From NCBI RefSeq assembly GCF_030813495.1, contig NZ_JAUSUI010000005.1, forward strand, positions 310,001 to 374,000: a stretch of DNA of 64,000 bases, given 5' to 3'. The notes beneath the pieces were generated by a model, which did no database searches, was not told where the DNA came from, and worked only from the letters and a program-made list of their open reading frames with translations. Shown piece after piece: positions 1-64,000 of the stretch. The position numbers were made by a program, and so were the translations under genes. The DNA is from Ancylobacter polymorphus. Its GTDB lineage: Bacteria; Pseudomonadota; Alphaproteobacteria; Rhizobiales; Xanthobacteraceae. Position 1 is the stretch's first letter. Each line of letters opens with the position of its first letter.

Positions 1-135
1 TTCATGTCCGGCTATGAGCTGCCCTGGGGCAAGATCATGGCCACCGGCACCGTCATCGTGCTGCCCGTCACCATTTTCGCGCTCATCGTGTCGCGGCACA
101 TGGTGCGCGGCCTGACCATGGGAGCCACCAAGTGA
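1..135 (+). CDS. Sugar ABC transporter permease, C-terminal fragment
   Basis: Only the last 44 codons are in the window; the gene begins upstream. The fragment has a hydrophobic segment ([15 protein letters not shown]) followed by [13 protein letters not shown]. That is the usual ending of MalG-type carbohydrate permeases: a last membrane helix, then R-x-V-x-G-L-T-x-G-A-x-K. It ends inside the next gene in a GTGA overlap, which implies translational coupling. Together with the ATPase gene at 2079 it would form the uptake system of the pentitol locus. The substrate is inferred from the neighbours. The fragment is too short to assign a subfamily. Confidence 0.85.
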
Positions 136-1046
136 ACGGGACCCCGGCGCCGATCCGCTTCGGCATCAATCTCGGCTTCTGCACCAAGCGCTGGGTGACG
201 CCCGAGCTGTGGACGGGCATGGTGCGCGAGCGGCTCGGCCTCGACCTCGTCCAGTTCTCGTTCGATCTCGTCGACCCGATGTGGCCGGACGCCATCGTCG
301 ACCGCCACGCCGCCGAGGTGCGGCGCGCGGCGGAGGCGGCGGGCATCACCATCCACAGCGCCTTCATCGGCCTCGCCCATTACAGCTTCAACCAGCTGCT
401 GCACCCCGATCCGGCGGTGCGCAACTACGCCGAATACTGGCTCGGCCGCGCCTATCGCTTCGCCGCGCTGGCCGGCATTCCCCGCGTCGGCGGCCCGCTC
501 GGCGCGCTCGCCGCACGGCTGGACGGCAGCGAGGCAGAGGCGCTCGACCCGGCCGATTATGCCGAACTCGTCACCCGCATGCACCGGCTGGGCGAACGCG
601 CCGCCGCCGAGGGGCTGAGCGAACTCTATGTCGAGCCCACCCCCCTGCGCCGCGAATGGCCATGGACCATCGGACAGGCGCGGCAGATGATGAACGATGT
701 GGCGGACAGCGCGGCGCCGTGGCGGCTGTGCATCGACTGGGGCCACGCCACCTTTGCGCCGCTCTATGGCGACGTGACAGACGGCATGGAATCGTGGCTG
801 CGGGACCTCGCCGACGTCACCACCGCCGTACACATCCAGCAGACCGATTTCGCCTTCGACCGCCATTGGGACTTCACCGTCCCCGGCAAGGTTGAGCCGT
901 TGGAGGCTGCGGCGCTGCTGCGGCGCACCGGCACCGACACCTGCCCGGTGTTCCTCGAAGTGTTCTATCCCTTCGAAGAAGACAGCCGCACCATCCTCGC
1001 CGCGCTGGAGACAAGCTGCGCGCGCCTCAAGCACGCTCTGGCATAA
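132..1046 (+). CDS. Sugar-phosphate isomerase/epimerase (AP-endonuclease-2-like TIM barrel)
   Basis: 304 residues with the layout of the xylose-isomerase-like TIM-barrel family. Likely metal-site and barrel segments are [12 protein letters not shown] near 165, [10 protein letters not shown] near 200, [16 protein letters not shown] near 236 and a late Glu in [12 protein letters not shown] near 275. Such proteins isomerise or epimerise free or phosphorylated ketoses. Related proteins occur in rhizobial erythritol/ribitol/arabitol loci, so I infer a role in converting a ketose (phosphate) made by the dehydrogenases and kinase downstream. The start is GTG, overlapping the stop of the permease by four bases. 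The exact substrate is not readable from sequence. Confidence 0.75.
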
Positions 1047-1056
1047 GGCACCGGCG

Positions 1057-2031
1057 ATGAACGGGGGCGGGCGCGAGCGAGGCAGGCCGGTGGGCACGCA
1101 GGAGATGGAGGCGGCGCAGATCCGTGCGCGGGTCGCATGGCTCTACTTCATCGGCGGCCTGACCCAGCAGGAGATCGCCGACCAGCTCGGTCTCACGCGC
1201 CTGCGCACCAACAAGATCCTCGGACAGGTGCGCTCCGACGGCTCGGTGTTCATCGACATCCGCCTGCCCATGGCCGACTGCATCGAGGCCGAGCAGAAGC
1301 TGAAAGCGCGGTATGGGCTCGAACACGTCACCGTCGTTCCGTCCCTGCCCGACGAGGCCGAGCAGCAGCGTGTCATCGGCGAAGCCGCCGGCGCCGTGCT
1401 CGACACATTGCTGGAGAACGGCATGGGCCTCGGTGTCGGCTGGGGCAAGACGCTCGCCGCCGGGCTGAAGCGCGTCACCGCCCGGCCGATGGCAGAGAGC
1501 TGGGTGACCTCGGTCATGGGCGGGCTCACGCGCGGCTCGGGCTCCAGCACCTTCGAGGTCGCCACCGGCTATGCCCGCGCCATCTCCGCCGAGTGCTACT
1601 ATCTCGCCGCTCCACTCTATTTCCCCACACCCGAGAGCCGCACCATGCTGCTCTCGCATCACGGGATCAGCGAGACCATGCGCCGGGCGCGGACGGTCGA
1701 CGTGGCGCTGCTCTCCTGCGGTGACATGACGACCCGCTCCCTGCTGGTGCAGACGCAGACCGTCTCGGAGAACATCGACAGCCTGCGCGCGGCCGGTGCG
1801 GTGGGCGATCTGCTCGGCATGTTCCTCGACGCCGACGGGCGCCCGGTGGACCACCCGCTGAACGAGCGGGTGCTGTCGCTGGCCCCGCATGAGGTGAAGC
1901 CGGTGCGCCACTCGATCCTGGCCTCCGGCGGGCTCTACAAGGTGCCGATCGTGCGGGCGATCCTGCGCGCGGGCTATGTGAAACGACTGGTGACGGACGA
2001 AAGCTGCGCCGCGGCGCTGCTCACGAACTGA
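1057..2031 (+). CDS. SorC/DeoR-family sugar-binding transcriptional regulator
   Basis: 324 residues. The N-terminal HTH is seen as [32 protein letters not shown] (about residues 21-52). It is followed by the long SorC effector domain, a sugar-phosphate-isomerase-like fold with [13 protein letters not shown] and the GDM..RSLL region. SorC proteins bind a phosphorylated sugar and switch local catabolic operons, so this is the likely local regulator of the pentitol genes. ATG at 1057 is chosen because it lies just after the previous stop and leaves the HTH intact; GTG 1090 and ATG 1105 are alternatives. A paralogue of similar type sits in the hexitol operon at 17529-18482. Confidence 0.85.
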
Positions 2032-2078
2032 TGGACGGCCGCCGGACCCTTGCGGCCGGCCACTCTGGAGACTGCACG

Positions 2079-3161
<1,083 letters not shown>

Positions 3162-3200
3162 GCGCGTCCGACAACGGCACACTCCAGCAGGACACGCCCC

Positions 3201-4241
3201 ATGGTGCAGGCACTGGTTCTCGAAAAGAAGGGCGAGCTTTCCCTTCGCGACATCGACCTCCCGCTTGAGGTCGGCCCGGACGACGTGAAGATTTCCATCC
3301 ACACGGTGGGCGTCTGCGGCAGCGACGTGCATTACTACACCCATGGCGCCATCGGCTCCTTCGTGGTGCGCGAACCCATGGTGCTCGGCCATGAGGCGGC
3401 CGGCACGATCACGGCGGTCGGCGCCAATGTGAAGAACCTCAAGGTCGGCGACCGGGTCTGCATGGAGCCGGGCGTGCCGAACATGAATTCCCGCGCCACC
3501 AAGCTCGGCATCTACAATGTCGATCCCGATGTGCGCTTCTGGGCGACGCCGCCGATCCATGGCGTGCTGACCCCCGACGTGGTCCACCCCGCCGCCTTCA
3601 CCTACAAACTGCCGGCGAATGTCTCCTTCGCCGAGGGCGCCATGGTGGAACCCTTCGCCGTTGGATTGCAGGCGGCGACCCGCGCCCGCATCACCCCCGG
3701 CGACGTGGCTGTCGTGATCGGCTGCGGCCCGATCGGCATCATGACCGCGCTGGCCGCGCTGGCTGGGGGCTGCTCGCGCGTCTACATCTCCGACCTCTCC
3801 GCGCCGAAGCTCGCCATTGCCGGCCAGTATCCGGGCGTCCATCCCGTCAACATCACGGAACGACCGCTGGCCGAGGTGATCGCCGAGGAAACCGAGGGCT
3901 GGGGCGCGGATGTGGTGTTCGAGGCCAGCGGCTCGCCGCGCGCCTATGAGGGCATCTTCGACATCGTCCGCCCCGGCGGGACGCTGGTGCTGATCGGCAT
4001 GCCAGTGGAAACCACGAAATTCGACGTGGCGGCGGCGATCATCAAGGAGGCGCGGATCGAGACCGTTTTCCGCTACGCCAATAATTTCGACCGCGCGGTC
4101 AATCTCATCGCCTCCGGCAAGGTCGACCTCAAGCCGCTGATCTCCGAGACCTTCGACTTCGCCCGCAGCATCGAGGCGTTCGACCGGGCCGCCAAGGGCC
4201 TGCCGACCGACGTGAAGCTGCAGATCGTGATGCCGGGCTGA
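3201..4241 (+). CDS. Zinc-type medium-chain polyol dehydrogenase (xylitol/L-arabitol-dehydrogenase-like)
   Basis: 346 residues of the medium-chain dehydrogenase/reductase family. Catalytic zinc ligands are expected in [10 protein letters not shown] (Cys) and GHEAAG (His-Glu); the NAD-binding Rossmann motif is [10 protein letters not shown] near 173. The structural-zinc cysteine loop is absent: the region reads [18 protein letters not shown], as known for some bacterial xylitol dehydrogenases. It would oxidise a pentitol such as xylitol or L-arabitol to the 2-ketose with NAD+. It sits between the ABC ATPase and ribitol dehydrogenase genes, which supports a pentitol role. D-sorbitol cannot be excluded. 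The name xdh or lalA would need biochemical support. Confidence 0.85.
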
Positions 4242-4253
4242 AGCGTCGACCTG

Positions 4254-4368
4254 CTCCCTCTCCCCGCCGGGGAGAGGGTTGGGGTGAGGGGCCGGTTCGT
4301 CCCTACGAAGGCCGCGATGCCCCTCACCGACCCGCTTCGCGGGCCACCTCTCCCCGCCGGGGAGGGGA
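4254..4368. repeat. Alphaproteobacterial intergenic palindromic repeat
   Basis: Two inverted arms built on TCTCCCCGCCGGGGAGAG (4260-4277) and CTCTCCCCGCCGGGGAG (4349-4365) flank complementary GTGAGGGG and CCCCTCAC tracts. RNA or DNA could fold into a large cruciform. CTCCCTCTCCCCGCCGGGGAG-type elements are common between genes in alphaproteobacteria. Here it lies inside a probable operon, between the xylitol-type and ribitol dehydrogenase genes, where it might affect mRNA stability. Recognition is from memory of such elements, not from a search. Confidence 0.7.
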
Positions 4369-4429
4369 AAGAGACAAGCTTCTTCCGCCCGCTCGACCGG
4401 GCGCCTGCCAACCCCATCGGAGTTTCCCC

Positions 4430-5158
4430 ATGGCAAACCGGCTTGAAGGCAAGGTGGCCGCCATAACAGGCGCGGCGTCGGGCATCGGCCTCGAATGCGC
4501 CCGCGCCATGCTCAGCGAGGGCGCCACCGTCGCCCTGGTCGACCGCGCCGCCGACACGCTCGCCGCGCTCTGCAAAGAGCTCGGCCCGAAGGCGGTGCCG
4601 GTCGTCATCGACCTGCTCGACCCCAAAAGCGTCGCCACCATGCTGCCGCAGATCCTGGAAAAATGCGGCCGGCTCGACATCTTCCACGCCAATGCCGGCG
4701 CCTATATCGGCGGCGATGTGGTGGAAGGCGACCCCGACGTGTGGGACCGGGTGCTGAACCTCAACATCAATGCCGCCTTCCGCACCGTGCAGGCGGTGCT
4801 GCCGCATATGGTGGAGCGCGGGAGCGGCGACGTGCTGTTCACTTCCTCCATCGCCGGCGTCGTGCCCGTGGTGTGGGAGCCGATCTACACCGCCTCGAAA
4901 TTCGCCGTGCAGGCCTTCGTCCACACCACGCGCCGGCAGGTGGCCAAGCACGGCATCCGCGTCGGCGCGGTGCTGCCCGGGCCCGTCGTCACCGCCCTCA
5001 TCAAGGACTGGCCACAGGCCAAGCTCGACGAGGCCCTTGCCTCCGGGGCGCTGATGGAAGCAAAGGAAGTGGCGGACTGCGTCATCTTCATGCTGACACG
5101 CCCGCGTAATGTGACCATACGCGATCTGGTGATCGTGCCGAACGGAACGGACCTCTAG
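4430..5158 (+). CDS. rbtD: Ribitol 2-dehydrogenase (SDR family)
   Basis: 242 residues. Classical SDR with cofactor motif TGAASGIG near 14-21, NAG motif at [10 protein letters not shown], and the catalytic Ser-Tyr-Lys set in FTSSIAG...IYTASKFAV. Stretches such as [35 protein letters not shown] and [11 protein letters not shown] match the well-known Klebsiella ribitol dehydrogenase closely, as I remember it. The enzyme oxidises ribitol to D-ribulose with NAD+. Only three bases separate its stop from the pentulose kinase start, so product and kinase substrate fit. It is the most specific evidence that the operon handles ribitol. Confidence 0.93.
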
Positions 5159-5161
5159 GCC

Positions 5162-6766
5162 ATGGGCGGATGCTTCGCGGGAATCGATGTCGGCACGGGC
5201 AGCGTGCGCGCCGGCATTTTCGATGCGGACGGGCGGCAGCTCGCCGTTGCCAAGCGCGACATCCGCATGTGGAAGGAGGCCGGCGATATCGTCGAGCAGT
5301 CGAGCGACGATATCTGGGCCTGTGTCTGCGCCTGCGTCAGGGAAGCGCGCGAGGCTGCCGGGCTGGCGCCGGAAGACATTGCCGGCATCGGCTTCGACGC
5401 CACCTGTTCGCTGGTGGTGCTGGGGCCGGAGGGGCGCCCCCTGCCCGTCGGCAAGCATGGCGATGGCGCCCGCAACATCATCGTCTGGATGGACCACCGC
5501 GCCACCGGCCAGGCCGACCGCATCAACGCGCTGGGCAGCCCGGTGCTGGATTATGTCGGCGGCACTATCTCGCCGGAGATGGAGACGCCCAAGCTGCTCT
5601 GGCTGAGCGAGGAACTCCCCGCCACCTTCGCCGGTGCCTGGCAGTTCCTCGACCTCGCCGATTTCCTCACCTGGAAGGCCACCGGCAGCCTCGCCCGCTC
5701 GGTCTGCACGGTCACCTGCAAATGGACCTATCTCGCCCACGAACAGCGCTGGGACGAGAGCTATTTCCGCAAGATCGGACTTGGCGCGCTGGCCGATGAG
5801 GGGTTTGCCCGGATCGGGACCGAGATCGTCGCCGCCGGCACGCCGCTCGGTGCCGGGCTGACCGTCGAGGCGGCGGACGAACTCGGCCTTGCACCGGGCA
5901 CCGCTGTGGCGGCGGGGCTGATCGACGCCCATGCCGGCGGCATCGGCACGGTGGGTGCGCGCGGCGGCAGCGGCGATGTGCTCAGCCGCATGGCCTATGT
6001 CTTCGGCACCTCCGCCTGCACCCTGCTGACCACGCGCGAGCCGGCCTTCGTGCCGGGCGTGTGGGGGCCCTATTACTCCGCCATGGTGCCGGATTTCTGG
6101 CTCAATGAGGGCGGACAGTCCGCCGCTGGCGCCGCCATCGACCGGCTGGTGCGCCTGCATCCCGCCGCGCCGCAAGCTGCCGAGCTGGCGCGGGCGGCGG
6201 GGCAGAGCCTCAACGTCTGGCTCGCGCATCGGGCCGAGGCGGCGGGAGGGGCCGGCGCCATTGCCCCGCTCGTCGGCACGCTGCATGTGGTGCCGGAATT
6301 CCTCGGCAACCGCGCCCCCTTCGCCGACCATCTGGCGCGCGGAATCGTCGCCGGCCTCGGCATGGATGAGGGGCTGGACGGCTTGGTCAGCCTCTACATG
6401 GCGGGCCTTGCCGGCATCGGCTACGGGCTGCGGCAGATCCTCGACGCCCAGGCAGCGAAGGGCGCGCGCACACAGATGGTCGTCATCTCCGGCGGGGCCG
6501 GCCAGAGCGCGCTGGTGCGCCAGGTGCTGGCCGATGCGGCGCAGGTGGACATCGCCGCCACGGTGGCGCCGGAGCCTGTGCTGCTCGGCTCGGCGATTCT
6601 CGGCGCCGTCGCCGCCGGCCGCTATGACAGCTTCGCCGGGGCGATGTCGGCCATGTCCGAGATCGAGGTGGTCTATTCCCCCAGCCCGGCGACGCGCGAC
6701 TGGCACGAACGCCGCTTCCATGCGTTTGAGAGGCTGCAGGGCGCCTATCGCAGCCTGCGCGACTGA
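5162..6766 (+). CDS. FGGY-family pentulose kinase (D-ribulokinase type)
   Basis: 534 residues. The N-terminal phosphate motif is GIDVGTGSVRAGIFD at 6-20, followed by GFDATCSLVV near 80 and WMDHRA near 117. The C-terminal half has GLIDAHAGGIGTVG and the ISGGAGQS adenosine motif near 440. This is the pattern of the FGGY ribulokinase/pentulose-kinase group, a little over 500 residues. It would phosphorylate D-ribulose or a related pentulose from the two upstream dehydrogenases. It is the last gene of the operon: about 150 bp without a gene follow, then an unrelated gene. L-ribulose or D-xylulose cannot be excluded as substrates. Confidence 0.88.
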   Translation: MGGCFAGIDVGTGSVRAGIFDADGRQLAVAKRDIRMWKEAGDIVEQSSDDIWACVCACVREAREAAGLAPEDIAGIGFDATCSLVVLGPEGRPLPVGKHGDGARNIIVWMDHRATGQADRINALGSPVLDYVGGTISPEMETPKLLWLSEELPATFAGAWQFLDLADFLTWKATGSLARSVCTVTCKWTYLAHEQRWDESYFRKIGLGALADEGFARIGTEIVAAGTPLGAGLTVEAADELGLAPGTAVAAGLIDAHAGGIGTVGARGGSGDVLSRMAYVFGTSACTLLTTREPAFVPGVWGPYYSAMVPDFWLNEGGQSAAGAAIDRLVRLHPAAPQAAELARAAGQSLNVWLAHRAEAAGGAGAIAPLVGTLHVVPEFLGNRAPFADHLARGIVAGLGMDEGLDGLVSLYMAGLAGIGYGLRQILDAQAAKGARTQMVVISGGAGQSALVRQVLADAAQVDIAATVAPEPVLLGSAILGAVAAGRYDSFAGAMSAMSEIEVVYSPSPATRDWHERRFHAFERLQGAYRSLRD

Positions 6767-6914
6767 GAAAGGCGGCGCGGCCTGCCGCGTCGCCGCAACG
6801 TGAAGCGCCTACGTCATCTTCCGTCTTCCGCTTTTCATACCCCTGCGACACCTTTGCGATAGCGAAGCGGGCACCGAGGGTTCACGCTGACACCAGTCTG
6901 ACGCGGGAGACGAC

Positions 6915-7292
6915 ATGAACGATCGAGAACAGCGTATCCGTGAATGGGCCTACCGGCTGTGGGAACAAGACGGCTATCCGCACGGGCGGGACGGCGAACA
7001 CTGGTTCCGGGCGGTTGAAATCGTCCTGCAGGAGGATGCCGCCCCTGAGGCCGGCATCCTGAGCCGGCCGGAGCCGGAGGTGGAGGCCGCCGCGGCCGAT
7101 CTCGAAGCGGCGCCGAAGCCGAGCCGCGCCAAGGCCAAGGCGAGCGCCCCGGCGGCGGAAACCGTTTCCGCCCCGGCCAAGCCCGCCCGCGCCAAGGCCA
7201 CCAAGACCAAGCCGGTTGAGCCGCCCGTGCCGGTCGCGCCGGAGCCGGCCCCGGTCGCCCCGGCGCCCGCCGGCCGCCGCAAGCGGAGCTGA
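6915..7292 (+). CDS. DUF2934 domain protein with Ala/Pro/Lys-rich tail
   Basis: 125 residues. The N-terminal 40 carry the DUF2934 pattern (REQRIREWAYRLWEQDGYPHGRDGEHWFRA). The remainder is low-complexity Ala/Pro/Lys/Glu sequence ending in GRRKRS, probably disordered. The molecular function of DUF2934 is unknown; such proteins are often found among stress genes in rhizobia. GGGAG lies 6-10 bases before the ATG. I saw no EcfG-like promoter in the 148 bp upstream, unlike the next genes. Confidence 0.75.
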   Translation: MNDREQRIREWAYRLWEQDGYPHGRDGEHWFRAVEIVLQEDAAPEAGILSRPEPEVEAAAADLEAAPKPSRAKAKASAPAAETVSAPAKPARAKATKTKPVEPPVPVAPEPAPVAPAPAGRRKRS

Positions 7293-7318
7293 CCGGCGCG
7301 CTTTCCGCCTGTCGCGAT

Positions 7319-7344
7319 GGAACGTCCCCTCCCCGTCCGCCGTT
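7319..7344 (+). promoter_or_regulatory. Sigma-EcfG-like promoter for the permuted kinase-like gene
   Basis: GGAAC at 7319-7323 and CGTT at 7341-7344 are separated by 17 bases. This fits the alphaproteobacterial general-stress consensus GGAAC-N16/17-CGTT. It lies 40 bp upstream of the ATG at 7384, which has its own GGGGAG ribosome-binding site. Confidence 0.6.
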
Positions 7345-7383
7345 CTCGTCCGAACAGGACGGGACAGACGGGGAGCGATATCC

Positions 7384-8493
7384 ATGGCCAAATCGGCAGC
7401 ACACAAGGCCGCGGCGGAGACCCCGCCGCAGGTTCCGCCCAATGTCGCGGTGCATGGCGCCGCGACGCTGACCGGCGTCACCGTCGATGCCTTCAACGCC
7501 CAGCTTCGCGACGACGATGGATTTGTCGGCGACCGCGCGCGGCGGGCCGCCTTCTTCGAGATCTTCGACCGCTGGCGCGACCTCGGTGACAGGAAGCTGT
7601 CGGTGCTCGGCGAAACGCCGACGGCTGAACTGTCGAAATCGGCGATCGACGAGGCGTTGCGCGAAGGCAAGCCGCATGAGCAGGCGATCATCCACAGTGC
7701 GATCGAGGAATATGCGCAGCAGCTTCTCGCCGTGGTGCGGCGCTTCATGCGGACCAAGGAATGGCGCGATACGCAGCGCATCGTTATCGGCGGCGGCCTG
7801 AAGGCGGGCCGTTTTGCCGAAATCGCGGTGGCGCGGACCGAATTGCTGGCCCGTGAAGCCGGCCTGACGATCGAGATGCGCCCCATCCGCAACGATCCCG
7901 ACGAGGCCGGCCTCCTCGGGGCGGCTCATCTCGCGCCAAGCTGGATGTTCGCCAGCTTCGACCATATCCTCGCGGTCGACATCGGCGGCACCAATATTCG
8001 CTGCGGCATCGTCAAGCTGAACCTCGACAAGGAAGGTGATCTGTCGAAAGCGCGGGTGCGCGGCTTCGAGCTCTGGCGCCATGGCGATGAAGACCCTGGC
8101 CGCGAGGAAGCCGTAGGCAAGCTGGTCTCCATGCTGGAAACCCTCATCGCCGATGCGGAGAAGCATGAGTTGAAGCTCGCTCCTTTCATCGGCGTCGGCT
8201 GTCCCGGCTCCATCGCCCGGGACGGGTCGATCGAGAACGGCGCGCAGAATTTGCCGGGCAATTGGCAAAGTTCGCGCTTTCACCTGCCGGCGGCGCTGTG
8301 GGAGGCGATCCCCGCCATTGGCGGCAACGAGACCACCGTGGTGATGCATAACGACGCCGTGGTGCAGGGATTGAGCGAAGTGCCGTTCATGCAGGACGTG
8401 GCGCATTGGGGCGTGCTGACCATCGGCACCGGCCTCGGCAATGCGCGCTTCACCAATCGCCCGCGCGCGGCCAAGAAAGAGAGCAAGGGCTGA
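7384..8493 (+). CDS. ROK/hexokinase-fold sugar-kinase-like protein, motifs in circularly permuted order
   Basis: 369 residues. All recognisable motifs are ROK-like but reordered. The helix and strand normally at the ROK C-terminus come first (IVIGGGL at 133-139, then DEAGLLGAAHL at 173-183). The usual N-terminal phosphate motif VDIGGTNIRCG is at 198-208, followed by GVGCPGS at 270-276, NLPGNW at 289-294, the catalytic-Asp motif HNDA at 322-325 and TIGTGLG at 346-352, where the chain nearly ends. The ROK zinc cysteine motif and EIGH region are missing. Substrate and activity are unknown; it may be a kinase or a sensor. Similar proteins exist in Bradyrhizobium as I recall. An EcfG-like promoter suggests stress control. 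Confidence 0.8.
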   Translation: MAKSAAHKAAAETPPQVPPNVAVHGAATLTGVTVDAFNAQLRDDDGFVGDRARRAAFFEIFDRWRDLGDRKLSVLGETPTAELSKSAIDEALREGKPHEQAIIHSAIEEYAQQLLAVVRRFMRTKEWRDTQRIVIGGGLKAGRFAEIAVARTELLAREAGLTIEMRPIRNDPDEAGLLGAAHLAPSWMFASFDHILAVDIGGTNIRCGIVKLNLDKEGDLSKARVRGFELWRHGDEDPGREEAVGKLVSMLETLIADAEKHELKLAPFIGVGCPGSIARDGSIENGAQNLPGNWQSSRFHLPAALWEAIPAIGGNETTVVMHNDAVVQGLSEVPFMQDVAHWGVLTIGTGLGNARFTNRPRAAKKESKG

Positions 8494-8504
8494 GTCGGCG
8501 CCCG

Positions 8505-8948
8505 CTACGCGGCCGGCGGCGCGGAAGCGTCCCCGCGCTCGCTTTCCCCCTCTTCGCGGGCGCGGCGGGCCAGTTCCTCATAATCGGCGCGGATTTTTTC
8601 CAGGGTGGTGTCGTCCAGTTCCTCAAGGTCGAGAAGCACGTGCCGCGTGCCCTTGGTGCGGGCGATCAACTCGTCGATCTTGATGTGCAGCGCCGCCGTG
8701 TCGCGGTTCTGGCTGTTCTGGATCACGAACACCATCAGGAAGGTGATGATGGTGGTCGATGTGTTGATGATGAGCTGCCAGGTGTCGCCGAAGCCGACAA
8801 GGGGGCCCGTAAGCCCCCATAATACGATCAGCCCGGCCGCCGCCGCGAACACCGCCGGCTTTCCGGCCTGGGCCGCAACCCATTGCGAGAAGCGGGTGAA
8901 CAGCGAACGCTTCGGTTTCCCGGCCGTCGAACGCATAGGGGCACCCAT
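8505..8948 (-). CDS. Low-affinity iron permease family protein (PF04120-like)
   Basis: 147 residues. Two hydrophobic segments (VFAAAAGLIVLWGLTGPLV and the ITFLMVFVIQNSQNRD region) are followed by an amphipathic charged tail. The motif FLMVFVIQNSQNRDTAALHIKIDELI is the hallmark of the small bacterial low-affinity iron permease family. The iron-transport name comes from yeast Fet4; transport by the short bacterial forms is unproven. ATG 8948 is preferred because a perfect EcfG-like promoter ends 23 bp upstream; ATG 8936 is also possible. The gene converges with the permuted kinase-like gene. Confidence 0.8.
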   Translation of the reverse strand: MGAPMRSTAGKPKRSLFTRFSQWVAAQAGKPAVFAAAAGLIVLWGLTGPLVGFGDTWQLIINTSTTIITFLMVFVIQNSQNRDTAALHIKIDELIARTKGTRHVLLDLEELDDTTLEKIRADYEELARRAREEGESERGDASAPPAA

Positions 8949-8970
8949 CTGTCGCTTCAAGCGGCGATGA

Positions 8971-8995
8971 AACGCACCGATGGCGGCGAGGTTCC
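8971..8995 (-). promoter_or_regulatory. Sigma-EcfG-like promoter for the iron-permease-family gene
   Basis: On the minus strand GGAAC (8995-8991) and CGTT (8974-8971) are exactly 16 bases apart, a full match to the general-stress sigma consensus. The start codon at 8948 is 22 bases further downstream, giving a short leader. Confidence 0.7.
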
Positions 8996-9021
8996 CCCCG
9001 CCGCCGTCAGGCTTGGCCGCG

Positions 9022-9201
9022 TCAAGCGTGTTCGGGCTTACCCTTGCGCTTGGTGCTGGCGAGTTCGTCCAGCTGCTTCTCGGACATGGATTTCTCCATC
9101 GACTTCGAAGCACCCTTCAGGTCGCTCTTGTTCGTCTCGCCGCGCTTGGCGGAGAGCGCCGCGCCGGCGGCCTTCTGCTGTGCTTTGGATTTGGCGGGCA
9201 T
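9022..9201 (-). CDS. DUF3008 family small basic protein
   Basis: 59 residues, beginning MPAKSKAQQKAAGAALSAKR and ending KRKGKPEHA. This is the typical small, Lys/Ala/Ser-rich DUF3008 protein (phrases SKSMEKSMSEKQLDELAST). Its function is unknown; it is commonly found among stress-inducible genes. GGAGGAGG lies a few bases before the ATG, a strong ribosome-binding site. It follows the ferritin-like gene by 56 bp on the same strand and is probably co-transcribed from the promoter at 9855-9879. Confidence 0.85.
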   Translation of the reverse strand: MPAKSKAQQKAAGAALSAKRGETNKSDLKGASKSMEKSMSEKQLDELASTKRKGKPEHA

Positions 9202-9257
9202 GACAAACCTCCTCCGGGCCGTCCCCCGCCACCTAGGCCGGCGGCAGGGGTGGCCGA

Positions 9258-9764
9258 CTACTCGGCGGCGTGCAGATTGACGCGAGCTTCCGCCAGCTTG
9301 GTCAGCTTGGCGTCCGTGTTCTTTTCCTCATCGAGATTCTTGGCGAGCACGCTGGCGCAGTCCGGCCGGCCCAGGAGCTTGGCCCAGGCGACGAGCGTGC
9401 CGTAGCGTGCCATTTCATAGTGCTCGACCGCCTGCGCCGCCGCGATGAGGGCGGCGTCCAGAACCTGCTTGTCCGCCACCTCGCCCGAGACTTGCTCCGC
9501 CTCGTCGATGATGCCGTCGATCGCCGGGCAGGTCACCGCCTTGGCTTCCACGCCGTGCATCTTGAAAACTTCCTCGACGCGCAGGATGTGCCCCTCGGTT
9601 TCGGACAGATGCTGCTGAAAGCCGGCCTTGAGCTGCGGATCGGTCGCCTTCTCGATCATGTTGGGCAGAGAGGAAGCGATCTTCTTCTCCGCATAATAGA
9701 TGTCGCGCAGGGTATGAACGAAGAGATCGTCCATCGTCTTGATGTCCTTCGAGAACAGACCCAT
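9258..9764 (-). CDS. Ferritin-like DUF892 protein (YciE/YciF type)
   Basis: 168 residues from MGLFSKDIKTMDDLFVHTLRDIYYAEKKI, the standard beginning of YciE/YciF-like DUF892 proteins. The family is an all-helical ferritin-like fold. Possible metal ligands lie in the YYAEKKI, HLSETEGHILRVEEV and AVEHYEMARYG segments. Family members are stress-induced and thought to bind di-iron; the reaction is not established. AAGGAG is nine bases before ATG 9764, but only three before an in-frame ATG at 9770, so 9764 is preferred. An EcfG-like promoter lies about 90 bp upstream. Confidence 0.88.
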   Translation of the reverse strand: MGLFSKDIKTMDDLFVHTLRDIYYAEKKIASSLPNMIEKATDPQLKAGFQQHLSETEGHILRVEEVFKMHGVEAKAVTCPAIDGIIDEAEQVSGEVADKQVLDAALIAAAQAVEHYEMARYGTLVAWAKLLGRPDCASVLAKNLDEEKNTDAKLTKLAEARVNLHAAE

Positions 9765-9854
9765 GGTCATTTTCTCCTTGCGGAAAGGTAAAATGGGCAA
9801 CCTATGGTAACGGCAACCCGCGGGCGGCCCGTTCGGGGCGCGCTCTACTCAACC

Positions 9855-9879
9855 AACACGTCGCCCGGAATGTCGTTCC
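9855..9879 (-). promoter_or_regulatory. Sigma-EcfG-like promoter (variant -10) for the ferritin-like gene
   Basis: Minus-strand GGAAC (9879-9875) is 16 bases from TGTT (9858-9855). One base differs from the CGTT consensus. It is weaker evidence than the neighbouring perfect sites, but strand and position fit the downstream YciE-like gene. Confidence 0.45.
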
Positions 9880-9913
9880 CGCCGCTCGCCAAAACGGCAG
9901 CGCCTGGGGGCCA

Positions 9914-10363
9914 TCACATCGGCGCCGGCACCGGGTCGCGCGGTGGCAGGTCCATGGGCGGAGCGCTCGGCTCGTCGAGCGGCTCCTCCACCTCCGGCGT
10001 GATGTCGGGGTCCTGGTCGGGCGGCAGTGTCGGCTCGTCAATGCCGGGCTCGGGCCGGTCGGAAGGCGGCTCGCGCGGCGGTGCCACGGCGATGACGACG
10101 CTGGAAGCGCCGGCGCGGCGCGGCGGCGGCGGCGCCGGCCACGGGTCGCTCACATCAGGGGGGATCGGATCGCGAATGCCGGGCACGTCGGGGTCACGCA
10201 CCGGCGGCTGCACGGGGTCGTGGATCGGCGCCGGATCGGGGGTGGGGTTCACGTCCGGTACGGGCTGAACGTCCGGCATCGGCGGAACACCCGGCGTGCC
10301 GGGCGTGGCGGGGTCGATGACGGCGAAATTCGCTTGCCCGACCGGGGTCTGGCTGGGGGTCAT
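9914..10363 (-). CDS. Hypothetical Pro/Asp-rich protein
   Basis: 149 residues with no recognised domain. More than half of the sequence is Pro, Asp, Val and Ala in short imperfect repeats (PMPDVQPVPDVNPTPDP, PPVRDPDVPGIRDP, PPREPPSDRPEPGIDEP). It is therefore acidic and almost certainly disordered. There is no signal peptide or membrane segment. GGAGAG lies four bases before the ATG, and an exact EcfG-like promoter lies 32 bp upstream, so the gene looks real despite its low complexity. Function unknown. Confidence 0.6.
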   Translation of the reverse strand: MTPSQTPVGQANFAVIDPATPGTPGVPPMPDVQPVPDVNPTPDPAPIHDPVQPPVRDPDVPGIRDPIPPDVSDPWPAPPPPRRAGASSVVIAVAPPREPPSDRPEPGIDEPTLPPDQDPDITPEVEEPLDEPSAPPMDLPPRDPVPAPM

Positions 10364-10394
10364 GGAACTCTCCTCCCATTTGCCTGTCCGGGCC

Positions 10395-10419
10395 AACGCA
10401 GCCCGCGGCAAGGGGTTCC
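10395..10419 (-). promoter_or_regulatory. Sigma-EcfG-like promoter for the Pro/Asp-rich gene
   Basis: Minus-strand GGAAC (10419-10415) and CGTT (10398-10395) are separated by 16 bases, a full consensus match. The ATG of the Pro/Asp-rich gene is at 10363, 31 bases downstream. Confidence 0.7.
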
Positions 10420-10435
10420 GGAGAGTTCGCGCGGC

Positions 10436-11404
10436 TCAACCCATGCTGGCCAGCTCGTGGCGCCAGGGCGGGTTGGCACCGACGCGCGTCACCGAAAGCG
10501 CGGCAGCCTTCACGGCAAAGCCCAGCGCTTCCCCCAGCACCTCGGCGGAGAGGTCAGCCAGCGCCGGCGGCGCCGCCCGCCCACGCTCGACCAGCGCGCA
10601 GAGGAAGGCGGCGTTGAAAGTGTCGCCAGCCCCCACCGTGTCGGCCACCGTCACCGCTTCCCCCGGCACTGCGATATCGATCCCCTCGGCAAAGCCGCGC
10701 GCGCCCTTCGCCCCCAGCGTGATGAGCACGAGGCGCGGCCCCATGGCGCGGATGCGCTCGGCCTGGGTCGCGATCTCGCCCGGCCCGGTCAGCCAGAACA
10801 GATCTTCGTCGGAGAGCTTCACCACATGGCTGAGGGCGATGAGCCGGAACAGGCGGGCGCGATAGGCCACCTCGTCGCGGATGAAACCGGGGCGGATATT
10901 GGGGTCGAGCATGATCAGCCGCCCCTGCCCGTCGCCTGCCGTGCGCGCCGCCAGCGCCTCCATGGCCGAGCCGACCGGCTCGTTCACCAGGCTGATGCCG
11001 CCGAAGAACAGCAGGCCGACCTCGTCCGGCAGATCGGGAAGGTCTGCCGGAGTGAGCAGGCGCCCGGCCGTGTTTTCGTCGAGAAAGAGATAGCGCGCCT
11101 GCCCTTCCACCAGCGTCACGAAGGCAAGCGTCGAGGGCCGGTCGATCGGCGGGCAGAGGCTTGCATCGGCGCCGGCGGCATCGAGCGCCGCGCGCAGCTG
11201 CTGCCCGAACATGTCGCTCGACAGCCCGTACCAGAACCGCGTCTTCACGCCCAGCCGCGCGGCTGCGATGGCGGTGTTGAACACCGCCCCGCCCGACAGC
11301 GGCAGGAAGGCCTGCCCCTCCGGCGTCGGGCGCGGCACCATGTCGATCAGCGCCTCGCCGGCGCAAAGCAGAACCGGCGCGGCGGGCGGAATGGGCGCGG
11401 ACAT
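10436..11404 (-). CDS. mtlZ: PfkB-family fructokinase
   Basis: 322 residues. The PfkB signatures are present: LSGGAVFNTAIAAARLG near 36-52 and the C-terminal DTVGAGDTFNAAFL with the catalytic Asp of GAGD. The protein begins with the sugar-kinase strand LLCAGEALIDMV. It would phosphorylate D-fructose, the product of mannitol dehydrogenase encoded just upstream; mtlZ has this role in the Rhodobacter sphaeroides polyol operon. GAGAGG is six bases before ATG 11404. It is the last gene of the hexitol operon. Confidence 0.88.
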   Translation of the reverse strand: MSAPIPPAAPVLLCAGEALIDMVPRPTPEGQAFLPLSGGAVFNTAIAAARLGVKTRFWYGLSSDMFGQQLRAALDAAGADASLCPPIDRPSTLAFVTLVEGQARYLFLDENTAGRLLTPADLPDLPDEVGLLFFGGISLVNEPVGSAMEALAARTAGDGQGRLIMLDPNIRPGFIRDEVAYRARLFRLIALSHVVKLSDEDLFWLTGPGEIATQAERIRAMGPRLVLITLGAKGARGFAEGIDIAVPGEAVTVADTVGAGDTFNAAFLCALVERGRAAPPALADLSAEVLGEALGFAVKAAALSVTRVGANPPWRHELASMG

Positions 11405-11428
11405 GGGCAACCTCTCGAACGTTCGGCC

Positions 11429-12877
11429 TCAGCCCGCGAGATAGTCGGTGAGGACCGCGCGGGCGCCCTTCGCCCATAGCGCGCGCAGCGCCTGCGCGAA
11501 AGCCACCACGACCTCAGGGTCGCTGCCGAGATCGCCATAGACCTCGCTCATGGCGAGCCAGAGCGCCGGATCGTCCTTGGCCTGCTGCGCGCGAACCGTC
11601 AGTTCGCCCCAGTTGGGATCGTTCGGCGCGATCGGCGTGCCGGCGTCGCTCGTCGCGGCGCAGTAGCGGCACCACAGGGCGGATTCGAGAATCAACCCCA
11701 GCGGCAGCCGTCCGGCGGCGCGGTTGTCGCGGATCGAGGGGACGATGAATTTCGGCTGGCGGTTGGAGCCGTCGAGGCAGAGGCGGCGCACCGTGTCCGC
11801 CACTTCCGGGTTGGCGAAGCGCTCGCGGATGACGGCGTAATAGTCGTGGAGATCGGTGTCCGGCACCGGGGGAACGATGGGGATGATCTCCTCGCGCTCG
11901 ACCTTGTCGAGGAAGGCGGAGATGAGCGGCTGCTCCATCGCCTCATGCACGAGATCGACATCCATCAGCCCGCCGGGATAGGCGATGATGGCATGGCCGC
12001 CATTGAGGATGCGTATTTTCATCGTCTCATAGGCGTGCACATGCTCGGTGAAGACCACGCCCACCTTCTCCAGCGCCGGGCGACCGGCGGGGAAATGGTC
12101 CTCCAGCACCCATTGCCGGAACGGCTCGCAGGTGACAGGCACCGGATCGTCGAGGCCGAAGGCGGCCGCCATGGCCCGCTCGCGCGCGCCGGTGGCGGGC
12201 GTGATGCGGTCGACCATGCCATTGGGGAAGGCGACATGCGCCTCGACCCAGTCGGCGAAATCGGGGTCGGAAAGCCGCGCCAGCCCCACCACCACCTGCT
12301 GTGTTACATGGCCATTGCCGGGAAGGTTGTCGCAGGACATCACGGTGAAGGGCGGCACGCCGGCGGCGCGGCGCCGCTTCAAGGCAGCGAGAATGGCGCC
12401 GAAGGCGGTTTCCGGCACGTCAGGACGGGCGGCATCGGCCTGGATATCCGGCGCGCCGGTGTCGAGCCGGCCGGCGGCATCCATGAAATAGCCGCCCTCG
12501 GTCACGGTGAGGCTGACAATGCGGATTTCCGGCCGCGCCATGGCGGCGATGAGCGCGCCATTGCCGCGCTCCACGGGCAGAAAATCGATCATCGCACCAA
12601 TGCGCCGGGCCCGCCGGCCGGTGGGATCGAGTTCGATCACCGTGGACAAGCAGTCCTGCGCCTTCAGCGCGTCGCGCATCGCCGCATCCGCCGGGCGCAC
12701 CCCGGCGCCGATGATCGCCCAATCATGACCCTCGCCGAGGGCGAAAAGATCGTCGAGATAGACCGCCTGATGGGCGCGGTGGAAATTGCCGAGGCCGATA
12801 TGGACGATGCCCGGCGTCAGGCGGGTGCGGTCATAGGCGGGGAGCGCGGCGGCGGACGGATGGGCGGGGGTCGTCAT
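11429..12877 (-). CDS. mtlK: Mannitol 2-dehydrogenase (polyol long-chain dehydrogenase family)
   Basis: 482 residues. The N-terminal NAD-binding motif is IVHIGLGNFHRAHQAVYLDDL. The family signature of the mannitol dehydrogenase/fructuronate reductase group is VTVTEGGYF with the central FPNGMVDRITPAT. The catalytic Lys is expected in MKIRILNGGHA. The enzyme oxidises D-mannitol, and often D-arabitol or sorbitol, to the 2-ketose with NAD+. It lies between the smoK-like ATPase and the fructokinase genes, matching mtlK in Rhodobacter-type polyol operons. No sorbitol dehydrogenase gene (smoS) is present between smoK and mtlK, so this enzyme may handle several hexitols. Confidence 0.92.
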   Translation of the reverse strand: MTTPAHPSAAALPAYDRTRLTPGIVHIGLGNFHRAHQAVYLDDLFALGEGHDWAIIGAGVRPADAAMRDALKAQDCLSTVIELDPTGRRARRIGAMIDFLPVERGNGALIAAMARPEIRIVSLTVTEGGYFMDAAGRLDTGAPDIQADAARPDVPETAFGAILAALKRRRAAGVPPFTVMSCDNLPGNGHVTQQVVVGLARLSDPDFADWVEAHVAFPNGMVDRITPATGARERAMAAAFGLDDPVPVTCEPFRQWVLEDHFPAGRPALEKVGVVFTEHVHAYETMKIRILNGGHAIIAYPGGLMDVDLVHEAMEQPLISAFLDKVEREEIIPIVPPVPDTDLHDYYAVIRERFANPEVADTVRRLCLDGSNRQPKFIVPSIRDNRAAGRLPLGLILESALWCRYCAATSDAGTPIAPNDPNWGELTVRAQQAKDDPALWLAMSEVYGDLGSDPEVVVAFAQALRALWAKGARAVLTDYLAG

Positions 12878-12971
12878 GTCTCAGGTCTTCCGGTTGTCGC
12901 ACCGCTCAGGCAGGCGACGTTGAAGGCGCGGCCGGCGACCGGCCGTGATCTCGGGACGCAGGCGGCGGGGG

Positions 12972-13979
12972 TCAGACGGCCGGCACGAGTGCCTTGCCCG
13001 CCGTATCGAAGCGGTGGAGCTTGTCGGCCTGCGGGGCGAGGCTCACCCGCGTGCCGTGGCGCAGCGGAACATCGCCGCCGACGCGGATATTGATCTGGCC
13101 GACGCCTTCGACCTCGACTTTCAGGAAAGTGTCGGAGCCGAGATGCTCGCACAGCCCCACCGTGCCCTTCCACGGCCCGTCCTCTGCGAGGTCGATATGC
13201 TCGGGGCGGATGCCGAGCGTGTGCGCGCCATGCTTCTGCGCCTCGGCTCCCTCAATCAGGTTCATCTTGGGGCTGCCGATGAAGCCGGCGACGAACAAAT
13301 TGGCCGGGGAACGGTAGAGTTCGAGCGGGCTGCCGACCTGCTCAATGCGGCCGGCATTCAGCACCACGATACGGTCGGCCATGGTCATGGCCTCCACCTG
13401 ATCGTGGGTGACGTAGATCATCGTGGTCCTGAGTGTGTGGTGCAGCTCGGAGATTTCCTGCCGCATGGAAACGCGCAACGCCGCGTCGAGATTGGACAGC
13501 GGCTCGTCGAACAGGAACGCCGCCGGCTCGCGCACGATGGCGCGGCCGATGGCGACGCGCTGGCGCTGGCCGCCGGAAAGCTGGCTCGGCTTGCGGTCGA
13601 GATAGGGGGTGAGGTTCAGCACCTTCGCCGCCGCCTGCACCTTGCGCTCCTGCTCCTCGGCGGAAACCCCGGCCATGCGCAGCGGGAAGGCAATGTTTTT
13701 GCGCACGCTCATATGCGGGTAGAGCGCGTAGCTCTGGAACACCATGGCGAGGCCGCGCTTGGCCGGCGGCAGCTTTGTCGCGTCCTTGCCGTCGATGGAA
13801 ATGGTGCCGGACGACGTGTCCTCCAGCCCGGCGATCAGGCGCAGCAAAGTGGACTTGCCGCAGCCCGACGGGCCGACGAACACCACGAACTCACCCTCAG
13901 GGATGACGAGGTCGATCCCTTGGATGATGGAGACGCCGCCAAAGGACTTGCGGACCTCGGAAAGAACGATCTCGCCCAT
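12972..13979 (-). CDS. smoK: Sorbitol/mannitol ABC transporter ATP-binding protein
   Basis: 335 residues. Walker [10 protein letters not shown] at 36-44, signature [14 protein letters not shown], Walker [13 protein letters not shown] and switch His in [11 protein letters not shown] are complete. The C-terminal regulatory domain has [14 protein letters not shown]. It is a MalK-type ATPase and follows the two permease genes by ten bases, so it belongs to the same hexitol importer. It is clearly paralogous to the ATPase of the pentitol locus at 2079-3161. Confidence 0.93.
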
Positions 13980-13989
13980 AAGTCTCTCC

Positions 13990-14820
13990 CTATTTCACGG
14001 CGCCGAAGGTCAGCCCGCGCACGAGCTGCTTCTGGCTGAACCAGCCCAGGATCATGATGGGCGCGATGGCCATGGTGCTGGCCGCGGACAGCTTGGCGTA
14101 GAACAGCCCCTCGGGGCTGGAATAGCTGGCGATGAAGGCGGTGAGCGGCGCGGCATTGGCCGCCGTCAGGTTCAGCGTCCAGAAGCTCTCATTCCAGGCG
14201 AGGATGACGTTGAGCAGCAGTGTCGAGGCGATGCCCGGCACCGCCATAGGCGTCAGCACATAGAGGATCTCCGAGGACAGGGTCGCCCCGTCCATCCGCG
14301 CCGCTTCAAGGATCTCGCCGGGGATTTCCTTGAAATAGGTGTAGAGCATCCAGACAATGATCGGCAGGTTCACCAGGGTGAGCACGATGACGAGACCGGT
14401 CTTGGTATCGAGCAGCCCGGTGTCGCGTGCGAGCAGATAGAGCGGCACCAGCACGCCCACCGCCGGCAGCATCTTGGTGGAGAGCATCCACATCAAGAGG
14501 TCCTTGGTGCGTTTGCCCGGCACGAAGGCCATGGACCATGCCGCCGGCACGGCGATGATGAGACCAAGCACGGTGGAGCCGAGCGAGATCACCACCGAAT
14601 TCCAGAAATGCGCGAGATAGTCGGAGCGCTGGTTCACCGTCTCGTAATTCTCCAGCGTCCAGTCGAAGAACAGGAAGGACGGGTGGGAATTGATCGCCTC
14701 GCCCTCGGTCTTGAACGAGGTGAGGAAGGTCCACAGGATGGGGAAGAAGATCAGCAGCGCCACGCCCCAGGCGAGGAGGGTGACGGCGGCCTTGCGGCCT
14801 TTCGAGACCTCGCGTGCCAT
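13990..14820 (-). CDS. smoG: Polyol ABC transporter permease (MalG type)
   Basis: 276 residues with about six hydrophobic helices, beginning [25 protein letters not shown]. The EAA loop reads [17 protein letters not shown] near 190, the contact for the ATPase. The C-terminus [11 protein letters not shown] is the typical MalG-family ending and resembles the fragment at 1-135. It would form the inner-membrane channel with the product at 14822. Only one base separates the two permease genes, so they are translated as a pair. Confidence 0.92.
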
Positions 14821-14821
14821 C

Positions 14822-15694
14822 TCATGCCTCCAGATTCTTGCCGATCATCCGCATCAGGAAGATCGCGACGATATTGGCGAGAAGAACCGCGACGATGCCG
14901 CCCGCCGAGCCGAGGCCGACATCGAATTGCAGCATGGACTGCATGTAGACGAGGAAGGTGAGCGTGGTGGACGCCGTGCCCGGCCCGCCATTGGTGGTGA
15001 CGAGAATTTCGGCGAAGACCGACAGCAGGAAAATGGTCTGGATCAGCACCACCACCGTCATCGCCCGCATCAGATGCGGTAAGGTGAGGTGCACGAAGCG
15101 CCAGACCGGGCCGGCGCCATCCATTTCGGCCGCTTCCATCTGCTCGCGGTCAAGGCTTTGCAGCGCGGTGAACAGGATCAGCGTCGCGAAGGGCAGCCAT
15201 TGCCAGGCGACGATGGCGGTGATGGAGGCGAGCGGCGCCGTGGCGAAGAAGTCGATGGGCTGCAGGCCGAGCGTGCGGGCCAGCGCGGCAAAGAGCCCGT
15301 TCACCGGGTTCATCAGCATGTTCTTCCAAACCAGCGCGGAAACGCTCGGCATGACGAAGAACGGGGCGATGACGAGGATGCGCACGATCCCCTGCCCCCA
15401 CATCGGCTGGTCGAGCAGCACCGCCAGCGCGATGCCGCCGACGACGGTGATGACCAGCACGCCGAGGACGAGGGTGAGCGTGTTCACCAGCGCCGGCCAG
15501 AAGGCCGGATCGGTGAAGAAGTAATGATAGTTCTCGAAGCCGGTGAATTCTTCCGTCCCTGGCATCAAGAGGTTGAAGCGCAGGAAGGAGAAATAGATGG
15601 TCATGCCCAGCGGCACGATCATCCACAGGAGCAGCAGCAGCACCGCCGGGGATAGCATCAGCCGGCCGGCCATGCGCGAGGCTTGCGTCGCCAT
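14822..15694 (-). CDS. smoF: Polyol ABC transporter permease (MalF type)
   Basis: 290 residues with six predicted membrane helices; the first is LSPAVLLLLLWMIVPLGMTIYFSFL. The EAA loop is MEAAEMDGAGPVWRFVHLTLPHL near 205. ATG 15694 is chosen because GGGAGG lies six bases upstream and the N-terminus MATQASRMAGRLMLSPAV is normal for this family; longer frames upstream are non-homologous. It is separated from the binding-protein gene by 259 bp containing a strong hairpin. Confidence 0.92.
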   Translation of the reverse strand: MATQASRMAGRLMLSPAVLLLLLWMIVPLGMTIYFSFLRFNLLMPGTEEFTGFENYHYFFTDPAFWPALVNTLTLVLGVLVITVVGGIALAVLLDQPMWGQGIVRILVIAPFFVMPSVSALVWKNMLMNPVNGLFAALARTLGLQPIDFFATAPLASITAIVAWQWLPFATLILFTALQSLDREQMEAAEMDGAGPVWRFVHLTLPHLMRAMTVVVLIQTIFLLSVFAEILVTTNGGPGTASTTLTFLVYMQSMLQFDVGLGSAGGIVAVLLANIVAIFLMRMIGKNLEA

Positions 15695-15839
15695 CTGGGG
15701 CCTCCCTTGACCGAGCCGGCCGTCGGCGCCGCGCGCCGGGGGCTCGAAAGCGGAACGAATGATGAGGGGCGGCGCCTGCCGCGCCGACGCCGTGCCCTTC
15801 AGGCTTGCGCCCGGGCAAAACTCCCTTGCGGGGGGAGGT

Positions 15840-15882
15840 CCCGACACGGCGCGGGAGCGGGAGACACCCGCACCGTGTCGGG
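15840..15882 (-). terminator. Intercistronic stem-loop between smoE and smoF
   Basis: CCCGACACGG plus GCGGG pairs with CCCGC plus CCGTGTCGGG around an 11-base loop. No T-run follows. Such hairpins after the binding-protein gene of ABC operons usually stabilise the upstream message and reduce expression of the permease genes; that role is inferred here. Confidence 0.6.
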
Positions 15883-15953
15883 AAACAGCCCGGCGCGGGC
15901 GGGCGCCGGGCGGGCCTGGAGGGAAGCCGCCTGCGCGGCTGCCCGGGAAGCGT

Positions 15954-17276
15954 CTACTTCTTGGGGTAGCCGGCGCGGGTCATCTCACGGCTGGTGAGCG
16001 CCTGCGCGGCGGCCAGCGCCTGGTCGGCAGTCGAAGTCCCGGCCAGCGCGGCCGAGAACTGCTGGCCGACCGCCGTGCCGATCGCCTGGAACTCCGGAAT
16101 GGCGACGAACTGGCCACCCGTATAGGGCACGGGCTTGTCCGACGGCTTCTGGGTGTTGGCGGCTTCGATGGCGGTCAGCGTCATCTGCGCGAAGGGCGCG
16201 ACCTTGAGATATTCCGGATTCTTGTAGAGCGAGGTGCGCGTTCCCGGCGGCACATTGGCGATGCCGTCCTTCTCCGCCACCAGCTTCATATAGGCCGGCG
16301 AGGTCGCCCAGGCGACGAAGGTCTTGGCGGCTTCCGCCTTGGACGTGGTCGCGGGAATAGCGAGGTTCCACGACCACAGCCAGTTGCCGTGGTTGGCGCC
16401 CCCCTTGCGCACCGGCGAGGGCGCGAAGCCCACCTTGTCGGCGACCTGCGATTCCTTGGGATCGGAGATGAAGGACGCCGCCACCGTGGCGTCGATCCAC
16501 ATGCCGCACTTGCCAGTCTGGAACAGCGCGAGATTCTCGTTGAAGCCGTTGGAGGAAGCGCCGGGAGGGCCGTACTGCTTCATCAGGCTCAGATAGGTGT
16601 CGAGCGTCTTCTTCCACTCGGGGCCGTTGAACTGCGGCTTCCACTCCATGTCGAACCACGCGCCGCCCATGGAATTGTTCATCGAGGTGAGGAACGCCAT
16701 GTTCTCGCCCCAGCCGGCCTTGCCGCGCAGGCAGATGCCGTAGATGCCGGCGCCCTTGTCGGTCATCTTCTGGGCGGCGTCAGCGATGAAGTCCCAATCG
16801 GGATTCTCCGGCATTTTCAGCCCCGCCTTCGCCAGAAGGTCGGTGCGGTACATCAGCATGGAGCTTTCGGCGTAGAACGGCACGGCGTGCAACTTGCCGT
16901 CGACGGTGAGGCCCTGCGCCACCGGCGGCAGCAGATCCGCCTGGTCGTAATCGGCGCCGAGGTTTTCCAGCGGCATCAGCCAGCCCTGCTTGGCCCAGAT
17001 CGGCACTTCGTAATTGCCGATGGTCAGCACGTCATACTGGCCGCCCTTGGAGGCGATGTCGGTGGTCACGCGCTGGCGCAGCACATTCTCTTCCAGCGTC
17101 ACCCAGTTGACCTTGATGTCGGGGTGAAGGGCGTTGAACTCGGGCGTCAGCCGCTGCATGCGGATCATGTCGCCATTGTTCACGGTGGCGACGGTGATGG
17201 TGGTCTGCGCCGAGGCCGAACCCATCAGGGCCAGCAGCAGCGAGGCGCCCGCGAGGGGGCGGAATGTCACGGTCAT
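15954..17276 (-). CDS. smoE: Sorbitol/mannitol ABC transporter substrate-binding protein
   Basis: 440 residues. Signal peptide MTVTFRPLAGASLLLALMGS with probable cleavage after ASA near 23. The mature part has the family-1 extracellular solute-binding layout (YDVLTIGNYEVPIWAKQGWL, GICLRGKAGWGENMAF, KCGMWIDATVAASF). It captures hexitols in the periplasm and delivers them to SmoFG. GGGAGGA lies five bases before ATG 17276. The gene heads the transporter section and is the most strongly expressed position expected. Substrate is inferred from mtlK and mtlZ downstream. Confidence 0.92.
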   Translation of the reverse strand: MTVTFRPLAGASLLLALMGSASAQTTITVATVNNGDMIRMQRLTPEFNALHPDIKVNWVTLEENVLRQRVTTDIASKGGQYDVLTIGNYEVPIWAKQGWLMPLENLGADYDQADLLPPVAQGLTVDGKLHAVPFYAESSMLMYRTDLLAKAGLKMPENPDWDFIADAAQKMTDKGAGIYGICLRGKAGWGENMAFLTSMNNSMGGAWFDMEWKPQFNGPEWKKTLDTYLSLMKQYGPPGASSNGFNENLALFQTGKCGMWIDATVAASFISDPKESQVADKVGFAPSPVRKGGANHGNWLWSWNLAIPATTSKAEAAKTFVAWATSPAYMKLVAEKDGIANVPPGTRTSLYKNPEYLKVAPFAQMTLTAIEAANTQKPSDKPVPYTGGQFVAIPEFQAIGTAVGQQFSAALAGTSTADQALAAAQALTSREMTRAGYPKK

Positions 17277-17300
17277 GGCTGTCCTCCCGTTCGGCGTTCT

Positions 17301-17330
17301 ATGAGCAAATAATCGCCGTATGGGCAAATA
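17301..17330 (-). promoter_or_regulatory. Tandem TATTTGC direct repeats upstream of smoE
   Basis: On the minus strand TATTTGCCCAT and TATTTGCTCAT start 19 bases apart, about two helical turns. They lie 25-54 bp before the smoE start codon. Tandem sites of this kind would suit the SorC-type regulator encoded directly upstream, but binding is inferred only from position. Confidence 0.4.
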
Positions 17331-17423
17331 CTCACGCGCGCCTCGGCGAGCGTCAAGCGTTTTCGATGCTGCAACCGCGAAGACGGCGGCCCGCCTTCGG
17401 ACGAAAGTGCAGCGAATTCTGGT

Positions 17424-17429
17424 ATTATA
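17424..17429 (-). promoter_or_regulatory. Possible -10 element of the smoE promoter
   Basis: An exact TATAAT on the minus strand lies in an AT-rich stretch (17410-17460) between the regulator gene and smoE. No convincing -35 is seen at 17-18 bases, so activation by a regulator would be needed. The leader would be about 140 nt. Confidence 0.35.
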
Positions 17430-17528
17430 TCAGGAGTTTACGCTAGTTAGCACACATCCCGCCGCCGCCTCGGCACATGGCCGATGCCGCAGGTGGCTCA
17501 CATGCGCGGCGGAGGACGCGGCGCCGGC

Positions 17529-18482
17529 TCAGCCGGCGAGAATCCCGGCAGCGGTCGGCTCGTCGGTGACGAGGCCGTTGATGATGCCCGAGGTCAGCGC
17601 CGCCCGCAGGGCGACGATCTTCTGCGACCCGGCGGCAATGCCGATCACCGGCCGCGACGGCGTCGCGATCTCCACCCGCACGCCGGTGAGGCGGGCATTG
17701 AGCGCGAGGTCGAGATAGCGCCCCTGGCGATCATAGATCCACCCGGCGACCTCGCCGGCAGCGCCGGCGCGCTGAATCTCGTGCAGTTCGTCGGCGGTGA
17801 GGAAGCCGTCGGTCATCAGCGGCGCATCCTCGCTCATCTGGCCGACGCCGACGAAGGTCACGTCCGCCGCCTGCGCCAGTCCCCGCACCTTGCGCACCGC
17901 GCCGAGCGACTGGAGCGTGCGGTTCTCCTCGACCGAATCGACCAGCACCGGCACCGGCATCGGGTAGTGCGGCGCCCGCACCTTCTCGGCGAGGCGCATG
18001 ATGACCTCGAAATAGGAGGCCGAGCCGTCGAGCGCGATATTGCCGAGCAGCGAGACGAGCCGGTGCTGGGGCGCCTCCACCGGGCCCACCGCGTCCACCA
18101 TGCCGCGCAGCGCCCGCCCCGTGCCGAGGGCAATGACGCGCGAGCCGCTCTCCGCCAGCACGCGCTCCATCTCCTCCGCCGCCGCCGGGGCGATGGAGCG
18201 GACGGGATCGCGCGCCGGGCCGAGGCCGGGCATCACCCGGCAGCGCACGAGGCCGAAACGTTCGCGCAGCGCCGCTTCCAACTCGACGCAACGGGCGAGA
18301 TGATGGTTGAGCCGGACATGGATCAGCCCCGCCCCCACCGCCCGGCTGACAAGGCGCTGCGCGCGCTGGCGCGACAGCCCCATCTCGGCGGCGATCTGGT
18401 CCTGGGTCAGGCCGCCGACATAATAAAGCCAGGCGGCACGGGCGGCCTGGTCGTCAATCGGGGCATCGAGGTCGCTCGTCAT
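17529..18482 (-). CDS. SorC/DeoR-family sugar-binding regulator of the hexitol operon
   Basis: 317 residues. The HTH is AAWLYYVGGLTQDQIAAEMGLSRQRAQRLVSRAV at about 18-51. The SorC effector domain follows (VIALGTGRALRGMVDAV, VTFVGVGQMSEDAPLMTDGF, VIGIAAGSQKIVALRAAL). It likely senses a sugar phosphate and controls smoEFGK-mtlKZ. ATG 18482 overlaps the HAD gene stop in an ATGA arrangement, so the two are coupled. A related regulator sits in the pentitol locus at 1057-2031. Confidence 0.87.
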   Translation of the reverse strand: MTSDLDAPIDDQAARAAWLYYVGGLTQDQIAAEMGLSRQRAQRLVSRAVGAGLIHVRLNHHLARCVELEAALRERFGLVRCRVMPGLGPARDPVRSIAPAAAEEMERVLAESGSRVIALGTGRALRGMVDAVGPVEAPQHRLVSLLGNIALDGSASYFEVIMRLAEKVRAPHYPMPVPVLVDSVEENRTLQSLGAVRKVRGLAQAADVTFVGVGQMSEDAPLMTDGFLTADELHEIQRAGAAGEVAGWIYDRQGRYLDLALNARLTGVRVEIATPSRPVIGIAAGSQKIVALRAALTSGIINGLVTDEPTAAGILAG

Positions 18483-19177
18483 GCTCGGTTCGCGTCTGCC
18501 GCGCCAGCCGGCGCGTGGAAAAGGTCGGCCCTCGCCACCCGGAGGGACGCGAAGCTGTCGAAACGTCGGTGCGGAATTACCCCGTCGGGAAGCGGCATGT
18601 CCATCGCCGCGAAATGCCCGCCGCCGACGAAATGCCAAACCTCCATGCCGGCGGCAAGTCCGGCCGCCACCCCGGCTGCGCTGTCCTCCATCACCACGCA
18701 GGCGGCCGGATCGGCGCCCATGCGCGCGGCGGCGTGCAGAAACAGGTCCGGCGCCGGCTTGCCGCGCGCGACCTCGGAGGCGGTGAAAGCCCGGCCGGCG
18801 AACACGCCGTCGAGGCCGACCAGGCGAAGGGAGGCGGCAAGGCGCGGCGGGCTCGACGAGGTGGCAAGACAGAACGGCACGTTGAGAGCCGCCAGCGCCT
18901 CCACCGCCCCCGGCATCGGCAGCAACCCGGCCTCGAAGGAGGCCAGCAGGCGGTGGCGGTAGTCATCCTCGAAGGAGGCGGCAAGCTCCGTGCCGAACCG
19001 CGCCCTCACCTCGGCGCGGATGACGGTATGGGCACGGCCGATGAAATGACGCGCCACGAAGGCCAGGTCGACGGCGATGCCGTGACAGGCGAGCGCATCG
19101 ATCAGCGCGCGGGCAGCGAGCACCTCGCTGTCGATCAGCACGCCGTCGCAATCGAAGATGAGGAGCGCGGGCCGCAT
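18479..19177 (-). CDS. HAD-superfamily phosphatase/phosphoglucomutase-like protein
   Basis: 232 residues. HAD motif I is FDCDGVLIDSE at 8-18, with the two Asp residues; motif II is in CLATSSS near 103; motif III Lys is in ARGKPAPDLF; motif IV is VVMEDSAAGV. This is the subfamily I phosphoglycolate phosphatase/beta-phosphoglucomutase type, of normal length. It is the first gene of the hexitol operon and overlaps the regulator by four bases. I infer removal of a sugar or polyol phosphate, possibly to protect from toxic hexitol phosphates or to tune the inducer level. The exact substrate cannot be read. Confidence 0.82.
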   Translation of the reverse strand: MRPALLIFDCDGVLIDSEVLAARALIDALACHGIAVDLAFVARHFIGRAHTVIRAEVRARFGTELAASFEDDYRHRLLASFEAGLLPMPGAVEALAALNVPFCLATSSSPPRLAASLRLVGLDGVFAGRAFTASEVARGKPAPDLFLHAAARMGADPAACVVMEDSAAGVAAGLAAGMEVWHFVGGGHFAAMDMPLPDGVIPHRRFDSFASLRVARADLFHAPAGAADANRA

Positions 19178-19232
19178 GCGAGCGGTCTAGCCCTCCGCCC
19201 GTCCGCCGTCCAGCGGCGGCTTATGCGCGGGC

Positions 19233-20195
19233 TCAGGCGGGCTTGGGCAGCAGCCGGCCGCGCAACAGCTGCCAGAAGCTGTGCGCCGAGGCGAGCGCGA
19301 CCACGCCGGTGGCGAGGGCGAGCAGGAAGGGCGCCAGCAGCGCCAGGGCGCCCGTCTCGCCGCGTCCCACCAATTGCAGCGTCGCGGTGGCCAGCGCGGT
19401 AAGGCCGAAGGTGAAGGCCCAATAGGCAGGCGACAGCGGCTGGCGCAGGATCCACGGCAGCAGCCGGGCGATGAGCAACAATTGCAGCAGCCCGTAGCCG
19501 AGCAGCGCCCGGGCGAAAATGTCCGGTCCGCTATTCGTGAGGCTGAGATAGGTGACAGCGCCAACCACGGGCGGAGCGAGTTGGATGCCCAGCGTCGGCC
19601 GCTGCGCCGGCGCCAGCGCCGCCCCGTGCTGGAAACGGTTCAGCAGAACGGATTCCATCGCCAGCCAGGAGAACAGGCCGGCGCCGAAGGCGAGTTGCCC
19701 CCAGTCGCGGAAACCGAGCACGCCGCAGGCGGTGCCGGTGACGAAACTGCCCGCCACCAGCGGCAGGTACATCACCGGCGTCGCCGCTGCCGGATCGCGC
19801 TCGCCGCGCCACAGATCGCCCGTCCGCCAGATGCCGAAGCCTACGGTAAAGGCGGCACCGGCCAGGAGGAGCACGACGGCCAAGTCCCGCGCATAAGGCG
19901 CCGCGCCGATGCTGACCAGCAGCGTCGCCACGCCGGCGAGCCCGACGAAGCCGGACTGCACGGGGTGGCCGAGTTCCGCCAGCGCCGCCGGGCGGGCGAG
20001 CCCCCATTTCAGCACATAGAGCGGCAGCAGCACCGCCCAGACGAGGGCGCCCGCCGCCATGACCGCCTCGCCGATGAAGGATGGCACGCCCCAGACGTGA
20101 TGCGCCGCGCGCCAGCTTCCGCCCAGCCCGCACAGGCCAAGCACCATGCCGAAGAAGGAAACCGGCACAATCGGCAAAACGCTGTTCTCCCGCAT
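19233..20195 (-). CDS. TDT/SLAC1-TehA-Ssu1 family transporter
   Basis: 320 residues with about ten hydrophobic helices (VSFFGMVLGLCGLGGSW, AVMAAGALVWAVLLPLYVLKW, MYLPLVAGSFVTGTACG, LSPAYWAFTFGLTALATATLQL). This matches the tellurite-resistance/dicarboxylate transporter family that includes Ssu1 sulfite exporters, Mae1 malate carriers and TehA. It is last in a persulfide operon, 32 bp after the second YeeE/YedE-like gene. Because persulfide dioxygenase produces sulfite, sulfite export is the best guess. ATG 20195 follows GGGGAG at six bases. Confidence 0.8.
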   Translation of the reverse strand: MRENSVLPIVPVSFFGMVLGLCGLGGSWRAAHHVWGVPSFIGEAVMAAGALVWAVLLPLYVLKWGLARPAALAELGHPVQSGFVGLAGVATLLVSIGAAPYARDLAVVLLLAGAAFTVGFGIWRTGDLWRGERDPAAATPVMYLPLVAGSFVTGTACGVLGFRDWGQLAFGAGLFSWLAMESVLLNRFQHGAALAPAQRPTLGIQLAPPVVGAVTYLSLTNSGPDIFARALLGYGLLQLLLIARLLPWILRQPLSPAYWAFTFGLTALATATLQLVGRGETGALALLAPFLLALATGVVALASAHSFWQLLRGRLLPKPA

Positions 20196-20227
20196 GGCGC
20201 ACTCCCCCGGCACCGGTAAACCGCTCG

Positions 20228-20644
20228 TCAGACGTTGCGCTCGGCAAGAAGACGCGCCGCCCACATGCCGGCGAGCATCGCGGGTACGAAAGCCAGCGTG
20301 CCGGGCGCCGCGAGGCTGAGCGCGGTGAAGGCCGGGCCGGGACAGAAGCCGCCCAGCCCCCAGCCAATGCCGAACAGTGCCGGCCCGACGATCAGCCTTG
20401 CGTCGATATCGGTGCGGGTGGGCAGCTGGAATCGCGGAGCCAGCAACGGCCTCTCGCGCGCCAGCACCAGCCGGAAGCCGATAAAGGCGACCAGCACCGC
20501 CCCGCCCATGACGAAGGCGAGCGAGGGATCGAACGTGCCGGCGAGGTCGAGGAAATTCAGCACCTTGGCCGGGTTGCTCATGCCGGACACGATGAGCCCG
20601 ACGCCGAACAGCAGGCCGAGGGCGAGATTGACGAGGATCGACAT
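20228..20644 (-). CDS. YeeE/YedE-like membrane protein, second half (DUF6691 type)
   Basis: 138 residues with four hydrophobic helices. The conserved pair of motifs is SGMSNPAKVLNFLDLAG at 20-36 and GIGWGLGGFCPGPA near 93-106, with the CPGP cysteine. This is the short YeeE/YedE half-transporter type that pairs with the preceding gene. Full-length YeeE imports thiosulfate through conserved cysteines, so this pair probably moves a reduced sulfur species. It follows its partner by four bases. Confidence 0.85.
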   Translation of the reverse strand: MSILVNLALGLLFGVGLIVSGMSNPAKVLNFLDLAGTFDPSLAFVMGGAVLVAFIGFRLVLARERPLLAPRFQLPTRTDIDARLIVGPALFGIGWGLGGFCPGPAFTALSLAAPGTLAFVPAMLAGMWAARLLAERNV

Positions 20645-20648
20645 CGCC

Positions 20649-21077
20649 TCAGCCTCCGATCACATGGCGGGCGACATAGACGGTGGCGAAACCCGCCGCC
20701 ATGAACACGCCGGTGGCCATGAGGGAGCGCCGCGACAGCCGCGCCAGCCCGCACACGCCATGGCCGGAGGTGCAGCCCGAACCCCACACCGAGCCGAAGC
20801 CGACCAGCAGGCCCGCCACCGCCATCAGCAGGAGATTGGACGACACGGTCTGCACCACTCCTTCGCCGGTTGCGGCGGCATAGAGCAGAGGCGCGGCGAC
20901 GAGACCGACAATGAAGGCGAGGCGCCCTGCCAAGAGCCTGTCGCCATAGGGCGGAAACAGCCGGCTGGCGATGCCGCTGATGCCGGCGATCCGGCCCTCC
21001 GCCAGCAGCAGCAGCACGGCGCTGAGCCCGATCAGGGCGCCGCCGATGAAGGAGGCAAAGGGGGTGAAGTCGGTCAT
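20649..21077 (-). CDS. YeeE/YedE-like membrane protein, first half
   Basis: 142 residues with four or five hydrophobic helices. The characteristic motif is [24 protein letters not shown] near 95-118, containing two cysteines, followed by [18 protein letters not shown]. It is the half-size YeeE/YedE partner of the protein encoded at 20228-20644. Together they equal one full-length transporter. Position directly after an SqrR/BigR-type regulator and persulfide dioxygenase supports sulfur-compound transport. Confidence 0.87.
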
Positions 21078-21081
21078 GATC

Positions 21082-21417
21082 CTATCGCGTGGTTTCGGCC
21101 GCGTGCGGCGCGCAGAACAGGGCGTGCATGGTGGCGATGAAGGTTTCCACCCGTGGGTCGGCGAGGCGATAGAAGACCTGCTTGCCCTCCTTGCGCCCGA
21201 CGATCAGCCCCGCTTCCCGCAGCCCGGCGATCTGCTGCGACAGGCCGGGCTGGCGGATGCCGAGCAGATCCTCCAATTCGCGCACCGAACGCTCGCCCTG
21301 CACGAGCGCGCAGGCGACCATAAGCCGGTCAGGGTTGGACAGGGTCTTGAGAAAGGCCGAAGCCTCCCCCACCCTGGCCTTCATGTCCGCGATCTCGGTG
21401 GACGGCGTATCGAGCAT
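21082..21417 (-). CDS. ArsR-family persulfide-sensing repressor (SqrR/BigR type)
   Basis: 111 residues. Winged helix-turn-helix of the ArsR family: LKTLSNPDRLMVACALVQGERSVRELEDLLGIRQPGLSQQIAGLREAGLI. Two cysteines, Cys36 and Cys102, lie where SqrR and BigR carry the pair that forms a tetrasulfide link with persulfides, and no metal-site histidine cluster is seen. It should repress the operon from 22559 down to 19233 and release DNA on sulfide stress. ATG 21417 gives the normal N-terminus. The operator candidate is the 32-bp inverted repeat at 22606-22637. Confidence 0.88.
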   Translation of the reverse strand: MLDTPSTEIADMKARVGEASAFLKTLSNPDRLMVACALVQGERSVRELEDLLGIRQPGLSQQIAGLREAGLIVGRKEGKQVFYRLADPRVETFIATMHALFCAPHAAETTR

Positions 21418-21437
21418 CGTGTCGTTCCCGGATGGCG

Positions 21438-22319
21438 TCAGTCCCAGACGGCGCCCTTGAGCAGGTCGAGCGGAATCTTGAGATAGCGTACCCCGTTCGA
21501 TTCCGGCAGCGGCAGTTGGCCCCCATTGGTGTTGATCTGCAGCGACTGCAGGATCAGCTTCGGCATGGCAAGGCTGCGGTCGCGCGCCTCGCGGATGGCG
21601 ACGAAGGCGTCCTCGTTCCGGCAGCGCGCCATGTGGATATTGCCCGCCTTCTGTTCGGCGACGGTGGATTCCCACAAGGGTTCGCGACCACCCGGCTGGT
21701 AGTCATGCCCGGTGAACAGGCGGGTCTCGTCCGGCAGCGCCAGAATGGCCTGGATCGAATTCCACAGCACACGAGCGCTGCCGCCGGGGAAATCCGCCCG
21801 CGCGGTGCCGCTGTCGGGCATGAACAGCGTGTCGTGGACGAAAGCGGCATCGCCGATGACATAGGTGATCGAAGCCAGCGTGTGCCCGGGCGAGAACATC
21901 ACCCGGGCATTGATGCCGCCCACCATGAACGTGTCGCCGTCAGCGAACAGCCGGTCCCATTGCGAGCCGTCGGTGGGGAAGTCCGGCCAGTTGTAGAAGC
22001 CCTTCCAGAGCCTCTGCACGTCCTTCACCCGTTCGCCGATCGCCGTCGGCGCGCCGGTCTTCTCCTTGAGATAGTGCGCGGCGGAGAAGTGGTCGGCGTG
22101 GGGGTGGGTGTCGAGAATCCACTCCACCGCGTAGCCCCGCTCGCGCACGAAAGCGAGAAGGCGGTCGGCGTTGAAGGTGGCGGTCTGGCCCGACTTCTCG
22201 TCGAAATCGTGCACGGGATCGATAATGGCGCATGCCTTCGTCGCCGGATCGGCGACGACATACTGGATCGACCAGGTGCGCGGGTCGAAGAAGCCGGTCA
22301 CTTCGGGCTTTTGCGTCAT
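21438..22319 (-). CDS. blh: Persulfide dioxygenase-like metallo-beta-lactamase-fold protein (Blh/ETHE1 type)
   Basis: 293 residues. The metal-binding motif is THPHADH at 71-77, with further ligands expected in SPGHTLAS, FMPDSGTARADFPGG and FTGHDY. The sequence FDPRTWSIQYVVADPATKACAIIDPV is the usual beginning of Blh proteins in bigR operons. The family oxidises glutathione persulfide to sulfite with a mononuclear iron. AAGGAG is six bases before ATG 22319. It follows the DUF2892 gene by 36 bp and precedes the ArsR gene by 20 bp. Confidence 0.9.
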   Translation of the reverse strand: MTQKPEVTGFFDPRTWSIQYVVADPATKACAIIDPVHDFDEKSGQTATFNADRLLAFVRERGYAVEWILDTHPHADHFSAAHYLKEKTGAPTAIGERVKDVQRLWKGFYNWPDFPTDGSQWDRLFADGDTFMVGGINARVMFSPGHTLASITYVIGDAAFVHDTLFMPDSGTARADFPGGSARVLWNSIQAILALPDETRLFTGHDYQPGGREPLWESTVAEQKAGNIHMARCRNEDAFVAIREARDRSLAMPKLILQSLQINTNGGQLPLPESNGVRYLKIPLDLLKGAVWD

Positions 22320-22355
22320 GGCGGGCTCCTTGACGTCAACCGGCATCGGCCGGTC

Positions 22356-22559
22356 TCACTTGCGCCCGGCGAGCGGACAGGTGGAGAAGCCGAACACGGA
22401 ATAAAGCGGGCAATTGCCCATCAGCGCGGTCAGCAGCGGCACGACGCCGATAAGGCCGACCCACCGCAGATCGCCTTCCAGCACGAAAATCAGCGAGAGC
22501 AGGACGAGGCCGAGGACGATGCGAACGGCCTTGTCGATGGGTCCGATGTTGCGGGTCAT
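22356..22559 (-). CDS. DUF2892 (YgaP-membrane-domain-like) small membrane protein
   Basis: 67 residues. MTRNIGPIDKAVRIVLGLVLL is the usual DUF2892 start, followed by a second hydrophobic stretch (WVGLIGVVPLLTALMGNCPLYSVFGFSTCP). The two cysteines in NCPLYSVFGFSTCP are family-typical. In other bacteria the domain is fused to or next to rhodanese and persulfide genes. It is the first gene of the sulfide-detoxification operon, 46 bp after the inverted-repeat operator. Confidence 0.87.
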   Translation of the reverse strand: MTRNIGPIDKAVRIVLGLVLLSLIFVLEGDLRWVGLIGVVPLLTALMGNCPLYSVFGFSTCPLAGRK

Positions 22560-22605
22560 GGCGGGTTTCCTGAGCGCGGCAGGTCCGTTCCTGCCACTCT
22601 CTATC

Positions 22606-22637
22606 TATAACTATTGCATTAAATTGCAATCGTTATA
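22606..22637 (-). promoter_or_regulatory. 32-bp inverted-repeat operator upstream of the persulfide operon
   Basis: Half-sites TATAAC-T-ATTGCA (22606-22618) and TGCAAT-C-GTTATA (22625-22637) are perfect inverted repeats apart from the T/C position, around a six-base AT centre. It lies 46 bp upstream of the first gene. AT-rich palindromes of this kind are bound by BigR/SqrR-type repressors. The binding itself is inferred. Confidence 0.72.
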
Positions 22638-22687
22638 TCGCAAGTATAAATGCGTAAACCTCCCCCCTATCGCTGCCGCCTCTCTCT

Positions 22688-23857
22688 TCAGCGGGCGGCG
22701 GCAGAGGGCTCCAGCAGCGGCTCCAGCCGCTGGTCGGTCAGCGTCTTCAGGAAGGCGACCAGCGCGTCGATGCGGCGGTCGTCGAGGGCGGGACCGCTTT
22801 CAAGCTCGGTGAGCGACAGCGTGCCGGCGATCTCCGGCGGGGCCCATGGCTCGCCGGTCTCAGGGTTGATCTGGCGCCCCGGCGCCGTCGAATTGTACTT
22901 GTTGTAGAACAGGATCACCGTCCTCAGATCCTTGAAGACGCCATTGTGCATATAGGGGCCCGTCACCGCGACATTGCGCAGGCTCGGAACCTTGAACTGG
23001 CCGTCATGGGCACGAGCCGACGCCGCCTTGCCTGTCTTGCGCCGCTTCATGTCGGCCCGCGCCGCCAGGCCCCGATCCGCCGGCACGGCAAGCTCCGGGT
23101 TGGCTGGGGTGCCGATATTGTGGAAGCGATAATTTGAGAAGGTCTCGCCCTCCCCGCCACTCGGGGTGAGCTTGTGGCACTGGCCGCAATTGGTGAACTG
23201 GTTGGAGAAGAACAGCACCCGGCCCAGTTCCTCCTGCGGGGTAAGCGTGGCGGCGCCACGCAGGAAACGGTCATAGCGGGAATTGAAGGGCGAGACGGCG
23301 GTGCTCCGCTCATAGGCCGCCAGCGCCTGCTCCAGCGCGGCGAAGGCGCGGGCATCATCGTCGAAAACCTCCGGGCCAAAGGCGGCGCGAAAAGCGTCGA
23401 CATAGGCGGGCTTCTCCTTCAGCCGGGCGACCACGCTCGCCTTGTCGGGCATTCCCATCTCGACCGGGTTAAGCAGCGGTTGGCCCGCCTGCGCTTCCAG
23501 CGTCGCGGCGCGGCCGTCCCAGAACTGGCCGCCGATCGGATTTCCCCTGGCGTCGGAGCCGAAGGCGGGCGCGTAGCCGGCATAGCCGACGCTCGGCGCG
23601 TTACGGACCCCGCGCGAGACCCCGTCATCGCCCAGCGACACCGGCCCGCCGCGCGAATCGGCGAAGCCTCGGGCGGGATCGTGGCAGGCGGCGCAGGACT
23701 GGGTGCGGTGACGCGAGAGATCGACATCGAAAAACAGCGCCTCGCCCAGCCGCACACGGGCCTCCGTGTCCGGCCCGCCAAGCTCCCCGGCCCACACCAT
23801 CGAGGCGAGCGGTTGCAGGGCAATAAGGGCCGCCAGCACAGCCTTGGAGGGTTTCAT
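22688..23857 (-). CDS. Di-heme cytochrome c peroxidase/MauG family protein
   Basis: 389 residues. Signal peptide MKPSKAVLAALIALQPLASM. Two c-type heme sites are visible: CAACH at 55-59 and CGQCH at 224-228. Family phrases include QFWDGRAATLEAQAGQPLLNPVEMG and KVPSLRNVAVTGPYMHNGVF. It acts in the periplasm, either reducing H2O2 with electrons from a small cytochrome or oxidising a partner like MauG. It is a single gene on the minus strand between the persulfide operon and the hydrolase-rhodanese pair. An antioxidant role beside the sulfide genes is plausible but unproven. ATG 23857 gives a sound signal peptide. Confidence 0.88.
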   Translation of the reverse strand: MKPSKAVLAALIALQPLASMVWAGELGGPDTEARVRLGEALFFDVDLSRHRTQSCAACHDPARGFADSRGGPVSLGDDGVSRGVRNAPSVGYAGYAPAFGSDARGNPIGGQFWDGRAATLEAQAGQPLLNPVEMGMPDKASVVARLKEKPAYVDAFRAAFGPEVFDDDARAFAALEQALAAYERSTAVSPFNSRYDRFLRGAATLTPQEELGRVLFFSNQFTNCGQCHKLTPSGGEGETFSNYRFHNIGTPANPELAVPADRGLAARADMKRRKTGKAASARAHDGQFKVPSLRNVAVTGPYMHNGVFKDLRTVILFYNKYNSTAPGRQINPETGEPWAPPEIAGTLSLTELESGPALDDRRIDALVAFLKTLTDQRLEPLLEPSAAAR

Positions 23858-24102
23858 GATCGGCCACCATGCCGAAGGGAACGTTACGCCCGACGCTTGT
23901 CCTGCCGGACGAGGCACCGCACGATTGGACATTCTGACCTACCGGCCCGCCGGCCTCGCCGTCATCCGTAGGATTGCTGGGTCGACATGAAGGGCGCGCC
24001 GCTCGTTGGAAGGGCGCCCGCGTGGTCGACAATCCGAACCTTGCCATCAGTTCGTCGCCAAATTGGCGCTGCCTGCGCAATGCTCTTGCCTTTCGTAGCC
24101 AT

Positions 24103-24123
24103 ATTGTTGACAGTTGGCACAAT
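24103..24123 (+). promoter_or_regulatory. GntR-type operator/promoter upstream of the hydrolase-rhodanese operon
   Basis: ATTGTTGACAGTTG at 24103-24116 is identical over 14 bases to the site at 38882-38895 in the tricarboxylate cluster. It contains TTGACA (24107-24112), a possible -35, and continues to GGCACAAT, making a wider ATTGT...ACAAT inverted repeat. It lies 46 bp before the start codon at 24163. The rest of the 305-bp gap from 23858 holds no gene that I can support. Confidence 0.6.
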
Positions 24124-24162
24124 GCGGACAGCGAAGTCCGATCCCTTGCGAGGAAGCGCCCA

Positions 24163-25092
24163 ATGGAAGTCGCCGAAGCCATTCCCGAACTCGTTCCCAC
24201 CACACGGCTGATGGAGGGCTTCACCTTCCAGCGCATCACGACGCGCGGCGCCGAGATCAATGTCGCCACCGCCGGCGAGGGACCGCCGCTGCTGCTCATC
24301 CATGGCAACCCGCTCACCCTGGTCAGCTGGCATAAGGTGGCGCCCTCGCTGGCCCGCGACTTCACCGTCGTCGCCATCGACATGCGCGGCTATGGCGATA
24401 GCTCCAAGCCCGAGGGCGGCGAGGACCATTCCGGCTATTCCTTCCGCGCCATTGGCGAGGATGCGTTCGAAGTGATGGACGCGCTCGGGCATCAGCGCTT
24501 CGCCGTCGCCGGCCATGATCGCGGCGCCCGCGTCGGCTTCCGCATGGCGCTCGACCGGCCGGAGCGCATCACCCGCTATGCCGCGCTCGACATCGTCCCG
24601 ACCCACCATGTGCTGAACAACATCACGCTCGGCTGGGCGCGCGAGAGCTATCACTGGTTCTTCATGGCGCAGAAGGCGCCCTTCCCGGAGAACCTGCTCG
24701 GCGCCGATCTCGACTATTACATGCGCTACAAGCTCAACAAGAAAGGCGTGGGGCTGGAGATCTTCACACCCGAGGCAATGGCGGAATATATACGCTGCGC
24801 CACCAAAGAGCAGATCCACGCCGTGTGCGAGGATTACCGCGCCACCATCACCGTCGATCTCGACATGGACACGGCCGACTATGGCAAGCGCAAGATCGCC
24901 TGCCCGACAATGGTCATCTGGGGCACCAACAGCCATTGCGGGCGCCACTTCAAGCCGGTCGAGGCATGGTCGGAATGGGCGGACGATCTTGTCGGTCTTC
25001 CCGTCCCCACCGGCCACTACCCCGCCGAACACCGGCCGGACCTTATCTACTCCGCCTTCTACCGCTTCTTCCGCGGTGAGAAGGTGACATGA
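24163..25092 (+). CDS. Alpha/beta-hydrolase, haloacetate (fluoroacetate) dehalogenase-like
   Basis: 309 residues. Oxyanion motif LLIHGNPLTLVSWHKV near 44-59; nucleophile Asp in AGHDRGARVGF near 116-126, where ordinary esterases have Ser. The catalytic His is likely in PTGHYPAEHRPDLI near 285. The D-x-R-G nucleophile elbow is that of haloacetate dehalogenases and epoxide hydrolases. Substrate could be a halo-acid or an epoxide. GAGGAAG lies seven bases upstream of ATG 24163. It overlaps the rhodanese gene by ATGA, so the two are translationally coupled, and it carries the same operator as the tricarboxylate cluster. Confidence 0.83.
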   Translation: MEVAEAIPELVPTTRLMEGFTFQRITTRGAEINVATAGEGPPLLLIHGNPLTLVSWHKVAPSLARDFTVVAIDMRGYGDSSKPEGGEDHSGYSFRAIGEDAFEVMDALGHQRFAVAGHDRGARVGFRMALDRPERITRYAALDIVPTHHVLNNITLGWARESYHWFFMAQKAPFPENLLGADLDYYMRYKLNKKGVGLEIFTPEAMAEYIRCATKEQIHAVCEDYRATITVDLDMDTADYGKRKIACPTMVIWGTNSHCGRHFKPVEAWSEWADDLVGLPVPTGHYPAEHRPDLIYSAFYRFFRGEKVT

Positions 25093-26678
25093 GCGCCGCC
25101 CCCCAGACGCCGGCGGCGGCGAAAGCGCGCCTGCATGAAGGCGGGGAAATCGCCTTTCTCGATATTCGAGAGGCGGCGGCGTTCGGCGAAGGGCATCCGC
25201 TCTTCGCCGTGCCCTGCCCGTTCAGCCGGCTGGAGGCCTCCGCCCTCGCGCTGGTCCCGCGCGCCGACTGTCCGATCCTGCTGATCGACGACGGCGACGG
25301 CACCGCCGAGAACGCCGCGCGGCGGCTCACCGCCTGCGGCTATACTGACCTCTCCTATGTCGCGGGCGGGCTTCCTGCCTGGGCGGCGGCGGGGTTCGGC
25401 GTCTTTGCCGGCGTCAATGTGCCGAGCAAGACGCTGGGCGAGTTGCTGGAGCACGACCACCGCCCGGCGATGATCGATGCCGCCACGCTCGCCGGCTGGC
25501 GCCGTGAGGGGCGCCCGCACAGCTTTTTCGACGCCCGCCCACCGGCGGAATACGCCAAGATGCGGATCGAGGGCGCGCGCTGTCTGCCGAATGGCGAACT
25601 CGCCCACCGCCTCGGTGCGGCCGTGGCGGACGCGGCGACGCCGATCGTCATCACCTGCGCCGGCCGCACACGCGGCATTGTCGGGGCGCTGACGCTGCGC
25701 GCCATCGGCGTTCCCAACCCGGTCTATGCGCTGGAAAACGGCACGCAGGGCTGGGCCCTCGCCGACCTGCCGCTCGACCGGGGCGCGCAGGCCGATCCGC
25801 TCCCGGCGCTTGATGCGGCTCAGGCGCAGGCGAGCCGTGACCGCGCCCGCCACCTCGCCCGCGCCGCGCAGCTTGCGCGCATCACCGTGGCGGAGGCGGA
25901 ACGGCTTCTGGCCGAGCCCGGCCGCACGCCCTTCCTGTTCGACCTGCGCAGCGCCGAGGAGCGGGCGGCGCGGCCGGCGCCCGGCGCCGTTCCGGTGCTT
26001 GCCGGCCAGCTCATTCAGGCCACCGACCAGTATGTCGGCGTGCGCCATGCCCGCCTCATCCTGATGGACGATACCGGACTGCGCGCCGCGCTCGCCGGCC
26101 TTTTCCTGCGCGCCCTCGGCTTTGAGGTGCTGGTGCTGGCGCTCGACGAGGCGCCGGACGCCGCCATCCCGCACGTTCCGCCCCCCGCGCTTCGAGCACC
26201 GGCCCAGCCGCCGGTGGTCGAGGCACGGTCCGCATGGAGCCTCGCCCAGACCGGCGTGCCGGTGCTGGATCTGCGCGCCTCCGCCGAGTGGGAGACGTGG
26301 CGGCTCGACGGCGCGCGCTGGGTGCTGCGCGGCGAGCTCCCCGGCGTGCTGGCCAAGGGCGTGCGCCGGGTGATCCTGCTCGGCGATGCCGTCGCCGTCG
26401 CAGCGGCGGCCGAGGATCTGCGGGAGGCAGGCATCGCCGCCACCTGGCTCCGCGCTGACGCGGAAGCCTGCGCGCAGGCCGGCTGGCCAGTGGACCGCGC
26501 GCGCCGGCGCATGAGCCGGGAGGAGGCCCGCGACCGCGTCTGGTTCGTCCATGACCGCCATGACGGCAATCGGGAAGCCTCCCGGCAATATCTCGCCTGG
26601 GAGATGGGCCTCGTGAACCAGCTCGACGAGGCCGAGCGCGCCGCCTTCGGCTGGGTGCCCATCGGCGCGCCGCCCTGA
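25089..26678 (+). CDS. Four-domain rhodanese-like protein
   Basis: 529 residues with four successive rhodanese-like domains, about 1-110, 120-245, 270-365 and 375-485. Only the second has the active-site cysteine (Cys190 in VITCAGRTRG). The matching loops of the others read LIDDGDGT, LMDDTGL and LLGDAVA, with Asp in place of Cys. The C-terminus (RDRVWFVHDRHDGNREASRQYLAWEMGL) is shared with other multi-rhodanese proteins. Thiosulfate or persulfide sulfur transfer is likely through domain 2, the rest serving structure or binding. It follows the hydrolase by a four-base overlap and ends before a strong terminator. Confidence 0.85.
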   Translation: MSAAPQTPAAAKARLHEGGEIAFLDIREAAAFGEGHPLFAVPCPFSRLEASALALVPRADCPILLIDDGDGTAENAARRLTACGYTDLSYVAGGLPAWAAAGFGVFAGVNVPSKTLGELLEHDHRPAMIDAATLAGWRREGRPHSFFDARPPAEYAKMRIEGARCLPNGELAHRLGAAVADAATPIVITCAGRTRGIVGALTLRAIGVPNPVYALENGTQGWALADLPLDRGAQADPLPALDAAQAQASRDRARHLARAAQLARITVAEAERLLAEPGRTPFLFDLRSAEERAARPAPGAVPVLAGQLIQATDQYVGVRHARLILMDDTGLRAALAGLFLRALGFEVLVLALDEAPDAAIPHVPPPALRAPAQPPVVEARSAWSLAQTGVPVLDLRASAEWETWRLDGARWVLRGELPGVLAKGVRRVILLGDAVAVAAAAEDLREAGIAATWLRADAEACAQAGWPVDRARRRMSREEARDRVWFVHDRHDGNREASRQYLAWEMGLVNQLDEAERAAFGWVPIGAPP

Positions 26679-26722
26679 GCCTTCGCGGCCAGTTCCTTCC
26701 CCACGGTTCGCCCGGTCTTCTC

Positions 26723-26753
26723 AGCCCCGCTGTCCTCGATGGCGGGGCTTTTC
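26723..26753 (+). terminator. Rho-independent terminator after the rhodanese gene
   Basis: AGCCCCGC (26723-26730) pairs with GCGGGGCT (26742-26749) around an 11-base loop, followed by TTTT-type sequence. It lies 45 bp after the rhodanese stop codon. Confidence 0.8.
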
Positions 26754-26805
26754 CGTGCCGGCCTGGATGGCACGCAGCGTCGGGAACGCCCGTCCCCGCG
26801 CAACG

Positions 26806-26833
26806 AAAAAGGGCGGGTTCGCACCCGCCCTTT
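26806..26833 (-). terminator. Rho-independent terminator after tctA
   Basis: On the minus strand AAAGGGCGGGT pairs with ACCCGCCCTTT around a four-base loop and runs into TTTTT. It lies 27 bp after the tctA stop and closes the tctCBA operon. With the previous terminator it separates two convergent units. Confidence 0.82.
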
Positions 26834-26859
26834 CGGCCGTCGTGGAAGAACGGGCCCCC

Positions 26860-28434
26860 TCAGCCCTTGCTGGGCGTCGTGTGGGCGGCGTGGGCGGCGG
26901 CCTCGTCGCGCAGCTTCTCCATGGCCAGCGCCTCCGCCGCTTCCGCCCGGTTCTGCTTGCGCTTGCCCCAGGCAGTCATGGCGAGAGAGGCGAACATGAC
27001 AGCGAAGATCGCCATCGCCCCGGGCCGCTCCAGAATGTAAAGCGGATTGCCGCCGGAGAGCTGGTAGGAGCGCAGGAACTCGGTCTCCAGCATGCGCCCG
27101 AGCAGAATGCCCACCACTACCGCCGAGACCGGGTACTGGTAGCGGTTGAGCGCATAGCCGAGCAGGGCGAAGACGAACAGCGTGATCGGGCCGGCCGCCT
27201 CGCCGGTCACCGCGAAGGTGCCGAGCGTGGCGATGACGAGGATCGCCGGCAGCACGTAGCGGGTCCGCACCTTCATGATGTTGGAGGCGACATAGATGAA
27301 GCCGATGCCCACCGCCAGCAGCACGATGGCCTGGACGATGTTGTTGAGGATGATGGCGTAGACCATCGGCTTCTGCGTTTCGATGAAGCTCGGACCGGGC
27401 ACGATGTTGTGCATCATGAAGGCCGCGATCAGGATCGCCGTCGCGCCGCCGCCGGGAATGCCGAGCGCCAGCATGGTGGCCATGGAGCCGCCCTCGCCGC
27501 TCGCCACGGCCGATTCCGCCGCGATCACGCCCTTGGGGTTGCCCTTGCCGAACGTCGCGCTGTCCTTGGCGGTGCGCTTGGTCTCGGCATAGGCGATGAG
27601 ATTGCCGATGGACGAGCCGACCCCCGGAACGGCGCCGATGATGATGCCGATGATCGAGCCGCGCAGCAGCACGCCGGGATATTTCATCGTGCCCCAGCAG
27701 CCCTTGAGGATCTTGCGCAGGCTGACCTCGCGCGAGCCCTCGGCCTCGATGATGTAGTCACGGCTGGCGAGGCTCAGCAGCTGGCTCGCCGCCAGCAGGC
27801 CGATCATCGCCGGGATCGGCGCGATGCCGTCGAGCAGCACCGGCAGGCCCAGCGTGCCACGGGTGAAGCCGGCGGTGTTCATGCCGACCGTGCCAAGCAG
27901 GATGCCGAGCGCGGCGGCGAGCAGGCCGCGGCTGATATAGGCGGAACCGAGCGAGCCCAGCAGCATCATGCCCCAGATCGCCACCGCGAACATCTCCACC
28001 GGCCCGATGCGCAAGACGATATCCGCCAGCGGCTCGATGACGAGCAGCAGCAGCACATAGCCGGCGATGCCGCACAAAGTGGAGGCGAACAGCGCATAGC
28101 CCAGCGCCTCATTGTGCTCGCCCTTCTGCGACATGGCATAGCCGTCGAAGGTGGTGGCGAAGGACGATGGGGAGCCCGGTATGTTCATCAATATCGCCGG
28201 CACCGAGCCGCCGAACCCCGCCCCGGTATAGACCGAGGTGAGGAAGACGATGGCCGAGAAGAAATCCATGTAGAGCGACATGGGCAGCACGATCGCCATG
28301 GCCATGGTGATCGAAATGCCGGGAATGGCGCTGAAGACGAGGCCGACGATCAGGCCGGGGACGATCCACCCCCAGGACCCGGCCGATGTGAACATGATGC
28401 CGAGGGCATCATTGAAGGCGGAAAAGTCGATCAT
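26860..28434 (-). CDS. tctA: Tripartite tricarboxylate transporter, large permease TctA
   Basis: 524 residues with about twelve hydrophobic helices. Typical TctA phrases are GLIVGLVFSAIPGISITMAMAI near 24-45, PGSPSSFATTFDGYAM, GVGSSIGNLIAYAETKR and ALGIPGGGATAILIAAFMMH. It is the large inner-membrane subunit of a TTT importer, which with TctB and TctC takes up carboxylic acids such as citrate, tartrate or aromatic acids. It starts ten bases after tctB. The substrate here is presumed to be the acid degraded by the divergent genes at 30499-41514. Confidence 0.93.
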   Translation of the reverse strand: MIDFSAFNDALGIMFTSAGSWGWIVPGLIVGLVFSAIPGISITMAMAIVLPMSLYMDFFSAIVFLTSVYTGAGFGGSVPAILMNIPGSPSSFATTFDGYAMSQKGEHNEALGYALFASTLCGIAGYVLLLLVIEPLADIVLRIGPVEMFAVAIWGMMLLGSLGSAYISRGLLAAALGILLGTVGMNTAGFTRGTLGLPVLLDGIAPIPAMIGLLAASQLLSLASRDYIIEAEGSREVSLRKILKGCWGTMKYPGVLLRGSIIGIIIGAVPGVGSSIGNLIAYAETKRTAKDSATFGKGNPKGVIAAESAVASGEGGSMATMLALGIPGGGATAILIAAFMMHNIVPGPSFIETQKPMVYAIILNNIVQAIVLLAVGIGFIYVASNIMKVRTRYVLPAILVIATLGTFAVTGEAAGPITLFVFALLGYALNRYQYPVSAVVVGILLGRMLETEFLRSYQLSGGNPLYILERPGAMAIFAVMFASLAMTAWGKRKQNRAEAAEALAMEKLRDEAAAHAAHTTPSKG

Positions 28435-28444
28435 CGCGCGCGCC

Positions 28445-28945
28445 TCACAGCAGGGTGGTCGGCATGGGATAGGAGATGAGCGCGCGGAAGCCGTAGATCG
28501 TGACCAGCGTCACCACGAGCGAGAACCCCAGCAGGTGCAGCGGGCGCCGCTCGCCGCAGATCGCCATCGCCGCCGCCGCGAACAGGAAGATCGCGATGTC
28601 GAAGCCGATCACGTCGAGCAGGAAGACCATCAGACCCAGCGACAGGCCGAGCGCGGCCATGCGGATCACATCCGCGCGGTCCGTGGACAGTTTGACCGCG
28701 AAGGGATCGGCCTCGTCCACCGACTTTTCCGCCGCGCGCGCATCCACCTTGTGGAAGCACTGCGGGAGGATGAACAGATACAGCGCCAGGGCGAAGATCG
28801 CCACCGGCTGCACGAGCAAAAGATTGTTGATGCTGAGCGAGACGCTGCGCGCATCGAGAAGATACCAGAAGACCGCCGCCGCGATCAGCGTGATGAGTGC
28901 CAGATGGCCGTAGTCGATGGCGTAAGTTTGCCGACCGATACGCAT
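28445..28945 (-). CDS. tctB: Tripartite tricarboxylate transporter, small permease TctB
   Basis: 166 residues with four hydrophobic helices (LALITLIAAAVFWYLL, LLLVQPVAIFALALYLFIL, ALGLSLGLMVFLLDVIGFDIAIFLFAAAAM, LGFSLVVTLVTIYGF). This is the TctB pattern of four membrane spans with a charged middle loop. It lies between tctC and tctA as in canonical TTT operons. GGGAGAG precedes the ATG. Confidence 0.88.
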   Translation of the reverse strand: MRIGRQTYAIDYGHLALITLIAAAVFWYLLDARSVSLSINNLLLVQPVAIFALALYLFILPQCFHKVDARAAEKSVDEADPFAVKLSTDRADVIRMAALGLSLGLMVFLLDVIGFDIAIFLFAAAAMAICGERRPLHLLGFSLVVTLVTIYGFRALISYPMPTTLL

Positions 28946-29023
28946 CTTACTCTCCCTTCGTCAGAGGAGTGGGAGCGGGGCGGGCCGGAATTCTCTTCCG
29001 CCCGCCCCATGCGGTGCGGCGGC

Positions 29024-30016
29024 CTACTTCAGCAGGTCGACGTATTTCGCCATCTTGGCGGCGTTATCGAGATAGGCCTTGTTGGAGGCTTCCGGCCCGT
29101 ACCAGGTGGTGGCCAGCTCCTGCAGCTTCAGCGTTTCGATCGCCTTCGGATTCTTGCTCGCCTTCTCGACCGCCGCGACGAGGATCTTGTAGATCTCCGG
29201 CTGCTCCTTCGTCAGCTTGGTGGAAACCGCCCAGCCGCGCTGCGAGCCTTCGACGAAGTCGGTCTTCAGCGTCGCGCCGATCAGCGGCGCATCGGGGAAC
29301 CAGTCCACCTTCTCGGCGGCGAAGATGGCGAGCGGACGGATCTTCGACTTCAGCGGCAGGAAGCCCTCGCCGCCGACGAAGCCGACATCGACCTGCGCGC
29401 CGGCGGTGGCATTGCGGGCCGGTCCGCCGCCATCATAGGTGACGATGCGCAGCTTGGAGGGGTCGATGCCTGCCGCCTGGAAGGCCAGCACCATGTTGGC
29501 ATAGTCCGCCGAGGCGGGCTGCACGCCGATGCTGAGGCTGGACGGGTCCTTCTTCAGTTTCTCGATCACCTCGGCGAAGGTCTTCACCGGCCCGCCGGAG
29601 GAGGTCGCCGCCAGCGTGTAGTCACGCGACGGCAGGTTGATCATGGTGAAATCTTCCACCTTGTACGGCGCGTTCTGCAGCAGCACGGTCAGCGGAATAT
29701 AGGGCGCGGCCGAGGTGCACAGGATCGAGTAGCCGTCGGCCGGCTGGTTCAGCGCGTAGGAATTGCCGAGCTGCGTGCCGGCGCCGGGCTTGTTGACGAT
29801 GACGAGCGGCTGGCCGAGCTCCTGCTCCAGATAGGGCATGAAGGCGCGGGACAGGCGGTCATTGTAGCCGCCGGTGGCGAAGGGCACGATCACGTTGATC
29901 GGACGCGAGGGATAGGTCGCGGCGCGCAGGATGGACGGCATGGCGACCATACCGGAGGCGACGGCAACGCCGCCGGCCGAAATCTTGAACAGGTCTCTGC
30001 GTGTGAAATGGGTCAT
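29024..30016 (-). CDS. tctC: TctC/Bug-family periplasmic carboxylate-binding protein
   Basis: 330 residues. The N-terminus THFTRRDLFKISAGGVAVASG is a twin-arginine signal, so export is by Tat rather than Sec. The mature part begins YPSRPINVIVPFATGGYNDRLSRA, the usual Bug-protein start, followed by VIVNKPGAGTQLGNSYALNQPADGY. Bug proteins bind di- or tricarboxylates through water-mediated contacts. GGGAGGA lies four bases before ATG 30016. It is the first gene of tctCBA and diverges from the abrB-led operon across a shared control region. Confidence 0.92.
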   Translation of the reverse strand: MTHFTRRDLFKISAGGVAVASGMVAMPSILRAATYPSRPINVIVPFATGGYNDRLSRAFMPYLEQELGQPLVIVNKPGAGTQLGNSYALNQPADGYSILCTSAAPYIPLTVLLQNAPYKVEDFTMINLPSRDYTLAATSSGGPVKTFAEVIEKLKKDPSSLSIGVQPASADYANMVLAFQAAGIDPSKLRIVTYDGGGPARNATAGAQVDVGFVGGEGFLPLKSKIRPLAIFAAEKVDWFPDAPLIGATLKTDFVEGSQRGWAVSTKLTKEQPEIYKILVAAVEKASKNPKAIETLKLQELATTWYGPEASNKAYLDNAAKMAKYVDLLK

Positions 30017-30116
30017 GTTTTCCTCCCGCCGTTCCATCTGGATGCGTTCGGCCGGCGAGCCATGAGCGGGCCGACCCGTGTGGATTAGGCGGGGGGAAGA
30101 CTGTCCCGCCTCCCGT

Positions 30117-30131
30117 CAACTGTCAACAGAT
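30117..30131 (-). promoter_or_regulatory. GntR-type operator/promoter of tctCBA
   Basis: Minus-strand ATCTGTTGACAGTTG contains TTGACA as a possible -35 and shares 12 bases with the sites at 24103 and 38882. It lies 100 bp upstream of tctC. The 179 bp up to the divergent site at 30296 shows no gene. Confidence 0.6.
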
Positions 30132-30295
30132 TTGCGGCGAACTTTCCCTTCCCCGCCCGGGCGCAAGGGGCGAGGCACTCCGGCACGGGTCGGCGTCCTG
30201 CGGTAGCATGGCGTCCCTCCACCCTTGAAAACGCTGGGGAGCGCAGCCCGGGCGCTGCCATCCGCGCCCCATAGCAACGGGCAAGCGCGACGCGC

Positions 30296-30309
30296 ATCTG
30301 TTGACAGTT
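30296..30309 (+). promoter_or_regulatory. GntR-type operator/promoter of the abrB-led operon
   Basis: ATCTGTTGACAGTT matches the divergent tct site in all 14 bases. TTGACA at 30302-30307 could be the -35. The first translated frame starts at 30407, so the leader would be about 70 nt. Confidence 0.6.
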
Positions 30310-30406
30310 TTCATTCTCGGTGTCTCTATCGCCCCATGCCCTGCCGACGGCCCGCGCCGCTGCGAGACAGGCGTCAATAACCGCCGCGCCAAACTGGGAG
30401 GCCGCC

Positions 30407-30499
30407 ATGTCCGAACGCCCGCGCCAGAGCCGGAAACCGGCCTCCCACCTTGCCCGAATCATCCCGACCGGCTGCGCGCGGCCCGCCGGGCGCTGCTGA
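30407..30499 (+). CDS. Putative 30-codon upstream open reading frame coupled to abrB-like gene
   Basis: ATG at 30407 is preceded by GGGAGG with five-base spacing, the best ribosome-binding site in this leader. The frame runs 30 codons, is Arg/Pro-rich, and ends in TGA that overlaps the next ATG as TGATG at 30497-30501. The following gene has no ribosome-binding site of its own, so ribosomes probably reach it by termination-reinitiation. The peptide resembles nothing I know. It could also be a by-product of a mis-set start. Confidence 0.45.
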   Translation: MSERPRQSRKPASHLARIIPTGCARPAGRC

Positions 30500-31599
30500 T
30501 GGCGGCAGATTCCAAAGCACCTGCGCCGAGCCCGCGCGCCCCGTGGCGCGTCGCCTGGCTGCGGCTGATCGGGACCTATGCCGTCGCCGCCACTGCGGGC
30601 TATGCCGCCACGCTCCTTCACATCCCCCTGCCCTGGATGCTCGGCCCGCTCTTCGTCTGCGGCCTGTTGAACGTCTCCGGCGTGCCTTTGCAGGCCGGCT
30701 GGCATCTGCGCGAGATCGGACAGGTCATTGTCGGCCTCGCCATCGGCATGCGCTTCACCCCGCATTTGCTGCTGGTGTCGCTGGAACTGCTGCCGGCGAT
30801 GCTGGTGGCGACGCTCTACATCATCCTCGCCACCTTCATCGGCGCGCTCATCATGCGGCCGCTGGCGCGCATCGACCCCACCACCGCCTTCTTCGCCACT
30901 GCCGCCGGCGGGATGGCCGACATGGCGGTGGTGGCGGCGGCGCGGGGCGGCGACACCAATGCCGTCTCCATCGTCCACGCGCTGCGGGTGACGACCGTGG
31001 TCAGCATTGTGCCGTTCATGGTGTTCGCCTTCGGCGAGGCCGGCAACGTCAACACGGTCGATCCCGCCGCCTCGCACGATCTGCTGCTGCTCGGCCTCGG
31101 GCTTGTCATCGCCTATCTCGGCGCGCAGGCGCTGCGCCCGACGATCATCCCGAATCCGTGGCTGCTCGGCTCGCTTCTGCCGAGCGCGGCGCTCGGTGCC
31201 TCCGGTCTGCTCAATGTCGCGGTGCCCGGCATCCTCATCATCGCCGCGCAGATCATGATCGGGGTGTGGCTGAGCATGCGCTTCCGGCGCGACCTGTTCG
31301 TGCGCCTGCCGCGCGTCGCCGCCTCCGGCCTGCTGATCGGCGTCTTGCTGATCGCCGCCGCCGCCGTCGGGGCGGAGGGGCTCTCACTCGCCACCGGCCT
31401 GCCGCTCACCACCAGCTTCCTCGCCCTCGCCCCGGCGGCGATCACCGAAATGGTGCTCACCGCCAAGGCGATGCACGCCGATGCCGAGCTGGTGACCGCC
31501 TTTCACATCGTCCGCATCGCGGTGATCTCGTCGACCATCCTGATCGTCTTCCGCGTCTACCGGTTCGTGCTGAGGAGCCATTATGAATCTGGGGTTTGA
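30499..31599 (+). CDS. AbrB-family integral membrane protein (PF05145)
   Basis: 366 residues with about ten hydrophobic helices. Two internal repeats share the pattern W-L-L-G-S-L-L-P-S-A, for example IPLPWMLGPLFVCGLLNVSG near 43 and IPNPWLLGSLLPSAALGASG near 215. ATAAGGMADMAVVAAARGGD and LAPAAITEMVLTAKAMHADAE are family motifs. The family is misleadingly called AbrB or ammonia monooxygenase regulator; these are membrane proteins of unknown transport role. It heads the catabolic operon and overlaps the SDR gene by 17 bases. A second carboxylate carrier is a reasonable guess. Confidence 0.8.
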   Translation: MAADSKAPAPSPRAPWRVAWLRLIGTYAVAATAGYAATLLHIPLPWMLGPLFVCGLLNVSGVPLQAGWHLREIGQVIVGLAIGMRFTPHLLLVSLELLPAMLVATLYIILATFIGALIMRPLARIDPTTAFFATAAGGMADMAVVAAARGGDTNAVSIVHALRVTTVVSIVPFMVFAFGEAGNVNTVDPAASHDLLLLGLGLVIAYLGAQALRPTIIPNPWLLGSLLPSAALGASGLLNVAVPGILIIAAQIMIGVWLSMRFRRDLFVRLPRVAASGLLIGVLLIAAAAVGAEGLSLATGLPLTTSFLALAPAAITEMVLTAKAMHADAELVTAFHIVRIAVISSTILIVFRVYRFVLRSHYESGV

Positions 31600-32377
31600 C
31601 GGCCGCCGCGCCGTCATCGTCGGCGGCAGCTACGGCATTGGCGAGGCCACCGCCGCGATCCTGCTGCGCGAGGGCGCGCAGGTGATCATCGCCTCGCGCA
31701 GCCGCGACAATCTGGACGCCGCCCGGACCCGTCTCGAAGCGGCCACCGGCCGCGCGCCTGACGTGTTCGTCGCCGATGTGGTGAAGGACGCTGCCGCCGC
31801 CGAGACGCTGATGGGCGAGGTTCGCTCCCGCTGGGGCGCGCTCGACATCCTCGTCAGCGCCGTCGGCGGCAGCGTGCGCGCCGATTTCGACACGCTGAGC
31901 GATGAGGACTGGCTCGCCAGCTACGAATTCAACGTGCTCTCCACCGTCCGCTCCGTGCGCGCCGCCCTGCCCCTGCTCATCGCGGGCGACGCCCCCGCCG
32001 TGGTGACGCTGGGCGCGGCAGCGGCGAAGATGCCCTATGCCCATCAGATCATGACCAATGTGCACAAGGCCGGCCTGCTCGGCCTCGTGAAGACGCTGGC
32101 GCTCGAACTCGGCGAGAAGGGCATCCGCATCAACGCGGTCGGGCCGGGCCGCACCAAGACCGCGCTGTGGATCAACCGCGCCACCAAAATGGCCGCCGAG
32201 CGCGGCGTGCCGGTGGACGCGATCTACGCGGAATTCGCGGAAGAAATCCCGCTGAAGCGCTTCGCCGAGCCGGAGGAGATCGCGGTCATGGTCGCGTGGC
32301 TCGCCAGCCCGCTCGCCAGCTACATCACCGGCCAATCCATCAATGTCGACGGCGGCATCGCGCGCGGCCTCGTTTAA
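31583..32377 (+). CDS. Short-chain dehydrogenase/reductase family protein, divergent active site
   Basis: 264 residues. The Rossmann glycine motif is VGGSYGIGEATA at 13-24, and the C-terminal NVDGGIARG is typical of SDRs. The catalytic centre is abnormal. The position of the Tyr in the usual YxxxK is Thr158 (TNVHK, Lys162 kept), the catalytic Ser region reads TLGAAAAKM, and the NNAG motif is SAVGGS. Tyr152 could substitute only if the loop is shifted. It may be a reductase with altered chemistry or a non-catalytic partner. GAGGAG is five bases before the ATG. Confidence 0.8.
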   Translation: MNLGFDGRRAVIVGGSYGIGEATAAILLREGAQVIIASRSRDNLDAARTRLEAATGRAPDVFVADVVKDAAAAETLMGEVRSRWGALDILVSAVGGSVRADFDTLSDEDWLASYEFNVLSTVRSVRAALPLLIAGDAPAVVTLGAAAAKMPYAHQIMTNVHKAGLLGLVKTLALELGEKGIRINAVGPGRTKTALWINRATKMAAERGVPVDAIYAEFAEEIPLKRFAEPEEIAVMVAWLASPLASYITGQSINVDGGIARGLV

Positions 32378-32388
32378 AGGAGAACAGA

Positions 32389-33756
32389 ATGTCCCACAAA
32401 GACGTCACCCGCCAGCTCGCCGCCTGGATCGTCGGCTGCAAGCTCGCCGACATTCCCGCCTCGGTTCAGGCCGAGGGCGTGCGCACCTTCTTCAACTGGA
32501 TGGGCTGCGCCGTCGGCGGCGCCCGCCACGAGACGGTGGACCGCGCGCTCGCCGGCATCTCCCCCTTCGCCGGCAAGCCGCAGGCGACCGTCCTCGGCCG
32601 CGGCGAGCGGCTGGACGTGCCGAACGCGGCGCTGCTCAACGGCATCTCCTCGCATGTGCTCGATTATGACGACACCCATCTGAAGACCATCATCCACCCC
32701 GCCGGGCCGGTCGCTTCCGCCCTGCTGGCAGCGGCGGAATATCAGCCGATGACCGGCGCGGACTTCCTCAATGCGCTGATCGTCGGCGTCGAGGTGGAAT
32801 GCCGGATCGGCAACAGCGTCTATCCCGCCCATTATGATCGCGGCTGGCACATCACCGGCACCACAGGCGTGTTCGGCGCCGCCGCCGCCGTCGGCCACAT
32901 GCTGAAGCTGGATGAGACCCAGATGACCTGGGCGCTCGGCATCGCCGCGACCCAGGCCTCGGGCCTGCGCGAAATGTTCGGCACCATGTGCAAGAGCCTG
33001 CACCCCGGCGCCGCCGCCCGCAATGGCGCGCTCGCCGCCTTCCTCGCCAAGGCCGGCTTCGACAGTTCGCTGCAGGCGATCGAGGCGCCGCGCGGCTTCG
33101 CCAATGTGCTCTCCACCAAGCAGGATTATAACGAGATCCTCGGCGGGCTGGGCGAGACCTGGGAAGCCGGGCTCAATTCCTACAAGCCCTTCGCCTGCGG
33201 CATCGTCATCCACCCCACCATCGACGGCTGCCAGCAGCTGCGCGAGGAGCTGGGCGACGCAGTGAACAGCATTGCCGCCGTGCGCCTGCGCACCCATCCG
33301 CTGGTGCTGGAACTCACCGGCAAGCGCACGCCGAAGACCGGGCTGGAGACCAAGTTCAGCGTCTTCCACGCCGCCGCCTGCGCCCTGCTGCGCGGCGATG
33401 GTTCGCCCACCGCCTTCACCGACGAGGCGGCCAACGCGCCCGAGATCATCGCCCTGCGCGACAAGGTGGACGCCACCTCCGACACTGCCATCCACGAGGC
33501 CTCGGTGGTGATCGAGGTCGAGTTCGCCGACGGCCGCACGATCGAGAAGATCATCGACCGCGCCATCGGCAGCCACGACAAGCCGCTGAGCAATGAGCAC
33601 CTCGCGCGCAAATTCGCCCACCAGTCGGCGCTGGTCGTCGGCGACGAGGTGACGGAACGGCTCATGGCCCTGTGCTGGCGCCTGCCGGAGCTGACCGACG
33701 CCGGCGAGATCGCCCGCGCCTCGGTGCCGGCCGGCCTGCGCGACGCGGCGGAGTGA
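32389..33756 (+). CDS. MmgE/PrpD family protein (2-methylcitrate dehydratase/cis-aconitate decarboxylase-like)
   Basis: 455 residues. Conserved PrpD-family active-site segments are present: VLDYDDTHLKTIIHPAGP near 87-104, MCKSLHPGAAARNG near 203-216 and CGIVIHPTIDGC near 269. The acidic, His and Lys residues match those used by 2-methylcitrate dehydratase, cis-aconitate decarboxylase and iminodisuccinate epimerase. The reaction here could be dehydration, decarboxylation or epimerisation of a polycarboxylic acid. AAAGGAG lies six bases before ATG 32389. It follows the SDR by 11 bp and overlaps or abuts the next dehydrogenase. Confidence 0.87.
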   Translation: MSHKDVTRQLAAWIVGCKLADIPASVQAEGVRTFFNWMGCAVGGARHETVDRALAGISPFAGKPQATVLGRGERLDVPNAALLNGISSHVLDYDDTHLKTIIHPAGPVASALLAAAEYQPMTGADFLNALIVGVEVECRIGNSVYPAHYDRGWHITGTTGVFGAAAAVGHMLKLDETQMTWALGIAATQASGLREMFGTMCKSLHPGAAARNGALAAFLAKAGFDSSLQAIEAPRGFANVLSTKQDYNEILGGLGETWEAGLNSYKPFACGIVIHPTIDGCQQLREELGDAVNSIAAVRLRTHPLVLELTGKRTPKTGLETKFSVFHAAACALLRGDGSPTAFTDEAANAPEIIALRDKVDATSDTAIHEASVVIEVEFADGRTIEKIIDRAIGSHDKPLSNEHLARKFAHQSALVVGDEVTERLMALCWRLPELTDAGEIARASVPAGLRDAAE

Positions 33757-33761
33757 GAGCC

Positions 33762-34859
33762 GTGACCACGCACGCACCTCTGCGCATCGGCGTTCTCAAT
33801 GGCGACGATATCGGCCATGAGATCGTCCCCGCCGCCCACGCCATCGCCGATGCGGCGGCGCGGGCGAGCGGTCTTGCCATCGACTGGCGCCCCATGCCGC
33901 TCGGCCGCAAGGCGCTGGACGAGCTCGGCCACACCATGCCGCCGGGCACGCTGGAAGCGCTCGGCACGCTCGACGGCTTCATCCTCGGGCCCATCGGCCA
34001 TCAGGCCTATCCGAAGGTGCCGGAAGCGATCAATCCGCACCCGATCCTGCGCAAGAGCTTCGATCTGTTCGCCAATGTGCGCCCCACCCGCTCCTATCCC
34101 GGGCTCGGCTGCCTCTATGACGACATCGACCTCGTCATCGTGCGCGAGAACAATGAGGGCTTCCAGCCGGACCGCAACGTGGTGGCCGGATCGGGCGAGT
34201 TCCGCCCGACGCACGACACCACCATCTCGGTGCGCGTCATCACGCGCGAGGGCAGCCGGAAGGTTGCCCGCGCCGCCTTCGAGATCGCCCGCTCCCGCAA
34301 GAAGCGGCTCACCGTGGTGCACAAGAACACGGTGTTCAAGCTCGGCTGCGGCATGTTCGTGGAAGAGTGCTACGAGGCCGGCAAGGAATTCCCCGATGTC
34401 GCCATCGAGGAAGTCATCGTCGACACCTTCGCGATGAAGCTGGTGCGCGAGCCGCAGCGCTTCGACGTGGTCGTCACGACAAATATGTTCGGTGACATCC
34501 TCACCGACGAGGCGGCCGGTCTCGTCGGCGGGCTCGGCATGGCGCCGGGCCTGTGCATCGGCCGCGGCGAGATTGCCATGGCGCAGGCCACCCACGGCTC
34601 GGCGCCCGACATCGCCGGCAAGGGCCTCGCCAACCCCTATGCGATGATCGAATCCACCCGGATGCTGATCGAGTGGCTCGGCCGCCGGCGCGGCATTCCC
34701 GCCGCCGCCGAGGCCAGCGCGCGCATGAAGGCGGCGATCGAGGCCGCGCTCGCCGACCCCGCCACCCGCACCCCCGACATTCGCGGCACCGGCACCCAGG
34801 CCGACATGACCCGCGCCATTCTTTCCCATCTGGAGACCCGCACCCATGCGCCGGCATAA
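33762..34859 (+). CDS. Isocitrate/isopropylmalate-family dehydrogenase (homoisocitrate-like)
   Basis: 365 residues. The beta-decarboxylating dehydrogenase fold is shown by RIGVLNGDDIGHEIVPA at the start, VRPTRSYPG, DLVIVRENNEGF near 124, VVHKNTVFKLGCGMFVEE near 185 and THGSAPDIAGKGLANPYAM near 278. The HKNTVFK-type segment resembles isocitrate/homoisocitrate enzymes more than tartrate dehydrogenase. It would oxidise and decarboxylate a 2-hydroxy acid with NAD+, Mg2+ or Mn2+. GTG 33762 has GGAG nine bases upstream; GTG 33753, overlapping the PrpD stop, is an alternative. It overlaps the next gene by 14 bases. Confidence 0.85.
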   Translation: MTTHAPLRIGVLNGDDIGHEIVPAAHAIADAAARASGLAIDWRPMPLGRKALDELGHTMPPGTLEALGTLDGFILGPIGHQAYPKVPEAINPHPILRKSFDLFANVRPTRSYPGLGCLYDDIDLVIVRENNEGFQPDRNVVAGSGEFRPTHDTTISVRVITREGSRKVARAAFEIARSRKKRLTVVHKNTVFKLGCGMFVEECYEAGKEFPDVAIEEVIVDTFAMKLVREPQRFDVVVTTNMFGDILTDEAAGLVGGLGMAPGLCIGRGEIAMAQATHGSAPDIAGKGLANPYAMIESTRMLIEWLGRRRGIPAAAEASARMKAAIEAALADPATRTPDIRGTGTQADMTRAILSHLETRTHAPA

Positions 34860-35952
34860 AATCGCGCTCATTCCCGGAGACGGCATCGGCTCCGACGTCA
34901 TCACTGCCGGCCGCGAGGTGCTCGACGCGCTGGCCGCCAGCGATGGCGGCTTCGGCTTCGATTTCGAGAGCTTCGACTGGGGCTCCGACCGCTACCGCCG
35001 CACCGGCAAGATGATGCCGGAGGACGGCGTCGACACGCTGCGCGGCTTCGACGCCATCTATTTCGGTGCCGTCGGCGACCCGAAGATTCCCGACCACATC
35101 ACCCTGTGGGAACTGCGCCTCGCCATCTGCCAGGGGCTCGACCAATACGCCAATGTCCGCCCCTCGCGCCTCCTGCCCAACATCACCGGCCCGTTGCGGC
35201 CGGAACTGGGCCGCGAGATCGACTGGGTGATCGTGCGCGAGAACAGCGAGGGCGAATATGCCGGCGCCGGCGGGCGGGCGCATCGCGGCCTGCCGATCGA
35301 GGTCGGCATCGATGTGTCGGTGTTCACCCGCACCGGCATCGAGCGCGTCTGCCGCTTTGCCTGCGAGCTCGCCATGTCGCGCCCGCGCCGGAAGCTCACC
35401 ATCGTCACCAAGTCGAACGCCCAGCGCCACGGCATGGTGCTGTGGGACGAGGTGTGCAAGGGCGTCATCAAGGACTTCCCCGAGCTGGATGTCGACTGGA
35501 TGCTGGTCGACGCCATGACCATGCGCCTCGTGCTGCGGCCGGGCACGGTGGACACGGTGCTCGCCACCAATCTGCATGCCGATGTGCTTTCCGACCTCGC
35601 CTCGGCGCTGAGCGGCAGTCTCGGCATCGGCGCCACCGCGAATCTCGCGCCGGACCGTTCCACGCCTTCCATGTTCGAGCCGATCCACGGCTCCGGCTTC
35701 GATCTGATCGGCAAGGGCATCGCCAACCCGATCGGCTCCTTCTGGAGCGCGGTGATGATGCTGGAGCATCTCGGCGAGACCGCCGCCGCCGCGCGGCTGA
35801 TGGCGGCGATCGAACAGGTGACGGCGGAAGGTACCACGCTGACGCCCGATCTCGGCGGGACGGCGGGCACGGCCGAGGTGACGGCGGCGGTGATCACCGC
35901 CCTTCAACGGCAAAGTGTCGCAGCGGCAGGCACAACCCGGAGTGTGGCGTAA
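34846..35952 (+). CDS. Tartrate dehydrogenase/D-malate dehydrogenase-like (TtuC/DmlA group)
   Basis: 368 residues. IALIPGDGIGSDVI, FDWGSDRYRRTGKMMPEDG, FGAVGDPKIPDHITLWELRL, DQYANVRPSRLLP, DWVIVRENSEGEYAG and VTKSNAQRHGMVLWDE closely follow the tartrate dehydrogenase of pseudomonads as I recall it. The group acts on D-malate, L-tartrate and related 2-hydroxy acids with NAD+ and Mn2+. It overlaps the preceding dehydrogenase gene and has GGAG ten bases before the ATG, so the two are co-translated. Having two such enzymes in tandem suggests two successive or alternative oxidations. Confidence 0.88.
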   Translation: MRRHKIALIPGDGIGSDVITAGREVLDALAASDGGFGFDFESFDWGSDRYRRTGKMMPEDGVDTLRGFDAIYFGAVGDPKIPDHITLWELRLAICQGLDQYANVRPSRLLPNITGPLRPELGREIDWVIVRENSEGEYAGAGGRAHRGLPIEVGIDVSVFTRTGIERVCRFACELAMSRPRRKLTIVTKSNAQRHGMVLWDEVCKGVIKDFPELDVDWMLVDAMTMRLVLRPGTVDTVLATNLHADVLSDLASALSGSLGIGATANLAPDRSTPSMFEPIHGSGFDLIGKGIANPIGSFWSAVMMLEHLGETAAAARLMAAIEQVTAEGTTLTPDLGGTAGTAEVTAAVITALQRQSVAAAGTTRSVA

Positions 35953-35976
35953 AATCTGGAAGCGTTCCAGCGCCGG

Positions 35977-35990
35977 ATTGTTTACAATTG
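35977..35990 (+). promoter_or_regulatory. Palindromic GntR-type operator abutting the first GntR gene
   Basis: ATTGTTTACAATTG carries inverted ATTGT and ACAAT arms two bases apart. Its last base is four bases before the ATG at 35995. This is the FadR-type T-GT-N2-AC-A pattern and fits autoregulation, blocking transcription or translation start. Confidence 0.55.
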
Positions 35991-35994
35991 ACCG

Positions 35995-36696
35995 ATGAGC
36001 ATCATCAGCGATTCCGCGCCCCTGAGCGATCTGTCGGTTGTAAAGAGCGTCTCGCTCACGAGCGCGCTCGAGAAAGAACTCGAGCGCCTCATTCTGACGG
36101 GCGAGCTGGAGCCGGGGGTACGGATCAACGAGATCCACCTGTCGAACCGTTTCGGCACCAGCCGCGGCCCGATCCGAGAGGCCACCCGCAGCCTCGAGGC
36201 CAAGGGACTGGTCGAGGTCGTCCGCAATCGCGGCGTCTTCGTCCGGCGCCTCTCCGTCGAGGACGCGGTGGAAATCTATGATGTGCGCGCCGCGCTGTTC
36301 GGCCAGGCCGGGCGGCTTTTGGCCGAGCGCATGACCGATGGGCTGCTGGCCGAACTGACGCGGATGGTGGACGAGATGGACGCGGTCGCCGAGCGCGGCA
36401 GCTTCGACGACTACTACCCGCTCAATCTCGGCTTCCACAATCTCATCGTCGGCTCCTGCGGCAACCGCACGCTGCAGGCGGAGTATCACCGCTTCGTCAA
36501 CAAGCTGCACCTGTTCCGCGCCCGCGCGCTGGTGCAGGGCGGCGGCCTCGCCGTGTCGAACCGCGAACACCGGGCGATGCTGGAAGCGCTCGCCTCCGGC
36601 GATGGCGACCGGGCGCAGATGACGCATTGGCGGCATGTGGCGCTGGCCAAGCGCCGGCTCATCGCCGCCGTCGATGGCCCGGCCCGGCACGACTGA
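35995..36696 (+). CDS. GntR-family regulator, FCD (FadR-C) subfamily
   Basis: 233 residues. Winged HTH: ALEKELERLILTGELEPGVRINEIHLSNRFGTSRGPIREATRSLEAKGLVEVVRNRGVFVR. FCD effector domain follows with metal/carboxylate-binding motif residues in VRAALFGQAGRLLAE, NLGFHNLIVGSCGN and SNREHRAMLEAL. FCD regulators usually bind organic acids. Its recognition helix (SRGPIREATRSLE) is nearly that of the second GntR at 37928, so both may read the same operator. The start has no ribosome-binding site and sits next to a palindrome, which suggests a leaderless or very short leader message. Confidence 0.88.
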   Translation: MSIISDSAPLSDLSVVKSVSLTSALEKELERLILTGELEPGVRINEIHLSNRFGTSRGPIREATRSLEAKGLVEVVRNRGVFVRRLSVEDAVEIYDVRAALFGQAGRLLAERMTDGLLAELTRMVDEMDAVAERGSFDDYYPLNLGFHNLIVGSCGNRTLQAEYHRFVNKLHLFRARALVQGGGLAVSNREHRAMLEALASGDGDRAQMTHWRHVALAKRRLIAAVDGPARHD

Positions 36697-36748
36697 GTCT
36701 GCTCTTTCGAGCAACCGATCCCCAACTCGGCGTCACTTCCGGAACAGC

Positions 36749-36856
36749 GTCATCCTGAGGTGCCCGGCGTTTCGCCGGGCCTCGAAGGATGCTGAAGCAG
36801 CCCGCCCGATGAGCATCCTTCGAGGCTCGGGCTGCGCCCGAGCACGTCAGGATGAC
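36749..36856. repeat. Intergenic palindromic repeat element
   Basis: GTCATCCTGAGG at the left pairs with the right-hand CAGGATGAC. Inside are CCCGGCGTTTCGCCGGG, CCTCGAAGGATGCT and its inverted partner AGCATCCTTCGAGG, and CTCGGGCTGCGCCCGAG. This is the common rhizobial GTCATCCTGAGG-type element. It separates the convergent GntR and pdxA-like genes and could act as a bidirectional terminator or RNA stabiliser. Confidence 0.75.
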
Positions 36857-36894
36857 GTCGCACTGGGCGAGGTCGCCCTATGTCCGTCGCCCCC

Positions 36895-37923
36895 TCACGC
36901 GGCGGCGGCGCGGGCCTCGATCTTGCGCGCGGCGACGCGGGCGGCCAGGCGGACGGCGGACTGGAACGCGCCGATATCGGCGACGCCCTTGCCGACAATG
37001 TCGAAGGCCGTGCCATGCGCCGGTGTGGTGAACACCACCTCCAGCCCGGCAGTGATGGTCACACCCTTGTTGAAGCCCTTCAGCTTGGTCGCGATCTGGC
37101 CCTGGTCGTGATACATGGCCAGCACACTGTCATAGGCGCCGGCAAAGGCCTTCAGATACACGGTGTCCGAGGGGAACGGCCCTTCGCAGGCGATGCCCTC
37201 CTTCGCCATGGCCTCCACCGCCGGCCGGATGAAGTCGATTTCCTCGCTGCCGAACAGACCGCCCTCGCCGCCATGCGGGTTGAGCGCGGCCACTGCGATG
37301 CGCGGGCGGGCGATGCCGGCCTTGCGCATGGTCTCATCCGCCAGCCGCAACGCGCCGCAGATGCTGTCGAACGTTACCTGGTCCAGCGCCGTGCGCAGCG
37401 ACACATGCGAGGTCACGCGCGTCATCCACTGGCCCTCCAGCACGTTCATCTCGCTGAACGGGCCCTTATGGTCGAGCAGATGGGCGAACATCTTGTGCTC
37501 GTCGGGAAAGCGCCAGCCGCCCCTAAACATCGCCTGCTTGTTCAGCGGGGCGAAGCACACGCCGTCCACCTCGCCGGCCTTGGCGAAGTCAATGGCGCGG
37601 GCGAGCGTGTCGCCGGTCAGCCGGCCGGACTCGGGATTGGCGACGCCGAGCGGGAACAGGTCGGGGTCGGTATTGCCCAGATCGACCATGGGAATGCCGG
37701 GCGCGCTCCAGTCTACCGCGCCGGGCGAGGCGTAGCGCACCAGATTCAGGCGCACCCCGGCATGGCGCGCGCCCATGTCCAGCACACGCGCATCGCCCAC
37801 CACGACGATCCGCGCCACATCGTCGAAGCCGCCCTCGCTCAGCAGGCGGGCGGTCTGTTCCGGGCCGATGCCGGTGCAGTCGCCGGGGGTGAGGGCGAGA
37901 ATGGGGAGCGGGTGCGCGGTCAT
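36895..37923 (-). CDS. PdxA-like dehydrogenase (4-hydroxythreonine-4-phosphate dehydrogenase family)
   Basis: 342 residues. PILALTPGDCTGIGPEQTARLL at the N-terminus, FAPLNKQAM near 143, TSHVSLRTAL near 188, ALNPHGGEGGLFG near 232 and MYHDQGQIATKLKGFNKGVTITAGL near 285 match PdxA, including metal-binding His residues. True PdxA makes a pyridoxal precursor. PdxA2 copies in catabolic clusters oxidise threonate-4-phosphate or diols of aromatic acids. No DUF1537 kinase is nearby, so a non-phosphorylated hydroxy acid is more likely. It shares a unit with the GntR gene at 37928 (four-base gap). Confidence 0.85.
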   Translation of the reverse strand: MTAHPLPILALTPGDCTGIGPEQTARLLSEGGFDDVARIVVVGDARVLDMGARHAGVRLNLVRYASPGAVDWSAPGIPMVDLGNTDPDLFPLGVANPESGRLTGDTLARAIDFAKAGEVDGVCFAPLNKQAMFRGGWRFPDEHKMFAHLLDHKGPFSEMNVLEGQWMTRVTSHVSLRTALDQVTFDSICGALRLADETMRKAGIARPRIAVAALNPHGGEGGLFGSEEIDFIRPAVEAMAKEGIACEGPFPSDTVYLKAFAGAYDSVLAMYHDQGQIATKLKGFNKGVTITAGLEVVFTTPAHGTAFDIVGKGVADIGAFQSAVRLAARVAARKIEARAAAA

Positions 37924-37927
37924 GAAA

Positions 37928-38665
37928 CTACCTGTCCTTAGGGCGTGACTGTCGGGGGTCGAGCGGGCCGGGCCGCGCCTCGGTGGCGCTGTCATCTTCC
38001 AGCGTGCGCAGGAAGCGCGCCTTGCCGGCGAGGATGTGCCGCTCCAGCAGCCGGGCGGCGCCGGTGCCGTCGCTTTGGCGCAGCGCCTCGAAAATGGCCT
38101 TGTGCTCGTCATTGGAGGTGCGCATCGAGCCGGGCAGCACCAGCCCGCGCCGGCGGAACAAATGCAGCTCCGCCTCCAGCAGCGGGTAGAGCTCGATCAG
38201 CTTGTCATTGTCGGAGGCGAGCACGACCTGCCGGTGGAACTCGTTGTTGAGCGTGTAAAAGGTGGCGATGTCGGGTGCTTCGATCGCCGCGTCCATGCGC
38301 TCGATCAGTTCCGCCATCGCGCGTAGCTGCACCATGGTGATGATGGCGGCCGCCAACCGCCCGGCCGTACCGAACAGGCCGGCGCGGATGTCGTAGAGGT
38401 CGAGCGCCTCCTTGGTGGAAACCTCGCGCACGAAGAAGCCGCGATTGAGCTCGCTGCGCAGCAGGCCGATCTGCTCCAGCGCCCGGCACGCCTCGCGCAC
38501 CGGGCCCCGGCTGATGCCAAGCCGCAGCGCCAGCGTGCTTTCATTGATGCGCGTGCCGCCGGTGAGTTCGCCGGTGCCGATCATCCGCTCGATCTCGCGC
38601 TGGATCAGCGGCACGAAGGAGGCGGTGCGGGGCGTGCGGGGGGGATGGGCGGCCGGGCGGAGCAT
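37928..38665 (-). CDS. GntR-family regulator, FCD subfamily (second copy)
   Basis: 245 residues. HTH: REIERMIGTGELTGGTRINESTLALRLGISRGPVREACRALEQIGLL, then the FCD domain (YDIRAGLFGTAGRLAAA, NNEFHRQVVLASDN, SNDEHKAIFEAL). About 30-40 % similar by eye to the product at 35995, with almost the same recognition helix. It lies upstream of pdxA-like on the same strand and diverges from the dehydrogenase at 38975. A palindromic operator is 25 bp before its start codon. A Shine-Dalgarno sequence is not evident. Confidence 0.88.
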   Translation of the reverse strand: MLRPAAHPPRTPRTASFVPLIQREIERMIGTGELTGGTRINESTLALRLGISRGPVREACRALEQIGLLRSELNRGFFVREVSTKEALDLYDIRAGLFGTAGRLAAAIITMVQLRAMAELIERMDAAIEAPDIATFYTLNNEFHRQVVLASDNDKLIELYPLLEAELHLFRRRGLVLPGSMRTSNDEHKAIFEALRQSDGTGAARLLERHILAGKARFLRTLEDDSATEARPGPLDPRQSRPKDR

Positions 38666-38690
38666 GGCGCCATTTCGCCGCCAAAATCGC

Positions 38691-38706
38691 TTATTGTCAA
38701 CAATGA
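38691..38706 (-). promoter_or_regulatory. GntR-type operator of the gntR2-pdxA unit
   Basis: Minus-strand ATTGTTGACAAT has inverted ATTGT and ACAAT arms, and includes TTGACA as a possible -35. It lies 25 bp from the start codon of the second GntR gene, which would leave almost no 5' leader. Confidence 0.55.
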
Positions 38707-38881
38707 TGGTTGGAATGGCAGGGATAGTCCGACAGATGGCGCCCCGTGTCTTGTCGCAGGGGAAGCGTAAATCAGTCGGACATTCTACACTTAAGTATCT
38801 GTTATAATTTTATTTTATTTGAAACTGGCGACCACGCGCCTCCCAGATCGCCGCCTGGAGGCAATCGGGCGCGCCGGAAAA
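38707..38881. other. AT-rich part of the divergent control region
   Basis: No gene is supported between the gntR2 operator and the site at 38882. The segment 38780-38825 is clearly AT-rich for this genome and includes TATAAT at 38803-38808 on the plus strand, without an obvious -35. It may hold a second promoter or an activator site. Confidence 0.4.
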
Positions 38882-38895
38882 ATTGTTGACAGTTG
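38882..38895 (+). promoter_or_regulatory. GntR-type operator/promoter of the dehydrogenase-PrpD2 unit
   Basis: ATTGTTGACAGTTG, identical to the site at 24103-24116. It holds TTGACA as a possible -35 and lies 79 bp before ATG 38975. Confidence 0.62.
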
Positions 38896-38974
38896 CCGGT
38901 CCGTTGAACCACTGTCCTGCCGCACACGTCGCGGTGCCGCCGCCGAAATCCCGCCTGATCTCCAAGGAGTTCCC

Positions 38975-40060
38975 ATGACGACCTATTCCATAGCGGTCAT
39001 TCCCGGCGACGGGATCGGCAATGAGGTGGTGCCGGAGGCGCAGCGCGTTCTGGAAGCGGCGAGCCGTATCGGCGGCTTCTCCTTCGACTGGACCCATTAT
39101 GACTGGAGCTGCGAGCGCTTCGCCAAGACCGGCGCGATGATGCCGGCGGATGGCTTGCAGCAGATCCGCCACAAGGACGCGATCTTCCTCGGCGCCGTCG
39201 GCTTTCCCGGCGTGCCGGATCATGTCTCGCTCTGGGGCCTGCTGATCCCGATCCGCCGCAGCTTCCACCAATATGTGAATCTGCGCCCGGTGAAGCTGCT
39301 CGCCGGTGTCGAAAGCCCGCTCAAGGGCCGCGAGGCCGGCTCGATCGACTTCTACGTCGTGCGCGAGAACAATGAGGGTGAGTATTCCTCCATTGGCGGC
39401 CGGCTCTATGAGGGGCTGGAGGACGAGCTGGTGATGCAGCAGTCCATCTTCACCCGCCGTGGCTGCGACAGGGTGATGCGCTACGCCTTCGAACTGGCCA
39501 AGGGCCGCAAACAGCACGTCACCTCGGCCACCAAGTCGAACGGCATCAGCCACACCATGCCGTACTGGGACGAGCGCTTCGCCGCGATTTCGAAGGAATA
39601 TCCCGGCTTCACCACCGACCAGTTCCACATCGACATTCTCACCGCGCATTTCGTCCGCAACCCGGACTGGTTCGACGTGGTGGTCGCCTCCAACCTGTTC
39701 GGCGACATCCTGTCCGATCTCGGCCCGGCGGTGGTCGGCTCCATCGGCATCGCGCCCGGCGGCAACATCAACCCCGAGAAGGACTACCCCTCCATGTTCG
39801 AGCCGGTGCACGGCTCGGCGCCCGACATTGCCGGCAAGGGCGTGGCCAACCCCATCGGCCAGATCTGGTCCGGGGCGATGATGCTGCGCCATCTCGGCGA
39901 GGAAGCCACCGCCGCCGCCATCGAAAAGGCGATCGAGGATGTGCTAGCCCGCCGCGACAGCCTCACCCGCGATCTCGGCGGCACCGCCGGCACGCGCGAA
40001 CTCACCGACGCCATCATCGGCGCCCTGCCTTCCGTCGCCGCCCGCGCGCCGGCCGCCTGA
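38975..40060 (+). CDS. Isocitrate/isopropylmalate-family dehydrogenase, tartrate/D-malate-like (second TtuC-type)
   Basis: 361 residues. IAVIPGDGIGNEVVPEAQRVL, THYDWSCERFAKTGAMMPADG, FLGAVGFPGVPDHVSLWGLLIPIRR, DFYVVRENNEGEYSSIGG, ATKSNGISHTMPYWDERF and VHGSAPDIAGKGVANPIG place it in the TtuC/DmlA group, distinct from the copy at 34846. It should catalyse NAD-dependent oxidation, with or without decarboxylation, of a 2-hydroxy acid. AAGGAG is five bases before ATG 38975. It is followed by the second PrpD-like gene after 26 bp. Confidence 0.87.
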   Translation: MTTYSIAVIPGDGIGNEVVPEAQRVLEAASRIGGFSFDWTHYDWSCERFAKTGAMMPADGLQQIRHKDAIFLGAVGFPGVPDHVSLWGLLIPIRRSFHQYVNLRPVKLLAGVESPLKGREAGSIDFYVVRENNEGEYSSIGGRLYEGLEDELVMQQSIFTRRGCDRVMRYAFELAKGRKQHVTSATKSNGISHTMPYWDERFAAISKEYPGFTTDQFHIDILTAHFVRNPDWFDVVVASNLFGDILSDLGPAVVGSIGIAPGGNINPEKDYPSMFEPVHGSAPDIAGKGVANPIGQIWSGAMMLRHLGEEATAAAIEKAIEDVLARRDSLTRDLGGTAGTRELTDAIIGALPSVAARAPAA

Positions 40061-40086
40061 CGCCCGACATAAAGAGGAAACGCCCC

Positions 40087-41514
40087 ATGACGCTGCACCA
40101 GACCAACCCCGCCCAGGCCCAGCCCGTCGTCGAGGGCCTGACCCAGGACGTGGCCGAATTCGTCGTCGGCACCACTTATGCCGACCTGCCGGCCGAGGTG
40201 GTCGAACTCGGCAAGAAGTCGATCCTCGACGGCATCGGTCTCGCCCTTTCCGGCTCGGTGGCGAAAAGCGGCGAGCACATTCAGGCCTATCTCAAGGGCC
40301 TCGGCATCCAGGAAGGGCCGGCCACCGTCATCGGCACCGCGCTGAAGGTGCCGCCGCGCTTTGCCGCCTTCGCCAATGGCGTCGGCATCCACGCCGACGA
40401 TTATGACGACACCCAGCTCGCCGTCGCCAAGGACCGGGTCTATGGCCTGCTCACCCACCCGACCGCCCCGGCCCTGCCGGCCGCGCTCGCCGTGGCGGAA
40501 GCCGCCGGCACCTCCGGCACGGAGATGATGCTGGCCTATCATCTCGGCGTCGAGGTGGAGTGCAAGATCGCCGAGGCGATCAACCCGCGCCACTATCAGC
40601 ATGGCTTCCACGCCACCGCGACCTGCGGCACCTATGCCGCCGCCGCCGCCGCCGGCAAGCTCAAGGGGCTGGATGTCGAGCAGATGGTGCGCGCCTTCGG
40701 CTGCGCCGGCAGCCAGTCCGCCGGGCTGCGGGAGAATTTCGGCACCATGATGAAGCCCTTCCACGCCGGCCGCTCCTCGGAGAGCGGCGTGGTGGCGGCC
40801 GATTTCGCTGCGCTGGGCTGGACCACCACCGACAAGATCCTGGAAGCGCCGCGCGGCTTCTTCCAGGCGGCGGGCGGCGGCTTCGATCCAGCCGCCATCG
40901 TCGGCAAGCTCGGCCAGCCCTGGACCTTCGCCTCGCCGGGCGTCTCCATCAAGCCGCATCCGTCGGGCTCGCTCACCCATCCCGGCATGACCAAGATGCT
41001 GGAGCTGATCCGCACCCATTCCATCAAGGCCGAGGATGTCGAGCGGGTGGATGTCGGCACCAACCAGAACATGCCGAACGCGCTGATCCATCACCGCCCG
41101 AAGAACGAGCTTCAGGCCAAGTTCTCGATGGAATTCTGCATGGCCATCCTGCTGCTCGACGGGCGCGGCAGCCTGCCCGAATTCACCGACGAGACGGTGG
41201 AGCGGGAGGATGTGAGGGCGATGATCGAGCGGGTGAATTTCCATGTCCACCCGGAGGCGGAAGCCGCCGGCTACGACAAGATGACCACCATCATCGACAT
41301 CCACCTGAAGGATGGCCGCACCATTTCCGGCCGATCCGACTTCGGCAAGGGCAGCCCGGCCAACCCGATGACCTATGACGAAGCCGCCGACAAGTTCCGC
41401 GGCTGCGCCGAATTCGCCAAATGGGACAAGGCCAAGACCGAATCCATCGTCGAGACGGTGCGCCGGCTGGAGCAGCTGCGCGATATCCGCGAGCTCACGC
41501 GCCTCTGCGCCTGA
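40087..41514 (+). CDS. MmgE/PrpD family protein (second copy)
   Basis: 475 residues. The family segments are GIHADDYDDTQLAV near 100-113, TCGTYAAAAAAGKLKGLD near 180, GTMMKPFHAGRSSESG near 219 and SIKPHPSGSLTHPGM near 288. It differs from the first copy at the second active-site loop (DDTQ and a later LTHPTAP instead of DDTHLKTIIHPAGP), so the two paralogues probably act on different intermediates. The reaction is a dehydration, decarboxylation or epimerisation. AGAGGAAA precedes the ATG. A strong terminator follows, closing the cluster. Confidence 0.86.
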   Translation: MTLHQTNPAQAQPVVEGLTQDVAEFVVGTTYADLPAEVVELGKKSILDGIGLALSGSVAKSGEHIQAYLKGLGIQEGPATVIGTALKVPPRFAAFANGVGIHADDYDDTQLAVAKDRVYGLLTHPTAPALPAALAVAEAAGTSGTEMMLAYHLGVEVECKIAEAINPRHYQHGFHATATCGTYAAAAAAGKLKGLDVEQMVRAFGCAGSQSAGLRENFGTMMKPFHAGRSSESGVVAADFAALGWTTTDKILEAPRGFFQAAGGGFDPAAIVGKLGQPWTFASPGVSIKPHPSGSLTHPGMTKMLELIRTHSIKAEDVERVDVGTNQNMPNALIHHRPKNELQAKFSMEFCMAILLLDGRGSLPEFTDETVEREDVRAMIERVNFHVHPEAEAAGYDKMTTIIDIHLKDGRTISGRSDFGKGSPANPMTYDEAADKFRGCAEFAKWDKAKTESIVETVRRLEQLRDIRELTRLCA

Positions 41515-41534
41515 CGCCGCCCCGTCGCGAGGAA

Positions 41535-41564
41535 GGGCGCCCCCTGCCCCGGGGCGCCCTTTTT
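41535..41564 (+). terminator. Rho-independent terminator closing the carboxylate cluster
   Basis: GGGCGCCCC (41535-41543) pairs with GGGGCGCCC (41551-41559) around a seven-base loop, followed by five T. It lies 21 bp after the second PrpD-like gene and just before the convergent glutathione transferase gene. Confidence 0.88.
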
Positions 41565-41577
41565 CATGCCCGCGCCG

Positions 41578-42444
41578 TCAGCCCTCCAGCTTGTCCTGGG
41601 TGCGCGTGTCGAAATCGCTGGCGTCGTGGCGCTCGCGCAATTGTTCGTGCGGTTCGCCGGTCATGCGGTTGACCATCCGCCCGCGCTTCACCGCCGGCCG
41701 GGCGAACAGCTCATCCGCCCAGCGCAGGAGGTTGGTGTATTCGTGCCCGGACAGGAAGGTGCCGGCATCGCCATAGGTCCAGCCCTTCACCAGCGCGCCA
41801 TACCAGGGCAGCACCGCCATATCGGCGATGGTGTAGTCGTCGCCGGCGAGATAGCGGGTCTCCGCCAGCCGCCGGTCCAGCACGTCGAGCTGGCGCTTCG
41901 CCTCCATGGCGTAGCGGTCGATGGCGTATTCGATCTTGACCGGCGCATAGGCGTAGAAATGGCCGAAGCCGCCGCCGAGAAACGGCGCGCTGCCCATCTG
42001 CCAGAACAGCCAGGAAAGGCATTCGGCGCGCTTGGCCGGATCGGTCGGCACGAAGGCGCCGAACTTCTCCGCGAGATGCAGCAGGATGGCGCCGGATTCG
42101 AACACCCGGATCGGTGTCTCGCCCGATCGGTCCATCAGCGCGGGGATCTTCGAGTTCGGGTTGACCTCGACAAAGCCCGAGCCGAACTGCTCGCCCTCGC
42201 CGATCTTGATCAGCCAGGCGTCGTATTCCGCCCCGGTGTGGCCGGCGGCGAGCAGCTCCTCGAACAGGATCGTCACCTTCTGCCCGTTCGGCGTGGCGAG
42301 CGAATAGAGCTGGAACGGGTGCGTGCCGACCGGCAGCGCTTTCTCATGCGTGGCCCCGGCGGTCGGGCGGTTGATATTGGCGAAGGCGCCGCCATTGGCC
42401 TTGTTCCAGACCCAGACCTTGGGAGGCGTGTAGGTATCGGACAT
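41578..42444 (-). CDS. yghU: YghU-type glutathione transferase (disulfide-bond oxidoreductase)
   Basis: 288 residues, the normal YghU length. MSDTYTPPKVWVWNKANGGAFANINRPTAGATHEKALPVG is the extended N-terminus of YghU-type Nu-class proteins. It is followed by a thioredoxin-like domain (PFQLYSLATPNGQKVTILFEELL, NPNSKIPALMD, VFESGAILLHLAEKFG) and a helical C-terminal domain (FLGGGFGHFYAY, DYTIADMAVLPWYG). These enzymes bind two glutathiones and reduce disulfide bonds. GGAG lies eight bases before ATG 42444. It is a single gene. Confidence 0.9.
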   Translation of the reverse strand: MSDTYTPPKVWVWNKANGGAFANINRPTAGATHEKALPVGTHPFQLYSLATPNGQKVTILFEELLAAGHTGAEYDAWLIKIGEGEQFGSGFVEVNPNSKIPALMDRSGETPIRVFESGAILLHLAEKFGAFVPTDPAKRAECLSWLFWQMGSAPFLGGGFGHFYAYAPVKIEYAIDRYAMEAKRQLDVLDRRLAETRYLAGDDYTIADMAVLPWYGALVKGWTYGDAGTFLSGHEYTNLLRWADELFARPAVKRGRMVNRMTGEPHEQLRERHDASDFDTRTQDKLEG

Positions 42445-42614
42445 ACGGAGTTCTCCATGCGCGGCGGCCGGCCCGCAGGCGGCGCCGAATCCGTGGGACG
42501 TCGGGCGTGACTTTAGCCCGCCCGGCGGCGCGGTCATCCCTGCGCCCATCACATCGCGGCGACACGACCCAAGGTCAGGCGGTTGCGCGCGGCCGCGTCC
42601 TTGCCTAGTCAGGC

Positions 42615-44402
42615 ATGAGGGATTTAGGCGAGCGGGACGTGACCTCCGATAACACCTCCAGCGAGGACGGAATGCCCCGTGGCCTGCGCCGGCTGGTGCG
42701 GGCGAGCGAACTCGGCATCGTTGCGCTCGCCGGGCTGGTCGGCGTCGCCGCCGGGCTGGTCGTCATCGCCATGAACATGGCCTTGCAGGGATTGCACGAA
42801 CTGCTGTTCCGCATCCCCACCGCCACCCATCTGTCGACCACGGCCGGCGTCCCCGCCGTCCTGCTGCTGCTCTTACCCACGCTCGGCGGTCTCGCCTTCG
42901 GCCTGAGCGTGCGGACCTTCCTGCGTACACGCGCCAGCCCGCCGGTCGATCCGATCGAGGCCAACGCGCTGCATGGTGGGCGCATGTCGCCGGGCGACAG
43001 CCTCATTGTCGCGCTGCAGACGCTGTTCTCCAGCGGGGTCGGCGCTTCCGTGGGGCTGGAAGCCGGCTATACCCAGGCGGCGGCCGGCCTCGCCTCCTGG
43101 TTCGGCCGGGTTTTTCATGTCCGGCGCGGGGATTTGCGCCTGCTGGTCGGCTGCGGCGCCGGCGCGGCCATCGGTGCCGCCTTCGATGCGCCGCTGATGG
43201 GCGCGTTCTATGGCTTCGAGCTGGTGCTCGGCACCTATGCCATCCCCGCCTTCGTGCCGATGATGACCGCGACCTTCGCCGCCTCCCTCACCCAGCAGCT
43301 GCTGGCGCCGCCGCACCACATGGCGCTGCCGGAACTGCAGGCCCCGCAGCTGTCCGATCTGCCGTCGGTGCTGCTGCTCGGCTTGTTCTGCGCGCTGATC
43401 GGCATCGCGGTCATGCGCGGGGTGACGCTGGTGGAAGCGGGCTTTCGCCGCTCCGCTTTGCCCGCCTGGCTGCGCCCGGCTGTGGGCGGGCTCCTTGTCG
43501 GCGCTCTTGCTTTGTGGAACCCGGCGGTGCTCTCGGCCGGGCATGGCGCGGTCTATCACTTCCTCGCCGCCGATACCGGCCTCACCTTGGCGACGCTGCT
43601 GCTGGTGGCGAAGGTCACAGCCTCTTCCGTCTCCATCGGTGCCGGCTTTCGCGGCGGCCTGTTCTTCGCCTCGCTGCTGATGGGGGTGATGGCGGGACGC
43701 GTGTTCGCCGGCGGCATGAGCCTGATCCTGCCCGATGTCGTCACCGCCCACGCCTTCTACGCGCTGATCGGCATGAGCGCGCTCGCCGTCGCCGTGGTCG
43801 GCGGGCCGATGACCATGACGCTGCTGGCGCTGGAAATGACCGGCAATCTGCAACTGACCCTGTCGGTGCTGGCGGCGGCCGGCACAGCCTCGCTGGCGAC
43901 GCGGCTGCTGTTCGGCTTCTCCTTCGCCACCTGGCGCTTCCATCTGCGCGGCGAGAATATTCGCGGCGCGCACGATGTCGGCTGGCTGCGCGAGCTCACC
44001 GTCGCCACGCTGATGCGCCGCGACGTGCCGCTCATCGATGTCGACACCTCACTGCCGGAGGCCCGCCTTCGCTACCCGCCCGGCGGCGCCGCCGCTCTCG
44101 TCGCCACCGCGAGCGGCCGCTATGCCGGCATGATTGCGCCCGCCGCGCTGTTCGAGCCGGTGGAGAACGACGCGCCCGCGAGCCTGCGCCCGCTGCTGCG
44201 CCACCCCGACACCACGCTGCGCCCGACCGCCACACTGCGCGAGGCGCTGGACCTGTTCGAGCGCAGCGAGGCCGACGCGCTCGCCGTGACCCTGCCCGAT
44301 GGCACGGTGGCCGGCATGCTCAGCGAGGCGCAGGCGGTGAAGCGCTATAGCGACGAGATGCGCCGGCGGCTCAGCGAGGTCACGGGCGAAAAGTTCGACT
44401 GA
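42615..44402 (+). CDS. ClC-family chloride channel/transporter with C-terminal CBS region
   Basis: 595 residues. About ten hydrophobic helices. The ClC selectivity regions are SSGVGASVGLEAGYTQ near 135-150, with the gating-type Glu, and GAGFRGGLFFASLLMG near 340-355. The last 150 residues (LMRRDVPLIDV... to SEAQAVKRY) form two CBS-like motifs that often bind nucleotides. It could be a Cl-/H+ antiporter or channel. Start choice is open: ATG 42615 lacks a ribosome-binding site, whereas ATG 42672 has GAGGACGGA just before it and keeps all helices. Confidence 0.87.
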   Translation: MRDLGERDVTSDNTSSEDGMPRGLRRLVRASELGIVALAGLVGVAAGLVVIAMNMALQGLHELLFRIPTATHLSTTAGVPAVLLLLLPTLGGLAFGLSVRTFLRTRASPPVDPIEANALHGGRMSPGDSLIVALQTLFSSGVGASVGLEAGYTQAAAGLASWFGRVFHVRRGDLRLLVGCGAGAAIGAAFDAPLMGAFYGFELVLGTYAIPAFVPMMTATFAASLTQQLLAPPHHMALPELQAPQLSDLPSVLLLGLFCALIGIAVMRGVTLVEAGFRRSALPAWLRPAVGGLLVGALALWNPAVLSAGHGAVYHFLAADTGLTLATLLLVAKVTASSVSIGAGFRGGLFFASLLMGVMAGRVFAGGMSLILPDVVTAHAFYALIGMSALAVAVVGGPMTMTLLALEMTGNLQLTLSVLAAAGTASLATRLLFGFSFATWRFHLRGENIRGAHDVGWLRELTVATLMRRDVPLIDVDTSLPEARLRYPPGGAAALVATASGRYAGMIAPAALFEPVENDAPASLRPLLRHPDTTLRPTATLREALDLFERSEADALAVTLPDGTVAGMLSEAQAVKRYSDEMRRRLSEVTGEKFD

Positions 44403-44404
44403 AC

Positions 44405-45826
44405 TTACAGTCCCCGCCGCGCCGGGGCGTAGAAGCTCTCGGACATGTCGATCTCGTTCAGGGTGAAGCGGTGGTCGGTCGGCGGCTGGGCGCGCTGCTC
44501 GCAATCGAGCCGCGGGCAGATGCGGCAGCCCACCCCGATCGGCACGGTCTGCGAGGGGTCGGAAAGGTTCATGCCGTCGGAATAGACCATCTGGTGCGCG
44601 TGGCTGATATGGCAGCCCAGACCGATGGAAAGATGCCGGCGCGGCGCATTGTGCCGGTGCCCACCCTTGGTGATCGACTTGGCGATGCAGAAATAGCGCT
44701 GGCCCTCCGGCATCTGGCTCAGCTGCACATTGATCCGCTCGGGGTGGAAGAAGGCGGCATAGACATTCCAGCGCGGGCAGGCGCCGGAATGGCGGGAAAT
44801 ATGGATGCCCGACAGCGAGAAGCGCTTGGAGATGTTGCCGGCAATGTCGGTGCGCACGAGATGCAGCGGGATGCCGCTGCGCCCCGGCCGCTGCAGCGTG
44901 GTCATGCGGTGGCACACCTGCTCGAAGCTGGCGCGGAAACGGCGCTGGATGCGCTCGATGTCGTAGCGCGTCTCCTGACAGGCGGCGAGGAACGGCTCAT
45001 AGGGCATGACCAGCGCCGAGGCGAAATAGCTCGCCAGCGCGTTGCGGGTGACGATGGGCGCGTCGTCCGGCAGGTTGGCGGCGGCGATCAGTTCGTCGAT
45101 CTGTCGCGAGGCCGCGAGCAGGCCGAGCTGGTGGGCGACGACGAACAGCGCCGATTCCGGCGGCAGAACCTCGGCGGTGATGAGTTCATGCGCGCCCGCA
45201 TCATAGCGCCGGGCGATGCCGGCCGGCAGCGAGGCGGAGCGCCAGTTGAGGCCGAAGACATTGGCGAGATAGGTCTTCAGCCCGTGCTCGAAGGAATCCG
45301 AGGCGAAGTCGATGTCGTGGCGGATGCGCTCGGCTTCCGCTTCCAGCGTCGGGAAGTAGTTGGCGTTCTCCTGGATGAAATCGGAGACGGCGTCGGTGGA
45401 GGAATGATAGCCCCCCTCCCCCTCAATGGCGCCGGTAGCCCCGGTGCGGTGCGCCTCGCGCAGCGTCTTGAACTGGTCGTAGAGCCGCACCACCGCCCGG
45501 CCAATGGCGGGATTTGAGGAGGCGAGGTCGCGTATGTCCTGATTGGTCAGCGCGTTCTCGGCGAAGAGTTCGTCGCTGAACAGCTCCATCAGATCGCCGA
45601 CAAGGCGGGTCTCGTCATTCTCCACCAGCTCGCCCGGCTCGATGCCGAAATAGCCGGCCAGCTTCATCAGGAGCGGCACGGTGATGCGGCGGCGATTATG
45701 CTCGATGAGGTTGAGATAGCTCGCGGAAATGCCGAGCGCGCCGGCAAGGTCCGCCTGCGAGATGCGCCTGGCGCGGCGCAGCCTCTGCACCCGGCTGCCG
45801 ATACGCGGTTCACTGGTGGCGAGCAT
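44405..45826 (-). CDS. ScfR/RamB-type XRE regulator of short-chain acyl/glyoxylate metabolism
   Basis: 473 residues. N-terminal XRE HTH (RVQRLRRARRISQADLAGALGISASYLNLIEHNRR at 12-46). The middle is an ImmA/IrrE-like M78 region (ALFVVAHQLGLLAASRQIDELI), with the HExxH motif degraded to HQLGL. The C-terminal domain has a cysteine cluster (GVGCRICPRLDCEQRA). This is the ScfR/PrpR/RamB architecture that senses acyl-CoA and controls isocitrate lyase or propionate genes. It diverges from the small gene and isocitrate lyase gene, as expected for their regulator. Two TGTnAA...TTnACA palindromes lie in the shared region. Confidence 0.88.
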   Translation of the reverse strand: MLATSEPRIGSRVQRLRRARRISQADLAGALGISASYLNLIEHNRRRITVPLLMKLAGYFGIEPGELVENDETRLVGDLMELFSDELFAENALTNQDIRDLASSNPAIGRAVVRLYDQFKTLREAHRTGATGAIEGEGGYHSSTDAVSDFIQENANYFPTLEAEAERIRHDIDFASDSFEHGLKTYLANVFGLNWRSASLPAGIARRYDAGAHELITAEVLPPESALFVVAHQLGLLAASRQIDELIAAANLPDDAPIVTRNALASYFASALVMPYEPFLAACQETRYDIERIQRRFRASFEQVCHRMTTLQRPGRSGIPLHLVRTDIAGNISKRFSLSGIHISRHSGACPRWNVYAAFFHPERINVQLSQMPEGQRYFCIAKSITKGGHRHNAPRRHLSIGLGCHISHAHQMVYSDGMNLSDPSQTVPIGVGCRICPRLDCEQRAQPPTDHRFTLNEIDMSESFYAPARRGL

Positions 45827-45860
45827 GGCCCGGCCCTTTGCTGGCTTTACAAAACCGACC

Positions 45861-45873
45861 TGTAAACTTTACA
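45861..45873. promoter_or_regulatory. Palindromic operator next to the ScfR-type gene
   Basis: TGTAAACTTTACA is a perfect inverted repeat (TGTAAA, C, TTTACA) 34 bp from the start codon of the ScfR-type regulator. Actinobacterial RamB binds a similar AAAGTTTGCAAA-like sequence, so autoregulation is plausible. Confidence 0.55.
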
Positions 45874-45929
45874 AGCCTTATCAGCTTAACACGCTCAAAT
45901 CATTATCTTTCTTGCCTTTCGAAGTCGAG

Positions 45930-45944
45930 TGTTAAATATTTACA
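45930..45944. promoter_or_regulatory. Imperfect palindrome upstream of the small gene before aceA
   Basis: TGTTAAATATTTACA shares the TGT...ACA ends and AT-rich centre of the site at 45861, with one mismatched pair away from the centre. It lies 24 bp before the ATG at 45969 and could be the partner operator on the glyoxylate side. Confidence 0.4.
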
Positions 45945-45968
45945 TCACACCCGCAGGGAGGAATTGAC

Positions 45969-46220
45969 ATGAGCGCGAGCACCGACACCCGCACCAATAT
46001 GGGTGAAGAGGAATTCATCACCATCATCGGCGGCGACGCCGAGGAGATCGGCCAGGTCTTTCGCGATCAGGGGCTGGCGGCGAAGGATTTCACCATCGTC
46101 CACCGCATCGGCCGGCACCGCATCGCCATGGCCCCCGGGCAGGACGACATGAACGCCCTCGTCGGCGCCCTGCTCGGCGGCCGGCTGGTGGCGGCGACCT
46201 ACACAAGGCGCGCGCGCTAG
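45969..46220 (+). CDS. Small conserved-looking protein upstream of isocitrate lyase
   Basis: 83 residues with no domain that I recognise. The middle ([44 protein letters not shown]) reads as a compact alpha/beta domain, with codon use like its neighbours and no signal or membrane segment. GGGAGG lies seven bases before the ATG, a strong ribosome-binding site. It sits between the divergent regulator and isocitrate lyase genes and is probably transcribed with the latter. It may be a modulator of the glyoxylate shunt. Function unknown. Confidence 0.7.
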
Positions 46221-46398
46221 GCGATGGCCGCACGCCCCCGCTTCCGCCCGCCCCGCTTCGCCCCGCTCGACCTCGCGCCGCGCGACTTCAGGCCCGCCCG
46301 CGTCGAGGACGCGCGACGCGGCGTGGCCGGCGCGGGAGCCGCCCCCTCCTCGGCCCCCGCGTCTCTCTCTTGTTCCGATCTTGCTTCAGGAAACGACC

Positions 46399-47697
46399 AT
46401 GCTGGACCAGACTCGCCCCCACTCGCCCGACAGCTTCCCCGCCCCGACCTGGGCGCCCGACCGCTGGCGCGGCATTCATCGCAGCTACACCCCCGCTGAC
46501 GTGTCCCGCCTCGCCGGCTCGCTGCGCATCGAGCACACGCTCGCCGCCAACGGTGCCCGCCGTCTCTGGGACCTGCTGCAGACCCAGGCTTTCGTGCCCA
46601 CCATGGGCACCTATACCGGCATCCAGGCGGTGCAGCAGGTGAAGGCCGGGCTGGAGGCGATCTATCTCTCCGGCTGGCAGGTGGCCGCCGACGGCAATTC
46701 CGCCGGCGATATGTACCCCGACCAGAGCCTCTATCCCGTCGACAGCGTTCCCGCCGTGGTCCGGCGCATCAACAAGGCGCTGATGCGCGCCGACCAGATC
46801 CAGACCATGGAGCGTGCCGACGGCGCCAAGGGCCCGCAGCACGATTTCTTCGTGCCGATCATCGCCGATGCCGAGGCCGGCTTCGGCGGCCAGCTCAACG
46901 CCTATGAACTGACCAAGGCGCTGATCGAGGCCGGCGCGGCGGCGGTGCATTTCGAGGACCAGCTGGCTTCGGAGAAGAAGTGCGGCCATCTCGGCGGCAA
47001 GGTGCTGGTGCCCACCCGCCAATTCGTGCGGACGCTGAACGCCGCCCGCCTCGCCGCCGACGTGCTCGGCGTGCCCACCGTCATCATGGCGCGCACCGAT
47101 GCGGAATCGGCCCGGCTCATCACCTCCGATGTGGACGAGCTGGACCGGCCCTTCATCACCGGCGAGCGCACGCAGGAAGGCTTCTACCGCTACAATGGCG
47201 GCTTCGAGGCCGGCATTGCCCGCGCCATCGCCTATGCGCCCTATGCCGACCTTCTGTGGTGCGAAACCTCGACCCCGAGCCTCGACGACGCCCGCCGCTT
47301 CGCCGAGGGCGTGCACCGGGTGCATCCGGGCAAGATGCTCGCCTATAACTGCTCGCCGTCCTTCAACTGGGCCAAGCATATGGACAAGGCGCAGATGAAG
47401 ACCTTCCAGGCCGAGCTCGGGGCCATGGGCTACAAGTACCAGTTCATCACGCTGGCCGGCTTCCACAACCAGTGCTTCACCACTTTCGAGCTGGCGCGGC
47501 GCTACCGGGAGGACGGCATGGCCGCCTATTCCGAGCTGCAGCAGCGCGAATTCGCGGCGGAAGCGCAGGGCTTCACCGCCACGCGCCACCAGCGCGAAGT
47601 GGGCACCAGCTATTTCGACGCCATCGCCACCGTGCTGAGCGAAGGCCTGAGCGCCACCACGGCGATGCAGGACTCGACCGAGACCGCCCAGTTCTGA
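46399..47697 (+). CDS. aceA: Isocitrate lyase
   Basis: 432 residues. The catalytic signature [14 protein letters not shown] near 193-206 includes the active-site Cys. Other hallmarks are [48 protein letters not shown] and [12 protein letters not shown]. The enzyme splits isocitrate to succinate and glyoxylate, the first step of the glyoxylate shunt. AGGAAA precedes ATG 46399; a TTG 18 bases upstream is less likely. Malate synthase G is encoded downstream. Control is expected from the ScfR-type regulator. Confidence 0.97.
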
Positions 47698-47740
47698 GCG
47701 GCGCACCACCTTGTCACCCCGGGGCGGCGCATGCCGCGCG

Positions 47741-47868
47741 CCCGGTGGGAGGTTCGGGGAAAACCTCCACCGGGTCCGGCGCGAGCCGGACACCCCGGGG
47801 TGACGTTTTCGTCATCCCCAGGGGTGACGTTTTCGTCATCCCCCGGGGTGACATCTTTGTCATCCCCA
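47741..47868. repeat. Hairpin cluster with three tandem GGGGTGACG units
   Basis: Two stems (CCCGGTGGGAGGTT with AACCTCCACCGGG, 47741-47774; GTCCGG with CCGGAC, 47775-47792) precede three near-identical 23-base units at 47798, 47822 and 47846. Each unit pairs GGGGTGACG with CGTCATCCCC around a T-rich loop; the third has GGGGTGACAT. They lie in the 420-bp aceA-glcB gap, where no gene is supported. Confidence 0.7.
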
Positions 47869-48117
47869 GCGGCGGCGCTTTCCTCATTAGGGGCCGTCTC
47901 TCGGCCAAATGCGCCTCGTCAACCCTGGGTGACTTTCACCCTTCGCTGCAACGCAAACGCGGCGAGAGGCGTTGGCCTTCAAGGATTGCCCCTTGCAGGA
48001 CGGCCAAATCAGACTATGTGCGATGTTGCGCCGCACCCGCACTTTTGTTTATGTGAATGCACAGCTGTGCCGGCGGCTTGCGGCACCCGGCCATCCGCTC
48101 GCGTGAAGGGACCCGTT

Positions 48118-50304
48118 ATGACTCATACCGACGTCGCCGGCCTGAAGGTCGATTCCGCCCTTGTCGACTTCATCAACAAGGAAGCCATTCCCGGCACCGG
48201 GGTCGAGGTAGACGCCTTCTGGCAGAGCTTCGCCGACATCGTGCGCGACTTCGCCCCGCGCAACGCGGAGCTGCTCGCCCGCCGCGACGAGTTGCAGGCG
48301 CAGATCGACGCCTGGCACCGCGCCCACCGCAACAAGCCGATCGACCCCGTCGCCTATGAGGTGTTCCTGGCGGAAATCGGCTATCTGCTGCCGGAGCCGG
48401 ACGCCTTCGAGGTCGTCACCGACAAGGTGGACGAGGAACTCGCCCGCATTCCCGGCCCGCAGCTGGTGGTGCCGGTCACCAATGCCCGCTACGCGCTGAA
48501 CGCCGCCAATGCCCGCTGGGGCAGCCTCTATGACGCGCTATACGGCACTGACGCGCTTCCCGAGGACGGCGGCGCCACGCGCTCCAACGGTTTCAACGCG
48601 GTCCGTGCCCGGCGCGTCATCGAGAGCGCCCGCGCCTTCCTCGACGAGAGCGTGCCGCTGGCCGGCGGCAGCCATGCCGATGCCGTGGCTTATCGCGTCA
48701 CCGAGGGCGCGCTGGAGGTCGAGCTCGCCTCCGGCACCCGCACCGGGCTGAAGGACGCCGCGCAATTCGCCGGCTTCGATGGCGCGGCCGAGGCGCCGTC
48801 TTCCGTGCTGCTGGTCAATCACGGCCTGCACATCGACATCGTCATCGACCGTACCCACCGCATCGGCGCCACCGACGCCGCCGGCATCGCCGACATCGTC
48901 ATCGAGGCGGCGGTGACCACCATCGTCGACTGCGAGGACAGCGTCGCGGCGGTGGACGCGCAGGACAAGGTGCTGGTCTATCGCAACTGGCTCGGCCTGA
49001 TGAAGGGCACGCTCAGCGCCAGCTTCGCCAAGGGCCGCGAGACGGTGGAGCGCAGCCTCGCCGCCGATCGCCGCTACACCGCGCCCACAGGCGAGGAACT
49101 CACCCTGCACGGGCGCAGCCTGATGCTGGTGCGCAATGTCGGCCAGCACATGATGACGGACGCGGTGCTGGACGCGCAGGGCCGGGAGATTCCCGAGGCC
49201 ATTCTCGATGCCGCCGTCACCTCGCTGATCGCGCTGCACGACCTCAAGGGCCAGAGCGAATTGCGCAACAGCCGCGCCGGCTCGGTCTATATCGTCAAGC
49301 CGAAGATGCACGGCCCGGAGGAGGTCGCCTTCGCGGTGGACCTGTTCGCCCGCGTCGAGCAGGCGCTGGGGCTCGACCTCAACACGCTGAAGATCGGCAT
49401 CATGGACGAGGAGCGCCGCACCAGCGCCAACCTCTCCGCCTCCATCCGCGCCGCCCGCGAGCGCGTGGTGTTCATCAATACCGGCTTCCTCGACCGCACC
49501 GGCGACGAGATCCACACCTCGATGGAAGCGGGCCCGATGGTGCGCAAGAACGAGATGAAGGCGCAGGCCTGGATCAAGGCCTATGAGGACAACAATGTCG
49601 ATGCCGGCTTGGAGGCCCATCTCGACGGCCATGGCCAGATCGGCAAGGGCATGTGGGCGATGCCCGACCGTATGGCCGACATGATCGCGCAGAAGGTCGC
49701 CCATCCGCTCGCCGGCGCCAACACCGCCTGGGTGCCCTCGCCCACCGCCGCCACGCTGCACGCGCTGCACTACCACAAGGTAGACGTGTTCCAGCGGCAG
49801 GCGGAACTGCGCCACCGCAAGCGCGCCTCCCGCCGCGACCTGCTCACCATTCCCGTGGTCGACCGCGGCAATTGGGAGCCGGCAGCGGTGCAGGAGGAAC
49901 TGGACAACAACATTCAGGGCATTCTCGGCTATGTCGTGCGCTGGGTGGACCAGGGCGTCGGCTGTTCCAAGGTGCCGGACATTCACGATGTCGGGCTGAT
50001 GGAAGACCGCGCGACGCTGCGCATCTCCTCCCAGCACGTCGCCAACTGGCTGATGCACGGCGTGGTCACGGCCGATCAGGTCGAGGAGACGCTGCGCCGC
50101 ATGGCCAAGGTGGTCGACGGCCAGAACGCGGGCGACCCCGCCTATGTGCCGATGGCCCCGTCCTATGACGGCTTCGCCTTCCGCGCTGCCCGCGATCTCG
50201 TCTTCGAAGGCCGCGCCCAGCCAAACGGCTACACCGAGTTCGTGCTCACCCGCCGCCGCCGCGAGGCCAAGCGCGCGCAGGCCGAGGCGCAGGCCGCCGC
50301 CTGA
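48118..50304 (+). CDS. glcB: Malate synthase G
   Basis: 728 residues, the normal length of isoform G. Characteristic segments: [72 protein letters not shown] and [14 protein letters not shown]. It condenses glyoxylate and acetyl-CoA to malate, completing the shunt begun by isocitrate lyase. AAGGGA precedes ATG 48118. It is separated from aceA by a 420-bp gap containing hairpins, so it may have its own promoter. A terminator follows at 50351. Confidence 0.97.
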
Positions 50305-50350
50305 TCCACCGTTCGAGGAAGCGCCAAAAAACGCCAAGCGCCTGAAGAAG

Positions 50351-50382
50351 AGGCCGTCCCGGTGCGCCGGGGCGGCCTTTTT
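50351..50382 (+). terminator. Rho-independent terminator after glcB
   Basis: AGGCCGTCCCGG pairs with CCGGGGCGGCCT around TGCG, followed by TTTTT. It overlaps the end of the convergent nitroreductase gene and ends transcription from glcB. Confidence 0.85.
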
Positions 50383-50996
50383 CATGGCTCGGGCGGCGAC
50401 CAGTGTGTGGTGAGCGCCACCACATCCGGGCGCGGGCGGTCGGCGGGGGCCTCCTTGGCGGTGCCGATATGAAGAATGCCGGCCACCCGCTCGCCCTCCC
50501 TCACGCCGAGGATCGCCAGCGCCGCCTTGTGCGTCGCCGCCCAGCCCGTCACCCAGATGCCGTCGAACCCCATTGCCGCCACGCCGGTCAGCAGGTTCAT
50601 GCACACGGCACCGGCGGAAAGCTCCTGCTCGAAGGCGGGGATGGCGCTGCCCTCCACCGGGCGGCTCACCACCACCACCGCCAGCGGGGCGGGAAACAGC
50701 CGGCCCATGATGGCGGCGAACTTTTCCCGCTTCTCCTCCGGCATATGGGTGTTGTTCTCGCGATAGGCCTGTGACAGCCGCGCGCCGATCTCGGCCCGCG
50801 CCGCGCCCTCGACGAGGATGAAGCGCCACGGCGCCAGCATGCCGTGATCGGGCACCCGGGCGGCGATGGCCAGCAGCCGCTGCGTCTGGTCGGCATCCGG
50901 CCCCGGCGCCTGCAGGCCGGCGGCGGCGACGGAGCGGCGGGTTTCCAGCAGCGTGAGCGCCTCCGGTGAGGGCGGGCGGCGGGTCGGCGCGATCAT
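50382..50996 (-). CDS. Nitroreductase family protein (YdjA-like)
   Basis: 204 residues. TRRSVAA near 19 and ARVPDHGMLAPWRFILVEG near 46 are the FMN-binding N-terminal motif. AVCMNLLTGVAAMGFDGIWVTGW near 131 and GILHIGTAKEAPADRPRP near 177 complete the short YdjA-type nitroreductase. It should use FMN and NAD(P)H to reduce nitro or quinone compounds; the natural substrate is unknown. ATG 50996 is the only start that keeps the family N-terminus. It converges with glcB. Confidence 0.88.
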   Translation of the reverse strand: MIAPTRRPPSPEALTLLETRRSVAAAGLQAPGPDADQTQRLLAIAARVPDHGMLAPWRFILVEGAARAEIGARLSQAYRENNTHMPEEKREKFAAIMGRLFPAPLAVVVVSRPVEGSAIPAFEQELSAGAVCMNLLTGVAAMGFDGIWVTGWAATHKAALAILGVREGERVAGILHIGTAKEAPADRPRPDVVALTTHWSPPEP

Positions 50997-51173
50997 GGGC
51001 ACTCTCTTCCCTGCGGAGGAGCCTGCGCTATATCGGACCCAGCCGATAATTTCACCCCGAAGGCCGAAACGGGGGCGACGCTGCGTTCGTTTTGGTCGAC
51101 AATATCCCACGGCGCCCGCCCAATCACGGCATCCGCTCACGAACCCGAACCGGGCGCCCCCAAGGAGACCAGC

Positions 51174-51494
51174 ATGAGCATCAACGGCGAAATCCCGGTG
51201 CGCGACAATCGCGCCGCCGACCGGTTCGAGATCGAGCAGGACGGCCAGACCGCCATTGCGCAGTACATTCTCGCGCATGACCACATCATTTTCACCCACA
51301 CCGAAGTGCCGCCGGAACTCGGCGGGCGCGGGCTCGCCACCCGGCTGGTCGAGGCCGGTCTCGCCAGCGCCCGCCAGCGCGGTCTCGCCGTGGTGCCGCG
51401 CTGCTCGGTGTTCGGCCGCTACATGATGAAGCACCCCGAGACGCACGACCTGATGCCGGCGGAAATCCGCGCCACGCTCGGCCTGCCGTCCTGA
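51174..51494 (+). CDS. GNAT-like N-acetyltransferase of the small YjdJ type
   Basis: 106 residues. HTEVPPELGGRGLATRLVEAGLASARQRGLAVVPRCSVFGRYMMKHPE covers the acetyl-CoA pyrophosphate loop and the conserved C-S-x-x-x-x-Y-x-x-x-H-P-E of PF14542-like proteins. Human and plant relatives bind acetyl-CoA; the substrate is unknown. AAGGAG is six bases before the ATG. It diverges from the nitroreductase gene across 177 bp. Confidence 0.85.
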   Translation: MSINGEIPVRDNRAADRFEIEQDGQTAIAQYILAHDHIIFTHTEVPPELGGRGLATRLVEAGLASARQRGLAVVPRCSVFGRYMMKHPETHDLMPAEIRATLGLPS

Positions 51495-51673
51495 CGCCCC
51501 GCTCCCCCGGCGGGCACAGCGCCGGGGGAGCCGCCACATTGCCGCCGGGAAATCCGCCGCCTCATACCGTTCGTTAACGCTGTTCGCCTAACCATATGGC
51601 ACGGCCTCGACGGCGCCTCGCGCGCCGGTCGCGGCAGGCTCAACGGCAGTAGCGGCAAAGGTTTCAGCGTCCC

Positions 51674-54631
51674 ATGCGTAATCCGGCGCGTCCCTCCGAT
51701 CCGAATGCGGACAAGGCTTCCGAGTCGAAGGCGAGCGCCCAGACTCACGTGTTCTCCCGCGCCAACCCGCAGGTGACCTACGCCCCGCCGCCGCCCAAGG
51801 CGCCGAAGCCGTCGGCGCCCACCGTGGCCAAGGCGCCCCCCGTGGCCAAGGCGCCCGTCGTCGCGCCGCAGCACGAAATGGTGCCGAGCTGGCTGCAACC
51901 CTTCACCATGCCGCCCAACACCCGCTTCACCCGCACGCCGGATTATCTGATGCGCCAGCCGGCGACGGCGCCGCAGCCGGAAGCGCCGGCGACGGCGACC
52001 GCCATCGTCGCTCCGCCGCGCCCCTCGCAGACGCCGGTGCTGCGCGTGCCGCCGCGCAAGCCGCCGCTCGGCGCCGCGCCGAAGCCGCTCATCGTCGCCC
52101 ATGCCCGCCGCGCGCTCTCGGCCCAGCCCGAGGTGGTGCCGGCCGCGCCGGCCGCCAAGGCGACGCCCGCCACGCCGCCGGCTGGGCCCGTCCCGCCTTC
52201 GGCCGGCCCGGCCGCGAAGATCGCCGCGCAGGGTGCGACGACGAACGTGACCAGCAGCGTGACGACGAGCGCGGCCCCGCCGCCTGTTGCACCGCCTTCC
52301 GCCGCCCCCGCGCCGAAGCCGGTGGCCGCCCCGGTCGCCTCCATGATCCAGTTCGGCTACGACACCCCGCCGGTGATCCCGGCCGCCGTCACGCCCGCCG
52401 CCGCCTGGGTGCCGGAAGCCCCGTTTACCGCCGCCAATGATGTGGCGGATGTGTACGACCTCATCCCGCTGGAAGACGGCGCCTATGAGGACGAATTCCC
52501 CGAGGAGGAGCGCCTGCTCGCCGCGCGCTACGGCGCCCTGCGCGGTCCGGCCGCGCCCACGGCCGAGCATGCGCCGCTCCCGGCTGAAGCTCCGACCGTT
52601 GAGGACACCCTCGCCGAAGACGCCCCCGTCTTCGGCGCGCCGGCTTTCGTCGCGCAGGATGAGACGGACGATGTCGCGTCCGAGGATGACGGCTTCGAGG
52701 ACGAGGATTTCGCCGAGGAAGCCGAGGATGATATCGCCGACGAAGACGCCTTCGAGGACGACGCGGCTGAGGACGACGCGCCCGTTGCGGCCCTCTGGGC
52801 CGCCGACGAAGAAGCCCCCGCCGAGGACAATCACGCGGACGAGGCGGTGAGCGAGGCAAGCCTCGCTCCTGCCGTCACGCTGGGCGGCTTCTCCGGCTAC
52901 AGCGCCACGCCGGCCGACCTCTCCTTCTCCTGGCCGATGTTCGGCATGGTGGCGGTCTCCACCGCCCCGCAGGCCCAGGCGCTCGCCGCCCCGCCTGCGC
53001 AGACGCCGTCCCCCGCGCCTGTCGCCGCGGCTCCCGCTGTCGCGCCGGTGGCGGCCCCCGCGGCGCCGGCGCCGCGCGCGGCCCGCCCCGCCCCCCGCCC
53101 GGAGACCGAGGCGGGCGACGGCTACGAGCTGCCGCCGCTGGAACTGCTCACCGAGCCGCCGCACAGCGAGCCGGACTATGAGCTGTCGGAGGAGTTCCTC
53201 GACCGCAATTCGGTGAAGCTGCAGCAGGTGCTGCATGATTTCGGCGTGCGCGGCGAGATCATCGACGCCAATCCCGGCCCGGTGGTCACGCTCTATGAGC
53301 TGGAACCGGCGCCCGGCATCAAGTCCAGCCGCGTCATCGGCCTGTCCGCCGACATCGCCCGCTCGATGAGCGCCATTTCCGCCCGCGTCGCCGTGGTGGA
53401 AGGGCGCAACGTCATCGGCATCGAACTGCCCAACCAGCGCCGCGAGACGGTGTGGCTGCGCGAAATGCTGGCGAGCCATGAATTCGAGGCCGCCCGCGCC
53501 AAGCTCGGCATCGGCCTCGGCAAGACCATTGGCGGCGAGCCGGTCATCGTCGACCTCGCCCGCATGCCGCATCTCTTGGTGGCCGGCACCACCGGCTCGG
53601 GCAAGTCGGTCGCCATCAACACCATGATCCTCTCGCTGCTCTACCGGCACCGCCCGGACCAGTGCCGGCTGATCATGATCGACCCGAAGATGCTGGAACT
53701 CTCGGTCTATGAGGGCATCCCGCATCTGCTGACCCCGGTCGTGACCGACCCGAAGAAGGCCATCGTCGCCCTGAAATGGGCGGTGCGGGAGATGGAAGAC
53801 CGCTACAAGAAGATGAGCCGCCTCGGCGTGCGCAATATTGACGGCTTCAACGCCCGCGTCGCCGAGGCGAACGCCAAGGGCGAGATCATCACCCGTACGG
53901 TGCAGAAGGGCTTTGACAAGGAAACCGGCGAGCTGATCGAGGAAGAGGAGATCATGGATCTCGCTCCCCTGCCCTTCATCGTCATCGTGGTCGACGAAAT
54001 GGCCGACCTGATGATGGTGGCGGGCAAGGAGATCGAGGGCGCCATCCAGCGCCTTGCCCAGATGGCGCGCGCCGCCGGCATCCACCTCATCATGGCCACC
54101 CAGCGCCCGAGCGTCGACGTCATCACCGGCACCATCAAGGCCAATTTCCCGACCCGCATCTCCTTCCAGGTCACCTCGAAGATCGACTCACGCACCATTC
54201 TCGGCGAGATGGGCGCCGAACAGCTGCTCGGCCAGGGCGACATGCTCTACATGGCCGGCGGCGGGCGCATCTCCCGCGTCCACGGCCCCTTCGTCTCCGA
54301 CCAGGAGGTGGAGCGCGTGGTCGAGCACCTCAAGAGCCAGGCCCGGCCGGAATATCTTGAGGAAGTCACCGCCGACGAGGACGAGGAGCCGGTGGTCGAG
54401 GACGCCGCCGTGTTCGACAAATCGGCCATGGGGGAGGACACCGGCGATCTCTACGATCAGGCGGTCGCCACCGTGCTGCGCGACAAGAAGGCGTCCACCT
54501 CCTACATCCAGCGCCGGCTGCAGATCGGCTATAACCGCGCCGCCTCGCTGATGGAGCGGATGGAAAACGAAGGCATTGTCGGCCCGGCCAACCATGCCGG
54601 CAAGCGCGACATCCTGCGCGACACGCGCTGA
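51674..54631 (+). CDS. ftsK: FtsK/SpoIIIE-family DNA translocase without membrane domain
   Basis: 985 residues. The motor is complete: alpha domain from [29 protein letters not shown] near 515, Walker A GTTGSGKS at 638-645, Walker B in [16 protein letters not shown], and the KOPS-reading gamma domain ([36 protein letters not shown]) at the end. The first 480 residues are Pro/Ala-rich, with an acidic block near 300-400, and contain no membrane helices. Ordinary FtsK anchors at the septum through four helices. It should move DNA for chromosome segregation, but septal targeting must use another route. The start has only a weak ribosome-binding site. Confidence 0.9.
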
Positions 54632-54764
54632 ACCTTCCTCGCCCGGCCTCCCCATCGGCCGGGCACCCCCGCGACGGAACGGGCGCATGCCGGCTTCCCC
54701 TGTCCTGCGCCTATCGGCCTTCGGCGCCGTCAGGGAACTCGACCGCGCCCCCGCCGCGCCGCGC

Positions 54765-54791
54765 GGCTCAGCGCCCGGGCTGCGCTGAGCC
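54765..54791. terminator. Hairpin downstream of ftsK
   Basis: GGCTCAGCGC (54765-54774) and GCGCTGAGCC (54782-54791) are perfect ten-base arms around a seven-base loop. No T-run follows in the plus strand. It may be a factor-dependent terminator or RNA-stabilising hairpin in the 266-bp gap before the aldehyde dehydrogenase gene; nothing else is seen there. Confidence 0.5.
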
Positions 54792-54897
54792 CCGTTGCCG
54801 GGCCGGATGCCCCTGCGGCAGCCCCTCGCGCCCCCTTCCCGTTCGGCGTCGCGAGCATTAGGTATGCGGCCAGCATCCTGTCGCGAAAGGTTCGGCC

Positions 54898-56358
54898 ATG
54901 CCCCATTCCGTGTCCTACCCCGAGGTTCAGCTCTTTATTGACGGCCAGTGGCGCGGGGGCAGCGACCATGGCGGCGCGCCCGCCAGCGAGAACGTCATCA
55001 ATCCGGCGACCGAAGAGGTGCTCGGCACGCTCGCCCATGCCAGCCGCACCGATCTCGACGCCGCGCTCGCCGCCGCCGAGAAGGGCTTCGCGGTGTGGCG
55101 GCACACGCCGGCGCATGAGCGCTACAAGATCATGCGCAAGGCGGCCGAGCTGCTCCGCGAACGCCATGAGGCCATCTCCACCCTGATGACGCTGGAACAG
55201 GGCAAGCCGCTGCCCGAGGCGCGGGTGGAAACGCTGGCCGCCGCCGACATCATCGACTGGTTCGCCGAGGAAGGGCGCCGGCAGTATGGCCGGCTCATTC
55301 CCGCCCGCGCCGCCGGCGTGCAGCAGGTGGTGCATCGCGAGCCGGTGGGCGTGGTCGCCGCCTTCACCCCGTGGAACTTCCCGATCAACCAGGCGGTGCG
55401 CAAGGTGTCCGCCGCTCTGGCCGCCGGCTGCGCGGTCATCCTCAAGGGGCCGGAAGAGACCCCCGCCAGCTGCGCCGAACTGGTGCGCGCCTATGCCGAT
55501 GCCGGCGTGCCGGCGGGCGTGGTCAATCTCGTCTTCGGCGTGCCGGCGGAGATTTCGCAATATCTGATCCCGCACCCCGTCGTGAAGAAGATCTCCTTCA
55601 CCGGCTCCACGGTGGTGGGCAAGCAACTGGCCGCTCTGGCCGGCGCGCATATGAAGCGCGTCACCATGGAACTGGGCGGCCACGCCCCGGCCGTGGTGTT
55701 CGAGGATGCGGATGTGGAAGTGGCGATCAAGCTGCTCTCCGGCGCCAAGTTCCGCAATGCCGGGCAGGTCTGCGTCTCGCCGACGCGCTTCCTCGTGCAT
55801 GAGGACCTCTATGCCCGCTTCGTCGACGGCTTCACCGAGGCGGTGCAGGGCATGAAGGTGGGCAACGGGCTTGAGGACGGCGTGCGCATGGGCCCGCTGG
55901 CCAATCCGCGCCGGGTCGAGGCGATGGAGGCGCTGACCGCCGACGCCCTCGCCAAGGGCGCCACCCTGCACACCGGCGGGTCGCGCATCGGCAATAAGGG
56001 CTATTTCTTCGCGCCGACCGTGCTCACCGGCCTTTCCCCGGATGCGCGCATCCTCAATGAGGAGCCCTTCGGCCCGGTCGTGCCGATCATGCCCTTCACC
56101 TCCACCGAGGCGGTGATCGCCGAAGCCAACCGCTTGCCCTATGGCTTGGCGGCCTATGCCTACACCACCTCCTCCGCCCGCGCCGACGAGTTCGCCCGCC
56201 GGGTGGAGAGCGGCATGGTGTCGATCAACCATCACGGCCTCGCTCTGCCTGAAGTGCCGTTCGGCGGCATCAAGGATTCCGGCTATGGCTCGGAAGGCGG
56301 CACCGAGGCGATGGAAGCCTATGTGAACACCAAGTTCGTCACCCAGCTCGGGGTCTGA
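54898..56358 (+). CDS. NAD(P)-dependent succinate-semialdehyde dehydrogenase-like
   Basis: 486 residues. ALDH-superfamily motifs: [34 protein letters not shown] near 155, [18 protein letters not shown] near 257 with catalytic Glu, and [16 protein letters not shown] near 287 with nucleophile Cys. Similarity by eye is to the GabD/SSADH and alpha-ketoglutarate-semialdehyde type. It oxidises an aldehyde acid to the diacid. It is a single gene between ftsK and the EamA-type transporter. Possible links to sugar-acid or GABA catabolism cannot be settled here. Confidence 0.85.
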
Positions 56359-56421
56359 CGCGCCCTCGCCAGCGGCCGCGATGTGGGGTAACTAAGTACT
56401 GCCTCCCATCGCGGCCCTGTC

Positions 56422-57258
56422 ATGGACCTTGTCGTTCTTCTCGTCGTGCTGCTGTCGGCCCTGCTTCAGACCGGCTGGAACGTGCTGCTGAAACTGCGGC
56501 TCGATCCGCTCTCGGCGCTGACGCTGGTCGTGCTCGGCGGCGGCGCGGTGGCGCTGCCGGTAGCGCTGGCCCTCGGCCCGCCGGAACCGGTGCTGTGGCC
56601 GTGGATGGCGGGCTCGATGAGCGCGCATCTCGCCTTTTATGGCTGCCTCGTCGGCGCCTATGCGCGGGCCGATCTCGGCCTCGTCTATCCCGTCGCACGC
56701 GGCGGCGCGCTGCTGATGACCGCCGCCATCGCCATTCTGGTGCTGCACGAGCCGGTGCGCCCGATCGGCGTCGCCGGCATCGCGCTTCTTTCCGCCAGTG
56801 TGCTGGTCACCGCCTGGCACAGCCGGGGGGAGGCCACGCAGGCCGCCGCACTGGCGCTGGCGCTCGGCTCGGGGGCGGCGGTCACCGCCTTTTCGCTCAT
56901 TGACGGCACGGCGGGGCGGCTCGGCTCACCCTCGGTCTACACCGCCTGGCTGTTCGTCGCCGACGCCGTGCTGGTGGCTCTGGGCCTGATGCTGTGGAAG
57001 GGCACCGGCTTTTTCGGGCCGGTGCGGCGGCATTGGGCTCTGGCGCTGATCGGCGGCGCCATGCTGTTCGTCAGCTATTATCTGTGCGTGTGGGCGATGA
57101 CGCGGGCGCCGATCAGCCTGGTTGCGGCGGTGCGCGAGTCGAGCGTGCTGTTCAGCGCCGGCTTCGCCGTGTGGGTGCTACACGAGAAGCTGCGCCCCGA
57201 ACGCCTCCTCGCCGCCGTGCTGGTCGTCGCCGGGGTGACGCTCATCAAGCTGCATTGA
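56422..57258 (+). CDS. EamA/DMT-family transporter (first of a tandem pair)
   Basis: 278 residues with ten predicted hydrophobic helices in two five-helix repeats. It starts VVLLVVLLSALLQTGWNVLLKLRLDP and ends LHEKLRPERLLAAVLVVAGVTLIKLH. The drug/metabolite transporter superfamily exports amino acids, nucleosides or other small molecules. The substrate is unknown. It is about 55-60 % identical by eye to the protein at 57708, including YPVARG/YPLARG and AVRESSVLF motifs. The copies flank an AT-rich gap of 449 bp. Confidence 0.87.
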   Translation: MDLVVLLVVLLSALLQTGWNVLLKLRLDPLSALTLVVLGGGAVALPVALALGPPEPVLWPWMAGSMSAHLAFYGCLVGAYARADLGLVYPVARGGALLMTAAIAILVLHEPVRPIGVAGIALLSASVLVTAWHSRGEATQAAALALALGSGAAVTAFSLIDGTAGRLGSPSVYTAWLFVADAVLVALGLMLWKGTGFFGPVRRHWALALIGGAMLFVSYYLCVWAMTRAPISLVAAVRESSVLFSAGFAVWVLHEKLRPERLLAAVLVVAGVTLIKLH

Positions 57259-57707
57259 GGCGGCGATCGAGATGACAGAAACATTATCGAGAAATATAAA
57301 TCTCATGCGATGAATGCGAAATAGATAACAACGACAATGATCGCCAAAACTGAGTAATAAAACTTTCCACTCCACATAATGTCCGGCACGACACGCTCCT
57401 TCAAGTCACGCGAGCGGTTTTTTACGCTACGTCACACTATCGGAGGTAACTGTCGAACCAATCATCGATAAGTAGTGAATCTACGTATCTCGCCGCGCCA
57501 CCGGGACTACGCCCGACGTCATTGGATGCGGCGTTCGAGCCCCTCAAGGCTCTGTTCCGCCTGCCGGAGCCGAGCCCCTGACGGGATCGGACAGCGCCCC
57601 CCGTCGCCGCCGGCGGAATGCTGATCAAGCGGCATGGGCGCGATAATCCTCGGCAGCGCCTGCGGAATCGGATACAGCCCGGCCTCCCTCCGCTGGCCGC
57701 TCGCACC
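57259..57707. other. AT-rich intergenic island between two EamA paralogues
   Basis: 449 bp separate the two transporter genes. The stretch 57285-57480 is conspicuously AT-rich compared with everything around it. Apart from the short hydrophobic frame at 57303-57389 (-), I find no gene here. Low GC, together with paralogues on both sides, suggests an old insertion between duplicated genes or a regulatory region with distinct composition. Confidence 0.6.
57303..57389 (-). CDS. Putative 28-residue single-span membrane protein
   Basis: GTG at 57389 is preceded by AAGGAG with six-base spacing. The frame encodes MPDIMWSGKFYYSV (first codon GTG) followed by a hydrophobic run of about 15 residues (LAIIVVVIYFAFIA) and ends in TGA. 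This is the look of a single-pass microprotein with a short polar N-terminus. It lies in the AT-rich island and uses AT-rich codons unlike its neighbours. ATG at 57377 is an alternative start. No homologue comes to mind. A chance frame in AT-rich DNA is possible, since hydrophobic codons are T-rich. Confidence 0.4.
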   Translation of the reverse strand: MPDIMWSGKFYYSVLAIIVVVIYFAFIA

Positions 57708-58550
57708 ATGGACCTTTCCGTCTTCCTCGCCGTCATCGCCGCCGCCGCGATGCATGCCGGCTGGAATGCGGTGCTGAAGATCCGGCTCGACCCGTTTCTC
57801 GCCGTCGTGCTGGTCAATGCCGCCTGCGGCGTACTCGCCTTGCCGGTGGCGCTGCATCTCGGTCCGCCGGCGGCGCATGTCTGGCCGTGGATCGCCGCCT
57901 CGGTGGCCATCCACCTCGTCTATTACCTCACGCTCGCCGGCGCCTATCGCCGCGCCGATATGGGGCAGGTCTATCCGCTGGCGCGCGGCAGCGCGCCGCT
58001 GCTCACCACGCTGCTCTCGGTGACGCTGGTGGGCGAGGCGGTGGATGCGCAGGGCTTCCTCGGGGTCGGGCTGCTGGCGCTCGGCATCCTGTCGCTTGCC
58101 TGGCCGCGCGCCGGCATCGCCGCCATCGACCGCACCGCGCTTCGCCTCGCGCTGATGTGCGGGGTATCGATCAGCGCCTATACGCTGGTGGACGGGCTCG
58201 GCGCCCGCAGCGCCAGCTCGGCGCATGTCTACACCTCCTGGCTGTTCGTGGTGGACAGCCTGGTCATCACCCTGTTCGGTCTCGCCTGGAAGGGGCCGCG
58301 CGCGCTGGCGCCCACTCTCTCCTTCCTCGGCCCGGGCCTTGCCGGCGGAGCGATGTCGCTCGCCGCCTACTGGATCTCGATCTGGGCGATGACCAAGGCG
58401 CCGATCGGCCTCGTCGCGGCGGTGCGGGAATCGAGCGTGCTGTTCGGAGCGGTGATCGCGGTCATGGTGCTGCACGAGCCCCTGCGCCGCGAACGCCTGA
58501 TCGCCGCCGCGCTCATCGTCGCCGGGCTGGTGCTGATCAAGCTGCATTGA
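57708..58550 (+). CDS. EamA/DMT-family transporter (second of a tandem pair)
   Basis: 280 residues, ten predicted helices. MDLSVFLAVIAAAAMHAGWNAVLKIRLDPF begins the protein, and it ends in IVAGLVLIKLH, almost as in the first copy. The middle keeps YRRADMGQVYPLARGSAPLL and KAPIGLVAAVRESSVLFGAV. It probably arose by tandem duplication. ATG 57708 aligns with the start of its paralogue. The Pif1-like gene follows after 65 bp. Confidence 0.87.
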   Translation: MDLSVFLAVIAAAAMHAGWNAVLKIRLDPFLAVVLVNAACGVLALPVALHLGPPAAHVWPWIAASVAIHLVYYLTLAGAYRRADMGQVYPLARGSAPLLTTLLSVTLVGEAVDAQGFLGVGLLALGILSLAWPRAGIAAIDRTALRLALMCGVSISAYTLVDGLGARSASSAHVYTSWLFVVDSLVITLFGLAWKGPRALAPTLSFLGPGLAGGAMSLAAYWISIWAMTKAPIGLVAAVRESSVLFGAVIAVMVLHEPLRRERLIAAALIVAGLVLIKLH

Positions 58551-58615
58551 CGGCCAAGGGAGGACGCGGCGCGCGCCCAGTCGCCCCGCAGGGCCTCCTG
58601 TGCTCCATTGCGCCG

Positions 58616-59962
58616 ATGAACGAGAAAGCCGCCCTGCCGATTCGCCCTTCCCTCCCGGCCGATGCCTTTGCCGGGCCGCTCGCGCTGGTCGGTTCCGGCG
58701 CGCCGCTCATCATGGTGCTGGGCGGCGCCGGCACGGGGAAGACGACCTTTCTCCACGCGCTGCGCAAGCATGGCGGGGGCAAGCAGGCGTTCCTCGCCCC
58801 CACCGGCGTCGCGGCGCTGCAACTGGGCGGGCAGACCATCCATTCCTTCTTCGGCCTGCCGCCCCGGCTGATGGACCCCGACCAGGTGCGCCCGCGCTCG
58901 CCGAAGCGCACCTTGATGAAGAAGCTGGAACGCCTCGTCATCGACGAGATTTCCATGGTCCGTGCCGATGTGCTGGATGCGGTCGACCGCAGCCTGCGGA
59001 TCGCGCGCGGCAATCCCGAGCCGTTCGGCGGAGTGCAGGTGGTGCTGGTCGGCGATTTCCTGCAATTGCCGCCGGTCGTGCCGCAGGCCGAACGGGAAAT
59101 CCTCGGCCATCTCGGCTATGAAGGCCCCTTCGCCTTCGATGCCCGCGTGCTGCGCGAGGTGGAGCCGGCGCGGCTGCCCTTCCTCCAGGTCTACCGCCAG
59201 ACCGACGACGCCTTCGTCCAGCATCTGGCGGAACTGCGCACCGGCCGCTTTGTCGGCGACGCCATCGCCGCCATCAACGCCGCCTCGCACCGCGACCACC
59301 GCCCCGGACGCATCCCGGTCGTGCTCGCCCCGACCAATGCGCGGGTGGACGCCTATAACCGGCGCGGCATGGAAGCGCTCTATGATGACGGCCGGCTGTT
59401 CGAGGGCAAGAGCGAGGGCGAGTTCGACCTCGCCAATGACCGGCTGCCGGTGCCGGAGACACTGGCGCTGAAGGTCGGCGCCCGGGTGATGACGGTGCGC
59501 AACCATCCCGAACGGCAATGGGTCAACGGCTCGGTCGGCACCGTTACCGGCCTCGCCCCGGACCGCGCCTATGTCCGGCTCGATGGCGGCGGCATCGTCG
59601 AGATCGAGCGCACCAGCTGGGAGCGCATCCGCTATGACTGGGACGAGGCCACCGGCAAGGTCGCGGCCAAGGTGGTCGGCACCTATACCCAGCTTCCCCT
59701 CGTCCCCGCCTGGGCGGTGACGGTGCACAAGGCGCAGGGGCTGACGCTGGAGGATGTGCGGATCGACTTCGACGCCGGCGCCTTCGCCGCCGGCCAGGCC
59801 TATGTCGCGCTCTCGCGCGCCCGCTCGCTGGAAGGGCTGTCGCTGGCCCGACCGCTGCGCGCCTCCGACATTCGCATCGACCGCCGCGTTGCCGCCTTCA
59901 CCGCCGCCTTCGAGGGCAATGGCAACCTCATGACCGCCGCGCGCGGGCTGGACGAGGACTGA
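58616..59962 (+). CDS. Pif1/RecD2-like AAA helicase
   Basis: 448 residues. Walker A LGGAGTGKTTFL near 35-46, motif Ia APTGVAAL, Walker B LVIDEISMVRADVLD near 112, motif III LVGDFLQLPPV, and the C-terminal helicase motifs AVTVHKAQGLTLEDV and AYVALSRARSLEGL. This is the compact Pif1-type superfamily 1B helicase, with 5'-3' unwinding expected, acting at G-quadruplexes, replication forks or recombination. There is no extra domain. It is transcribed with or after the EamA gene. Confidence 0.88.
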   Translation: MNEKAALPIRPSLPADAFAGPLALVGSGAPLIMVLGGAGTGKTTFLHALRKHGGGKQAFLAPTGVAALQLGGQTIHSFFGLPPRLMDPDQVRPRSPKRTLMKKLERLVIDEISMVRADVLDAVDRSLRIARGNPEPFGGVQVVLVGDFLQLPPVVPQAEREILGHLGYEGPFAFDARVLREVEPARLPFLQVYRQTDDAFVQHLAELRTGRFVGDAIAAINAASHRDHRPGRIPVVLAPTNARVDAYNRRGMEALYDDGRLFEGKSEGEFDLANDRLPVPETLALKVGARVMTVRNHPERQWVNGSVGTVTGLAPDRAYVRLDGGGIVEIERTSWERIRYDWDEATGKVAAKVVGTYTQLPLVPAWAVTVHKAQGLTLEDVRIDFDAGAFAAGQAYVALSRARSLEGLSLARPLRASDIRIDRRVAAFTAAFEGNGNLMTAARGLDED

Positions 59963-59996
59963 CCCTTTACATATTCCTACATGGTCGATAGATTAC

Positions 59997-60010
59997 TCTC
60001 CAATTGGAGA
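59997..60010. promoter_or_regulatory. Perfect palindrome over the ribosome-binding site of the next gene
   Basis: TCTCCAATTGGAGA is a 14-bp perfect inverted repeat. Its right arm contains the GGAG ribosome-binding site of the gene starting at 60017. In RNA the arms could pair and hide that site; in DNA it may be an operator. Confidence 0.4.
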
Positions 60011-60016
60011 ATGACC

Positions 60017-60175
60017 ATGAGCCAGACCGGCCTGCGCCGCACCCGCGACAAGCTGCTTTTCGCCTTGGCCTACGGCGCCGTCATCGCCGCCGTGCTGTTC
60101 CTGCATCCCGTGCCGGACGCGCGCGACGCCGGTAAGCTCGCCGCCAATGTCGAGGCGGGCGCCGCTGCGCGCTGA
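60017..60175 (+). CDS. Small single-span membrane protein
   Basis: 52 residues. An N-terminal basic segment (SQTGLRRTRDK) is followed by one hydrophobic helix (LLFALAYGAVIAAVLFLHPV) and a polar tail (PDARDAGKLAANVEAGAAAR). ATG 60017 is chosen because GGAG is seven bases upstream, while it is only one base from ATG 60011. No family recognised. The unusually strong palindrome over its ribosome-binding site suggests translational control. It precedes the Rrf2 regulator gene by 120 bp. Confidence 0.6.
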   Translation: MSQTGLRRTRDKLLFALAYGAVIAAVLFLHPVPDARDAGKLAANVEAGAAAR

Positions 60176-60295
60176 TCGCCGGCCCGGCACTGGCCGAATC
60201 GGCGCCGGTCGCTCATTTTGCCGGGAAGGGCGGCCGTGCCCGGCTCCGCCCGCCTTTCCCTCCGGCCCGGGGTGCGGCGACATGACGAAGCGGAC

Positions 60296-60745
60296 ATGCT
60301 GACCAACAAGGGCAAATACGGCCTGAAGGCGATGCTCTATCTCGCCCGGCTCGAACCGGGCGCGAGCGCGATGGGGCAGGAAATCGCCACCGCCAACCAC
60401 ATCCCGAAGAAATTCCTCGACGCCATCCTGCTGGAACTGCGGAACGCCGGCATGCTGCGCTCCAAGAAGGGTCCGGGCGGCGGCTATGCGCTGGCCAAGA
60501 CACCGCGCGAGATCCGCATCGGCCATATCATTCGCGTGCTCGACGGCCCGCTGGCCCCGCTCAGCTGCGCCAGCAAGAGCGCCTATGTGCCCTGCGACGA
60601 CTGTGAGGACCTCGCCACCTGCTCGGTGCGCATCACCATGAGCAAGGTGCGCGACGCCATGTCCGACATTCTCGACGGCATGTCGCTGCACGACATGGTC
60701 ATCTTCTCCCACGCCCCCAATGCCGACCTGATGTACAGCATCTGA
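60296..60745 (+). CDS. Rrf2-family transcriptional regulator, cysteine-rich
   Basis: 149 residues. MLTNKGKYGLKAMLYLARLEPG begins the Rrf2 winged HTH; NHIPKKFLDAILLELRNAGMLRSKKGPGGGYALAKTP is the recognition and wing region. Four cysteines, Cys91, Cys100, Cys103 and Cys109, lie in the loop where IscR, NsrR and RirA bind Fe-S clusters, though the spacing (C-x8-C-x2-C-x5-C) is not identical to IscR. It may sense iron, sulfur or redox state. ATG 60296 gives the typical N-terminus. Targets are unknown. Confidence 0.86.
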   Translation: MLTNKGKYGLKAMLYLARLEPGASAMGQEIATANHIPKKFLDAILLELRNAGMLRSKKGPGGGYALAKTPREIRIGHIIRVLDGPLAPLSCASKSAYVPCDDCEDLATCSVRITMSKVRDAMSDILDGMSLHDMVIFSHAPNADLMYSI

Positions 60746-60784
60746 GCGGATGCGGCCTCCGGTCGCTTCGCACTCACCCCTGCC

Positions 60785-60878
60785 ATCCCGGCCGAAGCGA
60801 CGCACAGAGCCGGGATCGCGCCCTGAACAGCCTTTACGTTCCGCGATCCCGGAAAGGACCTGACGGTCCTTCCGGGAT
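60785..60878. repeat. Intergenic inverted repeats of the ATCCCGG type
   Basis: ATCCCGG (60785-60791) pairs with CCGGGAT (60810-60816), and ATCCCGGAAAGGACC with GGTCCTTCCGGGAT (60846-60878) form two hairpins in the gap between the Rrf2 gene and the convergent gcdH gene. ATCCCGG-type elements are common in alphaproteobacterial intergenic DNA. A terminator function for both genes is likely. Confidence 0.7.
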
Positions 60879-60909
60879 GCCGGCTGTCGGTTGACGACCG
60901 GGTCTGCCC

Positions 60910-62109
60910 TTAGAAAAACGCCTGATGGCCGGTGATGGCCCGGCCGAGGATCAGCGCGTGGATGTCGTGCGTGCCCTCATAGGTGTTCACCGTCTCCAGA
61001 TTCACCATGTGGCGCATGACAGGGAACTCGCCGGAAATGCCGTTGCCGCCATGCATGTCGCGGGCGGCGCGGGCGATGTCGAGCGCCTTGCCGCAATTAT
61101 TGCGCTTGAGCATGGAGATGGTCTCCACCGGCAGCTGGCCGGCGTCGAACAGCCGGCCCGCGCGCAGGGCGAGCTGCAGGCCGAGCGTGATCTCGGTCGC
61201 CATGTCGGCGAGCTTCTTCTGGATCAGCTGCGTCGCCGCCAGCGGCTTGCCGAACTGCTTGCGGTCGAGCGTGTACTGGCGCGCGGCGGCGTAGCAGGCT
61301 TCCGCCGCCCCCATCGTGCCCCAGCCAATGCCGAAGCGGGCGCGGTTGAGGCAGCCGAAGGGACCCTTCAGGCCGGAAACGTTCGGCAGCAGGTTCTCTT
61401 CCGGCAATTCGACCCCGTCCAGCACGATCTCGCCGGTGATGGAGGCGCGCAGCGAGAGCTTGTGCTCGATCTTCGGGGTGGTGAACCCCTTCATGCCGCG
61501 CTCCACCAGGAAGCCGCGGATCTCGTCGCCATGGGCGGCGGACTTCGCCCACACCACCGCGAGATCGGCGATCGGCGAATTGGTGATCCACATCTTGGCG
61601 CCGGAGAGGCGGTAGCCGCCATCGATCTTCTCGGCGCGGGTGCGCATGCCGGCCGGGTCCGAGCCGGCATCCGGCTCGGTCAGGCCGAAGCAGCCGACGA
61701 TCTCGCCGGTGGCGAGCTTCGGCAGGAATTTGCGCTTCTGCTCCTCGCTGCCATAGGCGTTGATCGGGTGCATGACCAGCGAGGACTGCACGCTCATCGC
61801 CGAGCGATAGCCCGAATCGACCCGCTCCACCTCACGCGCCACCAGCCCGTAGGAGACATAGCCGAGGCCCGCCCCGCCATATTCCTCGGGGATGGTCGGG
61901 CCGAGCAGGCCAAGCGCGCCCATTTCGTTCATGATCTCGCGATCGAAGTGCTCGTCCATATAGGCGGCGGTCACGCGCGGCAGCAGCTTTTCCTGCGCAT
62001 AGTCACGCGCCGTGTCGCGCACCAGACGCTCTTCCTCGGTCAGCTGCGCATCGAAATCGACCGGATCGGCCCAGTCGAAGGAAACCTTGGCGGACGGCGC
62101 GGCACTCAT
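60910..62109 (-). CDS. gcdH: Glutaryl-CoA dehydrogenase
   Basis: 399 residues. Acyl-CoA dehydrogenase fold with [45 protein letters not shown] near 139-183 and [37 protein letters not shown]. The catalytic Glu is in [24 protein letters not shown] near 375. That wording is characteristic of glutaryl-CoA dehydrogenase, which converts glutaryl-CoA to crotonyl-CoA and CO2 in lysine and aromatic degradation. It is a single gene, divergent from the peptide-binding protein gene. Confidence 0.93.
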
Positions 62110-62265
62110 GCGACTTCTCCCGGACGTACCGGCACCCGAGGCCGGCCGCCTCTCTTACAACGTCGCGCGGCGCTGTGCATCCGCCCTTCGACGGAAGCCG
62201 CACCCCCGCTATTGACGCTGCGGAATACGACTTAGGTCGGGGGGTGGGGTATGATTGCGCAATAC

Positions 62266-62281
62266 TGAGACACGTGTTTCA
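62266..62281. promoter_or_regulatory. Near-perfect palindrome between gcdH and the binding-protein gene
   Basis: TGAGACACGTGTTTCA is an inverted repeat with one mismatched pair, centred on CACGTG. It lies 157 bp from gcdH and 88 bp before the binding-protein gene. It could be an operator for either. The rest of the 260-bp gap shows no gene. Confidence 0.4.
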
Positions 62282-62369
62282 GTTGTGAAATCGGACCGTC
62301 GCGATGACGCAATAGGCTGGCCCAAACAATGGGCACGGCTCGCGCGGTCCATGAGAGGGGAATTCAGAG

Positions 62370-63968
62370 ATGCCGGCTTTTCCTGCCAAGGCAGCCCTTG
62401 CGGCTGCAATGCTCGTGGCGCTGTGCGCGCCGTCCTACGCCGCCAAGACGCTGGTCTACTGCTCCGAAGGGAGCCCGGAGAACTTCACCCCCGCCCTGAA
62501 TACGACCGGCACCAGCTTCGACGCCGCCCGCCCGGTATACAATCAGCTCGTCGAGTTCGAGCGCGGCACGACCAAGGTGGTACCCTCCCTCGCCGAGAGC
62601 TGGACGGTAAGCGAGGACGGCAAGGAAATCACCTTCAAGCTGCGCAAGGGCGTGAAGTTTCATTCCGGCGTGAACGGCTTCACCCCGACCCGCGATTTCA
62701 ACGCGGACGACGTGCTGTTCTCGTTCGAGCGCCAGTGGAAGCCGGAAAACCCGTACCACAAGGTCACCGGCGGCGCGTATGACTACTTCAACGACATGAG
62801 CATGCCCGATCTGCTCAAGTCGATCGACAAGGTGGACGACTACACCGTCAAATTCGTGCTCACCGAGCCGAATGCGCCGATGCTGGCGAACCTCGCCATG
62901 GATTTCGGCACCATCACTTCGAAGGAATATGCTGACTTCCTGCTGAAGAAGGGCACGCCCGAGCAGTATGACCAGATCCCGGTCGGCACCGGCCCGTTCT
63001 CCTTCGTCAACTACCAGAAGGACGCGGTAATCCGCTACAAGGCCAACCCGGCCTATTTCGCCGGCAAGCCGGCGCTGGACAATCTCGTCTACGCCATCAC
63101 CCCGGACCCGACCGCGCGCTACGCCAAGCTGAAGAAGGGCGAGTGCCATGTGATGATCGCGCCGAACCCGGCCGACATCGCCGGCATGAAGACCGATCCG
63201 GTGGTCAACCTGATCTCCCAGCCGGGTCTGAACATCGGCTATCTCTCGTTCAACACCCAGAAGCCGCCCTTCGACAAGAAGGAGGTCCGGCAGGCGTTCA
63301 ACATGGCGATCGACAAGGCCGCCATCATCAAGGACGTGTATCAGGGCGCCGGGCAGGCGGCGATCAACCCGATCCCGCCGACCATCTGGTCCTACAACAC
63401 CGCGATCAAGGACTATCCCTACGATCCCGAGAAGGCGAAGGCCATGCTCGCGGAAGCCGGCGTCAAAACCCCGCTCGACATCGACCTGTGGTGGATGCCG
63501 GTGCAGCGCCCCTACAACCCGAACGCCAAGCGCATCGCCGAGATCATGCAGGCGGACCTCGCCAAGATCGGCGTCAACGCCAAGCTCGTCTCCTATGAGT
63601 GGGGCGAATACCGCAAGCGGCTGCAGCAGGGCGAGCACATGACCGGCCAGCTCGGCTGGACCGGCGACAATGGCGACCCGGACAACTTCTTCTTCCTGCT
63701 CGGCTGCGCCGCGGCCCGCCCCGGCGGCCAGAACCTGTCCAAATGGTGCAACAAGGACTTCGACGCGCTGATCAACAAGGCGAAGACCATTTCGGACACC
63801 GCCGAGCGCACCAAGCTCTATGAGCAGGCGCAGGTGATCGTGAAGGAAGAGGCGCCCTGGTTCACCATCGCCCATTCGGTGGTGTACGAGCCGACCCGCA
63901 AGGAAGTGGTGGACTACAAGGTCAGCCCGCTCGGCCGCCACGAATTCTACGGCGTCGACCTGAAGTGA
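62370..63968 (+). CDS. dppA: Family-5 peptide ABC transporter substrate-binding protein (DppA-like)
   Basis: 532 residues. Signal peptide MPAFPAKAALAAAMLVALCA with cleavage near SYA-A. The mature part reads KTLVYCSEGSPENFTPALNTTGTSFDAARPVYNQLVEF, close to E. coli DppA, and continues with RDFNADDVLFSFERQWKPENPY and GQLGWTGDNGDPDNFFFLLGC. It binds dipeptides or a related small peptide in the periplasm. Permease and ATPase genes are expected just beyond the window. AGGGGA precedes the ATG. Heme or aminolevulinate uptake is also known for DppA. Confidence 0.9.
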   Translation: MPAFPAKAALAAAMLVALCAPSYAAKTLVYCSEGSPENFTPALNTTGTSFDAARPVYNQLVEFERGTTKVVPSLAESWTVSEDGKEITFKLRKGVKFHSGVNGFTPTRDFNADDVLFSFERQWKPENPYHKVTGGAYDYFNDMSMPDLLKSIDKVDDYTVKFVLTEPNAPMLANLAMDFGTITSKEYADFLLKKGTPEQYDQIPVGTGPFSFVNYQKDAVIRYKANPAYFAGKPALDNLVYAITPDPTARYAKLKKGECHVMIAPNPADIAGMKTDPVVNLISQPGLNIGYLSFNTQKPPFDKKEVRQAFNMAIDKAAIIKDVYQGAGQAAINPIPPTIWSYNTAIKDYPYDPEKAKAMLAEAGVKTPLDIDLWWMPVQRPYNPNAKRIAEIMQADLAKIGVNAKLVSYEWGEYRKRLQQGEHMTGQLGWTGDNGDPDNFFFLLGCAAARPGGQNLSKWCNKDFDALINKAKTISDTAERTKLYEQAQVIVKEEAPWFTIAHSVVYEPTRKEVVDYKVSPLGRHEFYGVDLK

Positions 63969-63976
63969 CCGGCCCG

Positions 63977-63997
63977 GCCGGGGCCGCAAGCCCCGGC
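63977..63997 (+). terminator. Intercistronic hairpin after the DppA-like gene
   Basis: GCCGGGGC (63977-63984) and GCCCCGGC (63990-63997) form an eight-base stem with a CGCAA loop nine bases after the stop codon. Such hairpins between binding-protein and permease genes stabilise the upstream message. The window ends three bases later. Confidence 0.6.
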
Positions 63998-64000
63998 ACG

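Follow-up and report, generated by a model that had tools for sequence, protein, structure and literature searches.

Gene organization and extent of the cluster

The window, a 64-kb stretch of DNA from Ancylobacter polymorphus, carries a group of genes for transport, hydrolysis, isomerization and oxidation, predicted from open frames and profile matches and arranged as follows.

24163..25092, + strand: alpha/beta hydrolase of fluoroacetate-dehalogenase type (abH, P0015); start codon picked by eye; 43% identity to PDB 3r3u
25089..26678, + strand: multi-rhodanese-domain protein; PF00581 in 3 stretches, one domain with a CAGRTR loop
26860..28434, - strand: TctA, large membrane subunit of a tripartite tricarboxylate transporter (TTT); PF01970, E 2.4e-111
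28445..28945, - strand: TctB, small membrane subunit; PF07331
29024..30037, - strand: TctC, solute-binding protein; PF03401; solved relatives are Bug/TctC proteins
30499..31599, + strand: AbrB-type membrane protein; PF05145, TIGR03082; start codon picked by eye
31583..32377, + strand: short-chain dehydrogenase/reductase (SDR); profile match, none of the 25 NCBIfam matches listed being above cut-off
32389..33756, + strand: PrpD1, MmgE/PrpD protein 1; PF03972, PF19305
33762..34859, + strand: P0007, isocitrate/homoisocitrate-dehydrogenase-like, without the catalytic Tyr; PF00180
34846..35952, + strand: TtuC2, tartrate-dehydrogenase-like, first substrate Arg replaced by Cys; PF00180; above TIGR02089, below PRK08194
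35995..36696, + strand: GntR1, FCD-type GntR regulator 1; PF07729, PF00392
36895..37923, - strand: PdxA-like dehydrogenase, presumed substrate/phosphate contacts replaced; below all NCBIfam cut-offs listed
37928..38665, - strand: FCD-type GntR regulator 2; PF07729, PF00392
38975..40060, + strand: TtuC3, tartrate/D-malate dehydrogenase; PF00180; above the TIGR02089 and PRK08194 cut-offs
40087..41514, + strand: PrpD2, MmgE/PrpD protein 2; PF03972, PF19305

The thirteen genes from tctA to PrpD2 had been named in a sequence-only reading, and all were located where it had placed them, by open frames and Pfam/NCBIfam matches. The genes tctA, tctB and tctC are adjacent on one strand, with all three Pfam families above cut-off. 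The extent then assigned (26860-41514) was too short and the gene set incomplete, as the hydrolase and rhodanese genes (24163-26678), which overlap by 4 nt, had been omitted. Because this pair, left of 26860, has the same operator-like sequence in front, the cluster is taken to run from about 24104 to 41514; an end at 26860 is ruled out by that operator and by the conservation of the pair.

Related loci were sampled as the best 80 of 471 relatives, from which eight near-identical Ancylobacter-type loci (L055-L062) were set aside to leave 72; a gene was scored as present where its best match reached at least 45% identity over at least 80 residues. The downstream genes for a GST, a CLC channel and ScfR were rejected as members, being found in 1, 0 and 0, respectively, of the 72 non-redundant loci (from the best 80 of 471 relatives). 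Genes for isocitrate lyase and malate synthase lie to the right of the cluster. The 64-kb window contains no Rfam family and no tRNA, and a promoter/terminator scan of it gave nothing above shuffled sequence.

A shared operator-like sequence

The transcription units of the cluster are preceded by copies of a short sequence matching the pattern YTGTYDACAR, listed without strand except for one.

24104..24113: operator-like site TTGTTGACAG, before the hydrolase gene
30120..30129: operator-like site CTGTCAACAG
30298..30307: operator-like site CTGTTGACAG
35978..35987, + strand: operator-like site TTGTTTACAA
38694..38703: operator-like site TTGTCAACAA
38883..38892: operator-like site TTGTTGACAG, second copy

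This pattern, composed after the sites had been seen, occurs at six places across the 64 kb, all of them before cluster transcription units, with 11 matches when both strands are counted, against a mean of 0.56 in 100 shuffles (sd 0.97, largest 4). The earlier observation of one operator-like sequence common to the units is thereby borne out, above chance. A survey allowing at most one mismatch covered the 72 loci (from the best 80 of 471 relatives) and six plasmid regions, leaving out rows with a start beyond the contig end or a late-starting alignment. Among the loci from these best 80 of 471 relatives, a site lies near the start of the hydrolase gene in 24 of 30, of tctC in 14 of 19 and of GntR1 in 22 of 27, and near the start of the AbrB (4/18), PrpD1 (5/23), TtuC3 (5/18) and PdxA-like (8/29) genes less often, as is expected because these are internal to units in many genomes. 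Upstream regions of other genes in the hydrolase-bearing loci, a fairer control because the survey's random 250-mers were mostly coding, carry a site in 24 of 206 cases, and in 10 of 61 for a mainly intergenic subset. Comparison of sequences thus supports the view that the cluster genes form one regulated, conserved group. The two FCD-GntR proteins would act through TTGTNNACAA-like sites as repressors of all units, and binding of the acid or a product would lift the repression.

Distribution and modularity

The gene families recur together, as the sequence-only reading had proposed to check, both on plasmids and on large chromosomal contigs. Many Alphaproteobacteria, and also Halomonas, carry them as modules in altered order, and other bacteria carry smaller subsets. 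In Hoeflea, Mesorhizobium, Rhizobium and Chelativorans the order is tctCBA / PrpD2-AbrB-SDR-PrpD1-P0007-TtuC2-GntR1. Among 385 genomes of the class, counted by matches under stated E-value limits, the same five contain both the hydrolase (60% identity or more) and P0007 (56% or more, with E no higher than 1e-100), and PrpD2 (at least 60% identity) occurs in nine, including all five of these. In one genome (G452) the genes for the hydrolase and P0007 are immediate neighbours on the same strand.

Module content differs widely among the 43 of the 72 loci (from the best 80 of 471 relatives) that have full flanks, meaning at least 19 kb of sequence with flanks of 10 kb, and in nine of these 43 PrpD2 stands without any of six core partners. 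A Variovorax plasmid carries tctC, a PrpD1-like gene (51%) and P0007 in a stretch from which a PrpD2 orthologue is absent, and several loci carry a further PrpD/tct set. Because of this variation, the earlier description of a "full" import and degradation route is not supported. The same observations would suit separate modules (PrpD2/tct; PrpD1-P0007; PdxA-TtuC3; hydrolase-rhodanese) that scavenge unrelated acids and have come together through a common regulator type and joint horizontal transfer. However, one operator is common to all units in the window, and the hydrolase and P0007 share the same five of 385 genomes, which leaves this explanation rather unlikely beside that of a single regulon.

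The hydrolase and the rhodanese

The hydrolase is 43% identical to the fluoroacetate dehalogenase RPA1163 (PDB 3r3u). Fluoroacetate dehalogenase (FAcD) is described with an Asp110-His280-Asp134 triad and a His155/Trp156/Tyr219 pocket (PMC11022551; PMC6100074). The matching residues D119, H285, D143, H164, W165 and Y225 are invariant in 32 of 32 sequences; in all, eight catalytic positions of the hydrolase are invariant in this set. It resembles RPA1163 in fold, catalytic triad, halide-pocket residues and two Arg, presumably the carboxylate ligands of the dehalogenase, but belongs to a separate clade, in which orthologues of at least 60% identity are confined, in the class sample, to the genomes holding P0007, the next best matches reaching at most 51%. 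The gene is present in at least 29 of the 72 non-redundant loci (from the best 80 of 471 relatives), a lower bound because the flanks measure 10 kb and the hydrolase-PrpD2 distance in the window is 15 kb. The rhodanese gene is present in 24 of the 72 (from the same best 80 of 471), and its CAGRTR loop is kept in 15 of 15 sequences.

The identity to RPA1163 and the invariant triad and halide pocket raise the idea that a 2-halo di- or tricarboxylate, of natural or man-made origin, loses its fluoride or chloride to the hydrolase, the remaining cluster using the hydroxy acid. This is improbable: epoxide hydrolases are also among the solved relatives of the hydrolase, so that the leaving group is not fixed, the neighbouring CLC channel gene is found in none of the 72 non-redundant loci (from the best 80 of 471 relatives), and the wide distribution favours a common natural substrate.

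The dehydrogenases

P0007 falls below the isocitrate/homoisocitrate dehydrogenase equivalog cut-offs (best 277.4 against 540). No Tyr follows within 20 residues of the RENNEG motif in 41 of 41 sequences, and Gln135 occupies the catalytic Tyr position by comparison with L153; the missing residue corresponds, we assume, to the catalytic Tyr160 of E. coli Icd. A structure model of P0007 has a mean pLDDT of 66.6, too weak for active-site reading. Equivalents of S113/N115, which we take to be the isocitrate contacts of E. coli Icd, are absent from all three PF00180 dehydrogenases.

TtuC3 passes both tartrate dehydrogenase-type cut-offs (548.9 against 470.4 for TIGR02089; 526.2 against 501 for PRK08194) and keeps the canonical residues in 27 of 27 sequences. 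TtuC2 is above the first (507.1 against 470.4) and below the second (406.2 against 501), and its first substrate Arg is replaced by Cys in 31 of 31 sequences. TtuC2 (34846-35952) need not be specific to the cluster, and the idea that it is was rejected, because its lineage is far commoner than the cluster: matches under the E-value limit place it in 41 of the 385 class genomes. Four neighbourhoods of TtuC2-lineage genes elsewhere contained no other cluster gene.

The PdxA-like protein scores under the TIGR00557 cut-off (254.2 against 290.35) and likewise below six other PdxA-type profiles. It keeps equivalents of His166, His211 and His266 (E. coli numbering), presumably the metal ligands of E. 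coli PdxA. His136, Thr137, Asn283 and Arg292, which we take to be the substrate/phosphate residues of that enzyme, are replaced by Glu, His, Thr and Phe, likewise in the eight orthologues aligned out of 34 (a separate conservation count used all 35, including the window protein); two further PdxA proteins encoded in the genome of the window retain all four. The sequence-only reading had remarked that the set contains no kinase, which agrees with the loss of these presumed phosphate contacts.

The PrpD-fold enzymes

Both MmgE/PrpD proteins lie far below the 2-methylcitrate dehydratase PrpD equivalogs (PrpD1 52.5 and PrpD2 47.8 against 950; 33.8 and 26.4 against 575). By sequence, the nearest solved relatives of both are iminodisuccinate (IDS) epimerase (2hp0/2hp3) and cis-aconitate decarboxylase/IRG1 (7bra, 6r6u), and a model of PrpD2 (pLDDT 69.4; modest confidence, overall fold only) has the same two enzymes nearest. 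Candidate active-site residues, at what we assume to be the Asp, Thr, His, His, Lys and Lys positions of this epimerase/decarboxylase branch of MmgE/PrpD, are kept in 31 of 31 PrpD1 and 84 of 84 PrpD2 sequences, and are compatible with an epimerase, a decarboxylase or a dehydratase alike. PrpD2 differs from its solved relatives in its identity of about 28% and in an extra stretch separating the Thr and His of the DYDDT...HP motif. The cluster also differs from the context of IDS epimerase in that none of its identified genes encodes a C-N lyase, and IDS/EDDS degradation as such was rejected on this ground.

The fold of PrpD2 would also suit an aconitate-, isocitrate- or tricarballylate-type substrate, with PrpD2 as an aconitase-like hydratase that needs no cofactor, and with the isocitrate-like product oxidised by P0007 or TtuC2. 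A 1.24-Mb genome (G520) groups a PrpD2 orthologue with a Tyr-keeping isocitrate/isopropylmalate-type dehydrogenase, TctA/TctC-like proteins and a TcuA of 568 bits (cut-off 369), and the surroundings of PrpD2 in L106, L127 and L128 include TcuA-like and LeuD-like genes, joined in L106 and L128 by a PrpB-like one. Yet TcuA occurs in 4 of 109 loci compared, the genome of the window has no TcuA above cut-off (13 weak matches, best 44.3 bits against 369), the presumed isocitrate contacts are absent from all three dehydrogenases, and ordinary aconitase would already serve acids of this type. This substrate assignment is unlikely.

A proposed pathway

The cluster is probably a single catabolic regulon, inducible and modular, whose substrate would be a free di- or tricarboxylic acid of C4-C6 bearing a hydroxy, epoxy or other 2-substituent. 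The earlier proposal, that a free hydroxylated di- or tricarboxylate is imported and oxidised, is partly supported: a pathway of this class is likely. Free acids as intermediates, also proposed, fit the dehydrogenase, PrpD and transporter families. A tartrate/epoxysuccinate-type acid is our first guess and an aconitate/tricarballylate-type acid our second; the remote PrpD2 relatives beside tricarballylate dehydrogenase count against the former and point to a tricarboxylate.

TctCBA would import the acid, as its family suggests. The Asp nucleophile of the hydrolase, to judge from the eight conserved catalytic residues, may attack the carbon adjoining a carboxylate and either displace a leaving group or open an epoxide, giving a 2-hydroxy acid. 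Both PrpD-fold enzymes would then rearrange the acid by abstracting a proton beside a carboxylate, as epimerase or dehydratase/hydratase, taking the isomerase role held by Fe-S aconitases in the citrate and leucine pathways. P0007, TtuC2, TtuC3 and the PdxA-like protein, probably NAD-dependent, would each oxidise the hydroxy acid in a different stereo- or regio-isomeric form. TtuC3 would act as a tartrate/D-malate enzyme, whereas P0007, lacking the Tyr, would probably not assist decarboxylation. The putative products, 2-oxo or 3-oxo acids, glycerate or hydroxypyruvate, would enter central metabolism.

Several points count against a single regulon: PrpD2 is also found without partners, the TtuC2 lineage is widespread, the rhodanese fits no obvious step of the pathway, and five oxidoreductases exceed the needs of one linear route.

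More tentatively, the regulon might be the physiological home of a distinct fluoroacetate-dehalogenase-type clade that opens an epoxy- or halo-di/tricarboxylate, with PrpD-fold enzymes replacing Fe-S aconitase-type isomerases and a Tyr-less P0007 oxidising without assisted decarboxylation, in an undescribed, widespread, cofactor-light pathway. The cluster offers a testable physiological context for four poorly understood groups: MmgE/PrpD proteins, PdxA relatives without phosphate contacts, Tyr-less isocitrate/isopropylmalate dehydrogenases and the fluoroacetate-dehalogenase clade. It may reveal the natural role of enzymes related to those that cleave carbon-fluorine bonds, a role relevant to how carbon-halogen bond cleavage arose.

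Comparison with known systems

A search of open-access full text with narrow terms found no published description of a cluster with this gene set, in line with the sequence-only reading, and the set, though conserved, is apparently undescribed. Its recurrence in distant bacteria, on plasmids and large chromosomal contigs, suggests that the substrate is probably a common environmental acid, so far unnamed. Besides the dehalogenase and the PrpD relatives described above, the closest known systems include the Agrobacterium genes for L-tartrate utilisation (ttu) and, in Pseudomonas putida, the tartrate/epoxysuccinate enzymes. These presumably share with the cluster the tartrate dehydrogenase TtuC and free acids, and an epoxide-opening hydrolase yielding tartrate would match the cluster hydrolase; to our knowledge, they include no PrpD-fold enzymes, PdxA-like enzyme or TTT transporter. 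The tricarballylate system tcuABC is alike in that TcuA stands beside distant PrpD2 relatives, but unlike in that the genome of the window has no such gene above cut-off. An enolase-superfamily neighbour that had served as a clue to tartrate (enolB) has no close copy in the genome of the window (best 29% identity). The enolA gene was seen at 16 further loci.

Gene Content and Extent of the Cluster

The best general reading of the cluster, and one we consider somewhat probable, is that it takes up and breaks down a hydroxylated acid in its free form. This is also what the sequence-only reading had proposed; it is partly supported, at this general level. The thirteen genes named there were all found as open frames (13/13), each with its expected Pfam or NCBIfam family. 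The cluster had been correctly observed, but its bounds were drawn too narrowly and left out two genes:

24163-25092, alpha/beta hydrolase of the fluoroacetate-dehalogenase type
25089-26678, multi-rhodanese gene, overlapping the hydrolase gene by four bases and lying directly left of tctA

The locus is a real and conserved combination of genes from known families; some of its active sites are unusual, and it places an enzyme of the dehalogenase type in a natural context. Searches of open-access full text with narrow terms returned no earlier description of the gene set, and "undescribed" could be wrong. The tartrate-dehydrogenase-like enzymes TtuC2 and TtuC3 both pass the TIGR02089 cut-off, and that of PRK08194 is passed by TtuC3 alone. 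The two MmgE/PrpD proteins (PrpD1 and PrpD2), the PdxA-like protein and P0007, an isocitrate/homoisocitrate-dehydrogenase-like enzyme, reach none of the equivalog cut-offs listed, so that their names tell folds, not functions.

The genome is 4.7 Mb in size. Among the matches listed in a contig scan, PrpD2 is 94-96% identical to the proteins of Ancylobacter vacuolatus, A. rudongensis, A. aquaticus, A. koreensis and A. moscoviensis; judged by sequence, Ancylobacter species are the genome's closest relatives among named organisms. To the right of the cluster lie a CLC-type channel gene with a CBS domain (42615-44402), present in 5/8 Ancylobacter-type loci against 0/72 others, and an adjoining glyoxylate shunt unit (44405-50304), in which the gene for a ScfR-type regulator is transcribed away from those for isocitrate lyase and malate synthase G. 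By eye, the intergenic stretch on which GntR1 and the PdxA-like gene converge (36730-36870) is inverted-repeat-like, with the appearance of a dispersed palindromic repeat, and the N-terminus of TctC (29024-30037) resembles a twin-arginine signal (TRRDLFK).

Active Sites

Three substrate Arg, a Lys and a metal Asp have roles in the active site of E. coli Icd, and P0007 retains them all. In P0007 the motif RENNEG is followed by FQPDR, and Tyr is absent from the next 20 residues (41/41). The MAFFT alignment gaps P0007 at the Tyr position; judged against the relative at locus L153 (EGFYSDRN), Gln135 occupies it. Because of mutant work reportedly done on E. coli Icd Tyr160Phe, the basis for reading this loss, we infer that P0007, its Tyr missing, would be poor at assisted decarboxylation. 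In TtuC2, Cys95 replaces the first Arg, with Arg91 close by (31/31), and TtuC3 has the canonical residues (27/27). Lys344 of E. coli Icd selects NADP; P0007, TtuC2 and TtuC3 all have Asp in its place, which makes NAD their likely cofactor.

The PdxA-like protein retains the three metal His, and carries Glu, His, Thr and Phe at the positions of His136, Thr137, Asn283 and Arg292, residues present in E. coli PdxA and in two other PdxA proteins of the same genome. These four replacements make an unphosphorylated substrate likely. Both PrpD proteins retain the conserved residues that we take to be the general active-site residues of the family. Among solved structures, both come closest to IDS epimerase and cis-aconitate decarboxylase rather than to methylcitrate dehydratase. 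With a PrpD2 model of modest confidence, Foldseek concurred, giving TMq 0.72-0.78 to the former two and 0.63-0.72 to methylcitrate dehydratase chains aligned full length.

The hydrolase shares 43% identity with the fluoroacetate dehalogenase 3r3u. Its residues D119, H285, D143, H164, W165 and Y225, together with R120 and R123, presumably carboxylate ligands, are invariant in 32/32 sequences. The dehalogenase RPA1163 has the triad Asp110-His280-Asp134 and the pocket residues His155, Trp156 and Tyr219 (PMC11022551, PMC6100074); D119-H285-D143 of the hydrolase match this triad, and H164, W165 and Y225 match the pocket.

Conservation of the Gene Set

Searching genome contigs with PrpD2 brought up 471 relatives. 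The best 80 were examined, and removal of eight Ancylobacter-type loci left 72, with flanks of up to 10 kb. This gene-neighbourhood check, suggested with the sequence-only reading, found the cluster families recurring beside PrpD2 relatives. Among these 72 loci, partners were the hydrolase (29), PdxA-like (27), P0007-type (26), TtuC2 (24), rhodanese (24), PrpD1 (21) and TtuC3 (15). Where 19 kb or more of sequence is present (43 loci), combinations of the six core partners differ, 9/43 being without any. The order tctCBA / PrpD2-AbrB-SDR-PrpD1-P0007-TtuC2-GntR1 is shared by Hoeflea, Mesorhizobium, Rhizobium, Pseudorhizobium and Chelativorans (one Hoeflea and one Pseudorhizobium are without TtuC2), with the hydrolase and rhodanese genes on the far side of tctA. 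Large parts of the cluster are also found in Halomonas salipaludis and on three annotated plasmids. In Polynucleobacter (L120), TtuC2, tctCBA and PrpD2 lie together, and the dehalogenase-like hydrolase encoded 1.7 kb away is only 44% identical; PrpD2 and one dehydrogenase may thus be enough for some acid.

Several loci show further genes. In L049, L051, L110, L115, L116 and L119 the PdxA-like gene has paired, short chromate-transporter-like genes in its vicinity, and by eye a carbon-monoxide-dehydrogenase-like and a ferredoxin-like gene occur within 10 kb of PrpD2 in L068, L074, L087 and L088. The L080 and L106 contigs, titled Bordetella parapertussis MAGs, look like other uncultured Betaproteobacteria loci, and their species label is doubtful. 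In L153 (genome G520, a single contig), PrpD2, TcuA and an isocitrate-dehydrogenase-like gene are grouped with genes for an AbrB-type protein and two hydroxyacid dehydrogenases.

An independent sample covered 385 genomes of the class. In it, orthologues of the hydrolase at 60% identity or more (next best at most 51%) and P0007 matches at E <=1e-100 (at least 56% identity) each occur in 5/385 genomes. The two sets are identical (the Ancylobacter genome, G186, G219, G452 and G486), and count as four lineages since G186 and G486 belong to one genus. PrpD2 at 60% identity or more is found in 9/385 genomes, these five among them. The hydrolase gene of G452 directly adjoins that of P0007 on the same strand, and PrpD2 is on a different contig. 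By contrast, TtuC2 is present in 41/385 genomes; the four neighbourhoods examined among these had no other cluster genes beside it, and their TtuC2 proteins share its Arg/Cys signature.

Operator-Like Sites

The pattern YTGTYDACAR, composed after the sites had been seen, occurs at six places in the entire 64 kb (11 strand matches; mean 0.56 and maximum 4 in 100 shuffles).

Operator-like sites matching YTGTYDACAR
24104, ahead of the hydrolase gene
30120 and 30298, tctC/AbrB divergent region
35978, ahead of GntR1
38694 and 38883, ahead of GntR2-PdxA and TtuC3-PrpD2

Outside this genome, sites resembling TTGTNNACAA were scored with at most one mismatch from -220 to +30 of the gene start. Such a site was present at the hydrolase in 24/30 loci, tctC in 14/19, GntR1 in 22/27, GntR2 in 6/10, TtuC2 in 10/23 and PrpD2 in 27/75, against 5.9-12.4% of random 250-mers from the same loci. 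The site is rare at mostly operon-internal genes (SDR 0/13, rhodanese 1/24, P0007 2/32). The regions upstream of other genes in hydrolase-bearing loci, which make a fairer control, gave 24/206, and its mainly intergenic subset, about equal in A+T content to the hydrolase regions (0.44 against 0.46), gave 10/61.

Clues to the Substrate

A tricarboxylate or an organohalogen as substrate are rival readings, and both are special cases overlapping the general free-acid reading. The former would agree with G520, where a single 1.24-Mb contig carries PrpD2, TcuA well over its cut-off, TctA/TctC-like proteins and a Tyr-bearing isocitrate/isopropylmalate-type dehydrogenase within 12 kb, and with three Burkholderiales-type loci that have TcuA-like and LeuD-like genes (2/3 also a PrpB-like gene); however, the Ancylobacter genome has no TcuA over its cut-off.

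Within the free-acid reading, TtuC3 counts as a clue for a tartrate-like acid. An enzyme activity that opens epoxysuccinate to give tartrate is described in Pseudomonas, and the chemistry of the hydrolase, which by analogy would do the same, is another clue. A further clue is enolB, an enolase-superfamily gene that we take to be D-tartrate-dehydratase-like, beside the cluster or related genes in G186, G219, G486 and G040. Its profile search reached the superfamily only, other equivalogs being far under cut-off, and no close copy was found in the Ancylobacter genome (best 29%). At 60-80% identity enolB occurs in 100 plasmid records against 3 for PrpD2, and is thus common without the cluster. 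Near the cluster, two genes of the enolase superfamily are met repeatedly, as at L085 (2701-4035, and relatives) and at L149 (16743-19111); one of them, enolA, was present in 16 further loci of the 109 compared, its identity with the copy in L149 being 59-92%.
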